Positions 1 through 64,000 of a DNA stretch of 64,000 nt are shown piece by piece (the stretch's first letter is position 1; each line of letters starts with the position of its first letter). A program made the translations under genes and the position numbers. Under the pieces are notes generated by a model. It had not been told where the DNA came from and ran no database searches. It worked only from the letters and a program-made list of their open reading frames with translations. The stretch is from NCBI RefSeq assembly GCF_038246755.1, contig NZ_CP134706.1, forward strand, positions 3,038,001 to 3,102,000. The letters are read 5' to 3'. The stretch is from Micromonospora sp. FIMYZ51. Lineage in GTDB: Bacteria; Actinomycetota; Actinomycetes; Mycobacteriales; Micromonosporaceae.

Positions 1-1
1 G

Positions 2-3000
2 GTGCGGGCGGCGGAGGCGGATGTGGTGCCGTTGTTGCGTGCGGGTGTGGATGTTGCGGCGGTGAATGGTCCGGCGGCGGTGGTGCTTGCTGGTGATGAG
101 GATGCGGTGGCTGAGGTGGTGGCTGGGTTGGGGGTGAAGGCGAAGCGTCTTGAGGTGTCGCATGCGTTTCATTCGTTCCGGATGGAGCCGATGTTGGCGG
201 AGTTCCGGGCGGTGTTGGAGACGCTCACCTTCCGTGCCGCGCTGGTGCCGGTGGTGTCGAACGTGACCGGTGAGGTGGCGCAGCCGGACAGCGCTGACTA
301 TTGGGTGCGGCATGTGCGGGAGACGGTGCGGTTCGCCGACGGGGTGGCGACGCTGGCCGGTGCGGGTGTGACCCGGTTCCTGGAGTTGGGTCCGGATGGT
401 GTGTTGACGGCGATGGCGCAGGACAGCGCCCCGGATGCGCTGCTCGTCGCGGCTCTGCGTAAGGATCGGGGGGAGAGTCTGTCCCTGCTGGCCGCCGTCG
501 GCCGGCTGTGGAGCGCCGGCGTCGACGTGGACTGGGCGGCGATCACCCGCCCGTGGAGCGGGCAGCCGGTGGAACTGCCCACCTACCCGTTCCAGCGCCG
601 CCATTTCTGGCTGGACGCGGTCCCGTCGACGGACGTCACCCGGGCCGGACTCGCCGCCGCGGACCACCCGCTGCTCGGCGCCACGGTCCAGCTGGCCGGT
701 TCGGCCGGCGTACTGCTCACCGGGCGGCTCTCCGTGTCGTCGCAGCCGTGGTTGGCCGACCACCGGGTCGGCGACTCGATCGTCTTCCCGGCCACCGGCT
801 TCCTCGAACTGGCGCTGCGCGCCGCCGACGAGGCCGGCGCGGCCGGCATCGACGAGCTGACCATCGAGGAACCCCTGGTGCTGCCCGAGCACGGTGCCCT
901 CGACGTACAGATCGCGGTCACCGAGGACGGGACGCTCAGCGTCCACTCCCGGACCGGCGACGCCCCCTGGACCCGGCACGCATCGGGCGCGGTACGCGAC
1001 AGCGGCCCAACGGCCCGCTTCGACCTCACCGAGTGGCCACCGTCCGGCGCCACCCCGGTGCCGATCGGCGACCTGTACGCCGAGCTGGCCACCCACGGCC
1101 TCAGCCGAGGCCCCGCCTTCCAGGGGCTGCACGCGGTGTGGCGACACGACAATGCCCTGCTCGCCGAGGCCCGGCTGCCCGAGCCGATCGCCGCCGACGC
1201 CACCGCGTACGGGCTGCATCCCGCCCTGCTGGACACGGCCCTGCACGCCATCGGGTTGGACGTGGCCGAGGACGAGCGCGGCGAACTCCCGTTCGCCTGG
1301 ACCGGAGTGTCCCTCGCCGCGGTGGGTGCGACCACGCTGCGGGTCCGCATCGTGCAGACCGCCGACGACACCGTCACCGTGGCGGCCGCCGACGGCACGG
1401 GCGCACCGGTGCTCGCTATCGACGGGCTCCGACTCCGCCCGATCCAGCCGGCCGGACCGGTCGGCCGTGGCCGTACCGACGGGCTGCACCGGGTCCGCTG
1501 GGTGCCGGTCGATGCCGCGCCCACCCCCGCCCGCCTGCGCACCATCGCCGACGTGGCGGACCTGAGCGCCGCCGACCCGCAAGACGACGTCCTGGTTCTG
1601 CCGGTCACCGGTGGTGAACCCCGCGACCTCGTCCAGCACGTCCTTGCCGTGCTACAGGCGTGGCTCGCCGACGACCGGTTCACCGACACCCGACTGGCCG
1701 TCGCCACCCACGGCGCGGTGGCGGCCGGCGACCAAACCGTCACCGACCTGGCCGGTGCCGCCGTCTGGGGCCTGGTGCGTTCCGCCCAGGCGGAGAACCC
1801 GGACCGCATCCTGCTGGTCGACGCCGCCCCGGCCGACCGGGACGACACCGTACGCATCGCCTTGGCCACCGGTGAACCGGAGCTCGCCGCCACCGGTGGG
1901 ACCGTACGGGCGTCCCGTCTGGCCGCTGTCCCGGCCCCGACCGGCTCCGCCTTCGACACCGCCGGCACCGTCCTGATCACCGGCGCGTCCGGCACCCTCG
2001 GCGGCACGGTCGCCCGGCACCTGGCCGGCACCCACGGCGTACGGGACCTGCTGCTGCTCAGCCGCGGCGGTGCCGATCCGGCCCTGATCGCCGAGCTGAC
2101 CGACCTGGGGGCCACCGTCCGTGACGTCCGCGCCGACGTCGCCGACCGGGCCGCCCTGGCGGCTGCCCTGGCGGAGGCTCCCGACCTGACCGCGGTCGTG
2201 CACTGCGCCGGCGTGATCGCCGACGCCACCCTCGGTTCGCTCACCACCGAGCAGGTCGACGCCGTGTTCCGGCCCAAGGTGGACGGTGCCCGTAACCTGC
2301 ACGAGCTGACGGCCGGCCGCGACCTGTCCGCGTTCGTCCTCTTCTCCTCGGTCGCCGGCCTGTTCGGCGGGGCGGGGCAGGGGAACTACGCCGCCGCCAA
2401 CGCCTACCTCGACGGGCTCGCCGCCCACCGACGGGCGGCCGGCCTGCCCGGCCTCTCCCTGGCCTGGGGTCTCTGGGAACTCGGCGGCATGACCGACGCC
2501 CTCGACGGCGTCGGCCGGACCCGGGTGGAGCGGGCCGGGGTCCGCCCGCTCTCCGCCGCCCACGCGCTGACGCTGCTCGACGCCGCCTGCGTCTCCGACG
2601 AGCCGATCCTCGTCCCGGCCCTGCTGGACCGTGCCGCCCTGCGTGCCGCCGGTGCGAGCGTGCCGGCCCTGCTGCGCGACCTGGTCGGCCCACCCGCCCG
2701 CCGGTCCGCCGCGACTGCGGCGGCCGGCGCCGTGCCGGCCGTGGAACGCCTGGCCGGACTGCCCGCCGGGCAACGCCATGCGGAACTGCTGGACCTGGTC
2801 CGCAACCACGCTGGCGCGGTGCTCGGCTACGGGGCCGGCGTCCCGGTCGACGCGACCCGCGCGTTCCAGGACCTCGGCTTCGACTCGCTGACCGCCGTGG
2901 AACTGCGCAACGTGCTGGCCGCCGCCACCGGTCTGCGGCTGCCCGCGACCATGGTGTTCGACTACCCGTCGCCGCAGATCCTCACCGACTTCCTGCACGG

Positions 3001-6000
3001 CGAACTGTTCGGGCACGCGGAACCGGCCGTGGCGGAGACGGTCGGGTCGGGTTCTGATGATGATTTGGTGGCGATTGTGGGGATGGCGTGTCGTTTTCCG
3101 GGGGGTGTGGGTTCTCCGGAGGAGTTTTGGGATTTGGTGGTGTCTGGTGGTGATGGTGTTGGTGATTTTCCGGTGGATCGGGGTTGGGATGTGGGGCGGT
3201 TGTTTGATCCGTCGGGGTTGCGTCCGGGTTCGTCGGTGACGCGGCAGGGTGGGTTTTTGTATGAGGCGGGTGGGTTTGATGCGGGGTTGTTTGGGGTGTC
3301 GCCGCGGGAGGCGGTGGAGACGGATCCGCAGCAGCGGTTGTTGTTGGAGGTGTCGTGGGAGGCGTTGGAGCGGGCTGGTTTTGATCCGTTGGGGTTGCGG
3401 GGTTCGTCGACTGGTGTGTTTGCGGGGGTGATGTATCACGATTATTTGGGTTCGGGTTCGACGGGTTCGGTGGTGTCGGGTCGGGTGGCGTATGCGTTGG
3501 GGTTGGAGGGTCCGGCGGTGTCGGTGGATACGGCGTGTTCGTCGTCGTTGGTGGCGGTGCATTGGGCGGTGCGGGGGTTGTTGGCGGGGGATTGTTCGTT
3601 GGCGTTGGCGGGTGGGGTGACGGTGATGGCGACGCCGGAGACGTTTGTGGAGTTTTCGCGGCAGGGTGGGTTGGCGGCGGATGGTCGGTGTAAGTCGTTT
3701 GCGGGTGGGGCGGATGGTACGGGGTGGTCGGAGGGTGTGGGGGTGTTGGTGTTGGAGCGGTTGTCGGATGCGGTGGCGGCGGGGCGTCGGGTGTTGGCGG
3801 TGGTGCGGGGTTCGGCGGTGAATCAGGATGGTGCGTCGAATGGGTTGACGGCGCCTAATGGTCCGGCGCAGCAGCGGGTGATTCGGCGGGCGTTGGGTGT
3901 GGCGGGGTTGGGTGTGGGTGAGGTGGATGTGGTGGAGGCGCATGGTACGGGGACGCGGTTGGGTGATCCGATTGAGGCGCAGTCGTTGTTGGCGACGTAT
4001 GGGCAGCGGTCGGGTGAGCCGTTGTGGTTGGGGTCGGTGAAGTCGAATATTGGTCATACGCAGGCGGCTGCGGGTGTGGCTGGTGTGATCAAGATGGTGC
4101 AGGCGATGTGGCATGGTGTGTTGCCGGCGACGTTGCATGTGGATGAGCCGACGCCGCATGTGGATTGGGAGTCGGGCAATGTGCGGTTGTTGACCGAGAC
4201 CCGTCCCTGGCCGGAGACCGACCGGCCGCGCCGCGCCGCAGTCTCCTCATTCGGGGTCAGCGGCACCAATGCGCATCTCATTCTCGAACAGCCGGAAGCC
4301 GTTGCGGACGAACCACGCGAGGGCCTTCCGCCCGCAGTCATCCCCTGGGTGTTGACCGCCCGCAGCCCCGAGGCGCTGACCGCCGCCGCAGCCCGGGTCG
4401 CCGCGACCGTACGCGAACGGCCCGCCCTCGACCCGGTGGACGTCGGCTGGTCCCTGACCCACCGCTCCGTCCTCGAATACCGGGCCGTCGTGGTCGGCGG
4501 CACCCGCGACGAACTCCTTGCCGGCCTCGACACCGTGTCCACCGGCACCAGCACCACCCAGAGCCGCCTCGCCCTGTTGTTCACCGGTCAGGGTGCGCAG
4601 CGGTTGGGGATGGGTCGGGAGTTGTATGGCGCGTTCCCGGTGTTCGCTGATGCGCTGGATGCGGTGTGTGAGTTGTTGCCGGGTACGCGTGAGGTGATGT
4701 GGGGCGCTGATGCCGAGGTGTTGTCTCGGACGGTGCATGCGCAGGCGGCGTTGTTCGCGGTCGAGGTGGCCCTGTTCCGGCTTGTCGAGTCGTGGGGTGT
4801 GCGGCCGGACTTCGTGGCTGGTCATTCGATCGGTGAGGTCGCGGCGGCCCATGTCGCCGGGGTGTTGTCTCTTGAGGATGCCTGCACTCTTGTGGGGGCG
4901 CGGGGTCGGTTGATGCAGGAGTTGCCGGCCGGTGGCGTGATGGTGTCGGTGCGGGCGGCTGAGGCGGATGTGGTGCCGTTGCTGCGCCCCGGTGTCGACA
5001 TTGCGGCGGTGAACGGTCCGGCGGCGGTGGTGCTCGCCGGTGACGACGACGTCGTGGCCGAGGTCGTGGCGGCGCTTGGGGTGAAGGCGAAGCGTCTTCA
5101 GGTGTCGCATGCGTTCCATTCGTTGCGGATGGAGCCGATGCTGGCGGAGTTCCGGGCGGTGTTGGAGGGCTTGACCTTCCGTGAGGCGCAGGTGCCGGTG
5201 GTGTCGAACGTGACCGGCGAGGTGACGCAGCCCGACAGCGCCGAGTACTGGGTGCGGCATGTGCGGGAGACGGTGCGTTTCGCCGACGGCGTGGCCACCC
5301 TCACCGACGCCGGTGTGACCCGGTTCCTGGAACTCGGCCCGGATGGTGTCCTGACCGCGATGGCGCAGGACACCGCACCCGACGCGCTCCTCGTCGCCGC
5401 CCTGCGCAAGGACCGGAACGAACTGAGCGCCCTGCTCTCGGCGATGGGCCGTCTCTTCGTCGCCGGCGTGGACGTCGACTGGCGGGCCATGTACGCCCCG
5501 TGGGGTGGCCGCCGGGTGGACCTGCCCACCTACCCCTTCCAGCACCGTCGCTACTGGATTGACGCGGTACCCGCCACCGACGTCACCCGGGCCGGGCTCA
5601 CCGCCGCCGACCACCCGCTGCTCGGCGCGGCGGTGGACGTGGCCGGCACCGCCGGCGTACTGCTCACCGGCCGGCTCTCCGTGCAGGCACAGCCCTGGCT
5701 CGCCGACCACCGGGTCGGCACCGCGATCGTCTTCCCGGGCACCGGCTTCGTCGAGTTGGCGCTGCGGGCGGCCGACGAGGCCGGCGCGGCCGGCATCGAC
5801 GAGCTGACCATCGAGGAACCCCTGGTGCTGCCCGAGAGCGGAGCAGTCGACCTCCAGGTCGCGGTCACCGGCGACCTGGTAAACATCCACTCCCGGACCG
5901 ACGGCGGCTCCTGGACCCGGCACGCCTCCGGATCGCTGGCCGGCACCGCACCGGCCGCCGCCGGCACGCTGCTCACCTGGCCCCCGGCCGCCGCCCGCCC

Positions 6001-8296
6001 GCTTACCCTCGACGGACTCTACGAGCAGCTTGCCGGCGCCGGCCTGTCGTACGGGCCGACGTTCCAGGGACTGCGGGCCGCGTGGCGGGACGGCGACGAT
6101 CTGTACGCCGAGGTCGCGCTTGCCGACGGCGTGACCGGCGACGGGTACGGCGTGCACCCGGCCCTGCTCGACGCGACCCTGCACGTGCTCGCGGCGACCG
6201 GCGACGCCGACCGTGCGGCCGTACCGTTCGCCTGGTCCGGTGTCGCCCTGCACGCCACCGGCGCCTCGGTGGCCCGGGTGCGGGTTCGCCCGGCCGGGCC
6301 GGGTGCCGTGACGGTCGAGGTCGCCGACGCCGCCGGTGCCCCGGTCGCCTCCGTCCGGTCCCTGGCGCTGCACACCGTCGAGCCCGGCACCTTCGCCGGT
6401 GCCGCTCCCGACGGTCTGTACCAGGTGGACTGGATCCCGCTGCCGGTTCCGGCCGCTGAGGACGGCACCGAACAGCCGATCGTGGTGCAAGCCGACACCG
6501 GTCCGGTCGGTGATGTGGTGGCCGGTGTCCTCGACGAGGTGCAGCAGTGGCTGCGCCGGGGCGACGACTCCCGGCTGATGATCGTCACCCGAGGCGCGGT
6601 GGACGCGGCCGGATCCGGCGTGTCCGACGTGGCACAGGCCGCCGTCTGGGGCCTTGTCCGCGCGGCGCAGGCCGAGGAACCTGGCCGGATCGTCCTGGTC
6701 GACCTCGGCCCGGACGACGAACTGGACCTCCCGACGGCTTTGGCCTGCGGCGAGCCGCAGCTCGCGGTGCGCGACGGCGCGCTCTACGGTCCCCGGCTGG
6801 CCCGGGCGAGCGTACGGCCCGTTGCGGCGCCCTTCACCGAAACCGGCACGGTGCTGATCACCGGGGCCTCCGGCGAGCTGGGCGGGCACGTGGCCCGGCA
6901 CCTGGTCGCCGCGTACGGGGTGACCAGTCTGCTCCTGCTCGGCCGCAGCGGCGCACCCGAGGAACTGGTGACGGAGCTGTCCACGGCCGGCGCCCGGGTA
7001 CGCGTGGTGCGCTGCGACGTCGGCGACCGGGGCGCGTTGGCGGCGGCGCTGGCCGAGGTCGACGACCTCAGCGCGGTGGTGCACGCCGCGGGTGTGCTGG
7101 ACGACGGGATGATCGGTTCGCTCAGCGGCGAGCGGCTGGCCGGAGTGCTGCGGGCGAAGGCCGACGGCGCGTGGCTGCTGCACGAGCTGACCGCCGACCG
7201 GGACCTGTCGGCGTTCGTGCTGTTCTCGTCTGCGGCGGCGGTGCTCGGTGCCGCCGGGCAGGGTGCCTACGCGGCGGCCAACGGGTTCGTCGACGGGCTC
7301 GCGGCGTACCGCCGGTCGGCCGGCCTGGCTGCCGTCTCCGTGGGCTGGGGACTGTGGGACGGCACCGGCGGGATGGCTGGCGCGTTGGGTGAGGCCGAGC
7401 GGGCACGCATCGCCCGGGGCGGCGTGCTGCCGCTGACCGTGGCGGAGGGCCTGACCCTCTTCGACGCCGCGCTCGCCGCCACCGCCGCCGCTCCGGTCGC
7501 CGTACGGCTCGACCGCCAGGCGCTGGCCGCACTTTCGGACCTGCCGCCGCTGCTGCGCGGGCTGGTCCGTGCCCCGGCCCGCCGTGCCGCGACCGACGCC
7601 ACCGCCCAGGACCAGCTCGCCGCGTTGCCGGCCGAGGACCGGGCCGAAGCGCTGCTGGCCGTCGTCCGGACCCAGGTGGCGCAGGTGCTCGGCTATTCGC
7701 CCGACCAGACCGTGGAGGCCACCTGGGCCTTCCACGACCTCGGTTTCGATTCGTTGACGGCGGTGGAGTTCCGTAATTCGTTGGCGGCGGTTACGGGTCT
7801 GCGGTTGCCGGCGACGTTGGTGTTTGATTATCCGTCGCCGGTGGCGGTGGCGGAGCATCTGTTCGAGCGGATGTTCGGCGCTGTCGAGTCGACGGTGGCG
7901 GAGACGGTCGGGTCGGGTTCTGATGATGATTTGATTGCGATTGTGGGGATGGCGTGTCGTTTTCCGGGGGGTGTGGGTTCTCCGGAGGAGTTTTGGGATT
8001 TGGTGGTGTCTGGTGGTGATGGTGTTGGTGATTTTCCGGTGGATCGGGGTTGGGATGTGGGGCGGTTGTTTGATCCGTCGGGGTTGCGTCCGGGTTCGTC
8101 GGTGACGCGGCAGGGTGGGTTTTGTATGAGGCGGGTGGGTTTGATGCGGGGTTGTTTGGGGTGTCGCCGCGGGAGGCGGTGGAGACGGATCCGCAGCAGC
8201 GGTTGTTGTTGGAGGTGTCGTGGGAGGCGTTGGAGCGGGCTGGTTTTGATCCGTTGGGGTTGCGGGGTTCGTCGACTGGTGTGTTTGCGGGGGTGA
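2..8296 (+). CDS. Modular type I polyketide synthase, upstream part (open at left edge, ends in a frameshift)
   Basis: This extends a malonyl-derived polyketide chain in the cytoplasm. It is open at the left edge inside an AT domain. Module A: AT (HAFH malonyl motif at nt 161-172), DH about nt 662-1441, KR about 1964-2641 (NADPH loop TGASGTLGG, catalytic Tyr in GNYAAAN, Asp at the B-type position), ACP about 2774-3007 (GFDSLT). Module B: KS 3065-4300 (Cys in TACSSS at 3536), AT 4573-5450 (GHSIGE, HAFH, malonyl), DH 5608-6390, KR 6847-7530 (LDD, B-type), ACP 7640-7880. The next KS starts at 7926 but loses frame at 8120-8123, and the reading frame then runs out at 8296. It should be read as one gene with the part ending at 13052. 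Modules with DH and KR but no ER predict trans double bonds. The DH of module A has weak active-site motifs. Confidence 0.93.
3029..4215 (+). repeat. KS repeat, copy 1 (near-identical to 7895-9079)
   Basis: This 1187-bp direct repeat covers the end of the ACP-KS linker and almost the whole KS of module B. The second copy begins 4866 bp downstream. By eye, the copies differ only by two adjacent substitutions near the start (Val versus Ile codon) and two single-base deletions in copy 2. The block uses G/T-ending codons (gtg, ttg, ggt), unlike the C-ending codons of the reducing domains around it. Confidence 0.9.
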
Positions 8297-9079
8297 TGTA
8301 TCACGATTATTTGGGTTCGGGTTCGACGGGTTCGGTGGTGTCGGGTCGGGTGGCGTATGCGTTGGGGTTGGAGGGTCCGGCGGTGTCGGTGGATACGGCG
8401 TGTTCGTCGTCGTTGGTGGCGGTGCATTGGGCGGTGCGGGGGTTGTTGGCGGGGATTGTTCGTTGGCGTTGGCGGGTGGGGTGACGGTGATGGCGACGCC
8501 GGAGACGTTTGTGGAGTTTTCGCGGCAGGGTGGGTTGGCGGCGGATGGTCGGTGTAAGTCGTTTGCGGGTGGGGCGGATGGTACGGGGTGGTCGGAGGGT
8601 GTGGGGGTGTTGGTGTTGGAGCGGTTGTCGGATGCGGTGGCGGCGGGGCGTCGGGTGTTGGCGGTGGTGCGGGGTTCGGCGGTGAATCAGGATGGTGCGT
8701 CGAATGGGTTGACGGCGCCTAATGGTCCGGCGCAGCAGCGGGTGATTCGGCGGGCGTTGGGTGTGGCGGGGTTGGGTGTGGGTGAGGTGGATGTGGTGGA
8801 GGCGCATGGTACGGGGACGCGGTTGGGTGATCCGATTGAGGCGCAGTCGTTGTTGGCGACGTATGGGCAGCGGTCGGGTGAGCCGTTGTGGTTGGGGTCG
8901 GTGAAGTCGAATATTGGTCATACGCAGGCGGCTGCGGGTGTGGCTGGTGTGATCAAGATGGTGCAGGCGATGTGGCATGGTGTGTTGCCGGCGACGTTGC
9001 ATGTGGATGAGCCGACGCCGCATGTGGATTGGGAGTCGGGCAATGTGCGGTTGTTGACCGAGACCCGTCCCTGGCCGGA
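7895..9079 (+). repeat. KS repeat, copy 2 (carries both frameshifts)
   Basis: This is the second copy of the KS block, 1185 bp long, in module C. The identity ends abruptly just after the conserved ETRPWPE segment, where the sequence returns to C-ending codons. The lack of silent divergence indicates a recent duplication or gene conversion between modules. Confidence 0.9.
8120..8454 (+). other. Two single-base frameshifts inside the module C KS
   Basis: Comparison with the nearly identical KS at 3029-4215 shows one T missing from a T run (4 T at 8120-8123, 5 T at 3254-3258). One G is missing from a G run (4 G at 8451-8454, 5 G at 3586-3590). The reading frame goes from frame 2 to frame 1 and then to frame 3. 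The KS nucleophile Cys (tgt at 8401) lies between the two shifts. Both changes are homopolymer shortenings in a long repeat, the usual signature of assembly or polishing error. A genuine inactivating mutation cannot be excluded from the sequence alone. Confidence 0.9.
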
Positions 9080-12000
9080 AACCGACCGTCCCCGCCGCGC
9101 CGCAGTCTCCTCATTCGGCATCAGCGGCACCAACGCCCACCTGATCATCGAGCAGGCCCCGGCACCGGAACCGGCCGCCGAAGCACCGGCCGGCCCCACC
9201 GGACCCGTCGCGTGGGTGGTCAGCGGCCGCACCCCGGCCGCGCTACAGGCCCAGGCCGAACGGTTGCACGGGTACCTGACGACGACGGAGGCCGCACCGG
9301 CCGACGTGGCCCGCTCGCTCGCCTGCCGCACCCGGTTCGACCACCGCGCCGTCGTCGTCGGCGCGGACCGCGACGAACTGCTCGCCGGCCTGGCCGCGGT
9401 GGTCGACGGCGAGGAACTGCCCGGCGTGGTGACCGGAAGCGCCCGGCCGGCCGGCAAGCTCGCCGTGATGTTCTCCGGCCAGGGCTCGCAGCGCCTGGCG
9501 ATGGGCCGCGACCTGTACGCCACCCAGCCGGTGTTCGCCCGGGCCTTCGACGAGGTGTGCGCGTACCTCGACGTGCGGGACGTGGTCTGGGGCGACAACC
9601 AGGAACTGCTCGACCAGACCGGGCACGCCCAGGCCGCGCTCTTCGCGGTCGAGGTGGCGCTGTACCGGCTCGTCGAGTCCTGGCAGCTACGGCCGCACGC
9701 CCTGATCGGGCACTCCATCGGCGAGGTCGCCGCAGCGCATGTTGCCGGCGTGTTCAGCCTGGCCGACGCCTGCACTCTGGTCGAGGCGCGCGGTCGGCTG
9801 ATGACGGCCCTGCCCGCCGGTGGCGTGATGACCGCCGTGCACGCCTCGGAGGCGACCGTCCGGCCACTGCTCGGCGAAGGCGTGGACCTCGCCGCGGTCA
9901 ACGGCCCGGAATCGGTGGTGCTCTCCGGCGACGAGGCCGCCGTCACCGCGCTTGTCGAACGCCTCGGCGTCAAGGCCAAGCGCCTCCAGGTGTCGCACGC
10001 CTTCCACTCGGCCCAGATGGAGCCGATGCTCGACGACTTCGCCGCGGTCGCCGCCCAGCTCGATTACCACGAGCCGACGCTGCCGGTGATCTCCAACGGC
10101 ACCGGCCGGGTCGCCGGCCCGGAGATCCGCACCCCGCAGTACTGGGTCCGACACATCCGCGAGGCGGTCCGGTTCCACGACGGCCTGCGTACCCTGACCG
10201 GGCTCGGCATCACCCGCTTCCTCGAACTCGGGCCGGCGGGTGTGCTGACCGCCCTGGCCCAGGAGTCCGCTCCCGAGGCGCTCTGCGTCTCGGTCAGCCG
10301 TCGGGGCCGGGACGAGGCCGCCGCAGCGCTGGAGGCCGCAGCGGCGCTGCACGCCACCGGTGCCGCCCTGGACTGGGCCGCCGTGGTCGGCGGCGCGGAC
10401 CTGCGGGTGCCGCTGCCCACGTACGCCTTCCAGCACGAACGCTACTGGCTGTCCCGGCGTACCGGCGGCGGTGATCCGGCCGCCCATCCGATCCTCGACT
10501 CGGTGGTCGACCTGGCGGGTACCGCCGGTGCGGTGCTCACCGGCACCCTGTCCGTGGCCACCCACCCCTGGCTGGCCGACCACCGCGTCGGTGGCGCCGT
10601 CGTCCTGCCCGGCAGCGCCCTGCTGGACATGGCGTTCCTGGCCGCCGACCGGGTCGGTGCGGCCCGGGTCGCCGAACTCACGCTGGAGGCGCCGCTTACC
10701 GTCGCCGAGCACGGCGAGGTCCGTCTCCAGGTGGCCGTCGGTGCCGCCGACGAGACCGGTACGCACACCCTCTCCGTGCACTCGCGGCCGACCGGCGCCG
10801 CCGACGACGAGCCGTGGACCCGGCACGCGACCGGTACCGCCGGTCCCGCCACCGGCGACGTCCAGCCGGGCCACACGGCCTGGCCGCCACCCGGCGCGGA
10901 ACCCGTCGACGTGGACGGTCGCTACGACGACGGCGACGACAGCGTCCTGGCGTACGGTCCGGCCTTCCGGGGCCTGCGGGCCGCGTGGCGGCGTGCCGAC
11001 GAGGTCTTCGCCGAGGTCGTGCTGCCGGCGACCGCCGGTGCCGGCGGCGACCGGTTCGGCGTACATCCCGCCCTGCTCGACGCCACCCTGCACGCCGTGG
11101 GCCTGCTGCCCGGCCCGGACGACGGGCCGGTCCGGGTGCCGTTCAGCTTCGCCGGCGCGACCCTCGCCGCCACCGGCGCCGAGGCGGTCCGGGTGCACAT
11201 CGCCCCGGTGGCCGGGGAGGCCGACACGGTGGCGCTGCGCCTGACCGACGGCACCGGCGCCCCGGTGGTCGAGGTGGAACGGCTGACCCTGCGTCCGGTC
11301 GCGGTGCACCGCCCGGTGAGCCTCGCCGGTGGCAGCCTGTTCCACCTCGACTGGACCGCCGTGTCGGCCACCCCGGCCGAGCCGGTGCCGGCGACCGTCG
11401 TGGAGGCGCCCACCGGGCCACCCGTGGCGGCCACCACCCAGCTGCTCGCCACGCTTCAGCAGCACCTCGCCGACGAGCACAACCCCGCCCTGGTCGTGGT
11501 CACCCGAGGGGCCGTGCCGGTGGCCGACGACGACGTCACCGACCTTGCCGGCGCCGCCGTCTGGGGTCTGGTCCGGGCCGCCCAGGCCGAACACCCAGGC
11601 CGCGTCGTACTCGTGGACGCGGAGGCCGGCGTGGAGGTCGACGGGCCGGCGCTGGCCGCCCTCGGCGAGCCGCAACTGGTCCTGCGCGACGGCGGCCTGC
11701 GCGCCGCCCGACTCACCCGCCGGGCCGTACCGGAGCAGCCGGGCACCTGGGCCGCGACCGGCACGGTGCTGATCACCGGTGCCGGCGGTGCCCTCGCCGG
11801 CCTGCTCGCCCGGCACCTGGTCACCGTCCACGGGGTCCGCCAGCTGGTGCTGGCCGCACGCCGACCCACCACCGGCGAGCTGGCCCGCGAGCTGACCGAG
11901 CTGGGTGCCGAGGTCACCACCGCGGTCTGCGACGTCACCGACCGAGACGCACTTGCCGCACTGCTCGACGGCATCCCCAAACTGGACGGCGTCGTGCACA

Positions 12001-13052
12001 CCGCAGGCGTACTCGACGACGGGGTGCTCGACGCGCTCACCCCGCAGCGTCTGGAGCGGGTGCTGCGCCCCAAGGCCGAGGCGGCCTGGCACCTGCACAC
12101 CCTCACCCGCGACCGCGACCTCGCCGAGTTCGTGCTCTTCTCCTCGGCGGCCGGTCTGCTCGGCGGCGCGGGTCAGGCCAACTACGCCGCGGCAAACGCC
12201 TTCCTCGACGGGCTCGCCGCGCACCGCCGGGCAACCGGCCTGCCCGCCCGGTCGCTGGCCTGGGGCCTGTGGGCCGAGCCCGGTGGGATGGCCGCCGCGA
12301 CCAGCGGGGACAGCACGTCCCGCGACGGCGTGGGCGCGTTGACCGCCGACGAGGGACTGCGGCTGTTCGACGCCGCCCTCGCCCTGCCCGACGCGGTGCT
12401 CGCCCCGATCAAGCTGGACCTCACCAGCCGGGGTACGACCGACGACCTGCCGCCGCTGTTCGCCGGTCTGATCCCGTCCCGCACCCGGCGGACGGCACAG
12501 GGCGCGATCGGCACCGGTGCGCTGCTGCGCCGGCTGACCGGCCTGCCCGCCGCCGAGCGGACGGCCGCCGTGCTGGACGTGGTGCAGACCCAGGCCGCCC
12601 TGGTGCTGGGCCACGCCCAGCCGGCCACGCTCGCCCCCGACCAGCCCTTCAGCGAACTCGGTTTCGACTCGCTGACCGCGATCGAGTTCCGCAACCGACT
12701 GGCCGCCGCCACCGGCACCACACTGCCCGCAACCGTCGTCTTCGATTACCCCACCCTGCTGGCGCTGGCCGAGATGCTTACCGCCCGGCTGGTTCCGGTG
12801 GCCGGCGACGACGACGGCGAGCAGGAGGTACGCGCACTGCTCGGCACGATCCCGCTCGGCCGACTGCGCGACGCGGGACTGCTGGACGCCCTGCTGGACC
12901 TCGCCGGGCGCGGCGGCCCCGGTGGCCCCGGCGGACCGGCCGCCGGACCGGAGCCGGCCGGCGGCATTGACGACATGGACACCGACAGCCTGATCAGCCT
13001 GGCCCTGGGCGACGCGGGTTCCGACGACCAGACCTCGGGAGTGAATCGTTGA
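8400..13052 (+). CDS. Modular type I polyketide synthase, downstream part (module C and docking tail)
   Basis: This continues the PKS that enters from the left edge; correct KS sequence resumes after the second frameshift at about 8455. Domains: rest of KS to about 9210 (HGTGT and NIGHTQ motifs), AT 9460-10330 (GHSIGE, HAFH, so malonyl), DH 10480-11300 (HxxxGxxxxP complete), KR 11755-12440 (LDD, catalytic Tyr in QANYAAAN), ACP 12540-12780 (GFDSLT). The C-terminus has a Gly/Pro-rich linker and an acidic-helical tail ([14 protein letters not shown]) typical of a docking domain. Its partner would be the coiled-coil N-terminus of the next PKS. The stop TGA overlaps the TTG start of that gene (TTGA), so the two are probably translationally coupled. 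Predicted chemistry is one malonyl extension ending in an enoyl unit. Confidence 0.93.
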
Positions 13053-16000
13053 GCACCGCAGATGACCGCATCGTCGCCGCGCTCCGGGCCTCGCTCAAGG
13101 AGACCGAGCGACTCCGCGACCAGAACCGGACGCTGCTCGCCGCCGTCCGGGAACCCATCGCCATCGTCGGCATGGCCTGCCGGTACCCCGGTGGGGTCCA
13201 GTCACCGGCCGACCTGTGGGACCTGACGCTGCGGCGTGGCGACGCGGTCGGCGAGTTCCCGGGGGACCGGGGCTGGGACGTCGACCGCCTCTACCACCCG
13301 GACCCGGAGCACCCCGGCACCTCGTACACCCGGGAGGGTGGTTTCCTGCACGACGCGGCCTGGTTCGACACCGGGTTCTTCGGGATCAGCCCGCGCGAGG
13401 CGCTGACCACCGACCCACAGCAGCGGCTGTTCCTGGAGAGTTCCTGGCAGGCGCTGGCCGACGCGGGCCTGGACCCCCGGTCGCTGCGGGGCAGCGCGAC
13501 CGGGGTGTACGCCGGTGTGATGTACCACGACTACGCCGGTGGGCACGGCACCGGCAGCGTGGTCTCCGGCCGGGTGGCGTACACCCTGGGGCTGGAGGGG
13601 CCGGCGATCACTGTGGACACCGCCTGCTCCTCGTCGCTCGTGGCGCTGCACTGGGCGGTGCGGGCGTTGCGCTCCGGTGAGTGCTCGCTGGCGTTGGCCG
13701 GCGGCGTCACGGTGATGGCCACCCCCAGCGTCTTCGTCGAGTTCAGCCGCCAACGCGGGCTCGCGGCGGACGGACGCTGCAAGTCGTTCGCCGCGGCGGC
13801 CGACGGTACCGGCTGGGCCGAGGGCGTGGGCGTCGTGGTGCTGGAACGGCTCTCCGACGCGGTCGCCAACGGCCACCAGATCCTGGCCGTGGTACGCGGC
13901 ACCGCGATCAATTCCGACGGGGCGTCCAACGGATTGACCGCACCCAACGGACCTTCCCAGGAGCGGGTGATCCGGGCGGCGCTGGCCGACGCCCGACTCG
14001 CCGCCGACCAGGTGGACGTGGTGGAGGCGCACGGTACCGGCACCACGCTGGGCGACCCGATCGAGGCGCAGTCGGTGCTGGCCACCTACGGCCGGCGTGA
14101 CGGCGAACCGCTCTGGCTGGGCTCGCTCAAGTCGAACATCGGGCACACCCAGGCCGCAGCCGGCGTCGGCGGGGTGATCAAGATGGTGCAGGCGATGCGG
14201 CACGGGGTGCTGCCCGCGACCCTGCACGTCGACGAGCCGACCCCGCACGTGGACTGGCAGTCCGGCAACGTACGCCTGCTCACCGAAGAGCGTCCCTGGC
14301 CGGAGACCGGCCAGCCGCGCCGCGCCGGGGTGTCCTCGTTCGGCTACAGCGGAACCAACGGGCACGTGATCCTGGAACAGGCACCGGTGGCCGAGGAGGC
14401 GGAGCCGACGAGGCCCCCCGCGGCACTGCCCTGGGTGCTCTCCGCGAAGACGCCCGCCGCGCTGGTCGAGCAGCGGCAGCGGCTGCTCGACCAGCTGACC
14501 GCCAACCCGCAGCTTGCCGCCGAGGACGTCGCCCGGTCACTGCTGCGGCGTCCGGCCCTGGAGCACCGGGCGGTGCTGGTCGGCCGGGACCGCTCGGAAC
14601 TGCTCGCCGCCGCCCCGGTGTCCGGCGTGGTCGGTGCCGGCGGTAAGCGGGTGTTGGTGTTTCCGGGTCAGGGGGCGCAGTGGGTGGGTATGGGTGTGGA
14701 GTTGTTGGGCACGTCGGAGGTGTTTGCGCGGCGGTTTGCGGAGTGTGTGGAAGCGTTGGAGTTGTTTGTGGATTGGGATGTGCGGGGGGCGTTGTCGGAT
14801 GAGGTGTTGTTGGGGCGGGTGGATGTGGTGCAGCCGTTGTCGTGGGCGGTGATGGTGTCGTTGGCGGCGGTGTGGGAGTCGTTGGGTGTGGTGGGGGATG
14901 CGGTGGTGGGGCATTCGCAGGGGGAGATTGCGGCGGCGGTGGTGTCGGGGGCCTTGTCGGTGGCCGATGGTGCGCGGGTGGTGGTGTTGCGCAGTGTTGC
15001 GGTGGGTGAGGTGTTGTCGGGTGGGGGTGCGATGGCGTCGGTGGGGTTGCCGGCCGATGTGGTGCGGGGGCGGTTGGTGGAGGGTGTGTCGGTGGCGGCG
15101 GTGAATGGGCCGGCGTCGACGGTGGTTTCTGGTGAGGTGGATGCGGTGGTGGGGTTGTTGGCGGTGTTGGAGGGTGAGGGTGTGCGGGTGCGTCGGATTG
15201 CGGTGGATTATGCGTCGCATTCTGCGCAGGTGGAGGTGTTGCGGGGGCGTTTGGCGCGGGATTTGGCGGGGTTGTCGCCGGGGACGCCTTCGGTGCCGTT
15301 GTGGTCGACGGTGTCGGGCGCGTGGTTGGGTGAGGACGAGGTCTTGGACGCCGATTACTGGTTCCGCAACCTACGTCAGGAGGTGTTGTTCGCTGACGCG
15401 GTGCGGGGTTTGGTGGCGGATGGGTTCGGGGTGTTCGTCGAATGCAGCCCGCATCCGGTACTCGCCATGGCGGTGCAGGATGCGGCTGATTCCGCCGTGG
15501 TCACGGGCACGCTACGCCGCGACGAAGGCGGCTGGGACCGGATCCTCACCTCGGCCGCCGAACTCTGGACCAACGGCGTACCGGTCGACTGGCCCGACGT
15601 CGGTGGTCGGGTCGTCGACCTGCCCACCTACCCGTTCCAACGGGAGCGCTACTGGATCGACGCCACCGACGCCGGTGACCCGGGCGGGCTCGGCCTTACC
15701 GACACCGACCACCCCCTGCTCGGTGCGGCCACCACCGTCGCCGGCGCACACCGTCTGGTGCTCACCGGCCGCTGGTCGGTCGGCACCCACCCGTGGCTTG
15801 CCGATCACCTGGTCGCCGGCCGCATCCTCTTCCCCGGCACCGGCTTCGCCGAACTGGCCGTCCGAGCCGCCGACGAGACCGGCTGCGCGACAGTCGAGGA
15901 ACTCACCCTGCACGCCCCGCTCGTGCTGCCCGAGCACGGCGGTGTCCGCGTCCAGGTCATCGTGGAGCCGCCCGACGAGACCGGCGGCCGTGAGCTGACG

Positions 16001-19000
16001 CTGTGGTCGCAACCCGACGACGCCGGCTCGGACGAGCCGTGGACCCGCCACGCCGAGGGCCGGCTGGGTCAGGTAGCGCCGCCGGCACCGGAGTGGACCC
16101 AGGCGTGGCCACCCTCGGACGCGGAGCCGATCGACCTGACCGGAGCCTACGACGCCCTCGCCGCCGGTGGCCTCCACTACGGACCGGTCTTCCGCGGCCT
16201 GCGTCGCGCCTGGCGGCGCGGCGAGGAGTTGTTCGCCGAGATCGCCCTGCCCGAACAGCACCACCCGGCCGCCGGCCGGTACGGGCTGCATCCCGCCCTC
16301 TTCGACGCCGCCCTGCACGCCATCCTGGTCGGTGGCGGTTCCGGCGAACTGCGGCTGCCGTTCAGCTTCACCGGGATCACCCTGCACGCGGCCGGCGCCC
16401 CGGCGCTGCGGGCGCACCTGACCCCCGGCGACGACGACGGCCTGGCGATCCGGCTCATGGACGTCACCGGCGCCACGGTCGCCGAGGTGAGCTCCCTGAT
16501 CTCCCGGCCCGCCACGCCGGAACGGATCAACGAGCCGCGCGTGGCCGACCCCGCCCAGTGGCTGCTGCATCCCCGCTGGCGCGAGGTGACCGCGCCGGCC
16601 ACCACCGCCACCGGCCGCTGGGCCGTGGTCGGCGACGGCCTGACCGAGCTGCGTGCCGCCCTGATCGACCTGGGCATCGCGGTCAGCAGCGGACCGGACA
16701 TCGCCGCCGTGCTGCCGGCCGACGGACCGGCACCCGAGATGATCCTGCTCGCCCTGCCCTCCGCCGAGGGGCCGGTGCCGGCGGCCACCCGGACGAGCAC
16801 CCACACCGCGCTCGACATCCTCCAGCAGTGGCTCACCGACCGCCGCCTCGACGACACCCGGCTGACCGTGGTCACCCACGGTGCCGTCGCGGTACAGGAG
16901 GGCGAGGGCGTTGCCGACCTGTCCGGTGCGGCGGTGTGGGGTCTGGTCCGCACCGCCCGCTCGGAGAACCCCGACCGGTTCGCCCTGCTCGACCTGGACG
17001 ACTCCACCGTGCCCGCTGCGGTCCTGGTGGCGGCGCTCACCGAGGGCGAGGATCAGCTCGCCGTCCGAGGCGGCGCCGTGCTGGCGTACCGGCTGGGTCG
17101 CGCCGGGGCGAACGGGTCACTGATCCCGCCCCCGGCACCGGCGTGGCGGCTGGAGGCCGGTGCCGGCGGCGTGCTCGGTGAGCTTGCGCTGGTGCCCTTC
17201 CCGGAGGCCCTCGACCCACTGGAACCCACCCAGGTCCGGGTGGCGATGCACGCGGCCGGCATGAACTTCCGCGACGTGGTGGTCGCCCTCGGCATGGTGC
17301 CCAAGGGCGAGCGGCTGATCGGCAGCGAGGGTGCCGGCGTGGTGACCGAGGTCGGTTCCGCCGTCACCGACCTGGCTCCCGGCGACCGCGTGTACGGCCT
17401 GTTCGCCGGCGGATTCGCACCGGTCGGCCGGACCGACCGTCGGCTGCTCGCCCCGATGCCCGACGACTGGTCGTTCGAGGTCGCCGCGTCGATACCGGTG
17501 GTGTTCCTGACCGCCTACCTCGGCCTGGTCGACCTGGCCGACATCCGGCCGGGCAGCCGGGTGCTGGTGCACGCCGCGGCCGGCGGGGTCGGCATGGCCG
17601 CCGTGCAACTGGCCCAGCACCTCGGTGCCGAGGTCTTCGGCACCGCAAGCACGGGCAAGTGGGACGTGCTGCGCGGCTTCGGCCTGCCCGACGACCACAT
17701 CGCCTCCTCCCGGGACCTCACCTTCCGCGACGCATTCCTGGAGGTCACCGACGGCGCGGGCGTCGACCTGGTGCTGAACTCGCTTACCGGCGCGTTCGCC
17801 GACGCATCGCTGGACCTGCTGCCGCGCGGCGGCCGGTTCCTCGAAATGGGCAAGCTCGACAAACGCGATCCCGTCGAGGTGGCGGCGGCCCACCCCGGCG
17901 TCGACTACCAGGCGTACGACCTGATGGACCCGGGCCCGGACCGGGTCGGCGAGATCCTCCAGGAGGTCGGTGCCCTGTTCACCGCAGGCGTGCTGCGTCC
18001 GCTGCCGGTGACCACCTGGGACGTGCGCCGGGCGCGGGAGGCGTTCCGGCACCTCTCCCAGGCCCGGCACGTCGGCAAGGTGGTGCTCACCGCGCCCCGT
18101 GCACTGGATCCGGACGGCACCGTGCTGGTCACCGGCGGCACCGGGGTACTGGGTGGGCTGATCGCCCGCCGGCTGGTCACCGCGCACGGCGTCCGGGACC
18201 TGGTGCTCACCAGCCGGTCCGGGACGAGCGCGCCCGGCGTCGACACGCTCACCGCCGACCTGGTCGCCCTCGGCGCCAAGGTGACCGTCGTGGCGTGCGA
18301 CGCCGCCGACCGCGACGCCCTGGCCGAACTGCTCGCGCGGATCCCGGTGCTGACCGCCGTCGTGCACTGCGCGGGCGTCCTCGACGACGGGCTCCTGGAC
18401 AGCATGACGCCGCAGCGGGTGGACGCGGTGCTGCGGCCCAAGGTGGACGCCGCCTGGAACCTGCACGAGCTGACCGCCGACCGTGACCTCGCCGCGTTCG
18501 TGCTCTTCTCCTCCGCCGCGGGCGTGTTCGGCACACCCGGCCAGGCCAACTACGCGGCGGCCAACGCCTTCCTGGATTCCCTCGCCACCCACCGCCGGTC
18601 CCTTGGCCTGCCCGGACAGTCGCTGGCCTGGGGCCTGTGGGCGGAGGCCAGCGGGATGACCGGTCACCTGGCGACCGCTGGCGGCGTGCCGGCCGGGCCG
18701 CGTGGTGTCGACGCGCTGACCAGCGACGAGGCGCTGGCGCTCTTCGACCTCGCGGTCACCGTCGACGAGCCGGTGCTGGCCCCGGTCCGCCTCGACCTGC
18801 GCCCGGTGGAGGGCCCGGTGCCCCCGCTGCTGCGCGACCTGCTCACCACGGCCCGCCGCCGGGCCGCCGCCCCGGCCGAGGCCGATTCGCAGTCCCTGCA
18901 ACAGCGGCTGGCGGCGGTGCCCGACGCCGAACGTGAGTCGCTTGTCGTCGACCTGATCCGGGGGTACGCGGCAACGGTGCTCGGCCACGGCAGCGCGGAC

Positions 19001-20044
19001 GCGGTCGACCCGCACCGCGACTTCCTCGAGTCGGGGCTGGACTCGCTTACCGCGATGGAGCTGCGTAACGCGCTCAACCGGGCCACCGGGCTGCGGCTGC
19101 CCGCCACCGTCGCCTTCGACCACCGCAGTCCCGTCGCCCTGGCCCGACACCTGCTGGCCGAGCTGGCGGTCCGGGCACCGGCCGGCGCCACCGCCAGCGC
19201 CGAGCCCGGCGTCGAGCCGGCGGCGGACTCCATCGGCGGGCACTACCGCCGGGCGGTCATGGCGGGGGAGTACCACAAGGGCGTCGCGCTGCTCCAGGCC
19301 TTCGCCGACCTGCGACCGCAGTTCACCGACGCCGACGCCGCGTCGGCGCCCGAGCCGGTGCGGCTGGTCAGCGGCGACCGGTCGCCGGTGCTTGTCTGCT
19401 TCCCCTCGCCGATGACGATGAGCGGGGTTCAGCAGTACGCCCGGATCGCCGCCCCCCTGCGCGGCTCGCGGGACGTCTACTCCGTCCGGGTGCCGGGGCT
19501 CGGCCGCAACGAACCGCTGCCCGCGTCGCTGGACGCCCTGGTCGACCTCTACGCCCGCGCGGTGGACCAGGTGACGGCGGGCCGGCCGGTCGTGCTGCTC
19601 GGCCACTGTGCCGGCGGCACCTTCGCCCACGCCACCGCGACCCGGCTGGAGCAGCTGGGTGCCCGCCCCGCCGGCCTGGTCCTGCTCGACACCTACCCCG
19701 ACGACGATCTGCGCGGCGCGGGCCTGGACACCGGCTTCTGGGACCGGATGCTGCGTGGCCTGTTCGAGCGGGAGTCCGCCTTCGGCCCGTTCGACGACGC
19801 CCGGCTCTCCGCGATGGGCTGGTACGTGCGCCTGCACGGGGAGCGCCCCCTCGCACCGCTGGCCGCACCGACCCTGTTCGTGCGGCCGGACGGCGCGGAG
19901 GCGGACGCGGAGAACACCCGCGCCGAGTGGCGCTTCCCGCACACGCTGCGGGAGGTCCCCGGCGATCACTTCACCATGCTCGAAACGTACGCCGAGGCGA
20001 CGGCGACCACGGTGGAGGAGTGGCTGCGGACCCTGCCGGCCTGA
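13049..20044 (+). CDS. Terminal type I PKS: KS-AT(methylmalonyl)-DH-ER-KR-ACP-TE
   Basis: This carries out the last extension and releases the chain, presumably as a macrolactam. A TTG start overlaps the upstream stop (TTGA). Layout: N-terminal coiled-coil docking helix (residues 1-32), KS 13151-14430 (TACSSS), AT 14645-15540 (GHSQGE and YASH motifs, so methylmalonyl), DH 15700-16510 (HxxxGxxxxP), ER 17110-18070 (NADPH motif [11 protein letters not shown]), KR 18110-18790 (LDD, B-type), ACP 18890-19170 (SGLDSLT) and thioesterase 19360-20041. The TE nucleophile motif is GHCAGG, with Cys2187 in place of the usual Ser; a catalytic-type His is present in GDHFTML. All reductive domains look intact, so the final unit should be a saturated alpha-methyl acyl group. 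The AT core (14640-15490) has the G/T-ending codon style. The gene is followed by a hairpin shared with the convergent glutamate mutase gene. Confidence 0.95.
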
Positions 20045-20050
20045 CCGGCT

Positions 20051-20081
20051 GCGGCCGGTGGTGCCCGCCACCACCGGCCGC
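20051..20081. terminator. Bidirectional hairpin terminator
   Basis: A perfect 13-bp stem (20051-20063 with 20069-20081) with a 5-nt loop lies between the convergent terminal PKS and the mutase large subunit. There is no T tract, as is common in high-G+C actinomycetes. Confidence 0.75.
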
Positions 20082-20188
20082 GACCGGCGTGCGCAGGTCT
20101 GATCGACCGGAGGATCCGGCGCGGTGGCTGGCGGCGCTGGCCGGGGCGGCGGTGGCGCTCGGCGGGGCCGCGCGGTCAGTCGGTGACC

Positions 20189-21478
20189 TCAGCTGTCGGC
20201 GTGACCGCGGATCGCGTCCTGGGCGGTGGGGGCGGGCAGCGCGTCGAAGTGCCGTTGCATGTACGACAGCGAGGTCAGCAGCTCCGCCGAGGTGACGTCG
20301 CGCGTACGCCCCGGTGCCACAAGCGTGGTCAGCGGCAGCGCGCCGATGTCGGCCCAGCGCAGGGCCCCGTTCGCGTCCAGGTAGCTGCGGGTGCGGCCCT
20401 GGTTGTCCGGGTGCAGGCAGTACGGCACGTCCAGGTAGCCGCGGCGGAAGGCGATCAGCAGCGCCTGTCCCAGGTCGGCGTGCAGGTCCAGCACGGCCTC
20501 GATCAGCACACGGGCCTCGGCGTACGTCTGCGAGTCGTCGGCCGGGGCGCTGGCCTCCGGGGTCCGCGCCGCGACCTCGGCGGCCAGGTTCAGCGCGGCC
20601 ACGTTCTCCCCGATCGTGGGAATCCGGTGCGCCTCGGCGGTGGTCTTCACGATCAGGCGTTCCGCGCCGGTGCAGACCGCCAGGCGGGCCGCCTCCGCCA
20701 GCAGGCTCTCGCCGCCGTGCGGCGTACGCGGGTAGACGCCCATGTAGGCGTAGATCACCACATGCCAGTCCACCTGCGCGAGGAACTCCCCGGCCAGCGC
20801 CCGCAACGCGCGCACGGCCTGTTCGTCCTGCTCCCGGTTGGTCTGCTGGGCGTAGCTGACGGAGACCGACGCGATGCCGTGCTGGACGAAGAACATCGCC
20901 TCCAGCACGCTGAGCGCGACGAGCAGGCTGGGCGGGCAGAGCTGGCCCAGCATGCAGCCGCCGAACGTCTCCAGGTGCAGCGGTGGCCCGGCGGGTGGCG
21001 CGGCGACGAACGCCTGACAGGAGTGGGACCAGTTGCGCACCGAGTCGGCAAGCGCCGTACGCCCGTACGGCAGGCAGTAGGAGACCGGGCCGCCCTCGCT
21101 GGCCTCGATTCCGGCGGCGGCGGTCGCGGCGAAGATCTGCTGCGGTACGGCGGAGCCGTGCCGCACCTGCACCGGGAAATCGTCGTCCAGCACGCCGGCC
21201 AGCAGGGCGCGATTGCCGGCCACGCCGTGCGACACGATCGGGTAGCCGTTCAGGTCGACGCCGGCCCGCAGCGCCTCGGCGGCGCGGGCGGTCTCGCCGA
21301 CCCGGGTGTGACTGTCCACCGTGATCGTACCGATCGTCGCCGCCGGTACCGCCTTGGTCGCCAGCAGCCCGGCCCGCATCTTCCGTGGGTCGGGGAAACC
21401 CATCCGGGGCTGCACCACCAGCTGCCGCGCGGCGGCGTGCCGCCGGACGAACGCGGCGAAGCCCTGGCGACGGGTCAC
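20189..21478 (-). CDS. B12-dependent glutamate (methylaspartate) mutase, large subunit (GlmE/MutE type)
   Basis: This is the catalytic subunit of adenosylcobalamin-dependent glutamate mutase, which rearranges L-glutamate to (2S,3S)-3-methylaspartate. In vicenistatin-type pathways (VinH/VinI) this is the source of the beta-amino starter. The 429-residue size fits the epsilon subunit, and the family look is clear in the segments PRMGFPDPRKM, TITVDSHTRVG, NGYPIVSHG and HLETFGGCMLGQLCPP. A GTG start at 21478 overlaps the TGA of the small subunit (GTGA), so the two subunits are coupled and likely made in equal amounts. The open frame extends further upstream, but that sequence is the small-subunit gene read in another frame. 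Converges on the terminal PKS across a hairpin. Confidence 0.93.
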   Translation of the reverse strand: MTRRQGFAAFVRRHAAARQLVVQPRMGFPDPRKMRAGLLATKAVPAATIGTITVDSHTRVGETARAAEALRAGVDLNGYPIVSHGVAGNRALLAGVLDDDFPVQVRHGSAVPQQIFAATAAAGIEASEGGPVSYCLPYGRTALADSVRNWSHSCQAFVAAPPAGPPLHLETFGGCMLGQLCPPSLLVALSVLEAMFFVQHGIASVSVSYAQQTNREQDEQAVRALRALAGEFLAQVDWHVVIYAYMGVYPRTPHGGESLLAEAARLAVCTGAERLIVKTTAEAHRIPTIGENVAALNLAAEVAARTPEASAPADDSQTYAEARVLIEAVLDLHADLGQALLIAFRRGYLDVPYCLHPDNQGRTRSYLDANGALRWADIGALPLTTLVAPGRTRDVTSAELLTSLSYMQRHFDALPAPTAQDAIRGHADS

Positions 21479-21939
21479 GGCAGCACGCGCGGGCGGACCG
21501 TGGCGAGGTAGCCACGGAAGTCGCCGAACTCGGTGTGGCCGTCCTCGAAGACGGCGTCGAATCCGGCGACCATCAGCCGCCGCGAGAGGGTGCCGTCGGC
21601 GACGCCGGTGGTGCTCAGCTTCCCGCCGATCACCGTCGGGGTGTCGGCCAGCTCGGGACGCGCACGCAACGCCGCGATCGCCCGTAGGCCGTCCTGAAAC
21701 CCGTGGCCGTTGACGCTGCTCAGCACCACCAGGTCGGGGCGTCGGCGGGCACACTGCTCGACCAGCAGCGACTCCGGTACGCAGGGGCCGAGGTTGACCA
21801 CCCGGTGTCCCAACTCCTCCAACAGCAGCTGAAGAAAGACGAGATTCCAGGTGTGCGCGTCCGAGGCAACCCCGCTGAGCACCACCAGATTCCCGCCGGA
21901 CGCCTCGGGGAGCGAATCAGGCCGGATCGGACTGTTCAC
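21475..21939 (-). CDS. Glutamate mutase small, cobalamin-binding subunit (GlmS/MutS type)
   Basis: This is the B12-binding partner of the downstream large subunit. The fold signature is visible: VVLSGVASDAHTWNLVF carries the Asp-x-His pair that ligates cobalt in base-off cobalamin. The position that is Gly in the classical DxHxxG motif is Asn here. A VVNLGPCVP turn and a LSSVNGHG loop follow, as in the Rossmann-like B12 domain. The GTG start at 21939 overlaps the decarboxylase gene by 23 nt and has no strong Shine-Dalgarno sequence, so a slightly later start is possible. The cluster encodes no B12 synthesis, so activity depends on the cell's own or imported cobalamin. Confidence 0.9.
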   Translation of the reverse strand: MNSPIRPDSLPEASGGNLVVLSGVASDAHTWNLVFLQLLLEELGHRVVNLGPCVPESLLVEQCARRRPDLVVLSSVNGHGFQDGLRAIAALRARPELADTPTVIGGKLSTTGVADGTLSRRLMVAGFDAVFEDGHTEFGDFRGYLATVRPRVLP

Positions 21940-23140
21940 GGGTGTGCACCAGACGGGAGACGGAGAGCACCTCGTCGCCGCGGACCACGACCTCCGTCGG
22001 CGCCGGCCGGCCGAGGAACATGAGCAGGCTCGCGGTGGGGCCGTACGCGCCGACGTTCGGGATGGTCACCAGGTCGTCCCGGTCGAGCGTCGGCAGTTGG
22101 ATGTCGCGGCCGAGGATGTCACCGGGGGTGCAGAGCGGACCCACCAGGCTGGCTCGTTCCCGCTCGCCGTCCGCCTCGGCCTCGACCGCCACGGGCAGCA
22201 GACGGCCGAGGCCGGACATCCCGCCCAGGGTGTTGATCCCGGCGTCGGCGATGACGTACTTGCGACCGCGGCTGACCTTGACGTTGACCACCCGGGTGAG
22301 CAGCGTGCCCGCGTCGCCGACCAGGTGGCGTCCGGACTCGAAGGCGATCCGCGGCGCGCCGTCCCGCCAGCCGGGCAGGTCCCGGTCGAGGGTGTGTTCG
22401 AGTTCGGTGCGCAGCTTCTCGTAGCGTGGCCGGTGGCCGGGCACGGCGTACGGGGCGGCGAACCCGCCCCCGATGTCCAGGAGCCGCAGCGGCAGGTCCA
22501 GGCGCGCGGAGAGGTCGGCGGCCAGGCCGATGGTGTGCCGGAACTCGGCGATCAGCGAGTCCTCGTCCCGGGCGTTGCTGAGCGGATAGAAGTGCAGGCC
22601 CGCCAGCTCGGCGCCGGGTACGTCGCGCAGCCCGGGCAGCACCTCCGGCAGCGTCTCGCTGTCGAAGCCGAACTGCGACGGGGTGCCGGTCATCCGGATG
22701 CTGGTGCTCGCGCTCGCCGAGGCGCTGTTGACCCGCAGCAGGCAGTGCGCGGTGATCCCCAGGGCGGCGGCCCGGGCACCCACCGCGGTCAGGTCGCCGG
22801 GGGACTCGACGGAGAACGTCCGCACCCCGGCGGCGAGCGCGGCACTGATCTCCGCGTCCGTCTTGCCCGGCCCGGTGTAGAGGACGTCGGCACCGGAGTA
22901 CCCGGCCTGCCGGATCACGTCCAGCTCGCCGGTGGAGCTGATCTCCACCCGGCACGGCTGGCCAGCGCCGGTGCGCAGGGCGCGTACCAGTTCGGGGTGT
23001 GGGTTCGCCTTGACCGCGTAGTAGAGCTCGGTTCCCGGCGGAAGGGCCTCGATCAGGTCACGCCGGGCGGCGTCGACCCGGTCCAGGTCGTAGACGTATA
23101 GGGGTGTGCCGAATCGCGCGGCGAGGGCGGCGTATTCCAT
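21917..23140 (-). CDS. Fold-III PLP amino acid decarboxylase (VinO-type 3-methylaspartyl decarboxylase)
   Basis: This 407-residue protein belongs to the alanine-racemase-fold (group IV) decarboxylases, with diaminopimelate and ornithine decarboxylases. The PLP lysine is K44 in YYAVKANP. The phosphate-binding glycine run LDIGGGF, the ESGRHLVGDAG segment and the inter-subunit Cys in GPLCTPGD are all present. Known family members in beta-amino-acid macrolactam clusters (VinO) decarboxylate 3-methylaspartate on its carrier protein to 3-aminoisobutyrate. The position directly upstream of the mutase genes supports that substrate. The ATG at 23140 is preceded by GGGAG at good spacing; a TTG one codon earlier is less likely. 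It is divergent from tetR. Confidence 0.9.
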   Translation of the reverse strand: MEYAALAARFGTPLYVYDLDRVDAARRDLIEALPPGTELYYAVKANPHPELVRALRTGAGQPCRVEISSTGELDVIRQAGYSGADVLYTGPGKTDAEISAALAAGVRTFSVESPGDLTAVGARAAALGITAHCLLRVNSASASASTSIRMTGTPSQFGFDSETLPEVLPGLRDVPGAELAGLHFYPLSNARDEDSLIAEFRHTIGLAADLSARLDLPLRLLDIGGGFAAPYAVPGHRPRYEKLRTELEHTLDRDLPGWRDGAPRIAFESGRHLVGDAGTLLTRVVNVKVSRGRKYVIADAGINTLGGMSGLGRLLPVAVEAEADGERERASLVGPLCTPGDILGRDIQLPTLDRDDLVTIPNVGAYGPTASLLMFLGRPAPTEVVVRGDEVLSVSRLVHTREQSDPA

Positions 23141-23200
23141 CAATGGTCACTCCCGACTGAATTCCCACCGACGGTAGTGAAAGAGCCAGTGGTGGCAGGA

Positions 23201-23217
23201 CCCCTAGCACCCCCTAG
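23201..23217. promoter_or_regulatory. Tandem CCCCTAG repeats in divergent decarboxylase/tetR promoter region
   Basis: Two exact 7-nt repeats, CCCCTAG, begin at 23201 and 23211, one helical turn apart, between the two divergent genes. A similar pair (CCCCTAN) occurs twice in the other divergent promoter of the cluster, near 37.8 kb. A shared activator or repressor site is inferred; the cognate protein is not identifiable from this window. Confidence 0.45.
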
Positions 23218-23285
23218 TGCGACCCGGAAGCGCCGCATATCACCCCGGCGGCGACTGCCGCCACGCCCGCGCGGTGAACGCTCCG

Positions 23286-23291
23286 TATAGT
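23286..23291 (+). promoter_or_regulatory. Possible -10 element for a leaderless tetR transcript
   Basis: TATAGT ends 6 nt before the ATG at 23298, which would place the transcription start at or next to the start codon. The only AGGA is 1 nt from the ATG, too close to act as a normal ribosome binding site. Confidence 0.35.
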
Positions 23292-23297
23292 CAGGAC

Positions 23298-23885
23298 ATG
23301 GGTCACCGTGAGGATCTGCTCGAAGGGGCGAAGCGCTGCCTCTACGAACGTGGTTACGCCCGCACCACGGCGCGGGACATCGTGGCGGCGTCGGGGGCCA
23401 ATCTGGCGTCGATCGGGTACCACTTCGGCTCCAAGGAAGCCCTGCTGAACGCCGCCATGATGGAGGCGTTCACCGAATGGGGCCAGGAACTCGACCAGTC
23501 GTTGCCGGTGAACGCCGGCGCCGACCCGGTGGAGGAACTCGAATCCACCTGGCAGACGGTCACCCAGTCGTTCACCGTCCACCGGCCGCTCTGGGTGGCC
23601 AGCATCGAGGCGTACGCGCAGGCCCAGCACAGCCCGGAGCTGCGTGATCAGCTCGCGGCCAGCCTGGAGAACATCCGCACCGCCCTGGCCGGTGATGTCA
23701 CCAAGGCGCACGGTGCGGTCGACGAGCGCACGGCGCGGGCCGTCGGGTCCGTCCAGCTCGCGCTGCTCACCGGGCTGATGGTGCAGTGGCTGATCGACCC
23801 GGCGGGCGCGCCGGACGGTGCCGACGTCACCGCCGCGCTGCGCATGATCGCCGGGCAGCCGCCAGCGCCGGACACCCCGCAATGA
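23298..23885 (+). CDS. TetR-family transcriptional regulator
   Basis: This 195-residue protein has an N-terminal TetR helix-turn-helix (TTARDIVAASGANLASIGYHFGSKEALL, about residues 22-50) and a helical ligand-binding C-terminal half ending in a long amphipathic segment. The ATG at 23298 was chosen because the conserved domain begins right after it (GHREDLLEGAKRCLYERG); the upstream 27 codons of open frame have no domain content. It sits alone on the plus strand, divergent from the starter-unit genes and convergent with the first PKS. It probably represses its own promoter and that of the decarboxylase-mutase operon, or an exporter outside the window; the ligand may be the macrolactam. No exporter is next to it. 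Confidence 0.9.
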   Translation: MGHREDLLEGAKRCLYERGYARTTARDIVAASGANLASIGYHFGSKEALLNAAMMEAFTEWGQELDQSLPVNAGADPVEELESTWQTVTQSFTVHRPLWVASIEAYAQAQHSPELRDQLAASLENIRTALAGDVTKAHGAVDERTARAVGSVQLALLTGLMVQWLIDPAGAPDGADVTAALRMIAGQPPAPDTPQ

Positions 23886-23894
23886 GCAGCTGAC

Positions 23895-23931
23895 GCCGCT
23901 GCCCACCGCCGCTGCGGCGGTGGGCAGCGGC
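23895..23931. terminator. Bidirectional hairpin terminator
   Basis: A perfect 16-bp stem (23895-23910 with 23916-23931) and 5-nt loop fill the 50 bp between the convergent tetR and PKS stop codons. Confidence 0.8.
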
Positions 23932-23935
23932 GGTG

Positions 23936-26900
23936 TCAGGCGTGGAGTTCGGCGTCCAGGATGTCGAACAGCTCACCGGCGGTGACGTCGTCAAGCGAGG
24001 CTGCCTCGGCGGTGTCGCTCCACCGGTCCAGCAGGGCCCGCAGACCGGTGCGGATCGCCCCCGGATCCACCCCGCGACTCGCCGCGTCGTCAAGCGCGGC
24101 GGCCAGCCGATCCCACTCCGCCTGCAAATCGGGTTCACGATCACCGACCAGGCCGGCGCGCAGGTGTTCGGCGACCGCAGCCGGAGTGGGGTAGTCGAAC
24201 GTCAGGGTGGCCGGCAGGGACAGCCCGCAGGCGGCACCGAGCCGGTTGCGGAACTCCACCGCGGTCAGCGAGTCGAAGCCGATCTCGGTGAAGCCCCGGC
24301 CGGGGTCCACCGCGGCGGCACCGTCGTGGCCCAGGACCGCGGCGGCGTGCCCGGTCACCAACTCCAGCAGCATCCGGTCCTGCTCGGCGGCGGGCAGCGT
24401 GGCCAGCGTGTCGGCAAGCGACCGGACGGGCGCCGTCGCCGCCCGTCGGCGCGGTCGCGTACCACCGGCCAGCCGGGCGAGCACGCCCGGCAGGTCGGCC
24501 CGTTCGCGCAGGTCGGACAGGTCCAGCGCGACCGGGTAGAGCACCGGGTCCAGGCCGGGTCGGGTCAGTGCCGCGTCCAGCAGGCCGAGCGCCCGCGCCA
24601 CCGGCAGCGGGTGCGCGCCGGCCCGGGTCATCCGCCGTACGTCGGCGGTGGCCATCCGCGAGACCATGCCGATGGCGGCGTCCCAGGGACCCCAGGCCAA
24701 CGCCACGGCGGGCAGCCCCGCCTGGCGGCGGGTCCGGGCCAGCGCCTCCAGGAATCCGTTCGCGGCCGCGTAGTTCGCCTGCCCCGCGCCGTCGAAGGTG
24801 GCGGCGGCCGAGGAGAACAGCACGAACGCGGCCAGGTCCCGGTCGGCGGTCAGCTCGTGCAGATGCCACGCGCCGAGCAGCTTGGGCCGCAGCACCCGGT
24901 CCAGGCGCTCGGCCGTCAGACCGGTCAGGACGGCGTCGTCGACCACCCCTGCGGCGTGCACCACAGCGGTGAGCGGGTGCTCCGCCGGCACGCCGTCGAG
25001 CAGCGCGGCCACCGCGTTCCGGTCGCCGACGTCGCAGCCGACGACCCGCACGCTGGCGCCGTGCCCGCGCAGTTCCTCGACGAGTCCGTCGGCGTCCGGG
25101 TTGCGCGCGACCAGTAGCAGGTGCCGTACGCCGTGCCGAACGACCAGATGCCGGGCCACCTCGGCGCCGACCCCGCGCGTGCCGCCGGTGACCAGCACCG
25201 TGCCGGCCGGGTCCAGTGCGGCGGGCACGGTCAGCACCACCTTGCCGACGTGCTGGGCCAGCGCCATGTGCCGGAACGCGTCCGGGGCACGGTGCAGGTC
25301 CCAGGCCCGTACCGGCGCGGCGGTACCGGACGTGCGGGCCAACTCGGCAAGCATCTCGCCGAGCCGCTCCGGACCGGCGTCCATCAGGTCGAACGCCTGG
25401 TAGCGCACGCCGGGATGGGTCGCGGCGACCTGCTGCGCCGAGCGCACGTCGGTCTTGCCCATCTCCACGAACCGACCGCCCCGGGGCAGCAGCCGCAGCG
25501 AGGCGTCGACGAATTCGCCGCTCAACGCGTTGAGCACCACGTCCATGCCGGCGCCGTCGGTGACCTTCGCGAACCGGTCGGCGAAGGTCAGGTCCCGCGA
25601 CGACGCGATGTGGTCGTCATCGAGCCCCAGGCCGCGCAGCGTGTCCCACTTCGCGGCACTGGCGGTGGCGAACACCTCGGCACCGAGCCGCTGGGCCAGG
25701 CGTACCGCGGCCATGCCGACCCCGCCCGCGCCCGCGTGCACCAGCACCCGTTCGCCGGCACACAGCCCGGCCAGGTCGACCAGACCGCGGTACGCGGTGC
25801 AGAAGGCGATCGGCTCGGCGGCGGCCCGGGCGAAGCTCCAGTCGGCCGGCATCGTCACCAGCAACCGGTGGTCGGTCACCGCGTACGGACCGAAGGCGGT
25901 GTCGAAGAGCCCGAACACCCGGTCGCCAGGTGCCAGTCCGGTCACCTCCGGCCCCACCTCGGCGACCACCCCTGCGGCCTCGCCGCCCATTGTCGCGCGG
26001 GTCGGATACATGCCGAGCGCGATCAGCACGTCGCGGAAGTTGAGCCCGGCCGCCCGGACCGCCACCCGGACCTGGCCGGCAGCCGGCGGTGCCGCCGCCT
26101 CGGGCGCGGGCACGGCGGCCAGCCCGTCGATCGTGCCGGGGCGGACCGCGTCGATGCGCCAGTGCGCCAGGCCAGCCGGTGCCACGAGCGCGCCGTGGGC
26201 ACCGGCCCGGGCCAGCGCCGGCTGGTGCGCGACGCCGTCGAGCACGGCCAGTTCGGGCCGGTCCGGGGCCAGCGCCCGGAGCACCGTCGCCGGATCGGCG
26301 GCCGGGTCCAGATCGGCAAGCACCACCCGGCCGGGATGCTCCGCCTGGGCGCTGCGGACCAGCGCCCGTACCGGGGCGGCGGTAAGCGCCGCCGGGTCGC
26401 CACCGGTCGCGCCCCGGGTGAGCAGCACCAGCCGGGAGTCGGCGAACCGGTCGTCGCCGAGCCAGGCGTGCAGCAGGGCGAGGGTGCTGGTGAGCGCCGA
26501 CCGGACGGTGCCGGGCAGGTCCGGCCCGGCCGGTGGATCCAGCCGCGCCAGCACGTACGGCGGCGGGTCGGCAAGCGCCGCGAGCGCGGCGGGCTCCGGG
26601 TCGATCAGGACGTGCTCGGGTGGCTGCGCCGCCGCCTCGACAGGCGTCCAGTCCAGCCGGTAGAGGTGCTCGGTGTCGGTGTCCAGGGCACCGGCGGGAA
26701 GCACCCGCTCGACGAAGGACGCCACGGTCAGCACCGGTGCGCCGGTCCCGTCGAGCAGGGTCAGCCGGGTGCCACCACCGGCCGGCACGGCGTGCAGCCG
26801 GACCGCCGCCGCGCCGGAGGCGTGCAGGCGTACGCCGGTCCAGGCGAACGGAAGTCGGGTCTGTCCGTCCGGCTCCCGATCCAGGCCGACGGCGTGCAGG

Positions 26901-29900
26901 GCGGCGTCCAGCAGGGCCGGATGCAGGCCGAAGCCGGCCGCCGCGTCGGCCACCTCCGCGGGGAGCGCGACCTCGGCGAAGACCTCGCCGGCGCGGGTCC
27001 AGGCGGCGCGCAGCCCCTGGAACGTCGGACCGTACCGGTATCCCTGGTCGGCCAGGCCGGCGTAGTGGTCGCCGAGGTCGACCGGCCGGGCGTCCGGCGG
27101 TGGCCACGGCAGCGCGGCGGGTTCCTCGACCGGCTGCCCGGGCGCGAGGAACCCCGAACCGTGCCGGGTCCAGCTGTCGCCGTCGGCCGGCCGGGAGAGG
27201 ATCCGCAGTGCACGACGGCCGTCCTCGGCTTCGGCGCCCACCTCGACCTGGATCACCACCGGCTCCTCGGCGAGCGCCAGCGGCACCTCCAGGGTCAGCT
27301 CGGCCAGGTCCGGCACGCCGGCCCGCTCGCCGGCGTGCAGCGCCAGTTCCACGAACGCGGTGCCGGGCATCAGCACCGTGCCGGCCACGTCGTGGTCGGC
27401 CAGCCACGGATGGGTACGGGTGGAGAGCCGCCCGAACAGCACCAGTTCGGTACCGCCGTCGACCTCGGTCAGGCCGCCGAGCAGCGGGTGCCCGGCCGGA
27501 CGTACGCCGAGACCGGCCGCGTCGCCGCCCGCCGCGCCGGGCGCCAGCCAGAACCGTCGGCGCTGGAACGGGTACGGCGGCAGCGGCACCCGGCCCGCGC
27601 CGTGGTCGGGGTGCAACGCGCTCCAGTCCACGGACGCGCCCCGGGTCCAGGCGGTCGCCACGGCGGTCAGCAGGTTCTCCGCCTCCGGCCGGCCACGGCG
27701 CAGCGCCGGGACGAACACCGCCGTGTCGGGCGCGCTGTGCGCGCCCATGCCGCTGAGCACCGCGTCCGGGCCGAGTTCCAGGTAGGTGGCGATGTCCTGC
27801 TCGGCGAGGGTACGCACGGCGTCGGCGAACCGCACCGGCTGGCGTACGTGCCGCACCCAGTACTCCGGGTCGCACAACTCGTCGGCACTGGCCGGCCGGC
27901 CGGTCACCGTGGACACCACAGGCGTGTGTGGCGGGTGGTAGTCGAGGATCTCGGCGACCTGGCGGAACTCGGCAAGCATCGGTTCCATGAGCGGCGAGTG
28001 GAAGGCGTGGCTGACCCGCAGTTGCCGGGTGCGGTGCCCGGCGGCGGCGAGCATGCCGGCCACCCGGGTCGTCGGCTCGGCGGCGCCGGAGAGCACCACC
28101 GAACCGGGCTCGTTGATCGCCGCGATGTCGACCTGACCAGCCAGGTCGGCGAGGAGCGGCCGGACCACGTCCGCCGGCGCGCCGACGGCGATCATGGCAC
28201 CGCCGGCCGGCAGCGCGCTCATCAGCCGCCCGCGGGCGGCCACCAGCATCGCGGCGTCCTCCAGGGACAGCACCCCGGCCAGGTGGGCGGCGGTGATCTC
28301 GCCGACCGAGTGGCCGGCCAGCCGGTCCGGGCGTACGCCCCACGAGGCCAGCAGCCGAGCCAGCGCCACACCCAGCGCGAACAGGGCAGGCTGGGCGTAG
28401 CCGGTGTCGTCAAGCAGCGCCGCCTCCGGGGTGCCCTCGGCGGCGGTGAGCACGTCCCACAGTGGTCGGTCCAGTTGCAGGTCCAGGTAGCCGCAGGCCT
28501 CGTCGAGGGCGTCGGCGAAGACCGGGTACTCGCGGCACAGTTGCGCGCCACTGCCGGGCCGCTGGCTGCCCTGTCCGGTGCAGAGCCAGGCCAGTCCGCC
28601 GGTCACTCGACCGCCGATCACCAGCCCGGCGGCGTCGTCGCCGGCCGCGAGCGCGGCGGCGGCCCGGGTCAGCTCCGCCCGGTCGCGTCCGAGCAGCACC
28701 GCGCGGTCGGGCAGGCTGGTACGCAGAGCGGCCAGCGACCGGCCGACGTCGGCCACCGACGCCCCGGTCAACCCGGCGAGGTCGTGGCCCATCGCCCGCA
28801 GCGCGTCCCGGCCCCGGGCGGAGAGCGGCCACGGCGCCAGGGTCCCGTCGGGCTCCTGGGGCGGCGCCTCGACCGGGGCGGCGTCGGCCTCCTCCAGGAT
28901 CAGGTGGGCGTTGGTGCCGCTGACGCCGAACGACGACACGCCAGCCCGGCGCGGGTGGTCGCTGTTGTCCCAGGCGATCTCCTCACGCAGCAGCCGTACC
29001 TGGCCCGACGACCAGTCCACGTGCGGCGTCGGCTCGTCCACGTGCAGCGTGCGCGGCAGCCGGCCGTGCCGCATGGCCTGCACCATCTTGATCACGCCGG
29101 CCACGCCGGCGGCGGCCTGGGTGTGCCCGATGTTGGACTTGACCGAGCCGAGCCACAGCGGCTGGTCCGGCCGCCGGTCGCGGCCGTAGACGCCGAGCAG
29201 CGCCGCCGCCTCGATCGGGTCGCCGAGCGTGGTGCCGGTGCCGTGCGCCTCCACCGCGTCGACGTCGTCGGGGCCCAGCCCGGCGTCGGCGAGGGCCTGG
29301 CGGATCACCTGCCGCTGGGCGGCGCCGCTGGGCGCGGTGAGCCCGTTGCTGGCACCGTCGGAGTTGACCGCCGAACCGCGGATGACCGCCAGCACGGTGT
29401 GCCCGGCGCGGCGGGCGTCGGAGAGCCGTTCCAGCACCAGCACGCCGACACCCTCGGCGAAGCCGGTCCCGTCGGCGGCGGCGGCGAAGGGCTTGCACCG
29501 CCCGTCGGGGGCCAGCGCCCGCTGCCGGCTGAACGCGGTGAAGGTGCCCGGGCCGCCCAGCACGGCCACGCCGCCGGCCAGCGCCAGCCGCACCTCGCCC
29601 TGCCGCAGCGACCGGCACGCCAGATGCACCGCGACAAGCGACGCCGAGCAGGCGGTGTCGATTGTCAACGCCGGGCCCCGCAGGCCCAGCACGTACGCGA
29701 TCCGCCCGGACATGACGCTTGGCGCCGCGCCGGTCAGCAGGTGTGCGTCCAGCCCGGCGGGCGCCTCGTACAGCCGTGGCCCGTACTCCTGCGGCTCGGC
29801 GCCGACGAACACCCCGACCGGCTCGCCGTGCAGCCCGGCCGGGTCGATGCCGGCGTCTTCAAGCGCCGTCCACGCGGTCTCCAGCATCAGCCGTTGCTGC

Positions 29901-30511
29901 GGGTCCGTCGCGGCGGCTTCGCGCGGGCCGATGCCGAAGAACTCGGCGTCGAAGTCGGCGGCGTCGGGCAGGAAGCCGCCCCGGCGCACGTAGCTCGTGC
30001 CGGGTGCGGACGGATCGTCGTCGAAGAGCGCGCCGAGGTCCCAGCCCCGGTCGGTGGGGAACTCGGAGTCCACATGCCGGCCCTCGGCCACCAACTCCCA
30101 GAACTGCTCAGCCGAGGCGGCACCGGGGAACCGGCAGCCCAGACCGACGATCGCGATCGGGTCGTCGGCGTCCGGGCCGGTGCGCTGCGGTGCGCTCTCC
30201 ACCGAATCCGTCGTACCACCAAGTTCGGCGTCGATCTGCCCGGCCAGCGCGGCCACGGTCGGGAACTCGAAGATCACGGTGACCGGCAGCGACAGGCCGG
30301 TGGCGCGGGTCAACCGGTCGTGCAGCGCGACGGCGCCCATCGAGTCCAGGCCCAGTTCGCGCAGCGGCCGGTCGTCGACCACGACCGGCGCGGGCTCCGC
30401 CGGGCGCGCGGCGGTGAGCACCGCCCGTACGGCGGCACGGACCTCGTCGAGCAGCACGTGGCGCCGGTCGGCGGGCAGCAACCCGGCGAGCCGGTCGGCC
30501 AGGGCGCTCAC
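23936..30511 (-). CDS. First PKS: loading ACP then KS-AT(malonyl)-DH-ER-KR-ACP
   Basis: This 2191-residue PKS receives the dipeptidyl starter and performs the first extension. The GTG start at 30511 overlaps the upstream stop (GTGA); the open frame continues to 31099, but that part overlaps the ligase gene. The N-terminal carrier domain (residues 15-95, Ser57 in LGLDSMGA) has no partner AT or KS in front of it, as expected for a loading ACP charged in trans by the VinK-type acyltransferase. Then KS about 30160-28880 (TACSAS), AT 28570-27700 (GHSVGE, HAFH, malonyl), DH 27500-26680 (HxxxGxxxxP complete, YGPTF), ER 26120-25220 ([11 protein letters not shown]), KR 25210-24540 (VDD, B-type; QANYAAAN) and ACP 24390-24150. 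The C-terminal 60 residues look like a helical docking tail. A fully reduced first malonyl unit is predicted. Codon use is uniformly C-ending, unlike the plus-strand PKS. Confidence 0.94.
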   Translation of the reverse strand: MSALADRLAGLLPADRRHVLLDEVRAAVRAVLTAARPAEPAPVVVDDRPLRELGLDSMGAVALHDRLTRATGLSLPVTVIFEFPTVAALAGQIDAELGGTTDSVESAPQRTGPDADDPIAIVGLGCRFPGAASAEQFWELVAEGRHVDSEFPTDRGWDLGALFDDDPSAPGTSYVRRGGFLPDAADFDAEFFGIGPREAAATDPQQRLMLETAWTALEDAGIDPAGLHGEPVGVFVGAEPQEYGPRLYEAPAGLDAHLLTGAAPSVMSGRIAYVLGLRGPALTIDTACSASLVAVHLACRSLRQGEVRLALAGGVAVLGGPGTFTAFSRQRALAPDGRCKPFAAAADGTGFAEGVGVLVLERLSDARRAGHTVLAVIRGSAVNSDGASNGLTAPSGAAQRQVIRQALADAGLGPDDVDAVEAHGTGTTLGDPIEAAALLGVYGRDRRPDQPLWLGSVKSNIGHTQAAAGVAGVIKMVQAMRHGRLPRTLHVDEPTPHVDWSSGQVRLLREEIAWDNSDHPRRAGVSSFGVSGTNAHLILEEADAAPVEAPPQEPDGTLAPWPLSARGRDALRAMGHDLAGLTGASVADVGRSLAALRTSLPDRAVLLGRDRAELTRAAAALAAGDDAAGLVIGGRVTGGLAWLCTGQGSQRPGSGAQLCREYPVFADALDEACGYLDLQLDRPLWDVLTAAEGTPEAALLDDTGYAQPALFALGVALARLLASWGVRPDRLAGHSVGEITAAHLAGVLSLEDAAMLVAARGRLMSALPAGGAMIAVGAPADVVRPLLADLAGQVDIAAINEPGSVVLSGAAEPTTRVAGMLAAAGHRTRQLRVSHAFHSPLMEPMLAEFRQVAEILDYHPPHTPVVSTVTGRPASADELCDPEYWVRHVRQPVRFADAVRTLAEQDIATYLELGPDAVLSGMGAHSAPDTAVFVPALRRGRPEAENLLTAVATAWTRGASVDWSALHPDHGAGRVPLPPYPFQRRRFWLAPGAAGGDAAGLGVRPAGHPLLGGLTEVDGGTELVLFGRLSTRTHPWLADHDVAGTVLMPGTAFVELALHAGERAGVPDLAELTLEVPLALAEEPVVIQVEVGAEAEDGRRALRILSRPADGDSWTRHGSGFLAPGQPVEEPAALPWPPPDARPVDLGDHYAGLADQGYRYGPTFQGLRAAWTRAGEVFAEVALPAEVADAAAGFGLHPALLDAALHAVGLDREPDGQTRLPFAWTGVRLHASGAAAVRLHAVPAGGGTRLTLLDGTGAPVLTVASFVERVLPAGALDTDTEHLYRLDWTPVEAAAQPPEHVLIDPEPAALAALADPPPYVLARLDPPAGPDLPGTVRSALTSTLALLHAWLGDDRFADSRLVLLTRGATGGDPAALTAAPVRALVRSAQAEHPGRVVLADLDPAADPATVLRALAPDRPELAVLDGVAHQPALARAGAHGALVAPAGLAHWRIDAVRPGTIDGLAAVPAPEAAAPPAAGQVRVAVRAAGLNFRDVLIALGMYPTRATMGGEAAGVVAEVGPEVTGLAPGDRVFGLFDTAFGPYAVTDHRLLVTMPADWSFARAAAEPIAFCTAYRGLVDLAGLCAGERVLVHAGAGGVGMAAVRLAQRLGAEVFATASAAKWDTLRGLGLDDDHIASSRDLTFADRFAKVTDGAGMDVVLNALSGEFVDASLRLLPRGGRFVEMGKTDVRSAQQVAATHPGVRYQAFDLMDAGPERLGEMLAELARTSGTAAPVRAWDLHRAPDAFRHMALAQHVGKVVLTVPAALDPAGTVLVTGGTRGVGAEVARHLVVRHGVRHLLLVARNPDADGLVEELRGHGASVRVVGCDVGDRNAVAALLDGVPAEHPLTAVVHAAGVVDDAVLTGLTAERLDRVLRPKLLGAWHLHELTADRDLAAFVLFSSAAATFDGAGQANYAAANGFLEALARTRRQAGLPAVALAWGPWDAAIGMVSRMATADVRRMTRAGAHPLPVARALGLLDAALTRPGLDPVLYPVALDLSDLRERADLPGVLARLAGGTRPRRRAATAPVRSLADTLATLPAAEQDRMLLELVTGHAAAVLGHDGAAAVDPGRGFTEIGFDSLTAVEFRNRLGAACGLSLPATLTFDYPTPAAVAEHLRAGLVGDREPDLQAEWDRLAAALDDAASRGVDPGAIRTGLRALLDRWSDTAEAASLDDVTAGELFDILDAELHA

Positions 30512-32037
30512 GCGTCGCTCCGTTCCAGCAGCTGCACCAGGTTGGCCCGGGCGTTCTTGCCGTGCTTGGTCAACGGCAGCTCGTCGAGCACCAGGCAGGT
30601 GGCCGGCACCTTGGCCGGTTCCAACCGCCGGGCCAGCTCCCGCAGGATCACCTGCGGCGGCAGCTCCGACTCCACGCACAGGGCCAGGTCCCGGCCGGGA
30701 CCTGGCGGGACGGCGGCGGCGGCGCGTACGCCGGGCACGTCCAGCGCCGCTGCCTCGATTTCCGTGGTGCTCATCCGGATCCCCTTGCGTTTGAACATGT
30801 CGTCGCGCCGGCCCTCGAAGTAGAGGTAGCCGTCGGCGTCGAGCCGTCCGTAGTCGCCGGTGTGCAGGCGGGCCACGCCGTCCGGCCCCCGGCGGAAGGT
30901 GCGCGCGGTGAGTTCCGGGGCGCGCCAGTAGCCGGGCATCACGTGCGGACCGGCGGCGACGATCTCGCCGACCTCGCCGGTGGGCACCGGCTCGCCGTCC
31001 GGATCGAGGATGAGCACGGTGGTGCCGGGCAGCGGTCGGCCCACCGAGTCCGGCCGCTGCTCGTCCTCGTCGACCGGCATGATCGAGATCCGTTTGCACT
31101 CGGTCTGGCCGAACTGGCGTACCACCCGGACGCCGGGGAACGCCGTGCGCAGCGCCGCGATGGTGCTCGCGGCGAGGGCGGCGCCGGTGTTGGTGAACAT
31201 CCGCACCGGGGGCAGCGGACCCTGCTCGCGTTCGGCCAGCCCGGCGATCATCGTGGCCAGCGAGGGCACGATCGGGACCACCGTGGCGCCGGTCTCCCGC
31301 ATCCGGCTCAGCAGCCGCAGGTCCGACTCGTCACCGGCCAGCACGAGTTCGCTGCGGCCCAGGCAGGTGAGCAGGATCTTGTAGAGCCCGTAGTCCCAGG
31401 AGATCGGGAAGCGGCAGAAGACCACGTCGTCGTCGCGGTAGCCGAGCACGGCCTGGATCGCCTCGGAGGCGAAGACCATCCGGTCGTGCGCGCAGATCAC
31501 CGCCTTGGGCGCGGCGGTGCTGCCCGAGGTGTAGACCAGGGTGGCCACGGCGTCGGCGGACAGGTCGGCGGCGGGCGTGTCGCTGGGGCCGGCCGCGGCG
31601 ATCGCGGCCACCTCGGACCAGACGACCGCAGTGGCGTGCACCGGGACCTGGGTCAGGGCCGCCGTGTCGCCGGGCTCCGCCAGGAGCACAAGCACCGGCT
31701 CGGCGTCGTCCAGGATGGAGCGCAGATGGTACGCCCGGGTCGCCGGGTTGATCGGGACGAACACCGCGCCGAGCCGGGACGTGGCGTAGCAGAGCGCGAC
31801 CAGCTCCCGCGTGCTTGCGGACTGCACCAGAATCCGGTCGCCCGGACGGACGCCCTGGCCGCGCAGCCAGTCCGCGCAGGCGATGCTGTGCCGGTGCAGC
31901 TCCCGGTAGGTCCACCGGCCATGTTGGTCCCGTACGGCAGGTACCTCGGCGTGCGTCCGCAGCGCCTCGTCGAGCAGGTCGTGCACCCGACGTCCCGGCA
32001 TGGTGTGGGTGGCACCGTGGTTGTTGCGCTCAGCCAT
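30508..32037 (-). CDS. Beta-amino acid adenylating enzyme (VinN-type)
   Basis: This 509-residue ANL-superfamily ligase should activate the beta-amino acid as its adenylate and load it on the free ACP encoded at 33753. The ATP-binding loop YTSGSTAAPK, the DxGY-like HTGDYGRLD and the C-terminal lysine region LTKHGKNAR are all present. Recalled VinN substrate residues Asp230, Lys330 and Arg331 correspond, at a constant offset of 15, to D215 (SWDYGLYK), K315 and R316 (TECKR) here. The Lys/Arg pair contacts the second carboxylate of 3-methylaspartate, which agrees with the mutase in the same cluster. The ATG at 32037 has GGGAGA upstream, and the stop overlaps the PKS start. It has no fused carrier or condensation domain. 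Confidence 0.9.
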   Translation of the reverse strand: MAERNNHGATHTMPGRRVHDLLDEALRTHAEVPAVRDQHGRWTYRELHRHSIACADWLRGQGVRPGDRILVQSASTRELVALCYATSRLGAVFVPINPATRAYHLRSILDDAEPVLVLLAEPGDTAALTQVPVHATAVVWSEVAAIAAAGPSDTPAADLSADAVATLVYTSGSTAAPKAVICAHDRMVFASEAIQAVLGYRDDDVVFCRFPISWDYGLYKILLTCLGRSELVLAGDESDLRLLSRMRETGATVVPIVPSLATMIAGLAEREQGPLPPVRMFTNTGAALAASTIAALRTAFPGVRVVRQFGQTECKRISIMPVDEDEQRPDSVGRPLPGTTVLILDPDGEPVPTGEVGEIVAAGPHVMPGYWRAPELTARTFRRGPDGVARLHTGDYGRLDADGYLYFEGRRDDMFKRKGIRMSTTEIEAAALDVPGVRAAAAVPPGPGRDLALCVESELPPQVILRELARRLEPAKVPATCLVLDELPLTKHGKNARANLVQLLERSDA

Positions 32038-32131
32038 GTTTCTCCCTCGGTGTGCCTCTCGCTCCTGTCCTCGGCGGCGAGCCCGGGCACCGTAGCCCGG
32101 TGCGCGCCCGCCACCCCACCCCTGCCGCCCC

Positions 32132-33607
32132 CTAGCCGGCTCCCGCTGCCACCAGTTCGGCCGCCACGCCCCGCAGCGCGGTACGGTCGATCTTGCGGTT
32201 GGTGTTCAGCGGCAGCTCCGCCACGTGCCGGTAGTGGCGGGGCACCAGACCGGCCGGCAGCACCGCGCGCAGCTGGCGGGCGAGCACTCCGGCGGAGGTG
32301 GGTACGCCGGTGTAGAACACCACCAGCTCCAGTTCGCCCTCGGCGGCGGTCGCCACGGTGACCGCCTCCTGCACCTGAGCGCAGCCGCGCACCGCGTGGT
32401 CGATCTCGGCCAGCTCCACCCGTACCCCCCGGATCTGCACCTGGGCGTCGGCCCGGCCCAGGTAGAGCAGGTCGTCGTCGAGGCGACGGACCCGGTCCCC
32501 GGTGCGATACCAGGTGCGCCCGTCGTGCCGCAGGAACCGGCCCACGTTGTCGGCCGGGTCGAGATAGCCGGCGGTGGCCTGCGGGCCGGTGACGCAGAGT
32601 TCGCCCTCGTCGTCGTCGGTCGGGGTGCCGTCCGGGCCGAGCAGCAGGTGGTCGTGGCCGGGATGCGGCAGACCGATCGGCACCACCCCGTTCACCGACC
32701 GCGCCGCCGATGCGGGGCCCCAGCGGTGCGCGCCGATGGTGATGGTCAGCTCGGTGGGGCCGTACAGGTTCTCCAGGGTCGACGCGGGCGCGGCGACCTG
32801 CCAGCGTTGCGCGTCGTCGCACCGGAGCGCCTCGCCGGCAAAGAAGCTCCAGCGCAGTCCGGGCAGCGCGCCCGCGCCCAGCCCGCCCATCCGGGCCACC
32901 AGCGGGATCGCACTGGGCGTGGCGAACCATACGGTGATCCGGTGTTCGGCGAGGAAGGCGGGCAGTTCCCGGTAGGCGTGCCCGGGTACCGCCACCAGAC
33001 CGGCTCCCGCCCCCCAGGCGCAGAAGACGTCGAACAACGCGCAGTCGAAGTTCAGGTCGAAGGTCTGCGAGAAGACGTCCTGCGCGGTGAAGTCGTAGCG
33101 CTTGTCGATGAGGCCGAAGTAGTGCGCGGCGTTGCCCTGCGAGATCGGCACGCCCTTGGGCCGGCCGGTCGATCCGGAGGTGAAGAGGATGTACGCGGTG
33201 TCGTCGGCCGTGACCGGCCGTGGCTCCGGCAGGGCGGGCGCGTCGTCACCGGCGATCGGGACGCCGGTGGCCCGCGCGGCCGGCAGCGACGCCTCGTCGG
33301 TCAGCAGCAGGTCGATCTGGGCCGCCTCGATCATCGCGGCGGTACGCGCGGCGGGGAAGTCCGGCCGCAGCGGCACGACCGTGGCACCGGCGTGCAGCGC
33401 GGCCAGCAGCCCGGTGTAGGCGGCCGGACCCTTGTCGGCGAGTACGCCCACCCGGCGCGCCCCGGCGGCGGCCACCGCCCCCGCCCGGCGTAGCGCCCGC
33501 TCGTGCAGGTCGCGGTAGCTCAGGGCGGTGTCGCCGACCCGCACCGCGACGCGGTCGGGGGAGCGGGCGAGGCCGCGCAGGAAACGCTGGGAAAGCCCCT
33601 GAACCAT
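32132..33607 (-). CDS. Amino acid adenylating enzyme (VinM-type, aminoacylates the starter)
   Basis: This is a 491-residue stand-alone adenylation enzyme. Core motifs: LFTSGSTGRPKGVP (A3), NLYGPTE (A5), YRTGDRV (A7), and a C-terminal catalytic lysine in NTNRKIDRTAL (A10). In vicenistatin-type pathways VinM activates L-alanine and attaches it to the amine of the beta-aminoacyl-ACP, protecting it during chain growth. The pocket segment FDLNFDCALFDVF has the Asp expected for alpha-amino binding, but the exact amino acid cannot be read from sequence here. The ATG at 33607 is preceded by GGAGG at 4 nt. Divergent from the carrier protein gene; 94 bp separate it from the next ligase. Confidence 0.88.
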   Translation of the reverse strand: MVQGLSQRFLRGLARSPDRVAVRVGDTALSYRDLHERALRRAGAVAAAGARRVGVLADKGPAAYTGLLAALHAGATVVPLRPDFPAARTAAMIEAAQIDLLLTDEASLPAARATGVPIAGDDAPALPEPRPVTADDTAYILFTSGSTGRPKGVPISQGNAAHYFGLIDKRYDFTAQDVFSQTFDLNFDCALFDVFCAWGAGAGLVAVPGHAYRELPAFLAEHRITVWFATPSAIPLVARMGGLGAGALPGLRWSFFAGEALRCDDAQRWQVAAPASTLENLYGPTELTITIGAHRWGPASAARSVNGVVPIGLPHPGHDHLLLGPDGTPTDDDEGELCVTGPQATAGYLDPADNVGRFLRHDGRTWYRTGDRVRRLDDDLLYLGRADAQVQIRGVRVELAEIDHAVRGCAQVQEAVTVATAAEGELELVVFYTGVPTSAGVLARQLRAVLPAGLVPRHYRHVAELPLNTNRKIDRTALRGVAAELVAAGAG

Positions 33608-33636
33608 TTTTCCTCCATTTTCTGGGCAGCCTCGAA

Positions 33637-33676
33637 CGCGGTTTCGCCGATATTTCTAATTCGGCCGAAAACCGCG
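33637..33676. promoter_or_regulatory. Imperfect inverted repeat in divergent ligase/ACP promoter region
   Basis: Arms 33637-33650 and 33661-33676 pair apart from two bulged bases and flank an A/T-rich centre. It lies in the 145-bp gap between the two divergent starts, so it could be an operator; no family can be assigned. Confidence 0.35.
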
Positions 33677-33752
33677 CTGGATGTCGACAGGATGGGTGCT
33701 TGGCATTATTGTCTCTTCGGCAGAGGCGCAATGGTGAAAGGACACCTCGACC

Positions 33753-34001
33753 ATGTGGGACGATCAGTTCGAGAGCCTGCTCAGGCAGTACCTTCCCTTC
33801 ATTTCCCCGGATGAGAAGTTGGAGGCCGACAGCGACCTGCGCGACCTCGGTCTGGATTCCATGGGAATGGTGGAGCTGCTGCGTGCGCTCGAGCAGGAAT
33901 ACGACGTACGATTCACCGACGATCTGCTGAGCACGGACACCTTCCGTACTCCCGGAGTGCTTGCCGAGGCGCTGTCGAGCGTCCGCGCCGCCGCCGTCTG
34001 A
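33753..34001 (+). CDS. Free-standing acyl carrier protein (VinL-type)
   Basis: This 82-residue carrier protein has the phosphopantetheine serine S36 in [10 protein letters not shown]. The acidic helix around it and the [11 protein letters not shown] helix IV are typical of discrete carriers in beta-amino-acid macrolactam clusters. It should hold the methylaspartyl, aminoisobutyryl and dipeptidyl intermediates handled by the two ligases, the decarboxylase and the acyltransferase around it. The ATG at 33753 follows AAAGGA. It is the only starter-unit gene on the plus strand, between a divergent ligase and a convergent acyltransferase 9 bp downstream, so it must have its own promoter and can be expressed separately. 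Confidence 0.93.
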
Positions 34002-34010
34002 CGGCGGCGG

Positions 34011-35000
34011 CTAGGCCGGCACCGTGCGTCGGCGCGGTGCCATGGCCAGCCGGGGCGTGACCGCCACCACCTCCAGTGCCCGCGTGGTGGTCCCGACCCG
34101 GCCGAACAGGCTGTCCTGGCCGGCGACGCAGACCCGGGTCACGCCACGGGCCCGCAGCGCGGCCACCACCCGGGGCCAGTGCAGTGGCCGGACGATGTGG
34201 TCCAGCAGCATCCCGCGTACCTGCTCGGCGGTGGCCACCGGCGCGCCGTCGTGATCCTCGATCAGCGGCATCCGTGGGTCGGCGAACCGCAGGGTGGACA
34301 GCACCTCCCGGCCGGCCCGCTCCCGGAGCCCGGCGAACGCCGCGCAGTGCATCGGCGGGCGCATCGTGTACAGCGGCAGACCGCCCGCGCCGCGTACCTC
34401 CCGGTCCAGCCGGTCCACCTGCGACTGCGGCAGCGAGACCATGAAGAAGTCGTCGTCCAGGTAGCAGGAGACCTCGTGCCAGATCCCGTCGGCGGTCAGG
34501 CCGACCAGGATGCTGTCGAGTTGCTCGCCCGGCACCCGGACGAACGAGCGGGTGACGACCTCCCGGTGCTCGGTGGCGAAGTAGTCGTCCAGCAACCGGG
34601 CCAGCCGCGCGGTGAGGCGTACGCCGTCGGCAAAGGAGAGCGCGCCGCTGTGTACGGCGGCTGCCCGCTGGCCGAAGCTGGGTCCCACCACGACGGCCGG
34701 GTCGATGCCGAGCGTCTCGACCGACCACTCGGCCAACGCCAGACAGTTCACCAGGAACGCCACCTGGGCGGCCTCGGAGTAGTCGGAGCTGGACTCCCGG
34801 TACCGCTGCACCAGCGGATACCCCAGCACCTCGTCCGCCGCCGCGACCAGGCGCCGGGCCACCGGGTGCACCACCATGAACTTGGCGACGTCGGTGAACG
34901 GCACGGGACCCATGCCGGGGAAGACCAGGGCGGTGCCGCCCGGGTCGACACCGGTCGCACCGGCCGTTGCGGTCACCGGCCCCTGCTCGTGCGGGCTCAC
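34011..35000 (-). CDS. Stand-alone acyltransferase (VinK-type dipeptidyl transferase)
   Basis: This 329-residue protein has the malonyl-CoA:ACP acyltransferase fold. The nucleophile is S108 in GPSFGQ, where the classical motif is GHSxG, and the catalytic His is probably H218 in PPMHCAAF. The Pro in place of His before the serine and the missing malonyl-binding motif argue against malonyl-CoA as substrate. VinK moves the dipeptide from VinL to the loading ACP of the first PKS, and this protein is next to both partners. The GTG at 35000 overlaps the stop of the upstream hydrolase (GTGA). The stop faces the ACP gene. Confidence 0.9.
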   Translation of the reverse strand: MSPHEQGPVTATAGATGVDPGGTALVFPGMGPVPFTDVAKFMVVHPVARRLVAAADEVLGYPLVQRYRESSSDYSEAAQVAFLVNCLALAEWSVETLGIDPAVVVGPSFGQRAAAVHSGALSFADGVRLTARLARLLDDYFATEHREVVTRSFVRVPGEQLDSILVGLTADGIWHEVSCYLDDDFFMVSLPQSQVDRLDREVRGAGGLPLYTMRPPMHCAAFAGLRERAGREVLSTLRFADPRMPLIEDHDGAPVATAEQVRGMLLDHIVRPLHWPRVVAALRARGVTRVCVAGQDSLFGRVGTTTRALEVVAVTPRLAMAPRRRTVPA

Positions 35001-35899
35001 CCGAGCTCCTTCAGGAATGCGGAGAGCACGGCGTCGAAGGCCGCCGGCTCCTCGATGTGTGGTACGTGGCTGGAGTTCTCCAGCACCGTCCAGCGCACGT
35101 TCGGGATCAGCTCGACGAACGGCTGGACCGTGGCGGGGGTCGCCTCGTCGTGCCGGCCGGTGAGCACAAGCGTCGGCACGGCGATGTCCGGCAGCCGGTC
35201 CAGCAGCGACCAGTCCCGCAGGGTGCCGATCACATGGAACTCGCTCGGTCCGTTCATCGTGTGATAGACGGTCGGGTTGTTCGCCAGCTCCAGGAACGTC
35301 GCCATGAACTCCGGCGGCCAGGGCGTGACCCGGCAGACGTGCTTGTCGTAGAACACCTTCATCGCGGTGAAGTACTCGGCGGTGCTGGTGGTGCCGGCGG
35401 TCTCGTGCCGGCGCAGCACCTCGTCCACGCCCGGAGGCAGCTGCGCCCGCAACACCTCCATCTCGGCGCGCCACAGCGGGTACGACGCGGGGGAGTTGGC
35501 GATCACCAGCCCGCGCAGCCCGGCCGGGCGGTCGGCGGCGTGCCGGGCCGCCAGCATGCCGCCCCAGGACTGGCCGTAGAGCAGGTAGTCGCCGGAGATG
35601 CCGAGGCGCAGCAGCAGATTCTGGAGTTCGTCGAGGAACAGCTCGACGGTCCAGAAGTCGGCGCCGCGCTCGGGCAGGTGGGTGGAGCCGCCGTTGCCCA
35701 ACTGGTCGTAGTGCACCACGGGCCGACCGTCGGTGCGGGCCAGTTCGGCCAGGTGGATCAGCGAGTCGTGGGTGGCGCCGGGACCACCGTGCAGCACCAC
35801 CAGCGGGGTACGACCGCTGCGTAGGTCACCGGTGACGCGGTACCAGGTGCGGAACTGCCGGAAGGGCACGGTGCCGCGGGCGTCGGGCGGCAGGGGCAT
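34997..35899 (-). CDS. Proline iminopeptidase-like amidohydrolase (VinJ-type)
   Basis: This 300-residue alpha/beta hydrolase of the S33 prolyl aminopeptidase family has the oxyanion motif HGGPGATHD, the nucleophile elbow GQSWGG, and catalytic Asp and His in GRHDEATP and SSHVPHIEEP. In vicenistatin biosynthesis VinJ removes the protecting terminal alanine from the finished chain so the beta-amine can attack the thioester. The ATG at 35899 is preceded by GGAGG at 9 nt; the longer open frame to 36322 overlaps the methyltransferase and is not used. There is no signal peptide, so it acts inside the cell. Coupled to the acyltransferase gene by a GTGA overlap. Confidence 0.9.
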   Translation of the reverse strand: MPLPPDARGTVPFRQFRTWYRVTGDLRSGRTPLVVLHGGPGATHDSLIHLAELARTDGRPVVHYDQLGNGGSTHLPERGADFWTVELFLDELQNLLLRLGISGDYLLYGQSWGGMLAARHAADRPAGLRGLVIANSPASYPLWRAEMEVLRAQLPPGVDEVLRRHETAGTTSTAEYFTAMKVFYDKHVCRVTPWPPEFMATFLELANNPTVYHTMNGPSEFHVIGTLRDWSLLDRLPDIAVPTLVLTGRHDEATPATVQPFVELIPNVRWTVLENSSHVPHIEEPAAFDAVLSAFLKELG

Positions 35900-35913
35900 G
35901 TCGAGAACCTCCG

Positions 35914-36621
35914 CTACCGGGCCATGGTGCCGAGGAAGAGGCCCCGGTCGGCCCGACCAGCCTCCAGCATCCGCACCGGGCAACCGGCAGCGGCGAACGC
36001 CTCCTCGTACTCGGCCTGCGAGAACAGGGCCAGGTCCTGGTGGTCGACGAAGTGCCGGACGCCGTGCGGCTCGGACACCAGGTAGTGCATGTCGACAAGC
36101 GACCGGCCCTCGCGGGTGTGCCACCGACCCATCCGGGAGATGACCATGCCCGAGTGTTCGAAGCGCGCCGAGGCGAGCCGCCCGCCGTCCCAGCGTTCCC
36201 GCAGGATCCACGGCTCCACCATGAGCACCCCGCCGGGTGCCAGATGCGCGACCAGCCGGGCCGCCGCCGCGCGCAGGTCGTCCAGGCCGCCCAGATAGGC
36301 GATCGAGCTGTACATCGAGCACACCACGTCGAAGCGGCGGCCCAGGTCGAAGGTCCGCATGTCGGCCTCGTGCAGCGGGACATCGTCCAGCTTGGTGCGG
36401 GCCACCTCAAGCATCGGTGCCGACAGGTCGATACCCGTGCAGGTGAAGCTCTTCCTCAGGTGCCGCAGGTGCTCGCCGGTGCCGCAGCCCACGTCGAGCA
36501 GGGTGGTCGGCCGGTCCCCGTGCCGGTTCGCCAGATCGCGGATCAGTTCGGCGTTCTCGGCGTAGTCGGACAGGGCGCAGTAGACCCGGTCGTAGACCTC
36601 GGCCAGTTGTTGGTCGTACAA
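35914..36621 (-). CDS. NDP-aminosugar N-methyltransferase (VinG/TylM1/DesVI-like)
   Basis: This 235-residue SAM-dependent methyltransferase has motif I LLDVGCGTGEHL, the acidic motif II residue in TGIDLSAPM, and motif III LAPGGVLMVEPW. Its overall layout (YAENAELI, MYSSIAYLG, DHQDLALFSQAEYEEAFAAAGC) follows the sugar N-methyltransferases TylM1 and DesVI. With the aminotransferase 18 bp upstream it should methylate a 4-amino-deoxyhexose; mono- versus dimethylation cannot be told from sequence. The likely start is TTG at 36621 with AAAGGTG 8 nt upstream. Confidence 0.87.
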   Translation of the reverse strand: MYDQQLAEVYDRVYCALSDYAENAELIRDLANRHGDRPTTLLDVGCGTGEHLRHLRKSFTCTGIDLSAPMLEVARTKLDDVPLHEADMRTFDLGRRFDVVCSMYSSIAYLGGLDDLRAAAARLVAHLAPGGVLMVEPWILRERWDGGRLASARFEHSGMVISRMGRWHTREGRSLVDMHYLVSEPHGVRHFVDHQDLALFSQAEYEEAFAAAGCPVRMLEAGRADRGLFLGTMAR

Positions 36622-36639
36622 GGTTGGGTCACCTTTCGG

Positions 36640-37785
36640 TCAGCGGGCCTGGACCGTGCGCCGGATGATCTGACAGATGCCGGAGATTTCCGCGGCGCCG
36701 ATGGCGGTACCGGTCGGTAGCGCGAGCACTCGTCGGGACAGGGCCTCCGAGTGGGGCAGCGGCAGCGGTGCGTGCACCTCCGGCGCGCGGCGGTAGGGCT
36801 CGGTCTCATGGCAGCACGGGTGGAAGTACCTGCGGGATAGCACGTTCTCGCGCAGCAGGGCGTCGTGCACATCGTCGCGGTCCACTCCGGACACCCGCTC
36901 GTCGATCTCGACGACGACGTACTGGAGGTTGGACCGTTCGTCGCCGGTGGTGCCGGGGCGCAGGCGGACCGCCGACACCCCGTCGAGTTCCTTGTCGTAC
37001 TGCTCGTAGTTCGTCCGGTTCGCGTCGATGATCGACTCCATCACCTCAAGCGAGGCGAGGCCCATCGCCGCGGCGCCCTCGTTGAGTTTGCCGTTCGTAC
37101 CGACCGAGCCGACCTCACGGTCCTCGCCGATACCGAAGTTGCGCATGGCCCGGGCGGTCCGCGCCAGCGCCTCGTCGTTGGTGACGATGGCCCCACCCTC
37201 GAAGCTGTTGACGAACTTCGTGGCGTGGAAGCTGAGCACCTCTGCGGCGCCGAAACCGCCCAACGGCCGGCCGCCGATGGTGGAGCCGAGGCCGTGCGCG
37301 GCGTCGTAGACCACCGGGATGCCGTGCCGGTCCGCGACCGCAGCCAGGCCGTCGACGTCGCACGGTCGACCGAAGACGTGCACCGGCAGGATGGCCCGGG
37401 TACGCGGCGTGATCAGCTGGGCGACGTGGGCGGGGTCGGCGTTTGCGGTGTCCGGGTCGATGTCGCAGAAGACCGGCACCACGCCGATCCAACTCAGCGC
37501 GTGTGCGGTGGCCACCCAGGTGAACGACGGTACGATCACCTCGTCGCCGGGCCCGACGCCGAGCGCCCGGACGGCGATCTGCATGCCCACCGTGGCGTTG
37601 CAGACGGCTACGCAGTAACGGGTGCCGGTGACTGCGGCGAGCCGTTCCTCAAACTCCTCGCCGAGCGGGCCGGCGGTGAGCCAGCGCCGGTCCCACGCGG
37701 AGTCGACGAGTTCGTGGAACCGCTCGCGGTCACCGAGGTTCGGCCGCCCGACATGTAGGGGCTCGGAGAACATCGGCTGTGACAT
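36640..37785 (-). CDS. NDP-hexose aminotransferase, DegT/DnrJ/EryC1 family (VinF-like)
   Basis: This 381-residue PLP aminotransferase has the internal aldimine lysine in SFHATKFVNSFEGG, the cofactor Asp in VVYDAAHG, and the phosphate contacts near CNATVG. Family members transaminate keto-sugars; with the 2,3-dehydratase and ketoreductase opposite, C-4 amination of a 2,6-dideoxy-4-ketohexose is expected, as in vicenisamine. No clear Shine-Dalgarno sequence precedes the ATG at 37785. The divergent gap to the dehydratase (172 bp) contains two CCCCTA repeat pairs. Transcribed as one unit with the methyltransferase and probably the hydrolase and acyltransferase. Confidence 0.9.
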   Translation of the reverse strand: MSQPMFSEPLHVGRPNLGDRERFHELVDSAWDRRWLTAGPLGEEFEERLAAVTGTRYCVAVCNATVGMQIAVRALGVGPGDEVIVPSFTWVATAHALSWIGVVPVFCDIDPDTANADPAHVAQLITPRTRAILPVHVFGRPCDVDGLAAVADRHGIPVVYDAAHGLGSTIGGRPLGGFGAAEVLSFHATKFVNSFEGGAIVTNDEALARTARAMRNFGIGEDREVGSVGTNGKLNEGAAAMGLASLEVMESIIDANRTNYEQYDKELDGVSAVRLRPGTTGDERSNLQYVVVEIDERVSGVDRDDVHDALLRENVLSRRYFHPCCHETEPYRRAPEVHAPLPLPHSEALSRRVLALPTGTAIGAAEISGICQIIRRTVQAR

Positions 37786-37809
37786 TGGCGCATCGTAGGT
37801 ACGGGCGCA

Positions 37810-37883
37810 CCCCTAGCCTCAACCCCTGGCGGGTGGCCCAAAGCGACGGATCGGGTCGGCGCAATCCCCTACCCGGCCCCTAA
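37810..37883. promoter_or_regulatory. Two CCCCTA-type repeat pairs in divergent sugar-gene promoter
   Basis: CCCCTAG at 37810 and CCCCTGG at 37823 form one pair. CCCCTAC at 37866 and CCCCTAA at 37877 form a second pair, 11 bp apart. The same motif is paired 10 bp apart at 23201 and 23211, suggesting one regulator for both divergent promoters of the cluster. Confidence 0.45.
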
Positions 37884-37956
37884 TGCCGCGACGGCAGCGC
37901 CGAGGTGGCGGGTCGTCCGGTGTACTGGCCCGGCCGTACCCCACAGAGGAGTCGCC

Positions 37957-39420
37957 GTGACAGCCCTTCCGCTCACCTCATTCCCGGAGGAAGCGATCGC
38001 GAAGCGCCTGGCCGCCTCGAGCACGATCGACCATCAGCCGATCGCCGACTTGACCGCGGTGCGCGCCTGGTACGCCGATCGCTGCCGAACGGACGTGGCC
38101 GAGGTCCGCCGCATCCCACTGGCCGAGCTGGTGGGTTGGCGCAGCGATCCGGCCACCGGGAACATCGTCCACGACAGTGGCCGGTTCTTCACCGTCGAAG
38201 GGGTGGAGGTGCACCACTCCGACGGTCCGGTGCCCACCTGGAGCCAGCCGATCATCCACCAGCGGGAGATCGGCCTGCTCGGCATTCTGATCAAGGACTT
38301 CGGCGGTGTCCTGCACTGTCTCATGCAGGCCAAGAACGAGCCCGGCAACTGCAACGGCGTACAGCTGTCCCCGACGGTGCAGGCGACCCGCAGCAACTAC
38401 ACCCGGGTGCACCGCGGCAACGCGGTGCCCTACCTGGAGCACTTCCAGGCGGCGGCCGGGCGACAGGTGGTCGCCGACGTGTTGCAGTCCGAGCAGGGTT
38501 CGTGGTTCTACCAGAAGCGCAACCGCAACATGGTGGTCGAGGTACGCGAGGACATCGAGGTACTCGACGGCTTCCACTGGATGACGCTCGGCCAGGTGCA
38601 CACGCTGCTCGCCGAGGACCATGTGATCAACATGGACGCCCGTACCGTGCTGTCCTGCCTGCCGTTCGCCACCACCGGCCTGGCCGGCGACCTGGTGCCG
38701 GCCCCGGACTCACCGGCCGCCCGGCTGGCCCGTTCGTGCAGCCCCGAGCAGGGCAGCCGGCACTCCACTGCCGAGGTGCTGAGCTGGATCACCGAGGCCC
38801 GCAGCCGGCACGAGCTGCGGGTGACCCGGATTCCGCTCAACCAGGTCCCGGACTGGGAGCGTCGACCGAACGGGATCGTGCACCGCGACGGCCGGTTCCT
38901 CAGCGTGGTCGCGGTCGATGTCCGCGCCCACCACCGGGAGGTCGCCGCCTGGACCCAGCCGCTGATCGAGCCGCACGGCGTGGGCGTCGCGGCCTTCTTC
39001 GTCCGCTCCTTCGACGGGGTGCTGCACGTGCTGGCCCGGGCCCGGGTCGAGCCGGGCTTCGTGCAGACCGTGGAACTGGGCCCGACCGTGCAGTGCACGC
39101 CGGAGAACTACGACGGGTCGCCCGACGGCTACCGGCCGCGCTACCTCGACGACGTGCTCGCCGCGGCACCGGAGCGGATCCTCTACGACGCCGAGCTGTC
39201 CGAGGAGGGCGGCCGGTTCCTGCACGCCCGCAACCGGTACGTGGTGCTGGAGGTCGACGACGACTGGGCCGGTCCGGCGTCCGACGACCCCGACTTCCGG
39301 TGGCTGACGATGCACCAGCTCGTCGAGCTGCTGCGCCACAGTCACTACGTAAACGTGCAGGCGCGCACCCTGGTGGCCTGTCTACAGAGCCTGTTCACCC
39401 TGACGGGAGCAGACCGGTGA
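37957..39420 (+). CDS. NDP-hexose 2,3-dehydratase (VinD/EvaA-like)
   Basis: This 487-residue protein has the two-repeat architecture of EvaA-type dehydratases. The halves share W-x-Q-P-(I/L)-I, G-(V/I)-(L/A)-x-F-F/DF-GVLH, (A/R)-x-(V/N)-EPG, LSPTVQ/LGPTVQ and RNRNMVVEV/RNRYVVLEV elements. It removes water across C-2/C-3 of NDP-4-keto-6-deoxyglucose, the first step to 2-deoxysugars. The GTG start has AGAGGAG 6 nt upstream. It is coupled to the next gene by a GTGA overlap. The earlier pathway enzymes (thymidylyltransferase and 4,6-dehydratase) are not in this window. Confidence 0.92.
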   Translation: MTALPLTSFPEEAIAKRLAASSTIDHQPIADLTAVRAWYADRCRTDVAEVRRIPLAELVGWRSDPATGNIVHDSGRFFTVEGVEVHHSDGPVPTWSQPIIHQREIGLLGILIKDFGGVLHCLMQAKNEPGNCNGVQLSPTVQATRSNYTRVHRGNAVPYLEHFQAAAGRQVVADVLQSEQGSWFYQKRNRNMVVEVREDIEVLDGFHWMTLGQVHTLLAEDHVINMDARTVLSCLPFATTGLAGDLVPAPDSPAARLARSCSPEQGSRHSTAEVLSWITEARSRHELRVTRIPLNQVPDWERRPNGIVHRDGRFLSVVAVDVRAHHREVAAWTQPLIEPHGVGVAAFFVRSFDGVLHVLARARVEPGFVQTVELGPTVQCTPENYDGSPDGYRPRYLDDVLAAAPERILYDAELSEEGGRFLHARNRYVVLEVDDDWAGPASDDPDFRWLTMHQLVELLRHSHYVNVQARTLVACLQSLFTLTGADR

Positions 39421-40412
39421 GCATCCCGTACACCCGGCTCGGCCGGACCGCGTTGCAGGTGAGCCGCCTCTGCCTGGGCACCCTGAACCTCGGCGTACGC
39501 ACCACCGAGGAGGAGGCGTTCGAGCTGCTCGACGACGCGTTGGAGCGGGGCGTCAACTTCGTCGACACCGCGAACCACTACGGCTGGCAGCGGCACAACG
39601 GCTACACCGAGGAACTGCTCGGCCGCTGGTTCGCGCGCGGCGGCGGGCGGCGGGAGCGGGTGGTGCTCGGCACCAAGGTGTACCACCCGATGTCCGAACT
39701 GCCAAACGACCGAGGGCTCTCCGCCCGGAACATCATCGCCTCCTGTGAGGCGTCGCTGCGCCGAATGGGTACGGACTGGATCGACCTGTTCCAGATGCAC
39801 CACGTCGACCGGGACGCCCCCTGGGACGAGGTGTGGCAGGCGATGGAGACGCTGACCCGCCAGGGCAAGATCCGCTATGTCGGCTCGTCCAACTTCGCGG
39901 GCTGGCACCTGGCCGCGGGCCAGGAGGCCGCCATCCGGCGGCAGTATCTCGGCATCGTCTCGGAGCAGTGCGTCTGGAATCTGGTGAGCCGGCACGTCGA
40001 ACTGGAGCTGGTGCCGGCGGCCCAGCACTACGGCATCGGCGTGCTGGCCTGGTCACCACTGCACGGTGGACTGCTCGGCGGGGCACTGCGCAAGCAGGCC
40101 GACGGCACCGCGGTGAAGTCGGCACAGGGCCGGGCCATGGTGGCCCTGCGCACCCGGCACACGGAGATCGTTGAGTACGAACGGCTCTGCGCCGAGGCGG
40201 GCCTCGACCCTGCTGAAGTGGGCACCGCCTGGGTGCTGAGCCGCCCCGGGCTGACCGCCGCGGTGATCGGGCCGCGTACCCAGGCGCACGTGGACTCCGC
40301 GATCCGGGCGCTCAACCTCACTCTCCCCGACGACCTGCTCAAGCGCCTGGACGAACTCTTCCCTCCGATCGGCAACGGCGAACCGGCCCCGGAGGCGTGG
40401 CTCGGCGGTTGA
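39417..40412 (+). CDS. Aldo/keto reductase, NDP-hexose 3-ketoreductase (VinE/EryBII-like)
   Basis: This 331-residue NADPH-dependent aldo/keto reductase has the catalytic tetrad: Asp in FVDTANHYGW, Tyr in the same segment, Lys in VLGTKVYH, His in FQMHHVD. A glycine-rich and Arg-bearing cofactor segment (VIGPRTQAHVD) sits near the end. The pairing with a 2,3-dehydratase points to reduction of the 3-keto intermediate to a 2,6-dideoxy-4-ketosugar. Start GTG at 39417 overlaps the dehydratase stop. The same open frame extends upstream to 37905, but that is a shadow of the dehydratase. Confidence 0.9.
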   Translation: MSIPYTRLGRTALQVSRLCLGTLNLGVRTTEEEAFELLDDALERGVNFVDTANHYGWQRHNGYTEELLGRWFARGGGRRERVVLGTKVYHPMSELPNDRGLSARNIIASCEASLRRMGTDWIDLFQMHHVDRDAPWDEVWQAMETLTRQGKIRYVGSSNFAGWHLAAGQEAAIRRQYLGIVSEQCVWNLVSRHVELELVPAAQHYGIGVLAWSPLHGGLLGGALRKQADGTAVKSAQGRAMVALRTRHTEIVEYERLCAEAGLDPAEVGTAWVLSRPGLTAAVIGPRTQAHVDSAIRALNLTLPDDLLKRLDELFPPIGNGEPAPEAWLGG

Positions 40413-40413
40413 C

Positions 40414-40448
40414 TCCCGACCGGCGGGTGACGAAGGTGCCGGCCGGGA
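40414..40448. terminator. Bidirectional hairpin terminator
   Basis: An 11-bp stem with one mismatch (40414-40424 with 40438-40448) lies between the convergent ketoreductase and desaturase genes. Confidence 0.6.
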
Positions 40449-40461
40449 ATCGACCCGGCGC

Positions 40462-41517
40462 CTACCCTGCGGCCCGGCCAGCCCGCCGGGCCGCGGCATG
40501 CTCGGCCCGGGCGGATGCGCCCACCTCGTGCAGGTGCCGCAGCGCTGCCCGGTAGGAGGCGACGAGGCCGGTCTGTTCGTACGGGACGCCGATCTCGGCG
40601 CAGTACGCCTGCACGATCGGCTGGGCCCGACGCAGGTTCGGCGTCGGCATGCCGGGGAACAGGTGGTGCTCGATCTGGTAGTTCAAACCGCCGAGCGCCG
40701 CATCGACCAGCCGGCTTCCCCGGACGTTGCGGGAGGTCAACACCTGCTTGCGGAGGAAATCCTCGGCACCGGTCGGATGCGGCATGCCCTTGTGGTTGGG
40801 TGCGAAGGTCAGGCCGAGGTAGACACCGAACAGCGCCTGGTGCAGCACCAGGAAGGCGACGGCCTGTAGCGGCGAGAGCACCAGGAAGAGCGCGGCGAGG
40901 TAGCCGACCGCGTGCAGGACCAGCAGTACGCTCTCCACCCCACGCCGCTGCACCGTGCCGGTGCGCAGCGCCTTGACGCTTGACACCTTCAGGCTGACCG
41001 CGAGCAGGGTGAGCAGCGGGAAGAAGAGGGCGGCCTGACGCCTGGTGATGAAGCCCTTCAGCCCACGACGACCGACGGCCGATTCGGCGGCCCAGACGAG
41101 CACCTCAGGGGCGACGTCCGGGTCGAGATCGTCGTGGTTGGGGTTGTTGTGGTGCCGGGTGTGCTTGTCCATCCACCAGCCGTAGCTCATCCCGACACCG
41201 AGGTTGCCGGCCAGCAGCCCGGCCACCGCACTCGGCCGGCGGGTGCGGAACACCTGGCGGTGCGCCAGATCGTGGGCCACGAGTGCGACCTGGGCGAAGG
41301 CGACGGCGAGGAACACCGCCGTGATCAGCTGCCACCACGAGGAACCGACCGCGAAGAAGACCGCCCAGCCGCCGACGAGCATGAGCGTGACGACGCTCAA
41401 CCGGACGATGTAGTAGGCGGGCCGGCGGCGCATCAGTCCCGCGTGTGTGATCCGGCGGGACAGGACGGCGAAATCGCTGCCAGTCGTCGTCTGCGACCGC
41501 GTCAGTGTAGTCGTCAT
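40462..41517 (-). CDS. Membrane fatty-acid (acyl-lipid) desaturase
   Basis: This 351-residue integral membrane di-iron desaturase has the three histidine boxes HDLAH, HTRHHNN and QIEHH. The Gln in the third box is typical of front-end and Delta-type acyl-lipid desaturases. Hydrophobic segments (YYIVRLSVVTLMLVGGWAVFFAV, the ITAVFLAVAFAQVALVA stretch, two more around SVLLVLHAVGYLAALFLVLSPLQAVAFLVL) give about four membrane spans. It needs O2 and a reductase partner not seen nearby. It could modify membrane lipids, or, less likely, tailor the polyketide. No sign that it belongs to the sugar operon, which it faces. Confidence 0.9.
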   Translation of the reverse strand: MTTTLTRSQTTTGSDFAVLSRRITHAGLMRRRPAYYIVRLSVVTLMLVGGWAVFFAVGSSWWQLITAVFLAVAFAQVALVAHDLAHRQVFRTRRPSAVAGLLAGNLGVGMSYGWWMDKHTRHHNNPNHDDLDPDVAPEVLVWAAESAVGRRGLKGFITRRQAALFFPLLTLLAVSLKVSSVKALRTGTVQRRGVESVLLVLHAVGYLAALFLVLSPLQAVAFLVLHQALFGVYLGLTFAPNHKGMPHPTGAEDFLRKQVLTSRNVRGSRLVDAALGGLNYQIEHHLFPGMPTPNLRRAQPIVQAYCAEIGVPYEQTGLVASYRAALRHLHEVGASARAEHAAARRAGRAAG

Positions 41518-41632
41518 GCCTACAGCAGACCGTCTGCGGCCGACGCGGTCAGGAGCGCTATCCCCTCTGCCGACGGGGTGCTAACACCACCGTGCGTCGG
41601 CGGTCGGCGAGCCGGACCCGGGTCGCTCCCCG

Positions 41633-42505
41633 TCAGGCTGCGGCGGCCAGCGCCTCGTACTCCGCGTCGGTGAGCCGCACCTGGGCGGCGGCCACGTTCT
41701 CCTCCAGGTGGGCCACCGTCGACGTGCCGGGAATGGGCAGCATGACCGGCGAACGGCGGAGCAGCCAGGCGAGCGCGAGTTGGGCGGGCGTCGCGCCGTG
41801 CTCGGTCGAGATCTTGTCCAGCGGGCCGCCCGGCCGGGCCAACTCGCCGGTGGCGATCGGGTACCAGGGGATGAACGCGATGTCGTTGCCCTCGCAGTAG
41901 GTCAGGACGTCCTCGGCGGCGCGGTTGGCCACGTTGTAGAGGTTCTGCACCGAGGCGATCGGTGCGATCTCCCGCGCCGCCTCGATCTGCTCGACGGTGA
42001 CCTCGGAGAGGCCGATGTGCCGGATCTTGCCCTCCTGCTTCAGCCGGACCAGCTCGCCGATCTGGTCGGCCAGCGGCACCTTCCGGTCGATCCGGTGCAA
42101 CTGGTAGAGGTCGATGCTCTCCAGGCCGAGGTGACGCAGGCTCAGCTCGCACTGCTGGCGCAGGTACTCCGGGCGGCCCACCGGCCGCCATTCGCCCGGA
42201 CCGCTGCGGGTCAGCCCGGCCTTCGTCGCGATGACCAGGTCGTCGGCGTACGGGTGCAGCGCCTCCCGGATCAGCAACTCGGAGACGAACGGACCGTACG
42301 AGTCGGCGGTGTCGATGAAGGTCACCCCGAGTTCGTACGCCCGGCGCAGCACCCGGACCGCCTCGGCCGGGTCCTTCGGGTCACCCCAGACGCCCGGCCC
42401 GGTGATCTGCATCGCCCCGTAGCCGAGTCGGTCGACGGTCAGCTCCCCGCCGATGCGGTACGTGCCGGAGTCCTTCGCGGGCTGGGTGCCGCCTGCATTC
42501 GTCAT
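41633..42505 (-). CDS. Aldo/keto reductase of unknown substrate
   Basis: This 290-residue aldo/keto reductase shows the tetrad Asp and Tyr in [10 protein letters not shown], Lys in VIATKAGL and His in LYQLHRIDR; the cofactor segment [14 protein letters not shown] is near the end. It is closest in look to the general oxidoreductases of actinobacteria, not to the sugar ketoreductase nearby. The ATG at 42505 is used here; a GTG six codons upstream is also possible. No strong ribosome binding site. It stands alone between the desaturase and the cold-shock gene, so a role in the cluster is not supported. Confidence 0.85.
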
Positions 42506-42758
42506 GTCTGTCGAAAACCCCACTGTCTCGATTCTCCGTCGGTGCCCAATCTATCCCCGTGGTCCGGTCGATGCCGGCCAACGAGGTACCGCGAGCGCGC
42601 GGCGGGTGAGGGGCGTCACCACCCGCCCGGCCAAAAAACTTGGCCGGCAACCGCCGCCGGGGACCCGGCGGGCAGCCGAGACGGCATACGATGCAACATG
42701 ACGGGCGCCGGTCGCGCCCGGTGTTAGCGGATTGTTGTGGTGAGAGGAAGTGGATGGC

Positions 42759-43172
42759 GTGGCGGTACGGCAGGGCAAAGTCATTCGGTTCAACGTGGAC
42801 AAAGGCTATGGATTTATCGCGGCTGAGGGCGGTGACGAGGACGTCTTCCTGCACGCGTCGGTGCTCCGGGACGTGCACCCGCACGAGTTGCGACCCGGCA
42901 TGCTCCTTGAGTACGAGGCCGTCGAGGGTAACGACGGCGTCCGGGCCGTGCTGGCCCGCCCGGCAAATGGCGTGGAGATAACCTCCCGCCCGATCTCCGG
43001 TTCCGACTCGGCCGACGCGGACACCTGCGATGTCGTCGGCCGCTCGGAGTACGAACGCTTCGTGACCGACCTGCTCCTGTCGTCGTCGTCGAACCTGACC
43101 ACTGGCGAGGTGCTGAAGATCCGGTCCGGTCTGGCCCGCTATGCGCTCGACCGCAAGTGGCTGGACGCCTGA
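42759..43172 (+). CDS. Cold-shock domain protein with C-terminal extension
   Basis: This 137-residue protein has an N-terminal cold-shock fold that binds single-stranded nucleic acid: RNP1 in KGYGFI and RNP2 in VFLHASVL (residues 2-65). The last 70 residues form a Ser/Asp-rich linker and a helical tail (SEYERFVTDLL, TGEVLKIRSGLARYALD) found in longer actinobacterial members. GTG at 42759 is preferred because the GAGAGG sequence at 42742-42747 is correctly spaced from it; a GTG at 42750 is too close. Likely an RNA chaperone or regulator. Confidence 0.9.
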   Translation: MAVRQGKVIRFNVDKGYGFIAAEGGDEDVFLHASVLRDVHPHELRPGMLLEYEAVEGNDGVRAVLARPANGVEITSRPISGSDSADADTCDVVGRSEYERFVTDLLLSSSSNLTTGEVLKIRSGLARYALDRKWLDA

Positions 43173-43187
43173 CGGCGACTCGCCCGA

Positions 43188-43234
43188 CACACCATCTGGT
43201 GTTGCCCTTCGCGCATCCCGCCCATATATGGTGT
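43188..43234 (+). promoter_or_regulatory. Tandem NrdR boxes
   Basis: Two 16-bp dyads, centred at 43195/43196 (ACACCATCTGGTGT) and 43226/43227 (CCATATATGG followed by TGT), are 31 bp apart centre to centre. They match the NrdR-box consensus and the usual three-helical-turn spacing. NrdR represses ribonucleotide reductase genes, which fits the nrdA gene downstream. Confidence 0.8.
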
Positions 43235-43239
43235 CACCC

Positions 43240-43422
43240 GTAGCTGGTTCGACCATCAAGCCGTGGTGGTCGAGGCAAGAGGGAACCCGGTGCGAGTCCG
43301 GGACTGCCCCGCAGCGGTGAGTGGGAACGACCGCCGTCAACGAAGCACTGGACCGCATGGTCTGGGAAGCGACGGCCAGTAGGCGACTTTCGTCATGCCC
43401 ACGAGTCCGAAGACCTGCCAGC
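43240..43422 (+). promoter_or_regulatory. Cobalamin riboswitch upstream of nrdA
   Basis: The conserved core is visible in order: GAGGGAACCCGGTG near 43277, CTGCCCCGCAGCGGTGA near 43304-43320, GTCTGGGAAGC, the B12 box-like GACGGCCAGTAGGCGA at 43371-43386, and GAGTCCGAAGACCTGCC at 43403-43419. Adenosylcobalamin binding should lower expression of the O2-dependent class Ia reductase when B12 can support class II enzyme, as known in Streptomyces. It is almost identical to the riboswitch at 51071. Confidence 0.95.
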
Positions 43423-43424
43423 AC

Positions 43425-43528
43425 GCCGCACGCGTCGCGTGCGGCGGTCGAAGGCCGCGCGGGACGGCCGACGCCTCAGCCGGTCAGCCGTGGCATGCCG
43501 TGACTGACCGGCGGCGTCCCTCCCGCGC
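43425..43528 (+). promoter_or_regulatory. Expression platform hairpins after the nrdA riboswitch
   Basis: A first hairpin (43425-43434 with 43438-43447) is followed by a long stem. In the long stem 43479-43487 pairs with 43504-43512, 43470-43475 with 43513-43518, and 43457-43464 with 43521-43528. These could act as terminator or antiterminator for B12 control; no T tract follows. Confidence 0.55.
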
Positions 43529-43566
43529 GCCCGTCGACCTCGGCGACAGGCGCGAGGAAGGGAAAC

Positions 43567-45942
43567 ATGACGGTGACCCAGGAGCAGGCGGGGCCAGAGC
43601 ACCGCCGGCACGCGATGCGGGTTCGTAAACGCAACGGCGACACCGAGCCGGTCGATGTCAACAAGATCGTCAAGGCGGTGGAGCGCTGGGTCGCCGATCT
43701 CGACGAGGTCGACCCACTGCGGGTGGCGACGAAGACGATAAGCGGCCTGTACGACGGAGCCACCACGGCGGAGCTGGACAAGCTGTCGATTCAGACTGCG
43801 GCCGAGCTGATCGGCGAGGAGCCGCAGTACTCGAAGTTGGCGGCGCGACTGCTCGCCGCGTTCGTGGACTCCGAGGTCCGCGGGCAGCAGGTGGCGAGCT
43901 TCAGCCAGTCGATCCGGTACGCGCACGGCCTGGGCCTGATCGGGGACGCCACCGCGGCGTTCGTGGCCGCCAACTCGCGCAAGCTTGACGACGCCGTCGA
44001 CCCGGACGGTGACCTGCGATTCGAGTACTTCGGTCTGCGTACCGTCGCGGACCGGTACCTGCTGCGGCATCCGCAGACCCGCCTGGTGGTGGAAACCCCG
44101 CAGTACTGGCTGCTGCGGGTCGCCTGCGGGCTGTCGCAGACGCCGGGCGAGGCGATCGGGTTCTACCGGCTGATGTCCAGCCTGGCGTACCTGCCCAGCT
44201 CGCCGACGCTGTTCAACTCCGGCACCCGGCACACCCAGATGTCCTCGTGTTTCCTGGTGGACTCGCCCCGCGACGAACTGGACTCGATCTACGAGCGGTA
44301 CCACCAGGTGGCCAAGCTGTCGAAGTTCTCCGGCGGCATCGGCATCTCCTGGTCGCGGGTGCGTGGCCGCGGCGCGTTGATCAGGGGAACCAACGGCCGG
44401 TCGAACGGCATCGTGCCGTTTCTCAAGACGCTCGACGCCGGGGTGGCGGCGGTCAACCAGGGCGGTCGTCGCAAGGGCGCGGCCTGCGTCTATCTCGAAC
44501 CCTGGCATCCCGACATCGAGGAGTTCCTGGAGCTGCGGGACAACACCGGTGAGGAGTCCCGGCGTACGCACAACCTGAACCTGGCCAACTGGATCCCGGA
44601 CGAGTTCATGCGGCGGGTCGAGGCCGACGGCGAGTGGTCGCTTATCGACCCGTCCGACGCGCCCGAGCTGCCCGATCTGTACGGCGAGGCGTTCGACGAG
44701 GCGTACCGGGCGGCCGAGAAGCAGGCGGTCCGCACGGTCCGGGCCCGTGACCTGTACGGGCGGATGATGCGTACCCTCGCCCAGACCGGCAACGGGTGGA
44801 TGACCTTCAAGGACGCGGCGAACCGGCTCTCCAACCAGACCGGCGCACCGGGCAACACCGTCCACCTGTCGAACCTCTGCACCGAGATCCTGGAGGTCAA
44901 CAGCGACACCGAGACGGCGGTCTGCAACCTCGGCTCGGTGAACCTGGGCGCGCACGTCACCGCCGACGGCGTGGACTGGGCGAAGCTGCGCGCGACCGTC
45001 CGTACCGCTGTGGTCTTCCTCGACCGGGTGATCGACATCAACTACTACCCGGCCGAGCAGGCGGCGGCGTCGAACCCGCGCTGGCGTCCGGTCGGCCTCG
45101 GGCTGATGGGCCTCCAGGACGCCTTCTTCACGCTGCGCCTGCCGTTCGACTCGGCCCCGGCCCGGGAGCTGTCGACCCGGGTACAGGAGGAGATCTTCCT
45201 GACCGCCCTGGAGACCTCCGCCGGGCTCGCCGAACGGTTCGGCCCGCATCCGGCGTACCCGCAGACCCGGGCGGCAACGGGTGAGCTTCATCCGGACCTC
45301 TGGGGTGCCGAGGTCGGCCAGCCGCAGCGGTGGGCCGCGCTGCGCGAGCGGGTCGCCGCCCACGGTCTGCGGAACTCGCTGCTGGTCGCGATCGCGCCGA
45401 CCGCCACCATCGCCTCGATCGCCGGCTGCTACGAGTGCATCGAGCCGCAGGTGTCCAACCTGTTCAAGCGGGAGACGATGTCCGGCGAGTTCCTCCAGAT
45501 CAACACCTACCTGGTCGGTGAGCTGAAGGCGCGCGGGCTCTGGACGGGGTCGATCCGCGAGCAGATCAAGCGCGCCGAAGGATCGGTGCAGGGCATCGCC
45601 GAGCTGCCCGAGGACGTACGCGAGCTGTTCCGCACCGCGTGGGAACTACCGCAGCGGGCGCTGATCGACCTGGCCGCCGCCCGCGCACCGTACATCGACC
45701 AGTCGCAGTCGCTGAACCTGTTCCTGAGCGCGCCGACCATCGGCAAGCTCTCCTCGATGTACCTCTACGCCTGGAAGTCCGGGCTGAAGACCACCTACTA
45801 CCTGCGCTCGCGTCCCGCGACCCGCATCCAGCAGGCCACCGTCGCCGTCACCCCGGCCGCCCGGCCGATCGTCGCGGTGGCCGACGACGAGGCGTTGGCC
45901 TGCTCCCTGGAAAACCCCGAAAGCTGCGAGGCGTGCCATTAA
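43567..45942 (+). CDS. nrdA: Ribonucleoside-diphosphate reductase, class Ia, large subunit
   Basis: This is the catalytic subunit that converts NDPs to dNDPs with the radical from NrdB. The 791-residue protein has an N-terminal ATP-cone (MRVRKRNGDTEPVDVNKIVKAVERWV), the active-site cysteines in SSCFLVD and NLCTEI, the NLGSVNL barrel segment, the radical-path tyrosines near the end, and the redox pair in the tail ESCEACH. ATG at 43567 has GAGGAAGGGAAAC upstream. It is under NrdR boxes and a cobalamin riboswitch. The partner nrdB lies 1.5 kb downstream because a TnpB element has inserted right after the nrdA stop. Confidence 0.96.
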   Translation: MTVTQEQAGPEHRRHAMRVRKRNGDTEPVDVNKIVKAVERWVADLDEVDPLRVATKTISGLYDGATTAELDKLSIQTAAELIGEEPQYSKLAARLLAAFVDSEVRGQQVASFSQSIRYAHGLGLIGDATAAFVAANSRKLDDAVDPDGDLRFEYFGLRTVADRYLLRHPQTRLVVETPQYWLLRVACGLSQTPGEAIGFYRLMSSLAYLPSSPTLFNSGTRHTQMSSCFLVDSPRDELDSIYERYHQVAKLSKFSGGIGISWSRVRGRGALIRGTNGRSNGIVPFLKTLDAGVAAVNQGGRRKGAACVYLEPWHPDIEEFLELRDNTGEESRRTHNLNLANWIPDEFMRRVEADGEWSLIDPSDAPELPDLYGEAFDEAYRAAEKQAVRTVRARDLYGRMMRTLAQTGNGWMTFKDAANRLSNQTGAPGNTVHLSNLCTEILEVNSDTETAVCNLGSVNLGAHVTADGVDWAKLRATVRTAVVFLDRVIDINYYPAEQAAASNPRWRPVGLGLMGLQDAFFTLRLPFDSAPARELSTRVQEEIFLTALETSAGLAERFGPHPAYPQTRAATGELHPDLWGAEVGQPQRWAALRERVAAHGLRNSLLVAIAPTATIASIAGCYECIEPQVSNLFKRETMSGEFLQINTYLVGELKARGLWTGSIREQIKRAEGSVQGIAELPEDVRELFRTAWELPQRALIDLAAARAPYIDQSQSLNLFLSAPTIGKLSSMYLYAWKSGLKTTYYLRSRPATRIQQATVAVTPAARPIVAVADDEALACSLENPESCEACH

Positions 45943-47452
45943 CGCTTCCCCACCGCTACTGCCGGGAGATTTCTGGCTCGGACTGCGCGTTACCACTTAC
46001 CCAGAGGGAGGTGATCACGTGTCTTACGTCGTCGGCACCAGCACAGTCGCGTTCTACCGTGGCGAGGATCGCCCTCGCGGCGTTCCGGTCGCGGCAGGCG
46101 GTGTGTCCGCACCTGTCGCACCGGAAAGTTCGCACACCCAACCCGAGGCGTTCCTTGGCTCTCGTTCCGCACTGCGAGCAGGTCATTGTGGTGTAGGCGG
46201 GCGGCACCAACACCACCTTCCGGCCCGCCCGCATGCCACGCTCGATCAGTTCCCGTTTGGCAGCGCCGATCGCGGCGTCCGCAACCTTCCGCGCCATGGT
46301 CGTGCGGGTCAGGAACGTTGGCTTAAAGTCCTCTACGGCGATCACGGAGTGGTTGTCCACGATTCTCTTGGCCCATTGGCGGGCGTCGTGGGTGTTCTGC
46401 CGGGCTGCCTTCTTGTGCAGTCTGGCGGCCTGCCGCCGGGCCCGCAGGTAGCCCTTCGACGGAGGGCTACCTCGCGGGCGGCGTCGGCGATTCATCGTGC
46501 GCTGCGCACGGGCCAACTCGGCGCCGCACCGTTTGCGGTAGCCGAGGTGAGGCAGGTCGTAGGTCGGGTCGGTGGTGGTCGCGGTCGTGGTGACACCCCA
46601 GTCCACGCCGATCGCCCTGTCGGCAGTCGGAGCGGTGCACGCTTCGCGTCGGACGACGAACGAGACGTACCAGTGCCCCAACGAGTCTTGGTAGACACGC
46701 ACACTGGTCGGCTTGGACGGCAGTTCCCGGGACCAGACCACCGGGATCGTGATGCCACCGGCGAGACGCAGACGGTGCCCCCGGATAGCGAATCCCCGCA
46801 AGGTGTATTCAATGCTTGGCAGTGTCTTTTTGCGGGCCTTCACGGTCGGACGACCCCGTCCTTTGACCTTGTAGGAGTGCTGAAGGGCGAGCGCGTAGGT
46901 GCGCACAGCCTGCTGCTGGGCGACCACGGATCCTTCCCGCAGCCAGGGGGAACGGGCGCGTGCTTCGGTGAGCAGCTTCGACAGTTTGCCGAAGGTGGGG
47001 TTACGACCGGTTCTTTGCTGGTGGACGGCTTCGTTCCACAACCACCGGCACCGAGCCCACTCGGCCAGCAGTGCGTCCTGGGTGGTCGCGCCAGGACGCA
47101 ACCTGTAGGTGTAACGCACTGTCTGATCCATAATGGATATGGTAGCGACGGCGCTTCATTACCGGTGGAATCGACACCCCCCGACTCAAAGAATTCCGCG
47201 AGGTGTCCGCCGAACGCGAGGCACCCCACCGTGGAGCGGGAAACGCTATGTCGCACGTCACGGCTATAAAGATCTAGTCTCCGAGCTCACGGCCCAGGCT
47301 GCCCACTGACTCTATGCGCCATCAGCAATCTCGTCGCCACGGCTGGCGGCGGGACCTTGGAGGTTGTCACACGCTATGTCGAAAGCCAACGCAACACCTG
47401 ACCACCGTTACCTCCCCTTGGCTAAAGCCAAGGGCTTCGCGGGCGGATTCTG
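45943..47452 (-). mobile_element. IS605-type TnpB element (tnpB only) inserted between nrdA and nrdB
   Basis: The element fills the whole nrdA-nrdB gap. It carries one gene, tnpB, on the strand opposite to nrd; no TnpA gene is visible. Its tnpB stop is 13 nt from the nrdA stop, so the right end and the 3' part of the omega RNA must lie at about 45943-46020. At the other end, 47416-47435 holds an 8-bp hairpin (CCCTTGGC, loop TAAA) of the kind seen at IS605 ends, about 18 nt before the nrdB ATG. The 320 bp between tnpB and nrdB has no other gene; it contains a 10-nt repeat, CGCTATGTCG, twice. Exact ends need an empty-site comparison. Confidence 0.8.
45956..47131 (-). CDS. tnpB: RNA-guided endonuclease TnpB family protein
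   Basis: This 391-residue TnpB/OrfB appears full length. RuvC residues are D177 (IGVDWG), E267 (AVEDFK) and D348 (CRDRNAA); the zinc finger is C318/C321 and C338/C341. The N-terminal helix-turn-helix and OrfB-like segment (RCRWLWNEAVHQQR) are present. TnpB uses an omega RNA from the right end of its element to cut the empty donor or target site next to a short adjacent motif, which keeps the element in the genome. The ATG at 47131 has no clear ribosome binding site. All catalytic residues are present, so it is probably active. Confidence 0.92.
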   Translation of the reverse strand: MDQTVRYTYRLRPGATTQDALLAEWARCRWLWNEAVHQQRTGRNPTFGKLSKLLTEARARSPWLREGSVVAQQQAVRTYALALQHSYKVKGRGRPTVKARKKTLPSIEYTLRGFAIRGHRLRLAGGITIPVVWSRELPSKPTSVRVYQDSLGHWYVSFVVRREACTAPTADRAIGVDWGVTTTATTTDPTYDLPHLGYRKRCGAELARAQRTMNRRRRPRGSPPSKGYLRARRQAARLHKKAARQNTHDARQWAKRIVDNHSVIAVEDFKPTFLTRTTMARKVADAAIGAAKRELIERGMRAGRKVVLVPPAYTTMTCSQCGTRAKERLGLGVRTFRCDRCGHTACRDRNAARAILATVERDCAGADDVRHVITSLWVSGNAQSEPEISRQ

Positions 47453-48487
47453 ATGACCACCGTTTCTGAACCCAGCACCGGCCGGCGGCACCTGCTGCTC
47501 GACCCCGGCATGGACCTGACCCTGCGGCCGATGCGCTACCCGCAGTTCTTCGACCGGTTCAAGGACGCCATCAAGAACACCTGGACCGTCGAGGAGGTCG
47601 ACCTGCACTCCGACCTCGCCGACCTGGCCAAGCTGTCACCGGCCGAGCAGCACCTGGTCTCCCGGCTGGTCGCCTTCTTCGCCACCGGCGACACGATCGT
47701 CGCCAACAACCTGGTGCTCAACCTCTACCAGCACATCAACTCCCCGGAGGGCCGGCTCTACCTGTCCCGGCAGCTGTTCGAGGAGGCGGTGCACGTCCAG
47801 TTCTACCTGAACCTGCTGGACACCTACGTGCCGGACGAGCGGGAACGGTCCGCCGCGTTCGCGGCGGTGGAGCACATTCCCTCGATCGCCCGCAAGGCCG
47901 AGTTCTGCTTCAAGTGGATCGACTCCATTTTCGAGCTGCGCGAGTTGACGACGCGGCAGGATCGGCGGGCGTTCCTGCTCAACCTGATCTGCTTCGCCGC
48001 CTGCATCGAGGGCCTGTTCTTCTACGGCGCGTTCGCGTACGTCTACTTCCTGCGTTCCCGGGGCGTGCTGCACGGCCTGGCCTCCGGCACCAACTGGGTG
48101 TTCCGCGACGAGTCGATGCACATGGCCTTCGCCTTCGACGTGGTCGACACCGTACGCGCCGAGGAGCCCGAGCTCTTCGACGCTGAGCTGGCACGGCAGG
48201 TCAAGGAGATGCTGGCCGAGGCGGTGGAGTGCGAGGTCCAGTTCGCCGAGGACCTGCTTGAGCAGGGCGTCTCCGGCATGTCACTGGCCGACATGCGGGA
48301 GTACCTCCAGCACGTGGCCGACCGGCGGCTGGCCGTGCTCGGCATCGAGCCGATGTACGGCTCGAAGAATCCGTTCGCCTTCATGGAGTTGCAGGACGTG
48401 CAGGAGCTGTCGAACTTCTTCGAGCGCCGCGTCTCGGCGTACCAGGTCGGCGTGACCGGCTCGGTCACCTTCGACGACGACTTCTGA
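47453..48487 (+). CDS. nrdB: Ribonucleoside-diphosphate reductase, class Ia, small (radical) subunit
   Basis: This 344-residue di-iron protein forms the tyrosyl radical for NrdA. The ligands are visible in order: Asp in FATGDTIV, Glu and His in LFEEAVHVQFY, Glu in CIEGLFFYG, Glu and His in RDESMHM. The Tyr in EEAVHVQFY is at the radical position (E-x-x-H-x-x-x-Y). The ATG at 47453 follows GCGGATTCTG with no good Shine-Dalgarno sequence, and the inserted TnpB element ends right in front of it. Its native promoter, riboswitch control and coupling to nrdA may therefore be weakened or replaced. Confidence 0.95.
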   Translation: MTTVSEPSTGRRHLLLDPGMDLTLRPMRYPQFFDRFKDAIKNTWTVEEVDLHSDLADLAKLSPAEQHLVSRLVAFFATGDTIVANNLVLNLYQHINSPEGRLYLSRQLFEEAVHVQFYLNLLDTYVPDERERSAAFAAVEHIPSIARKAEFCFKWIDSIFELRELTTRQDRRAFLLNLICFAACIEGLFFYGAFAYVYFLRSRGVLHGLASGTNWVFRDESMHMAFAFDVVDTVRAEEPELFDAELARQVKEMLAEAVECEVQFAEDLLEQGVSGMSLADMREYLQHVADRRLAVLGIEPMYGSKNPFAFMELQDVQELSNFFERRVSAYQVGVTGSVTFDDDF

Positions 48488-48587
48488 TCCCGGCCCAGCC
48501 CGACGCGCCGTTTCGGCGGTATGGCGGTCACCGATCCACTCGGACACCGCCGTGCCGCCGAAACGGAGTCCATCGACCGTGCCGGGC

Positions 48588-48619
48588 TTGACCTTGACGC
48601 AGCGTCAACCCCGCATGCT
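48588..48619 (+). promoter_or_regulatory. MerR-type promoter with 15-bp dyad
   Basis: TTGACC (48588-48593) and CATGCT (48614-48619) are separated by 20 bp. The spacer holds a perfect dyad, TTGACGC-A-GCGTCAA (48594-48608). A long spacer with a central dyad is the hallmark of MerR-activated promoters, and a merR gene is third in the operon. Confidence 0.7.
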
Positions 48620-48625
48620 GACGCC

Positions 48626-49456
48626 ATGTCCACCGAACTTCGAAAAAGCGAGCAGGTCCGCGGGCCGGCGATCCAGGTCCAGGACCTCACGAAGTCATAC
48701 CAGAAGCTGGATGTGCTGCGCGGAGTCGACTTCGCCGTCGCCCGCGGCAGCATCTTCGCCCTGCTCGGCTCCAACGGGGCGGGCAAGACCACGGTCGTGC
48801 GAATCCTCGCCACGCTGCTCAAGCCGGACGCGGGGACGATCAGCGTCAACGGCTTCGATGTCGTCCGGCAGGCGGCGAAGGTGCGCGAGTCGATCAGCCT
48901 GACCGGCCAGTTCGCCGCCGTCGACGAGATCCTCACCGGGTGGGAGAACCTGGTGCTCGTCGCCCGGTTGCGGCAGGTGGGAAATCCCGGCCAGATCGCC
49001 GACGAACTGCTCGCCCGCTTCGCGCTGACCGAGGCGGCCGGCCGGCGGGTGTCGACGTACTCGGGCGGCATGCGCCGTCGGCTCGACATCGCGATGAGCC
49101 TGATCGGGAACCCGGCGGTGATCTTCCTCGACGAGCCGACCACCGGGCTCGATCCGCAGGCCCGGCTGGAGGTGTGGCAGGCGGTCCGGGAACTCGCCCG
49201 GCAGGGCACGACGGTGCTGCTCACCACGCAGTACCTCGACGAGGCCGAACAGCTCGCCGACCGGATCGCGATCCTGCACTCAGGGCGCATCATCGCCGAC
49301 GGCACCCTCACCGAACTCAAGCAACTGCTGCCGCCGGCCAAGGTCGAGTACGTCGAGAAGCAGCCGACCCTGGAGGAGATCTTCCTCGCCATCGTTGGCG
49401 AGGAGGTCACGGCCGGCACGGTGGCCGCCGCCGGCCCCGACGGTACGAGCAACTGA
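48626..49456 (+). CDS. ABC transporter ATP-binding protein (drug-export type)
   Basis: This 276-residue ATPase has Walker A GSNGAGKTT, Q-loop SLTGQFAAVD, signature YSGGMRRRLD, Walker B VIFLDEPTTGLD and the switch His region, here LLTTQYLDEA, with Gln where many transporters have His. The C-terminal EYVEKQPTLEEIFLAIVG tail is typical of DrrA-like daunorubicin-resistance ATPases. The ATG at 48626 is placed just after the MerR-type promoter; a GTG or ATG further upstream would run through that promoter. It should energise export with the permease 9 bp downstream. Confidence 0.92.
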   Translation: MSTELRKSEQVRGPAIQVQDLTKSYQKLDVLRGVDFAVARGSIFALLGSNGAGKTTVVRILATLLKPDAGTISVNGFDVVRQAAKVRESISLTGQFAAVDEILTGWENLVLVARLRQVGNPGQIADELLARFALTEAAGRRVSTYSGGMRRRLDIAMSLIGNPAVIFLDEPTTGLDPQARLEVWQAVRELARQGTTVLLTTQYLDEAEQLADRIAILHSGRIIADGTLTELKQLLPPAKVEYVEKQPTLEEIFLAIVGEEVTAGTVAAAGPDGTSN

Positions 49457-49465
49457 GGATCCGAG

Positions 49466-50227
49466 ATGACCAAGCACTTCTTCAGCGAAACCGTCACCCT
49501 GCTGGGCCGGTCCCTGCGCCACATCAGCCGCAGCCCGGACACCATCATCACGACCGCGATCACGCCGATCGCCATGCTGCTGCTCTTCGTCTACGTCTTC
49601 GGTGGCGCCATCCAGGCCGGGTCCGGCAGCTACGTGAACTACCTGCTGCCCGGCATCCTGCTCATCACCGTCGCCTCCGGCATCTCCTACACCGCGTACC
49701 GGCTCTTTCTGGACATGAAGGCCGGCATCTTCGAGCGGTTCCAGTCCCTGCCGATCGCCCGCTCGTCGGTGCTCTGGGCGCACGTGTTGACGTCGCTGGT
49801 GGCCAATCTGATCTCGCTCGTGGTGGTGGTGCTGGTCGCCCTCGTCATGGGCTTCCGCTCGGGGGCCGGCGTGCTGGGCTGGCTCGCGGTCGCCGGCATC
49901 ATGATGCTGTTCACCCTCGCGCTGACCTGGCTCGCGGTCATCCCGGGCCTGACCGCGAACTCGGTGGAAGGCGCCAGCGCCTTCTCCTATCCGCTCATTT
50001 TCCTGCCGTTCATCAGCTCGGCCTTCGTACCCACGCAGAGCATGCCCGGCCCGGTGCGGGCCTTCGCCGAGCACCAGCCGGTCACCTCCATCGTCAACGC
50101 GATTCGCGGCTTGTTCGCCCAGCAGCAGGTCGGTGGCGACATCTGGCTTGCGCTCGCCTGGTGTACCGGGCTCCTCGTCGTCGCCTACGGCGTCGCCATG
50201 GCCGTCTACCGCCGCCGGGTCAGCTGA
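49466..50227 (+). CDS. ABC-2 type transporter permease (DrrB-like)
   Basis: This 253-residue membrane protein has about six hydrophobic spans (ITPIAMLLLFVYVFGG, YLLPGILLITVASGISY, LVANLISLVVVVLVALVM, LAVAGIMMLFTLALTWLAV, SYPLIFLPFISSAFV, LALAWCTGLLVVAYGVAMAVY). It shows the ABC-2 hallmark FERFQSLPIARSSVL after the second span. Operon partner of the ATPase upstream and the MerR regulator downstream; a small hydrophobic drug is the likely cargo. Confidence 0.92.
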   Translation: MTKHFFSETVTLLGRSLRHISRSPDTIITTAITPIAMLLLFVYVFGGAIQAGSGSYVNYLLPGILLITVASGISYTAYRLFLDMKAGIFERFQSLPIARSSVLWAHVLTSLVANLISLVVVVLVALVMGFRSGAGVLGWLAVAGIMMLFTLALTWLAVIPGLTANSVEGASAFSYPLIFLPFISSAFVPTQSMPGPVRAFAEHQPVTSIVNAIRGLFAQQQVGGDIWLALAWCTGLLVVAYGVAMAVYRRRVS

Positions 50228-50257
50228 GAACGGGTCCGGGTAGGGCAGGCTGAAGCC

Positions 50258-51028
50258 ATGCTGACGATCGGACGCCTGGCGTCGTACGCCGGGGTGACCA
50301 TCCGCGCGGTGCGGCACTACCACCAGATCGGCCTGCTCCCGGAGCCGGAGCGCGACGCCTCCGGCTATCGGACGTACGACGCGGCCTCCGTCGTACGTCT
50401 GATCCGGATCCGGACCCTGGCCGAGGCCGGTGTCCCGCTGGCCCGGGTACGTGAGCTACTCGACGCCGACGCCGAGACGTTCGCCGCCGCGACCACCGAG
50501 ATCGATCGGCAGTTGCGTACGCAGATCCGTGCGCTCCAGGAACACCGGCGGCGAATCGCGCGGCTGGGCTGCGGCGACTCCCTGGCCGTGCCGGCGGAGG
50601 TGGTCGACTACCTGGACCGCCTGCGGGCGATCGGCGTACCGGCGGTGGTCATCGAGGGCGAGCGGGACGGGTGGATCCTGGTGGCGGCGCGCTGGCCGGA
50701 AGCGATCCCGACACTGATGGCGGACAAGGTGGCCCAGCTGGGCAACCCGACGACCGTCCGGCTGTACCAGCTGATCGCTCGGATCGCGGAGAGCGGGGCG
50801 GACGACGAGTTGCTGCGCGAGACGGCCGACCTGATCTGCGAACTGAACGAGGCGGCGGCGGCCCACGGCGAACTCGAACAGCAGGACGAGATCATGCCCG
50901 ACCCGGCGTTCATCGGCCTGATGGACTCGTTCGCCAGCGCCGCCCATCCCGCAGTCGCCCGGATGCGGGAACTGATCGCCGAGCGTGGCTGGACCGGGTG
51001 GACCCGGATGGCGAAGCGCGAACCGTGA
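50258..51028 (+). CDS. MerR-family transcriptional regulator
   Basis: This 256-residue protein has the N-terminal winged helix (LTIGRLASYAGVTIRAVRHYHQIGLLPEPERDASGYRTYD) followed by the dimerisation coiled coil (EIDRQLRTQIRALQEHRRRIARL). A 140-residue effector-binding C-terminal part lacks metal-type cysteines, so a drug or other organic ligand is likely. It is third in the transporter operon, whose promoter has a MerR-type spacer dyad. This supports autoactivation of the exporter, as with TipA or BmrR systems. Confidence 0.92.
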   Translation: MLTIGRLASYAGVTIRAVRHYHQIGLLPEPERDASGYRTYDAASVVRLIRIRTLAEAGVPLARVRELLDADAETFAAATTEIDRQLRTQIRALQEHRRRIARLGCGDSLAVPAEVVDYLDRLRAIGVPAVVIEGERDGWILVAARWPEAIPTLMADKVAQLGNPTTVRLYQLIARIAESGADDELLRETADLICELNEAAAAHGELEQQDEIMPDPAFIGLMDSFASAAHPAVARMRELIAERGWTGWTRMAKREP

Positions 51029-51070
51029 CACCGTGGCCCGGACCCGGCGCGGCCCGTACGATGGCCGGTG

Positions 51071-51253
51071 GTGTTGGTTCGTCCCATCCGCGCGGGTGGG
51101 GCGTCGTAAGAGGGAACCCGGTGCGAAACCGGGACTGCCCCGCAGCGGTGAGTGGGAACGACCGCCGTCAACGAAGCACTGGACCGCGAGGTCTGGGAAG
51201 CGACGGCCAGTAGGCGACCTGGTGTCACGCCCACGAGTCCGAAGACCTGCCAG
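51071..51253 (+). promoter_or_regulatory. Cobalamin riboswitch upstream of metE
   Basis: This has the same core as the nrdA riboswitch: GAGGGAACCCGGTG, CTGCCCCGCAGCGGTGA near 51135-51151, GACGGCCAGTAGGCGA at 51202-51217 and GAGTCCGAAGACCTGCC ending near 51252. It lies 127 bp before the metE start. Repression by adenosylcobalamin is expected, so the B12-independent enzyme is made only when B12 is short. Confidence 0.95.
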
Positions 51254-51379
51254 CGCCGCGCACACCGCCGGTGTGCGCCGCCGGCGGTCCCTCGGGAGGG
51301 CCAGGGCGGAAGCCGGTACCTGACGGGTACCCGCCTTCCCCTCCCGTACCGCCGGGCACTTCGAGGGAAGGACACCCTG

Positions 51380-53617
51380 GTGAGTACCGCATTCGGGCAG
51401 AGCACCGTGCTCGGCTATCCGCGCATCGGCGCGAACCGTGAGCTGAAGAGGGCCGTCGAGGCGTACTGGGCCGGCACCGTCGACGCGGACGCCCTGGCGC
51501 GCACCGCCGCCCGGCTCCGCGCCGAAGTCTGGCGGACGCTGCACGACGCCCGCCTCGACGCGATCCCGTCGAACACGTTCTCCTACTACGACCAGGTGCT
51601 CGACACCGCCGTCGCGGTGGGCGCGATCCCCACCCGGTTTGCCCGGCTGGGTTTCTCCGCACTTGACACGTATTTCGCCATGGCCCGTGGCGTCGATGCC
51701 GAGCCGGCGCTGGAACTGACCAAATGGTTCGACACCAACTACCACTACCTGGTGCCGGAGATCGGCACCGACACCGTCTTCACGCCGAATCCCGCGAAGG
51801 CGCTGGGCGAGTACGCCGAGGCGCGCGAGCTGGGCATCACCACCCGACCGGTGCTCGTCGGCCCGGCCACGTTCCTGCTGCTGGCCAAGGGCGACGATCC
51901 GTTCGCCCGCCTCGACGACCTGGTCGAGACGTACGCCGAAATGCTTACCGCGCTTGCCGACGCGGGCGTGGCCTGGGTGCAGCTGGACGAGCCGGCCTAC
52001 GTCGCCGACCGCAGTCCCGCCGAGATCGACGCGCTCCGCCGGGCCTACACCCGGCTCGGTCGGCTCGAACACCGGCCGCGCATCTTCGTGGCGACCTACT
52101 TCGGTGAGCTTGGCGATGCGCTGCCCGCCCTGCTGGACACCCCGGTCGAGGCGATCGGCCTCGACCTCGTCGCCGGGCCCGGCAACGTCCGACGGCTCGC
52201 CGCCGCCGGCCCGCTGGGCGGCCGGACCATCGTCGCCGGGCTGGTGGACGGCCGGAACATCTGGCGTACCGACCTGCGGGCCGCCGTGGCCGCCGGGGCG
52301 ACGCTCGCCGGGCTGGCCGACCACGTCGCGGTCGCCACCTCCTGCTCGCTGCTGCACGTCCCGGTGGACCTCTCCGCCGAGACCCGCCTCGACCCGCAGC
52401 TGGCCGAGCGGCTCGCCTTCGCCAAGCAGAAGGTCGACGAGGTGGTGCTGCTCGGTCGCGCGCTGCGCGACGGCACCACCGCGCTACCCGCGCCGCTACC
52501 GGCGGCCCCGGCCGCCTGGCGTCACGACGACGTACGTGGACGCCTCGCCGCGCTGCGCCCCGGCGACCGACGGCGCGGCGACTATCCCACCCGGGCCGCC
52601 CGACAGCAGGAACGCCTGGAGCTGCCGGACCTGCCGACCACCACGATCGGGTCGTTCCCGCAGACCGCCGAGCTGCGCCAGGCCCGCGCCGCGCACCGGG
52701 CGGGCAGCCTCGACGACGCGGGCTACCGGGCCCGGATGCGTGCCGAGGTCGAACACGTCATCCGGCTCCAGGAGAAGCTGGGGTTGGATGTGCTGGTGCA
52801 CGGCGAACCGGAACGCAACGACATGGTGCAGTATTTCGGGGAACAGCTGGACGGCTTCGCCGCCACCGAGCACGGCTGGGTGCAGTCCTACGGCTCCCGC
52901 TGCGTCCGCCCGCCGATCATCCACGGCGACGTGGCCCGGAAGACGCCGATGACGGTCGACTGGTCGACCTACGCGCAGTCGTTGACCAGCAAGCCGGTCA
53001 AGGGCATGCTGACCGGCCCGGTCACCATCCTGGCCTGGTCGTTCGTCCGCACCGACCAGCCGCTCGCGGCCACCGCCGACCAGGTCGCACTCGCCCTGCG
53101 TGACGAGTGCCGCGACCTGGAGGCCGCCGGGATCCGGGTCATCCAGGTCGACGAGCCGGCGCTGCGCGAGACGCTGCCGCTGCGCCGGGCCGACCAGCAG
53201 GCGTACCTGGACTGGGCGGTCGGCGCGTTCCGCCTGGCCACCAGCGGCGTAGCCGACGACACCCAGATCCACACCCACCTCTGCTACTCCGAGTTCGGCG
53301 AGGTGATCACCGCAATCGACGCGCTCGACGCGGACGTGACAAGCATCGAGGCGTCCCGCTCCAAAATGGAGGTGCTCGAAGACCTCGCCGCGATCGGCTA
53401 CAGCCGGGGCGTCGGCCCCGGCGTGTGGGACATCCACTCGCCCCGGGTGCCGCCGCGTGACGAGGTGGTCGAGGCGCTACGCCGCGCCGTCGCGGCCGTG
53501 CCCGCCCGGCGGCTCTGGGTCAACCCGGACTGCGGCCTGAAGACGCGCGGCTACCCGGAGGTCGAGGCGTCGCTGCGGCACCTGGTCGCCGCCGCCGCCG
53601 AGGTACGCGGCGACTGA
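51380..53617 (+). CDS. metE: Cobalamin-independent methionine synthase
   Basis: This transfers a methyl group from 5-methyltetrahydropteroyltriglutamate to homocysteine, giving methionine, in the cytosol. The 745-residue protein has both barrels. The N-terminal one starts [20 protein letters not shown]. The catalytic C-terminal one has TTIGSFPQT and the zinc ligands in HTHLCYSEF and [12 protein letters not shown] at 51380 with GGAAGGA upstream is preferred; the open frame further upstream is the riboswitch leader. A strong hairpin follows the gene. Confidence 0.96.
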
Positions 53618-53659
53618 CCGGTCCCCGGCGGGCGACGTGCTGCCCAGCTCGGTACGGGA

Positions 53660-53685
53660 GCGCGCCCGGTGGTTGTCGGGCGCGC
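53660..53685. terminator. Hairpin terminator between metE and the DUF397 gene
   Basis: A perfect 9-bp GC stem (53660-53668 with 53677-53685), extended by partial pairing, with an 8-nt loop between convergent genes. Confidence 0.75.
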
Positions 53686-53700
53686 TTCCGTGCAGCAGGT

Positions 53701-53889
53701 TCAGGGCCTGGTCGCTCGGATGAAGTTGGTCCAGGCGGTGAGGGAGAAGGTGAGGGCGGGACCGGTCGGGTCCTTGCTGTCGCGTACGGCGACGAGGCCG
53801 GGCAGGTTGTCGGCGACCTCGACACACGCGCCGTTGTTGTCGCCGCTGCGGGTGCTCTTGCGCCACCGGGCGCCGGTCAGCTCAGCCAT
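53701..53889 (-). CDS. DUF397 domain protein
   Basis: This 62-residue protein has the DUF397 pattern: RWRKSTRSGDNNGACVEVA, VAVRDSKDPTGPALTFS and a final W-x-x-F-I. Such proteins are encoded next to XRE/DUF5753 regulators in actinomycetes and probably antagonise or modulate them. The ATG at 53889 has GGAGAGG 7 nt upstream and overlaps the end of the regulator gene by 8 nt. Confidence 0.92.
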   Translation of the reverse strand: MAELTGARWRKSTRSGDNNGACVEVADNLPGLVAVRDSKDPTGPALTFSLTAWTNFIRATRP

Positions 53890-54763
53890 GGTAGACCTCT
53901 CCAATGATCTTGCTGATCAGTTGCTTGGATTGTCCCTCATCAAGGGCCAACCCATCGAGGCTGGACCAGACTCTTTCGTAGGCTGCAATCTCGGTCGGTC
54001 GGTCGAGGTAGAGAGCCCCCGTCAACGACTCGCAGTACACGACCGAGGGCTCCGGGACCGCACGGGTGTGCAGCGGGAAGTCGAGCATCATGAAGGTGCC
54101 GGCGAGTGTTCCGTAGTGGGCCCCGGCTGCCAGCGGCAGCACGCGAATGGAGACGTTGGGCAACTCGGCGATCTCCAGGAGATTGTTGAGCTGTTCGGCC
54201 ATCGTCGCTCGTCCGCCGATGGTGCGAAGTAGCACCGCCTCGGACAGGACGGAGTGGAGGACCGGTGCCTTCGGCAACCTGCGCGTCAACAGAGCTTTGC
54301 GTTGCCGCCGGACCGCAAGCACCTGCTCGAACTCGTCCTCGTCCATGTCGCGGCGATTCTGGTAGACCCCCCGGGTGTAGGCCGGCACCTGAAAGATGCC
54401 CGGTATCAACGACTCGTCGTAGCCGCGAAGCTTGCAGGCGGCGGATTCCAGGCCGACGTACATTTCGAACCAGTCCGGGATGGCCAGGCCGTACGAGTGC
54501 CACCAGCCCTTGGCCTTGGTCTCGTTGGCCAGGGCGATGAGCGCGCCGGTCAGCTCGGGCGTTACGGCGTACAGCTCACACATGGCCCGGACGTCGATGG
54601 CGCGGGTCGGGCCGAGGCCGCTCTCGATGCGCCACAGCCTCTGCCGGCTGAACTGCATCGCCTCGGCCACCGCGTCGAGTGTCATGCGCGCCTCGGTGCG
54701 CAGGTCGCGCAGCGCCCGCCCAAGCTGTCTCCTGGGGACTGTCGATCCCATGTCATCGGCCAT
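53882..54763 (-). CDS. XRE-family regulator with DUF5753 domain
   Basis: This 293-residue protein has an N-terminal helix-turn-helix (RRQLGRALRDLRTEARMTLDAVAEAMQFSRQRLWRIESG, residues 10-48). The C-terminal DUF5753 ligand-type domain contains ESLIPGIFQVPAYTR and the VRVLPLAAGAHYG segment. It belongs with the WhiJ-like regulators of actinomycete development and antibiotic production and forms a pair with the DUF397 protein. The ATG at 54763 follows GAGAGGGG. Target genes cannot be deduced; the adjacent non-coding stretch with dyads may hold its operator. Confidence 0.92.
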   Translation of the reverse strand: MADDMGSTVPRRQLGRALRDLRTEARMTLDAVAEAMQFSRQRLWRIESGLGPTRAIDVRAMCELYAVTPELTGALIALANETKAKGWWHSYGLAIPDWFEMYVGLESAACKLRGYDESLIPGIFQVPAYTRGVYQNRRDMDEDEFEQVLAVRRQRKALLTRRLPKAPVLHSVLSEAVLLRTIGGRATMAEQLNNLLEIAELPNVSIRVLPLAAGAHYGTLAGTFMMLDFPLHTRAVPEPSVVYCESLTGALYLDRPTEIAAYERVWSSLDGLALDEGQSKQLISKIIGEVYHG

Positions 54764-55366
54764 CCGCCACCCCTCTCCGTGTTGCGTTTTGTTACATCAC
54801 GACGCGAGCGGTGAAACGCGCGACCGTTGCTCACTGACCAATTCCTCCGGGCAGTGATCGCGCAATGTCAATTACGCTTCCGACCATACAAGAAACCCCC
54901 GACAGATTCCATTAGCGATGATTTCCCTCAGGATTGGCGGAGTAATTCGGTTACGAGACTCCGCAAGCACCGCTCGGCCCCGAGTGGACCTCCGCCCTCC
55001 GTCCGCGAACGCTTGTTCTCGCATAGTGGAATGCGGTCATTGAGATCTTGGATTTTTCCGTTCAGCGCTAACGGGAAACGTCCAAGATTTGGCGCCCGGC
55101 CAGGTTGTGTGGCGTTGGCAGTGCTGCGAATCCCGGGCTGCTGTCCGATGGCGTCGAGGGCTGTGACCGACGCGAGTTGCGGGATGTCGCGGCATCCAGG
55201 GTTGGTTGACGGCGCGAGTTGCGGCATCTCGCGGTGCTGTCGGCGGGATAGCCGCCGTGACGAGGCACGACCGGGACACGCGCCGGCCAGAATCAGCGTT
55301 GTGATCGATTCGATCATGCTGCTAGCCTTCGCTGGCGCCCTCGACCGGACGAAGGAGGTGGGAACC
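54764..55366. other. Intergenic region without a convincing gene
   Basis: About 600 bp lies between the divergent XRE regulator and GNAT genes. G+C is clearly lower at 54850-55070 than elsewhere. No open frame here has protein-like codon use. It contains two related dyads at 55171-55192 and 55213-55234 and presumably both promoters. Confidence 0.7.
55171..55234. repeat. Pair of 22-bp direct repeats, each a dyad
   Basis: Units at 55171-55192 and 55213-55234 begin CGCGAGTTGCGG and end TCGCGG; they differ at two positions. Each unit is palindromic at its ends (CGCGA with TCGCG). The 42-bp period is four helical turns, as for cooperatively bound operators. Confidence 0.55.
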
Positions 55367-55423
55367 GTGGCCACGATTACTGTCATGTGCTCCCACCCGA
55401 CCATGAGGGCGTCGAGGATCTGA
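55367..55423 (+). CDS. Possible 18-residue leader peptide upstream of the acetyltransferase
   Basis: A GTG start with a near-perfect Shine-Dalgarno sequence (AAGGAGGTG, 7 nt upstream) opens an 18-codon frame (MATITVMCSHPTMRASRI) ending 31 nt before the GNAT gene. A short stem (CCGGG with CCCGG) follows the stop. The ribosome binding site is stronger than that of most genes in the window, so translation is likely; a function in attenuation is only inferred. Confidence 0.45.
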   Translation: MATITVMCSHPTMRASRI

Positions 55424-55454
55424 CCGGGAGCACATCGCTACCCGGAAGGAACCC

Positions 55455-56357
55455 GTGACCGACCTGGTCATCCGCCCGCTCACCGTGGGCGAGGAAGATC
55501 TCTTCGAAGCCCTGCCCGATCCCGGCCTGGTCGGGTTCGCCGCGTTCGGCGACACGTACGCCGACATGGCCGCAGCCGGCGAGTACCGCCCGGAGTGGAC
55601 CTGGGTCGCCATGCGCGACGGCGTCGTGGTGGCCCGTGCCGCCTGGTGGGCCGGTCCCGAGGACGACAAGCCGTTGGCCCTGGACTGGTTCGACTTCACC
55701 GACCAGGACGCCGCGGTGCAGTTGCTGCGTACGGCGCCGCTGCACGCCGAGTACTCCCTGCTGCTGCCCACCGGCTGGCGCGAGGACCCGGCGGTGCGGC
55801 AGCAGGCCGAGTCTCGGATCGACGCGGCCAAGAGCGCCGGACTGTCACCGCTTGTCGAGCGCTACCGATACCGATGGACCCGCGAGTGCGGGGTGCCGCA
55901 ACGTCCGGGCCGCCTCGAATTCCGGCCCGAGCCCGATGACGCAGCGATCTTCGACATCTTCCGTCGGATCCATCGGGGCAGTCTCGACGCCCACGCGCGC
56001 CGTACCGTCGCCACGTCCGGGCTGGACGCGGCGGCTCAGGAGGCACTGGACGACCTGCGCTGGAAGCCGAGCCCACGCGACTGGTGGCGGGTGGCCTACA
56101 CCCGGGCGGGGGAGCTGGTCGGCCTCAGCGTCCCCGGCCGCAACTACGGTGACCCGGTCATCGGGTACATCGGAGTCGTGCCCGAGCATCGCGGCCATGG
56201 ATACGCCTACGACCTGCTCGTCGAAGCCACCCACCTGCTCGCCGAGGAGGGCGCGGAGCGCATCGTGGCCGCCACCGACCAGCACAACTTTCCGATGGTC
56301 GCCGCGTTCGCCAGAGCCGGCTACCCGATCGTTCAGGAACGCATCGATCTGATCTGA
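55455..56357 (+). CDS. GNAT-family N-acetyltransferase
   Basis: This is a 300-residue protein. The C-terminal half has the acetyl-CoA fold: VGLSVPGRNYGDPVIGYIGVVPEHRGHGYAYDLLVEATHLLAEEGAERIVAATDQHNFPMVAAFARAGY, with the Q/RxxGxG/A loop as EHRGHGYA. The N-terminal half is a degenerate GNAT-like domain. GTG at 55455 has GGAAGGA upstream. The substrate is unknown; enzymes of this form acetylate small amines or antibiotics. The gene is divergent from the XRE/DUF397 pair and follows a short leader ORF. Confidence 0.88.
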   Translation: MTDLVIRPLTVGEEDLFEALPDPGLVGFAAFGDTYADMAAAGEYRPEWTWVAMRDGVVVARAAWWAGPEDDKPLALDWFDFTDQDAAVQLLRTAPLHAEYSLLLPTGWREDPAVRQQAESRIDAAKSAGLSPLVERYRYRWTRECGVPQRPGRLEFRPEPDDAAIFDIFRRIHRGSLDAHARRTVATSGLDAAAQEALDDLRWKPSPRDWWRVAYTRAGELVGLSVPGRNYGDPVIGYIGVVPEHRGHGYAYDLLVEATHLLAEEGAERIVAATDQHNFPMVAAFARAGYPIVQERIDLI

Positions 56358-56367
56358 CCGGTACGCG

Positions 56368-57099
56368 TTACGCAGTCAGGACGCAGAACTCGTTGCCGTC
56401 CGGGTCGGCCATCGTCACCCGGCCAGCCTCGCCCCGGTCGGTGTCGATCCGGGTCGCGCCGAGGGCCAGCAGGCGGTCGATCTCCGCCTGCTGGTCGCCG
56501 TCGGCCGGGGGAGCGAGGTCGAAGTGCAGGCGGTTGCGGCCCTTCCTCGGCAATAGCGGTGGGCCGCCCCAGGTGATCTTCGGGCCACCGTGCGGCGAGC
56601 GGATCGCGGTCTCCTGGTCCTGGTCCCAGACCAGCGGCCAGCCGAGTGCCGCGCTCCAGAAGTAGCCGACCTGCTGCGAGCCGTCGCAGGCCAGCGCGCC
56701 GACGAACCCACACTCGGCGAGGAAGTTGTTGCCGGGCTCGATGACGCAGAACTCGTTGCCCTCGGGGTCGGCGAGCACCACGTGCGGGTCGTCGGGGCGC
56801 TGTCCGACGTCGACGTGCCGCGCGCCGAGCGCCACCGCCCTGGCCACCGTCTGCCGCTGGTCGGCCAGGGAGGCGCTGGTCAGGTCGAAGTGCATCGGAT
56901 TCTGGCCGATCTTGGGCTGCTGGTTCGCCAGGAAACGGAGCCGGAAGCCGGTGTCGTCGGCGGGCAGGAGCGCAACCCCGTCGTGTGGGTCGTCCGCCAC
57001 CTCCCAGCCGAGCAGCTCCGACCAGAAGTACGCGAGCCGCGACGGCTGTTGCGCCTCGACGCAGACCGCGAACAAGTCACACGTCATCCCGTTGTTCAT
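56368..57099 (-). CDS. Two-domain VOC (glyoxalase/bleomycin-resistance-like) protein
   Basis: This 243-residue protein carries two tandem VOC modules (about 1-115 and 125-243), each ending in a DPEGNEFCVIEP or DPDGNEFCVLTA strand. Both contain an AYFWSELLGWE/GYFWSAALGWP helix and an (M/L)HFDL strand. It belongs to the actinobacterial glyoxalase-like fold-family proteins whose substrates are mostly unknown. The start is uncertain: ATG at 57099 is used here, with an ATG at 57087 and a GTG at 57114 as alternatives. It converges on the acetyltransferase. Confidence 0.88.
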   Translation of the reverse strand: MNNGMTCDLFAVCVEAQQPSRLAYFWSELLGWEVADDPHDGVALLPADDTGFRLRFLANQQPKIGQNPMHFDLTSASLADQRQTVARAVALGARHVDVGQRPDDPHVVLADPEGNEFCVIEPGNNFLAECGFVGALACDGSQQVGYFWSAALGWPLVWDQDQETAIRSPHGGPKITWGGPPLLPRKGRNRLHFDLAPPADGDQQAEIDRLLALGATRIDTDRGEAGRVTMADPDGNEFCVLTA

Positions 57100-57263
57100 C
57101 TCCGACCCAACCACCGGCCACCGCCGACCGGCCGCCCCTTGGCCGGAAGCCTAGGGACGAGACGCGACCCGCGCAGCCGAGTATCCGGCTGGCCGCTCTG
57201 AGTGGCGCAGACGCGGCCCGCCGGTGGCGGTCACCCCCTCGGTGACCGCCACCGGCGGCGTTC

Positions 57264-60200
57264 CTACAGGTTCGCGCAGTATCCGATGCTGAAGGTGCTG
57301 GCACCCGGCGCCAGGGTCTTGTTCCAGTCCACGCCCCTGATCCGGTAGCTACCGTCGCCGAGGCGTTCCCGCCTGAAGTTCCACGCGTCGTAGATGTCGC
57401 CCTCGATGTCCACGACGGCGCTCCACTCGACGGGCTTGTCGCCGGGGTTGGTGGCGGTGATGGTCGAGCAGTAGCCACCGCCGCTGTCGGAGTTCCACCG
57501 GGCGATACGGGTCTGCGTGACGGTCACGTTCGAGCCGGCGACCAGCCGGCCCACGCCCCAGCGGGCGGTGCTCTGGTAGCCAACGCCCTCCTGCTCGGCC
57601 CAGTTGCGGATCGAGGCACGGGCACCGTTCGCCGCGTCGTTGACCTGGAAGTCCAGGCCGTGGAAGGTGTCCAGGCCACCGTATTCGAGCAGGCTGATCG
57701 CCGCCTCGACGGTGTAACCCGTCGCGGTGCGTACGGCCGCGCTCTCCAGCCGACCCGCCTGGAACGCCTCGTCGCCGGTGCCGAAGGACACCACGTTGTC
57801 GGCGTTGATCCGGATCTGCGTGTCGTCGTAGCGGTAGCTGCCGTTCTTGGCGTTGCCCGCGTCGACGTAGATCTCGACCGAGTCCTGGGTCCACGGGTCG
57901 GAACCGGAGACGTCCACCACCGGGTCGGTCACCTCGGCCAGCACGTAGAGCGTCTGACCCCGCCAGAGGGTACGCACCTGTGCGGTCGCGCCGTCGGTGC
58001 CGGAGACCTGCTTGCCCGTGGTCACCGCGCCCGCCTGGGCCCAGACCGGGTCCACCGTGCCGTCGATCACCGGCGCGGTGGCGGTCTGCCGCACCTCCAG
58101 GTACGACAGCTCCTCCACAAGCGTCAGGGTGCCCACCGCGCCCGGGGTGTTCCAGCCGGCCGTGGTGTCGTTGTCGCGGACCTGGACATCCAGCGTGAGC
58201 GTGTCACCCTGGGCCGCCCCGGTCAGCGGCAGGTGGGCCACCAGGTGGTAGCCGCCGTCCCGCTTGGCCGCCACGGCCGGCACGTCACCGCTGCCCTTGC
58301 GGGAGACGTGGTACGTCTCGCCGCCAAGCACGAAGCTGACCCGGTCGTCGGCGGAGGGCGTGGTGTCGTCGACGGTGACGTACGCGGTCAGCTGCCCCGG
58401 CGCCCAGCGCAGCTGGAACCGCGCCTTGTCCTCCACCGGGAGCAGCGGCAGCTTGCGCCAGGTCAGGTCCGTCGGGGCAGCCGCGTTCAGCGGCACGTCA
58501 CCGGCGAAGACGTGTGCGGTCCGCAGCCGGGCGGGCAGTTCGCCGTCCACCGCACCGTGATAGGCGGGCTTGGCGCGCAGGTTGTCGTCGAAGAGCAGCG
58601 GCGCGCCGTTGCCCGAGCGCCACGAGCGCCCGTCGGTGAGACCCCAGACCGTGACGGCGAACAGGTCGTCGGCGTACGCCCGGAAGATCCGGAAGGCGTC
58701 CCGGTAGTAGTAGCCCTGGTCGATCAGTTTCGCCTGGGTGACCGGGGTGCCGGTGGTGACGTCGAGCTCGGTGACCGCCTGGGTGACCGGCAGGTCGGCG
58801 AACGCCTCCAGTGCGGCTTCCAGGGCGCTGACCGGAGTGGCCAGCGAGACGTGGAACTGGTGACCCACCCCGTCGACCGGTACGCCCCGGGCGAGCAGTC
58901 GCTGCACCAGTGCCAGGTAGCGGGCCTGCTTGCCGCTCTGCTCGGTGTTGTAGTCGTTGATGAACAGGGTGACCGGACGATCGCTGCCCTCGGCCGCGTG
59001 CACGTCGTTGAACGCCTCGTCGGCGTAGGTGAACGTCAGGTCGATGAAGCTCTCGCCGAGGATCCGGTACCACTCGCTGCGGCGCAGGCCGTCGGCGTAC
59101 TCGCCGCTGTCGCTCACCACCTCGTTTATGGCGTCGAACGCGTACAGCGGGTTGGTGGGGGAGCCGAACTTGCCGTACCGCTCGGCCAGCGAGGAGGCGA
59201 CGGCGAAGATGTGCGTACGCAGCCGCTCGCGCAGCAGCTGCTGGTGGGCCGCCGACGTGGTGAGCGGCTGCCCGGCGGCGTCGGTGAAGAACCAGTCCGG
59301 GGTCTGGCTGTGCCAGGTCAGCACGTGGCCGTAGACGCCCAGGTCGTTGTCGCGGGCGAAGTCCATCATGGTCAGCGCCTGGTCGTGCGGGCGGAAGTTG
59401 CCCTCGGCGTCGTACCACGCCTCGGGCTTCATGTGGTTTTCCGGCGTGATCTGGTTGAAGTGCCGGGTCAGCAACTCGGCGGCCCCGCCGACGGTCTCCC
59501 GGCTGTCGATCGCCACGCCGACCGGGAAGTCGGTGGTCTCGTACAGGCTGGGAAGGTCCTCGATGACCGGCGGCTCGGGCACCCGTACGACGATGTCGTC
59601 GACGAGGAAGTCGCTGGTGTTGCCGGTCACGTCCGCGCCCTGCCAGCGGGTTTCGAAGTAGAGCTGCGCGCTGTCCGCGGCCGGCATGGTGAAGCGGGCG
59701 GTCACCTCCGTCCATCCGGAGTTGGTGATCGTCTCGAACTGGGCGAGGGTGCTGAACGACTGGCTGTCGCCGGTGGTGCTGGCCAGGCTGAGCCAGATCT
59801 GGTCGGTCGGCTGGCCCTCGGCGAACCGCAGCCAGGCACTGAACTCGTAGGTCACGCCCGCCTCGAACAGCCCGGTCACGTCGCGGCCGACGCCGGCGCC
59901 CTGGTTGACCCGGTCGGTGACCAGCGCTGCGGCGGCACCGTCGTGCGCGATGTCGCTCAGGGCGACGCTCGGCGCGCCCGGGCCGCTGTCGCGCGGGCCC
60001 CAGCCGTCCAGCCCGTCCTCGAAGTCGGTGTCGATGACGACGGTGCCCGGCTCCGGCCCGCCTCCGCTGCCGTCCGGCGCGGTGATCAGGACGTCGTCGA
60101 GGAGGAACGGCGTCTCGCCCTCCGCCTCGACGTAGAGGGTGGCGGCGCTGAGCCCGGTGGGCAACGTGTAGTCGCCGCCGATCCGTACCCAGCCGTCGGC

Positions 60201-60638
60201 GGTGGTGGGGACGTTGTCGCCGATCCAGGTGTAGGTGTTGTCGCCGCCGTCGGCCGGGGTCGCCTCGACGGTGAAGTGCACCCCGGCGGTGCCCTCGGTG
60301 CCGGCTGGCAGCTTCACCCAGGCGTTGACCGTGTACGGGACACCAGGCTCGAAGAGGGCGGTCGCGCTCGTCGCCGGGCCCTGCCAGTTGGCGGTGCGGC
60401 CGGTGACCGAGAGGCTGCTGGCGCTCTCGTGGCCCTCCTCGGCGATGGCCAGGGTGACGTCACCGCGCGGTCCCCACGGCGCGTACGAGCCGGACTCGAA
60501 GTCGTTGGCGAGGACGACCTCCGCAGCGGCGGCCGGGGCGGGTGCGACGGCGACGGCCGCGACGAGCGCGGCCGAACAGAGAACGGCGAAATTTCGCGAT
60601 CGGTGTCGTGATCGACGGGACAGGTTCCAGAGGCGCAT
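57264..60638 (-). CDS. Secreted GH10 endo-1,4-beta-xylanase with multiple carbohydrate-binding modules
   Basis: This 1124-residue exported xylanase has a basic N-terminus and hydrophobic core (residues 1-40, ending APAAAA) as a Sec signal. Two CBM4/9-like beta-sandwiches (about 42-195 and 200-355) are followed by the GH10 barrel (about 365-690), a CBM9-type module (about 770-1010) and a C-terminal CBM2-like sandwich with paired cysteines. Catalytic glutamates are E506 in AINEVV (acid/base) and E624 in VTELDV (nucleophile); ENHMKPE is also present. It cleaves xylan outside the cell. The ATG at 60638 follows AAGGGACC. The upstream gap holds two overlapping dyads that may bind a LacI-type sugar regulator. 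Confidence 0.95.
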   Translation of the reverse strand: MRLWNLSRRSRHRSRNFAVLCSAALVAAVAVAPAPAAAAEVVLANDFESGSYAPWGPRGDVTLAIAEEGHESASSLSVTGRTANWQGPATSATALFEPGVPYTVNAWVKLPAGTEGTAGVHFTVEATPADGGDNTYTWIGDNVPTTADGWVRIGGDYTLPTGLSAATLYVEAEGETPFLLDDVLITAPDGSGGGPEPGTVVIDTDFEDGLDGWGPRDSGPGAPSVALSDIAHDGAAAALVTDRVNQGAGVGRDVTGLFEAGVTYEFSAWLRFAEGQPTDQIWLSLASTTGDSQSFSTLAQFETITNSGWTEVTARFTMPAADSAQLYFETRWQGADVTGNTSDFLVDDIVVRVPEPPVIEDLPSLYETTDFPVGVAIDSRETVGGAAELLTRHFNQITPENHMKPEAWYDAEGNFRPHDQALTMMDFARDNDLGVYGHVLTWHSQTPDWFFTDAAGQPLTTSAAHQQLLRERLRTHIFAVASSLAERYGKFGSPTNPLYAFDAINEVVSDSGEYADGLRRSEWYRILGESFIDLTFTYADEAFNDVHAAEGSDRPVTLFINDYNTEQSGKQARYLALVQRLLARGVPVDGVGHQFHVSLATPVSALEAALEAFADLPVTQAVTELDVTTGTPVTQAKLIDQGYYYRDAFRIFRAYADDLFAVTVWGLTDGRSWRSGNGAPLLFDDNLRAKPAYHGAVDGELPARLRTAHVFAGDVPLNAAAPTDLTWRKLPLLPVEDKARFQLRWAPGQLTAYVTVDDTTPSADDRVSFVLGGETYHVSRKGSGDVPAVAAKRDGGYHLVAHLPLTGAAQGDTLTLDVQVRDNDTTAGWNTPGAVGTLTLVEELSYLEVRQTATAPVIDGTVDPVWAQAGAVTTGKQVSGTDGATAQVRTLWRGQTLYVLAEVTDPVVDVSGSDPWTQDSVEIYVDAGNAKNGSYRYDDTQIRINADNVVSFGTGDEAFQAGRLESAAVRTATGYTVEAAISLLEYGGLDTFHGLDFQVNDAANGARASIRNWAEQEGVGYQSTARWGVGRLVAGSNVTVTQTRIARWNSDSGGGYCSTITATNPGDKPVEWSAVVDIEGDIYDAWNFRRERLGDGSYRIRGVDWNKTLAPGASTFSIGYCANL

Positions 60639-60746
60639 CAGTGGTCCCTTTATGCAAATTGGACGGTGATGGGGGTGTGCCTGGCAGGGCCTTCCTGGTC
60701 GGATCCAAGCGCGTGCATGCTATGTCGGCCTGATCGTCAAGGCCAG

Positions 60747-60770
60747 AACTTCCGGAAGTTTTCGGAAAAC
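60747..60770. promoter_or_regulatory. Overlapping dyads upstream of the xylanase gene
   Basis: AACTTCCGGAAGTT (60747-60760) is a perfect palindrome and overlaps a second one, GTTTTC-G-GAAAAC (60758-60770). They sit about 110 bp before the xylanase start in the otherwise empty 328-bp gap shared with the next, divergent gene. GGAAnnTTCC-like sites of this style regulate xylanase genes in actinomycetes, but the regulator is not in the window. Confidence 0.55.
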
Positions 60771-60966
60771 AGCGCACCGAGTATGGCCGCTCGGTACGGC
60801 GGATCGTGGCGTGACGGCGGTTGACTGGGTGAGAGTGGCCTGGGCCAGCCGGCGACCGTGCTGATGCTGCGCTGAACCGCTGCCGGTGCGGCCGACGCCC
60901 GGCTGGCCGTCGCCAGCCCGCGACCTGGGAGGGTACGCGGGCGCGGCGGAGTGGGATCATGGGCCG

Positions 60967-61647
60967 ATGTTGCATTCGTTTCACCTCGCACTGCTTCCGC
61001 CGGCCGTGACCTTGCGCACCCTGCGTCGCGGGCCTCGGGCGGCTGGGCTGCGGCACGCCGAATGTTTCCCGCTCATGCGACTCGGCTCCCCGGTGCTGTC
61101 GGTGGAACGGATGCAGCTTCGACGCCTTGCGATGTTCGCCGAATGGGAGGACGAATCGGCGTTGGAGCGGTTCCTCGCAACCGACGATCTGGGGCGGCGG
61201 CTCGATGCCGGATGGCATGTGCGATTGCAGTACCTGCGGCGTTACGGCGAGGTGGCCGCGCTCGCCGGCCTGCCGGTGCAGGCGGGCCGGTCGGATCCGG
61301 CGGAGCCGATCGTGGCCGTCACCCTCGCCCGGCTCAAGCTCTTCGAACTACCCCGGTTCCTGAAATGGGGGCGGCCGGTCGAACGCCTGGTCGCCAGCCA
61401 CCCGGGCGCCACCTTCGCCACGGCGGCGATGCGCCCGCCGCACACCTTCTCCACCTTCACGATCTGGCGCAGCGTCCGCGAGATGACCGACATGGTCCAC
61501 GGCCGCAGCGCCGTCCCACAGGCCCATACGCACAACGTCGCCATGGCTGAACAGCATCGCCGGGACTTCCACCACGAATCGGCCTTCATGCGGTTTCGCC
61601 CGTTGGCCGAACACGGCACCTGGGAGGGGCGCACCCTGCTCCCCTGA
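60967..61647 (+). CDS. Conserved hypothetical protein, spheroidene monooxygenase-like
   Basis: This 226-residue soluble protein has no signal peptide or membrane span. Segments such as ERMQLRRLAMFAEWEDESALERFLA, PHTFSTFTIWRSVREMTDMVHGRSAVPQAH and a His/Arg/Trp-rich end (EQHRRDFHHESAFMRFRPLAEHGTWEG) recall dimeric ferredoxin-fold monooxygenase-like proteins (CrtA-like), but the resemblance is weak. The ATG at 60967 is used; upstream in-frame GTG codons are possible. It is divergent from the xylanase and convergent with the protease. Function unknown. Confidence 0.7.
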   Translation: MLHSFHLALLPPAVTLRTLRRGPRAAGLRHAECFPLMRLGSPVLSVERMQLRRLAMFAEWEDESALERFLATDDLGRRLDAGWHVRLQYLRRYGEVAALAGLPVQAGRSDPAEPIVAVTLARLKLFELPRFLKWGRPVERLVASHPGATFATAAMRPPHTFSTFTIWRSVREMTDMVHGRSAVPQAHTHNVAMAEQHRRDFHHESAFMRFRPLAEHGTWEGRTLLP

Positions 61648-61651
61648 GCGA

Positions 61652-61697
61652 CCCTCGTCCTGCGCCCGGGCGAACCCGTCGAGGCGCAGGACGAGGG
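61652..61697. terminator. Bidirectional hairpin terminator
   Basis: A perfect 14-bp stem (61652-61665 with 61684-61697) with an 18-nt loop lies between the convergent hypothetical and protease genes. Confidence 0.75.
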
Positions 61698-61717
61698 CGG
61701 CTCAGCAGTGCCGGGGC

Positions 61718-64000
<2,283 letters not shown>

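Follow-up and report, generated by a model that had tools for sequence, protein, structure and literature searches.

A vicenistatin-type gene cluster in Micromonospora sp. FIMYZ51 with a predicted 22-membered macrolactam product

Starter-unit and aminosugar genes

The window, that is the whole stretch of DNA that was analysed, comprises 64,000 nucleotides of the chromosome of Micromonospora sp. FIMYZ51. Coordinates are positions in this window, and negative values refer to its left flank on the same chromosome. Using profile searches, we found in their places all genes that the initial annotation had named for positions 20189-40412. The vicenistatin-type starter and aminosugar gene set that it had recognised is encoded there as homologues of VinH-VinO and VinD-VinG.

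On the minus strand, a glutamate (methylaspartate) mutase E gene of the VinI type (20189..21478) matches PF06368 with 294 bits and NCBIfam TIGR01503 with 165 bits, the cut-off of 390 not being reached. The B12-binding mutase S of the VinH type (21475..21885, minus strand) matches PF02310; its top NCBIfam match is methylaspartate mutase S, with 44 bits at a cut-off of 110. A VinO-type PLP fold-III decarboxylase (21917..23140, minus strand; PF02784/PF00278; 206 bits to BtrK, 2j66) and a TetR-family regulator (23298..23885, plus strand; PF00440) follow. Further along lie genes for a VinN-type 3-methylaspartate adenylating enzyme (30508..32037, minus strand; 592 bits to 3wvn), a VinM-type aminoacyl-protecting adenylating enzyme (32132..33607, minus strand; 604 bits to 8k4r), a stand-alone ACP of the VinL type (33753..34001, plus strand; PF00550), a VinK-type dipeptidyl acyltransferase, which is a stand-alone AT (34011..35000, minus strand; PF21124 VinK_C; 397 bits to 5czc), and a VinJ-type, prolyl-iminopeptidase-like amidohydrolase (34997..35899, minus strand; 479 bits to 3wmr).

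All five proteins common to beta-amino-acid macrolactam clusters (VinN-, VinM-, VinL-, VinK- and VinJ-type) are present. So are the features of the 3-aminoisobutyrate subgroup, the mutase pair and the VinO-type decarboxylase, which pass the Pfam cut-offs, with the NCBIfam mutase cut-offs not reached. One identical fragment aside, the nearest VinK elsewhere shares 64% identity. For the VinN-, VinM-, VinK- and VinJ-type proteins the best matches among solved structures are vicenistatin enzymes, where we take 8k4r to be VinM, 5czc VinK and 3wmr VinJ, since the PDB table gives generic molecule names only. The remaining structure, 3wvn, is VinN of vicenistatin according to PMC11253843.

Of the five positions of the 3-methylaspartate pocket in crystallised VinN (D230, F231, S299, K330, R331), the homologue keeps D230, K330 and R331 and carries the changes F231Y and S299T; the roles of the pocket residues were taken from PMC11253843 and PMC7756342. 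These two changes might hint at a fluvirucin-like starter, beta-alanine from aspartate, instead of 3-aminoisobutyrate, and nine relatives with the same code (two of them from one strain) have no mutase gene in the fetched locus. However, the mutase pair is encoded here beside the decarboxylase, and the mutase E gene lies in the same fetched locus in 50 of the 59 same-code relatives. The Y/T form is the commoner one (59 of 60 relatives that are more than 50% identical). We consider a beta-alanine starter highly improbable and retain 3-aminoisobutyrate.

The sugar genes comprise a VinG-type aminosugar N-methyltransferase (35914..36621, minus strand; PF13649; 66% identical to the S. sedi homologue), a VinF/DesI-type sugar 4-aminotransferase of the DegT family (36640..37785, minus strand; PF01041; 478 bits to the DesI model TIGR04427 at a cut-off of 650, and 382 bits to 2po3), a VinD-type NDP-hexose 2,3-dehydratase (37957..39420, plus strand; PF03559, 548 bits; no NCBIfam match) and a VinE-type aldo/keto reductase as 3-ketoreductase (39417..40412, plus strand; PF00248). 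Homologues of the reductase with 73-77% identity occur in four of 80 relative loci. The left flank encodes RmlA, RmlB, a LuxR-type regulator, an MFS exporter, an EryCIII-type glycosyltransferase and further PKS genes. The initial annotation had named the absence of a glycosyltransferase and of the remaining PKS genes to the left as an argument against its reading; both are found there.

At the level of gene families, the vicenisamine set VinA, B, D, E, F and G and the glycosyltransferase VinC are thus represented, and the sugar itself is a prediction. Among the called, annotated genes from about -38 kb to +43 kb we found one DegT gene and neither a 3,5-epimerase nor a P450, which speaks, by known logic, against forosamine biosynthesis and against an L-sugar. 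From the gene families one can propose where the amine sits, but neither how many N-methyl groups it bears nor the configuration at C3, and the lactam might instead carry a dimethylated or 3-epimeric 4-amino-2,4,6-trideoxyhexose. Against this, the four enzymes resemble their homologues in the vicenistatin-like cluster of Streptomyces sp. BV286, at 56% for the N-methyltransferase, 62% for the aminotransferase, 57% for the 2,3-dehydratase and 74% for the reductase. We regard a sugar other than vicenisamine as the less probable case.

The polyketide synthase

Gene content, domain content and the order of the domains along the DNA can be read directly. The domain map gives four PKS proteins with nine extension modules, P1 (M1), P2 (M2-M4), P3 (M5-M8) and P4 (M9-TE), with an N-terminal loading ACP and a terminal TE. 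P1 (23936..30511, minus strand; Pfam, domain map) consists of the loading ACP and M1, KS-AT(malonyl)-DH-ER-KR-ACP. P3 begins at -7139 on the plus strand and occupies 1..13052 of the window; its left-flank part holds M5 and the KS of M6, and the window holds M6 from the AT on together with M7 and M8, each of them a malonyl DH-KR module (domain map; Pfam of 8400-13052). P4 (13049..20044, plus strand; Pfam, motifs, domain map) carries M9 as docking-KS-AT(methylmalonyl)-DH-ER-KR-ACP-TE. The module reading of the initial annotation, with a fully reducing first module, malonyl DH-KR modules and a fully reducing methylmalonyl last module, was right. KS motifs are readable in seven of nine KS domains, those of M4 and M8 being frame-broken, and ACP motifs in all nine ACPs, where M4 reads FESV and the others FDSL or LDSL/LDSM.

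We used rules that we presume to hold here to assign docking classes and to read the KR types and AT motifs. On this basis one docking type appears to be shared by P1 and P2 at their C-termini and by P2 and P3 at their N-termini, and another by the C-terminus of P3 and the N-terminus of P4. Like would pair with like only as P1-P2-P3-P4, which favours this protein order, and the order P1-P3-P2-P4 was rejected on docking type, taking these classes as given. Two open reading frames (2-8296 and 8400-13052) could suggest that P3 is two genes. This was rejected: the gap between the M7 ACP and the M8 KS is only about 64 bases long, and the M8 KS runs across three frames; M5-M8 were hence taken as one protein. 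Four Rfam ASpks matches sit on KS-coding DNA and were taken as coding homology.

P2 and P3 are not open throughout, a feature absent from the initial annotation. Compared with near-identical sister stretches, single-base differences interrupt the M2 AT, the M4 KS, the M5 AT and the M8 KS, the last with frame breaks near 8120 and 8451. There are nine distinct differences: seven shorten a run of five G or T to four, one shortens a run of three G to two, and one adds a T. If real, the interruptions would render the cluster dead, and the four broken domains could accordingly speak for a decayed cluster with true mutations in P2 and P3 and no product. However, the stretches concerned share 95.9-98.9% identity with other modules, and long-read consensus is weakest in such near-identical sequence. 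Furthermore, M2 and M4 regain their frame after the breaks, and the frames of P1 and P4, like those of the genes for starter and sugar, are open. The interruptions are probably assembly errors, and we think decay unlikely.

In the M5 DH, a Glu replaces the catalytic Asp that is present in 57 of 57 relatives, and the YGP motif is also altered; the DHs of M3 and M6 likewise depart from the Tyr of YGP. The replacement makes the C10-C11 state uncertain. In vicenistatin, a shifted beta,gamma dehydration in module 5 is unexplained, and its trisubstituted olefin is described as unclear (PMC11284099). It is tempting to speculate that the M5 DH acts in a similar way, giving a trisubstituted C11=C12 olefin in a 22-membered, 3-aminoisobutyrate-primed macrolactam with a vicenisamine-type sugar and an undescribed aglycone, but we hold this as a doubtful extension.

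Comparison with known macrolactam systems

With the vicenistatin cluster (vin) of Streptomyces halstedii (PMC11284099) the present one shares the starter pathway, the protection-deprotection logic, the number of PKS proteins, which is four, the loading ACP that opens P1, the vicenisamine-type sugar gene families and a glycosyltransferase. VinK is about 56% identical, and the VinN pocket reads Y/T here and F/S there. Nine modules stand here against eight there, a count inferred from the 20-membered ring of vicenistatin. The terminal unit here is saturated and alpha-methylated, and the PKS does not fit the 20-membered vicenilactam.

In Streptomyces sp. BV286 (L036, L127), where VinK is 88% identical to 5czc, the VinD-G and VinH-O homologues lie in one block, as here, and the starter and sugar proteins are 55-74% identical to those of Micromonospora. 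Its terminal module, unlike the one here, is malonyl DH-KR-TE. The BV286 PKS is incomplete on its contig, with fragments (L128-L130) on other contigs that were assigned by inference; owing to this fragmentation the vin module order could be compared only at the last module and three unplaced fragments. Looking for an intact vicenistatin PKS with the BV286 VinK as query, we found no other match above 66% identity among those listed for 392 genomes of the BV286 genus, a sample of a larger group in which at most five candidates were scored per genome in nearly all cases.

The shared starter and sugar gene types and the four PKS proteins reported for vicenistatin (PMC11284099) would also fit vicenistatin itself or a near congener, made as a 20-membered ring with one module skipped. 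The nine modules, with KS motifs in seven and ACP motifs in all nine, and the terminal methylmalonyl DH-ER-KR-TE module in place of the malonyl DH-KR-TE of BV286 speak against it, and we judge it very unlikely. The module count and the BV286 terminal module agree with the earlier impression that the order is unlike that of vicenistatin.

Other systems differ as well. S. sedi (L051) and S. pilosus (L083) encode the mutase and homologues of VinJ-O and VinD/E/F as here, S. sedi also the N-methyltransferase, whereas their eight and ten modules, respectively, are all malonyl by motif and lack an ER. Ciromicin and macrotermycin share the 3-amino-2-methylpropionate starter, and the ciromicin core is predicted to be 22-membered; PMC10662134 gives xylosamine-type sugars, P450s and ten modules on six PKS genes. 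The Micromonospora cluster has dTDP-hexose aminosugar genes and no P450 that we could find, and its nine modules are spread over four PKS genes. Fluvirucin B2 shares decarboxylation on an ACP and an aminosugar, but has, as described in PMC11284099, an aspartate-derived starter, a 3,5-epimerase and L-mycosamine, where we found a mutase pair and no epimerase.

Across 80 relative loci no ER was found in 14 TE modules, nor in the only two readable first modules; the loci span about 8-21 kb, which makes this survey thin. A stricter parse of these loci gave 11 TE modules, none with an ER, of which eight were read as malonyl and three were without assignment. No described cluster with the same module order was found in the open-licence literature searched, and a different order was seen in those clusters whose modules were readable wholly or partly, in keeping with the earlier suggestion that the aglycone could be new.

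Predicted pathway and product

Overall, we consider it likely that this is a vicenistatin-type cluster of about 73 kb, from -32.7 kb to +40.4 kb, that works as follows; substrates, protein order, ring size, sugar and stereochemistry are predicted. Glutamate mutase would convert L-glutamate to (2S,3S)-3-methylaspartate, which the VinN homologue would load onto the free ACP and the VinO homologue decarboxylate to 3-aminoisobutyryl-ACP. The VinM homologue would attach a protecting amino acid, which in vicenistatin is L-Ala, to the amine, and the VinK homologue would pass the resulting dipeptide on to the P1 loading ACP. After nine extensions by P1-P2-P3-P4, the VinJ homologue would remove the cap and the TE close a 22-membered lactam. 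RmlA, RmlB and the VinD/E/F/G homologues would make a dTDP-4-methylamino-2,4,6-trideoxyhexose, to be attached by the EryCIII-type glycosyltransferase, most simply at the C13-OH.

By collinearity, the ring would carry the amide at C1, C2-Me with saturated C3 (M9), C4=C5 (M8), C6=C7 (M7), C8=C9 (M6), C10-Me with either C10=C11 or C11-OH (M5), C12-Me and C13-OH (M4), C14=C15 (M3), C16-Me with saturated C17 (M2), saturated C18/C19 (M1) and C20-Me from the starter. The predicted lactam hence bears five methyl groups, is saturated and alpha-methylated at its amide end, and offers one hydroxyl to which a vicenisamine-type sugar could be joined. Its predicted [M+H]+ is about 543.42, or about 561.43 if module 5 works without dehydration.

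The biosynthetic logic is already known, and the aglycone is probably new. For Micromonospora, the locus adds a vicenistatin-type cluster with a mapped place on the chromosome; its predicted ring and methyl pattern was unseen in the clusters and literature examined, and the prediction gives a defined target mass for LC-MS. Moreover, its unusual module 5 dehydratase makes it a second such system beside vicenistatin, which bears on the trisubstituted olefin of that compound (PMC11284099).

Gene content and extent of the cluster

The window corresponds to bases 3038001-3102000 of a single-contig genome of 7,046,848 bases. For gene calling we used a simple in-house script (minimum 80 codons), so that start positions are approximate. 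The vicenistatin-type starter and aminosugar gene set recognised in the initial annotation stands, and so does its reading of the probable product as a glycosylated macrolactam. We examined the flank left of the window (negative coordinates) and found there the glycosyltransferase, the polyketide synthase (PKS) protein P2 and the start of P3. The cluster begins on the minus strand with a type II thioesterase (-32652..-31861), a DUF5988 protein (-31844..-31569) and RmlA (-31507..-30677; passes the NCBIfam cut-off, glucose-1-phosphate thymidylyltransferase). On the plus strand follow RmlB (-30467..-29487; passes for dTDP-glucose 4,6-dehydratase), a LuxR-type large regulator (-28717..-26009), an MFS exporter (-25860..-24364), an EryCIII-type glycosyltransferase (-24179..-22866; passes for the activator-dependent family), P2 (-22779..-7192), P3 (-7139..13052) and P4 (13049..20044). 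Right of P4 lie, in order, the mutase pair, the decarboxylase, a TetR gene, P1 and then the genes for the starter and the sugar, ending at 40412. The mutase subunits and the aminotransferase had the expected families as best NCBIfam matches with scores under the cut-offs, and the 2,3-dehydratase had no NCBIfam match. Among the annotated called genes between about -38 kb and +43 kb, we found a single DegT-family gene, no P450 and no 3,5-epimerase.

A fatty acid desaturase (40462-41433, minus) and an aldo/keto reductase (41633-42523, minus) just beyond the right edge are unlikely to be cluster members. On the left lie a stand-alone condensation-domain protein (-37269 to -35923) and a separate small PKS/NRPS-like cluster (-52094 to -37295) with ACPs with class III aminotransferase and luciferase-like domains, PhyH, adenylation-KR, KS and ABC transporter genes. 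One cobalamin riboswitch (43228-43436, plus) precedes the gene for the large chain of a class I ribonucleotide reductase (43567-45942), and a second (51058-51268, plus) precedes that for a B12-independent methionine synthase (51380-53617); the same stretch also codes for the B12-dependent mutase. Further right, one minus-strand gene (57264-60638) encodes a GH10 xylanase that carries CBM9 and CBM4_9 domains and has a CBM2 match under the cut-off. Another (61718-63910, minus) encodes a CBM2-containing subtilase and includes a 15/45-base tandem repeat (62021-62196).

Starter pathway and relatives

Vicenistatin enzyme entries were the top solved-structure matches of the two adenylating enzymes, the acyltransferase (AT) and the hydrolase; for 8k4r, 5czc and 3wmr the vicenistatin enzyme names are our assumption. 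The homologue of VinN, the 3-methylaspartate adenylating enzyme, retains D230, K330 and R331, with F231 replaced by Tyr and S299 by Thr. The entry for VinN is named as such in PMC11253843, and the roles of its pocket residues are described in that paper and in PMC7756342. Among 60 relatives more than 50% identical, taken from 80 named loci retrieved with the family of the stand-alone AT VinK, 59 carry the Y/T form and one, from Streptomyces sp. BV286, the F/S form of VinN. The mutase E gene lies within the fetched locus for 50 of these 59 and is absent from the other nine fetched loci. The pocket difference from VinN is thus usual in this family and alone does not point to another substrate.

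A VinK match was present in 18 of 160 genomes of the genus, the window's own counted, and the other 17 matches were at most 57% identical. The genome-contig collection yielded 236 VinK relatives (best 63%), 80 of which were retained; their fetched stretches include a 2,3-dehydratase at five loci and a 73-77% identical aldo/keto reductase at four. In protein searches, the VinK homologue matched one entry from a 1,873-base contig, identical across 86% of its length, the next best of the 120 matches listed being 64%; the glycosyltransferase had a best non-self match of 69% over 70% of its length, followed by one of 50%.

Assembly line and predicted product

We mapped the domains with tblastn, searching every frame, and they are therefore visible despite interruptions in the PKS genes. 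AT substrate types were assigned from the YASH/HAFH motifs, which mark AT type. P1 holds the loading ACP and extension module M1 (malonyl DH-ER-KR); P2 holds M2 (methylmalonyl DH-ER-KR), M3 (malonyl DH-KR) and M4 (methylmalonyl KR); P3 holds M5 (methylmalonyl DH-KR) and M6-M8 (malonyl DH-KR); P4 holds M9 (methylmalonyl DH-ER-KR-ACP-TE). The docking ends, by their presumed classes, favour the order P1-P2-P3-P4. KR type follows from LDD or Trp: the M4 KR lacks LDD and carries the Trp typical of A-type, while the remaining KRs have LDD or a variant. At its carrier serine, the M4 ACP has the sequence FESV. Rfam gave four ASpks matches (3974-4042, 8838-8906 and 14063-14131, minus; 29138-29212, plus), which lie antisense to KS-coding DNA and are likely coding homology.

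The initially noted difference in module order from vicenistatin agrees with the count of nine modules and with the last module: BV286, near vicenistatin (VinK 88%, part of VinN 89%), ends in malonyl DH-KR-TE, whereas the present cluster ends in M9. Of three further BV286 fragments on other contigs, two are DH-ER-KR and one is malonyl DH-KR. The cluster of S. sedi has eight modules and that of S. pilosus ten; judged by motif all of these are malonyl, and none has an ER. Collinear logic would give a 22-membered ring with the aglycone C26H41NO2 and, with a C7 methylaminosugar, a predicted C33H54N2O4 ([M+H]+ 543.4156; masses were computed, formulae worked out by hand).

Reading-frame differences in P2 and P3 were scored against near-identical sister modules (compared stretches 95.9-98.9% identical). 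One base is missing at three places in the M2 AT and at two places each in the M5 AT and the M8 KS; in the M4 KS one base is extra and another is missing. In seven of these nine single-base differences, five consecutive G or T are read as four, and one missing-G position is common to M4 and M8. Additional 3- and 9-base gaps lie at the end of the M4 and M7 KS comparison; the M4 and M9 ATs show no length difference, and the 164 kb examined contain no N bases. The interruptions would fit consensus error in repeated DNA.

Module 5 and probable novelty of the aglycone

The M5 DH has Glu at the position of the catalytic Asp, which is present in the cluster's other seven DHs and in all 57 relatives' domains (at least 85% query coverage, no stop; some near or exact duplicates). 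These domains come from the 80 loci, from the BV286 fragments and from the clusters of S. sedi and S. pilosus. The YGP Tyr is Leu in M5, His in M3 and Arg in M6, and one of the 57 relatives also departs; the Gln four residues past the catalytic Asp position occurs in four. The catalytic His is retained in M5 and in 54 relatives. Loss of dehydration appears likeliest and would leave a C11-OH (predicted [M+H]+ 561.4262); a DH that still works would come second and a shifted olefin third. According to PMC11284099, the C9-C10 olefin of vicenistatin is ascribed to its module 5 DH, through a unique dehydration, and is unexplained; the parallel is suggestive only.

A search of open-licence literature on macrolactams, vicenistatin and Micromonospora macrolactams turned up reviews and other clusters, none of those seen describing the P1-P4 module order or a vicenisamine-type 22-membered lactam. 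What goes beyond the initial annotation, with the interrupted PKS genes as a caveat, is the nine-module structure and the odd module 5. The aglycone is probably new, in a cluster of a kind that is already known.
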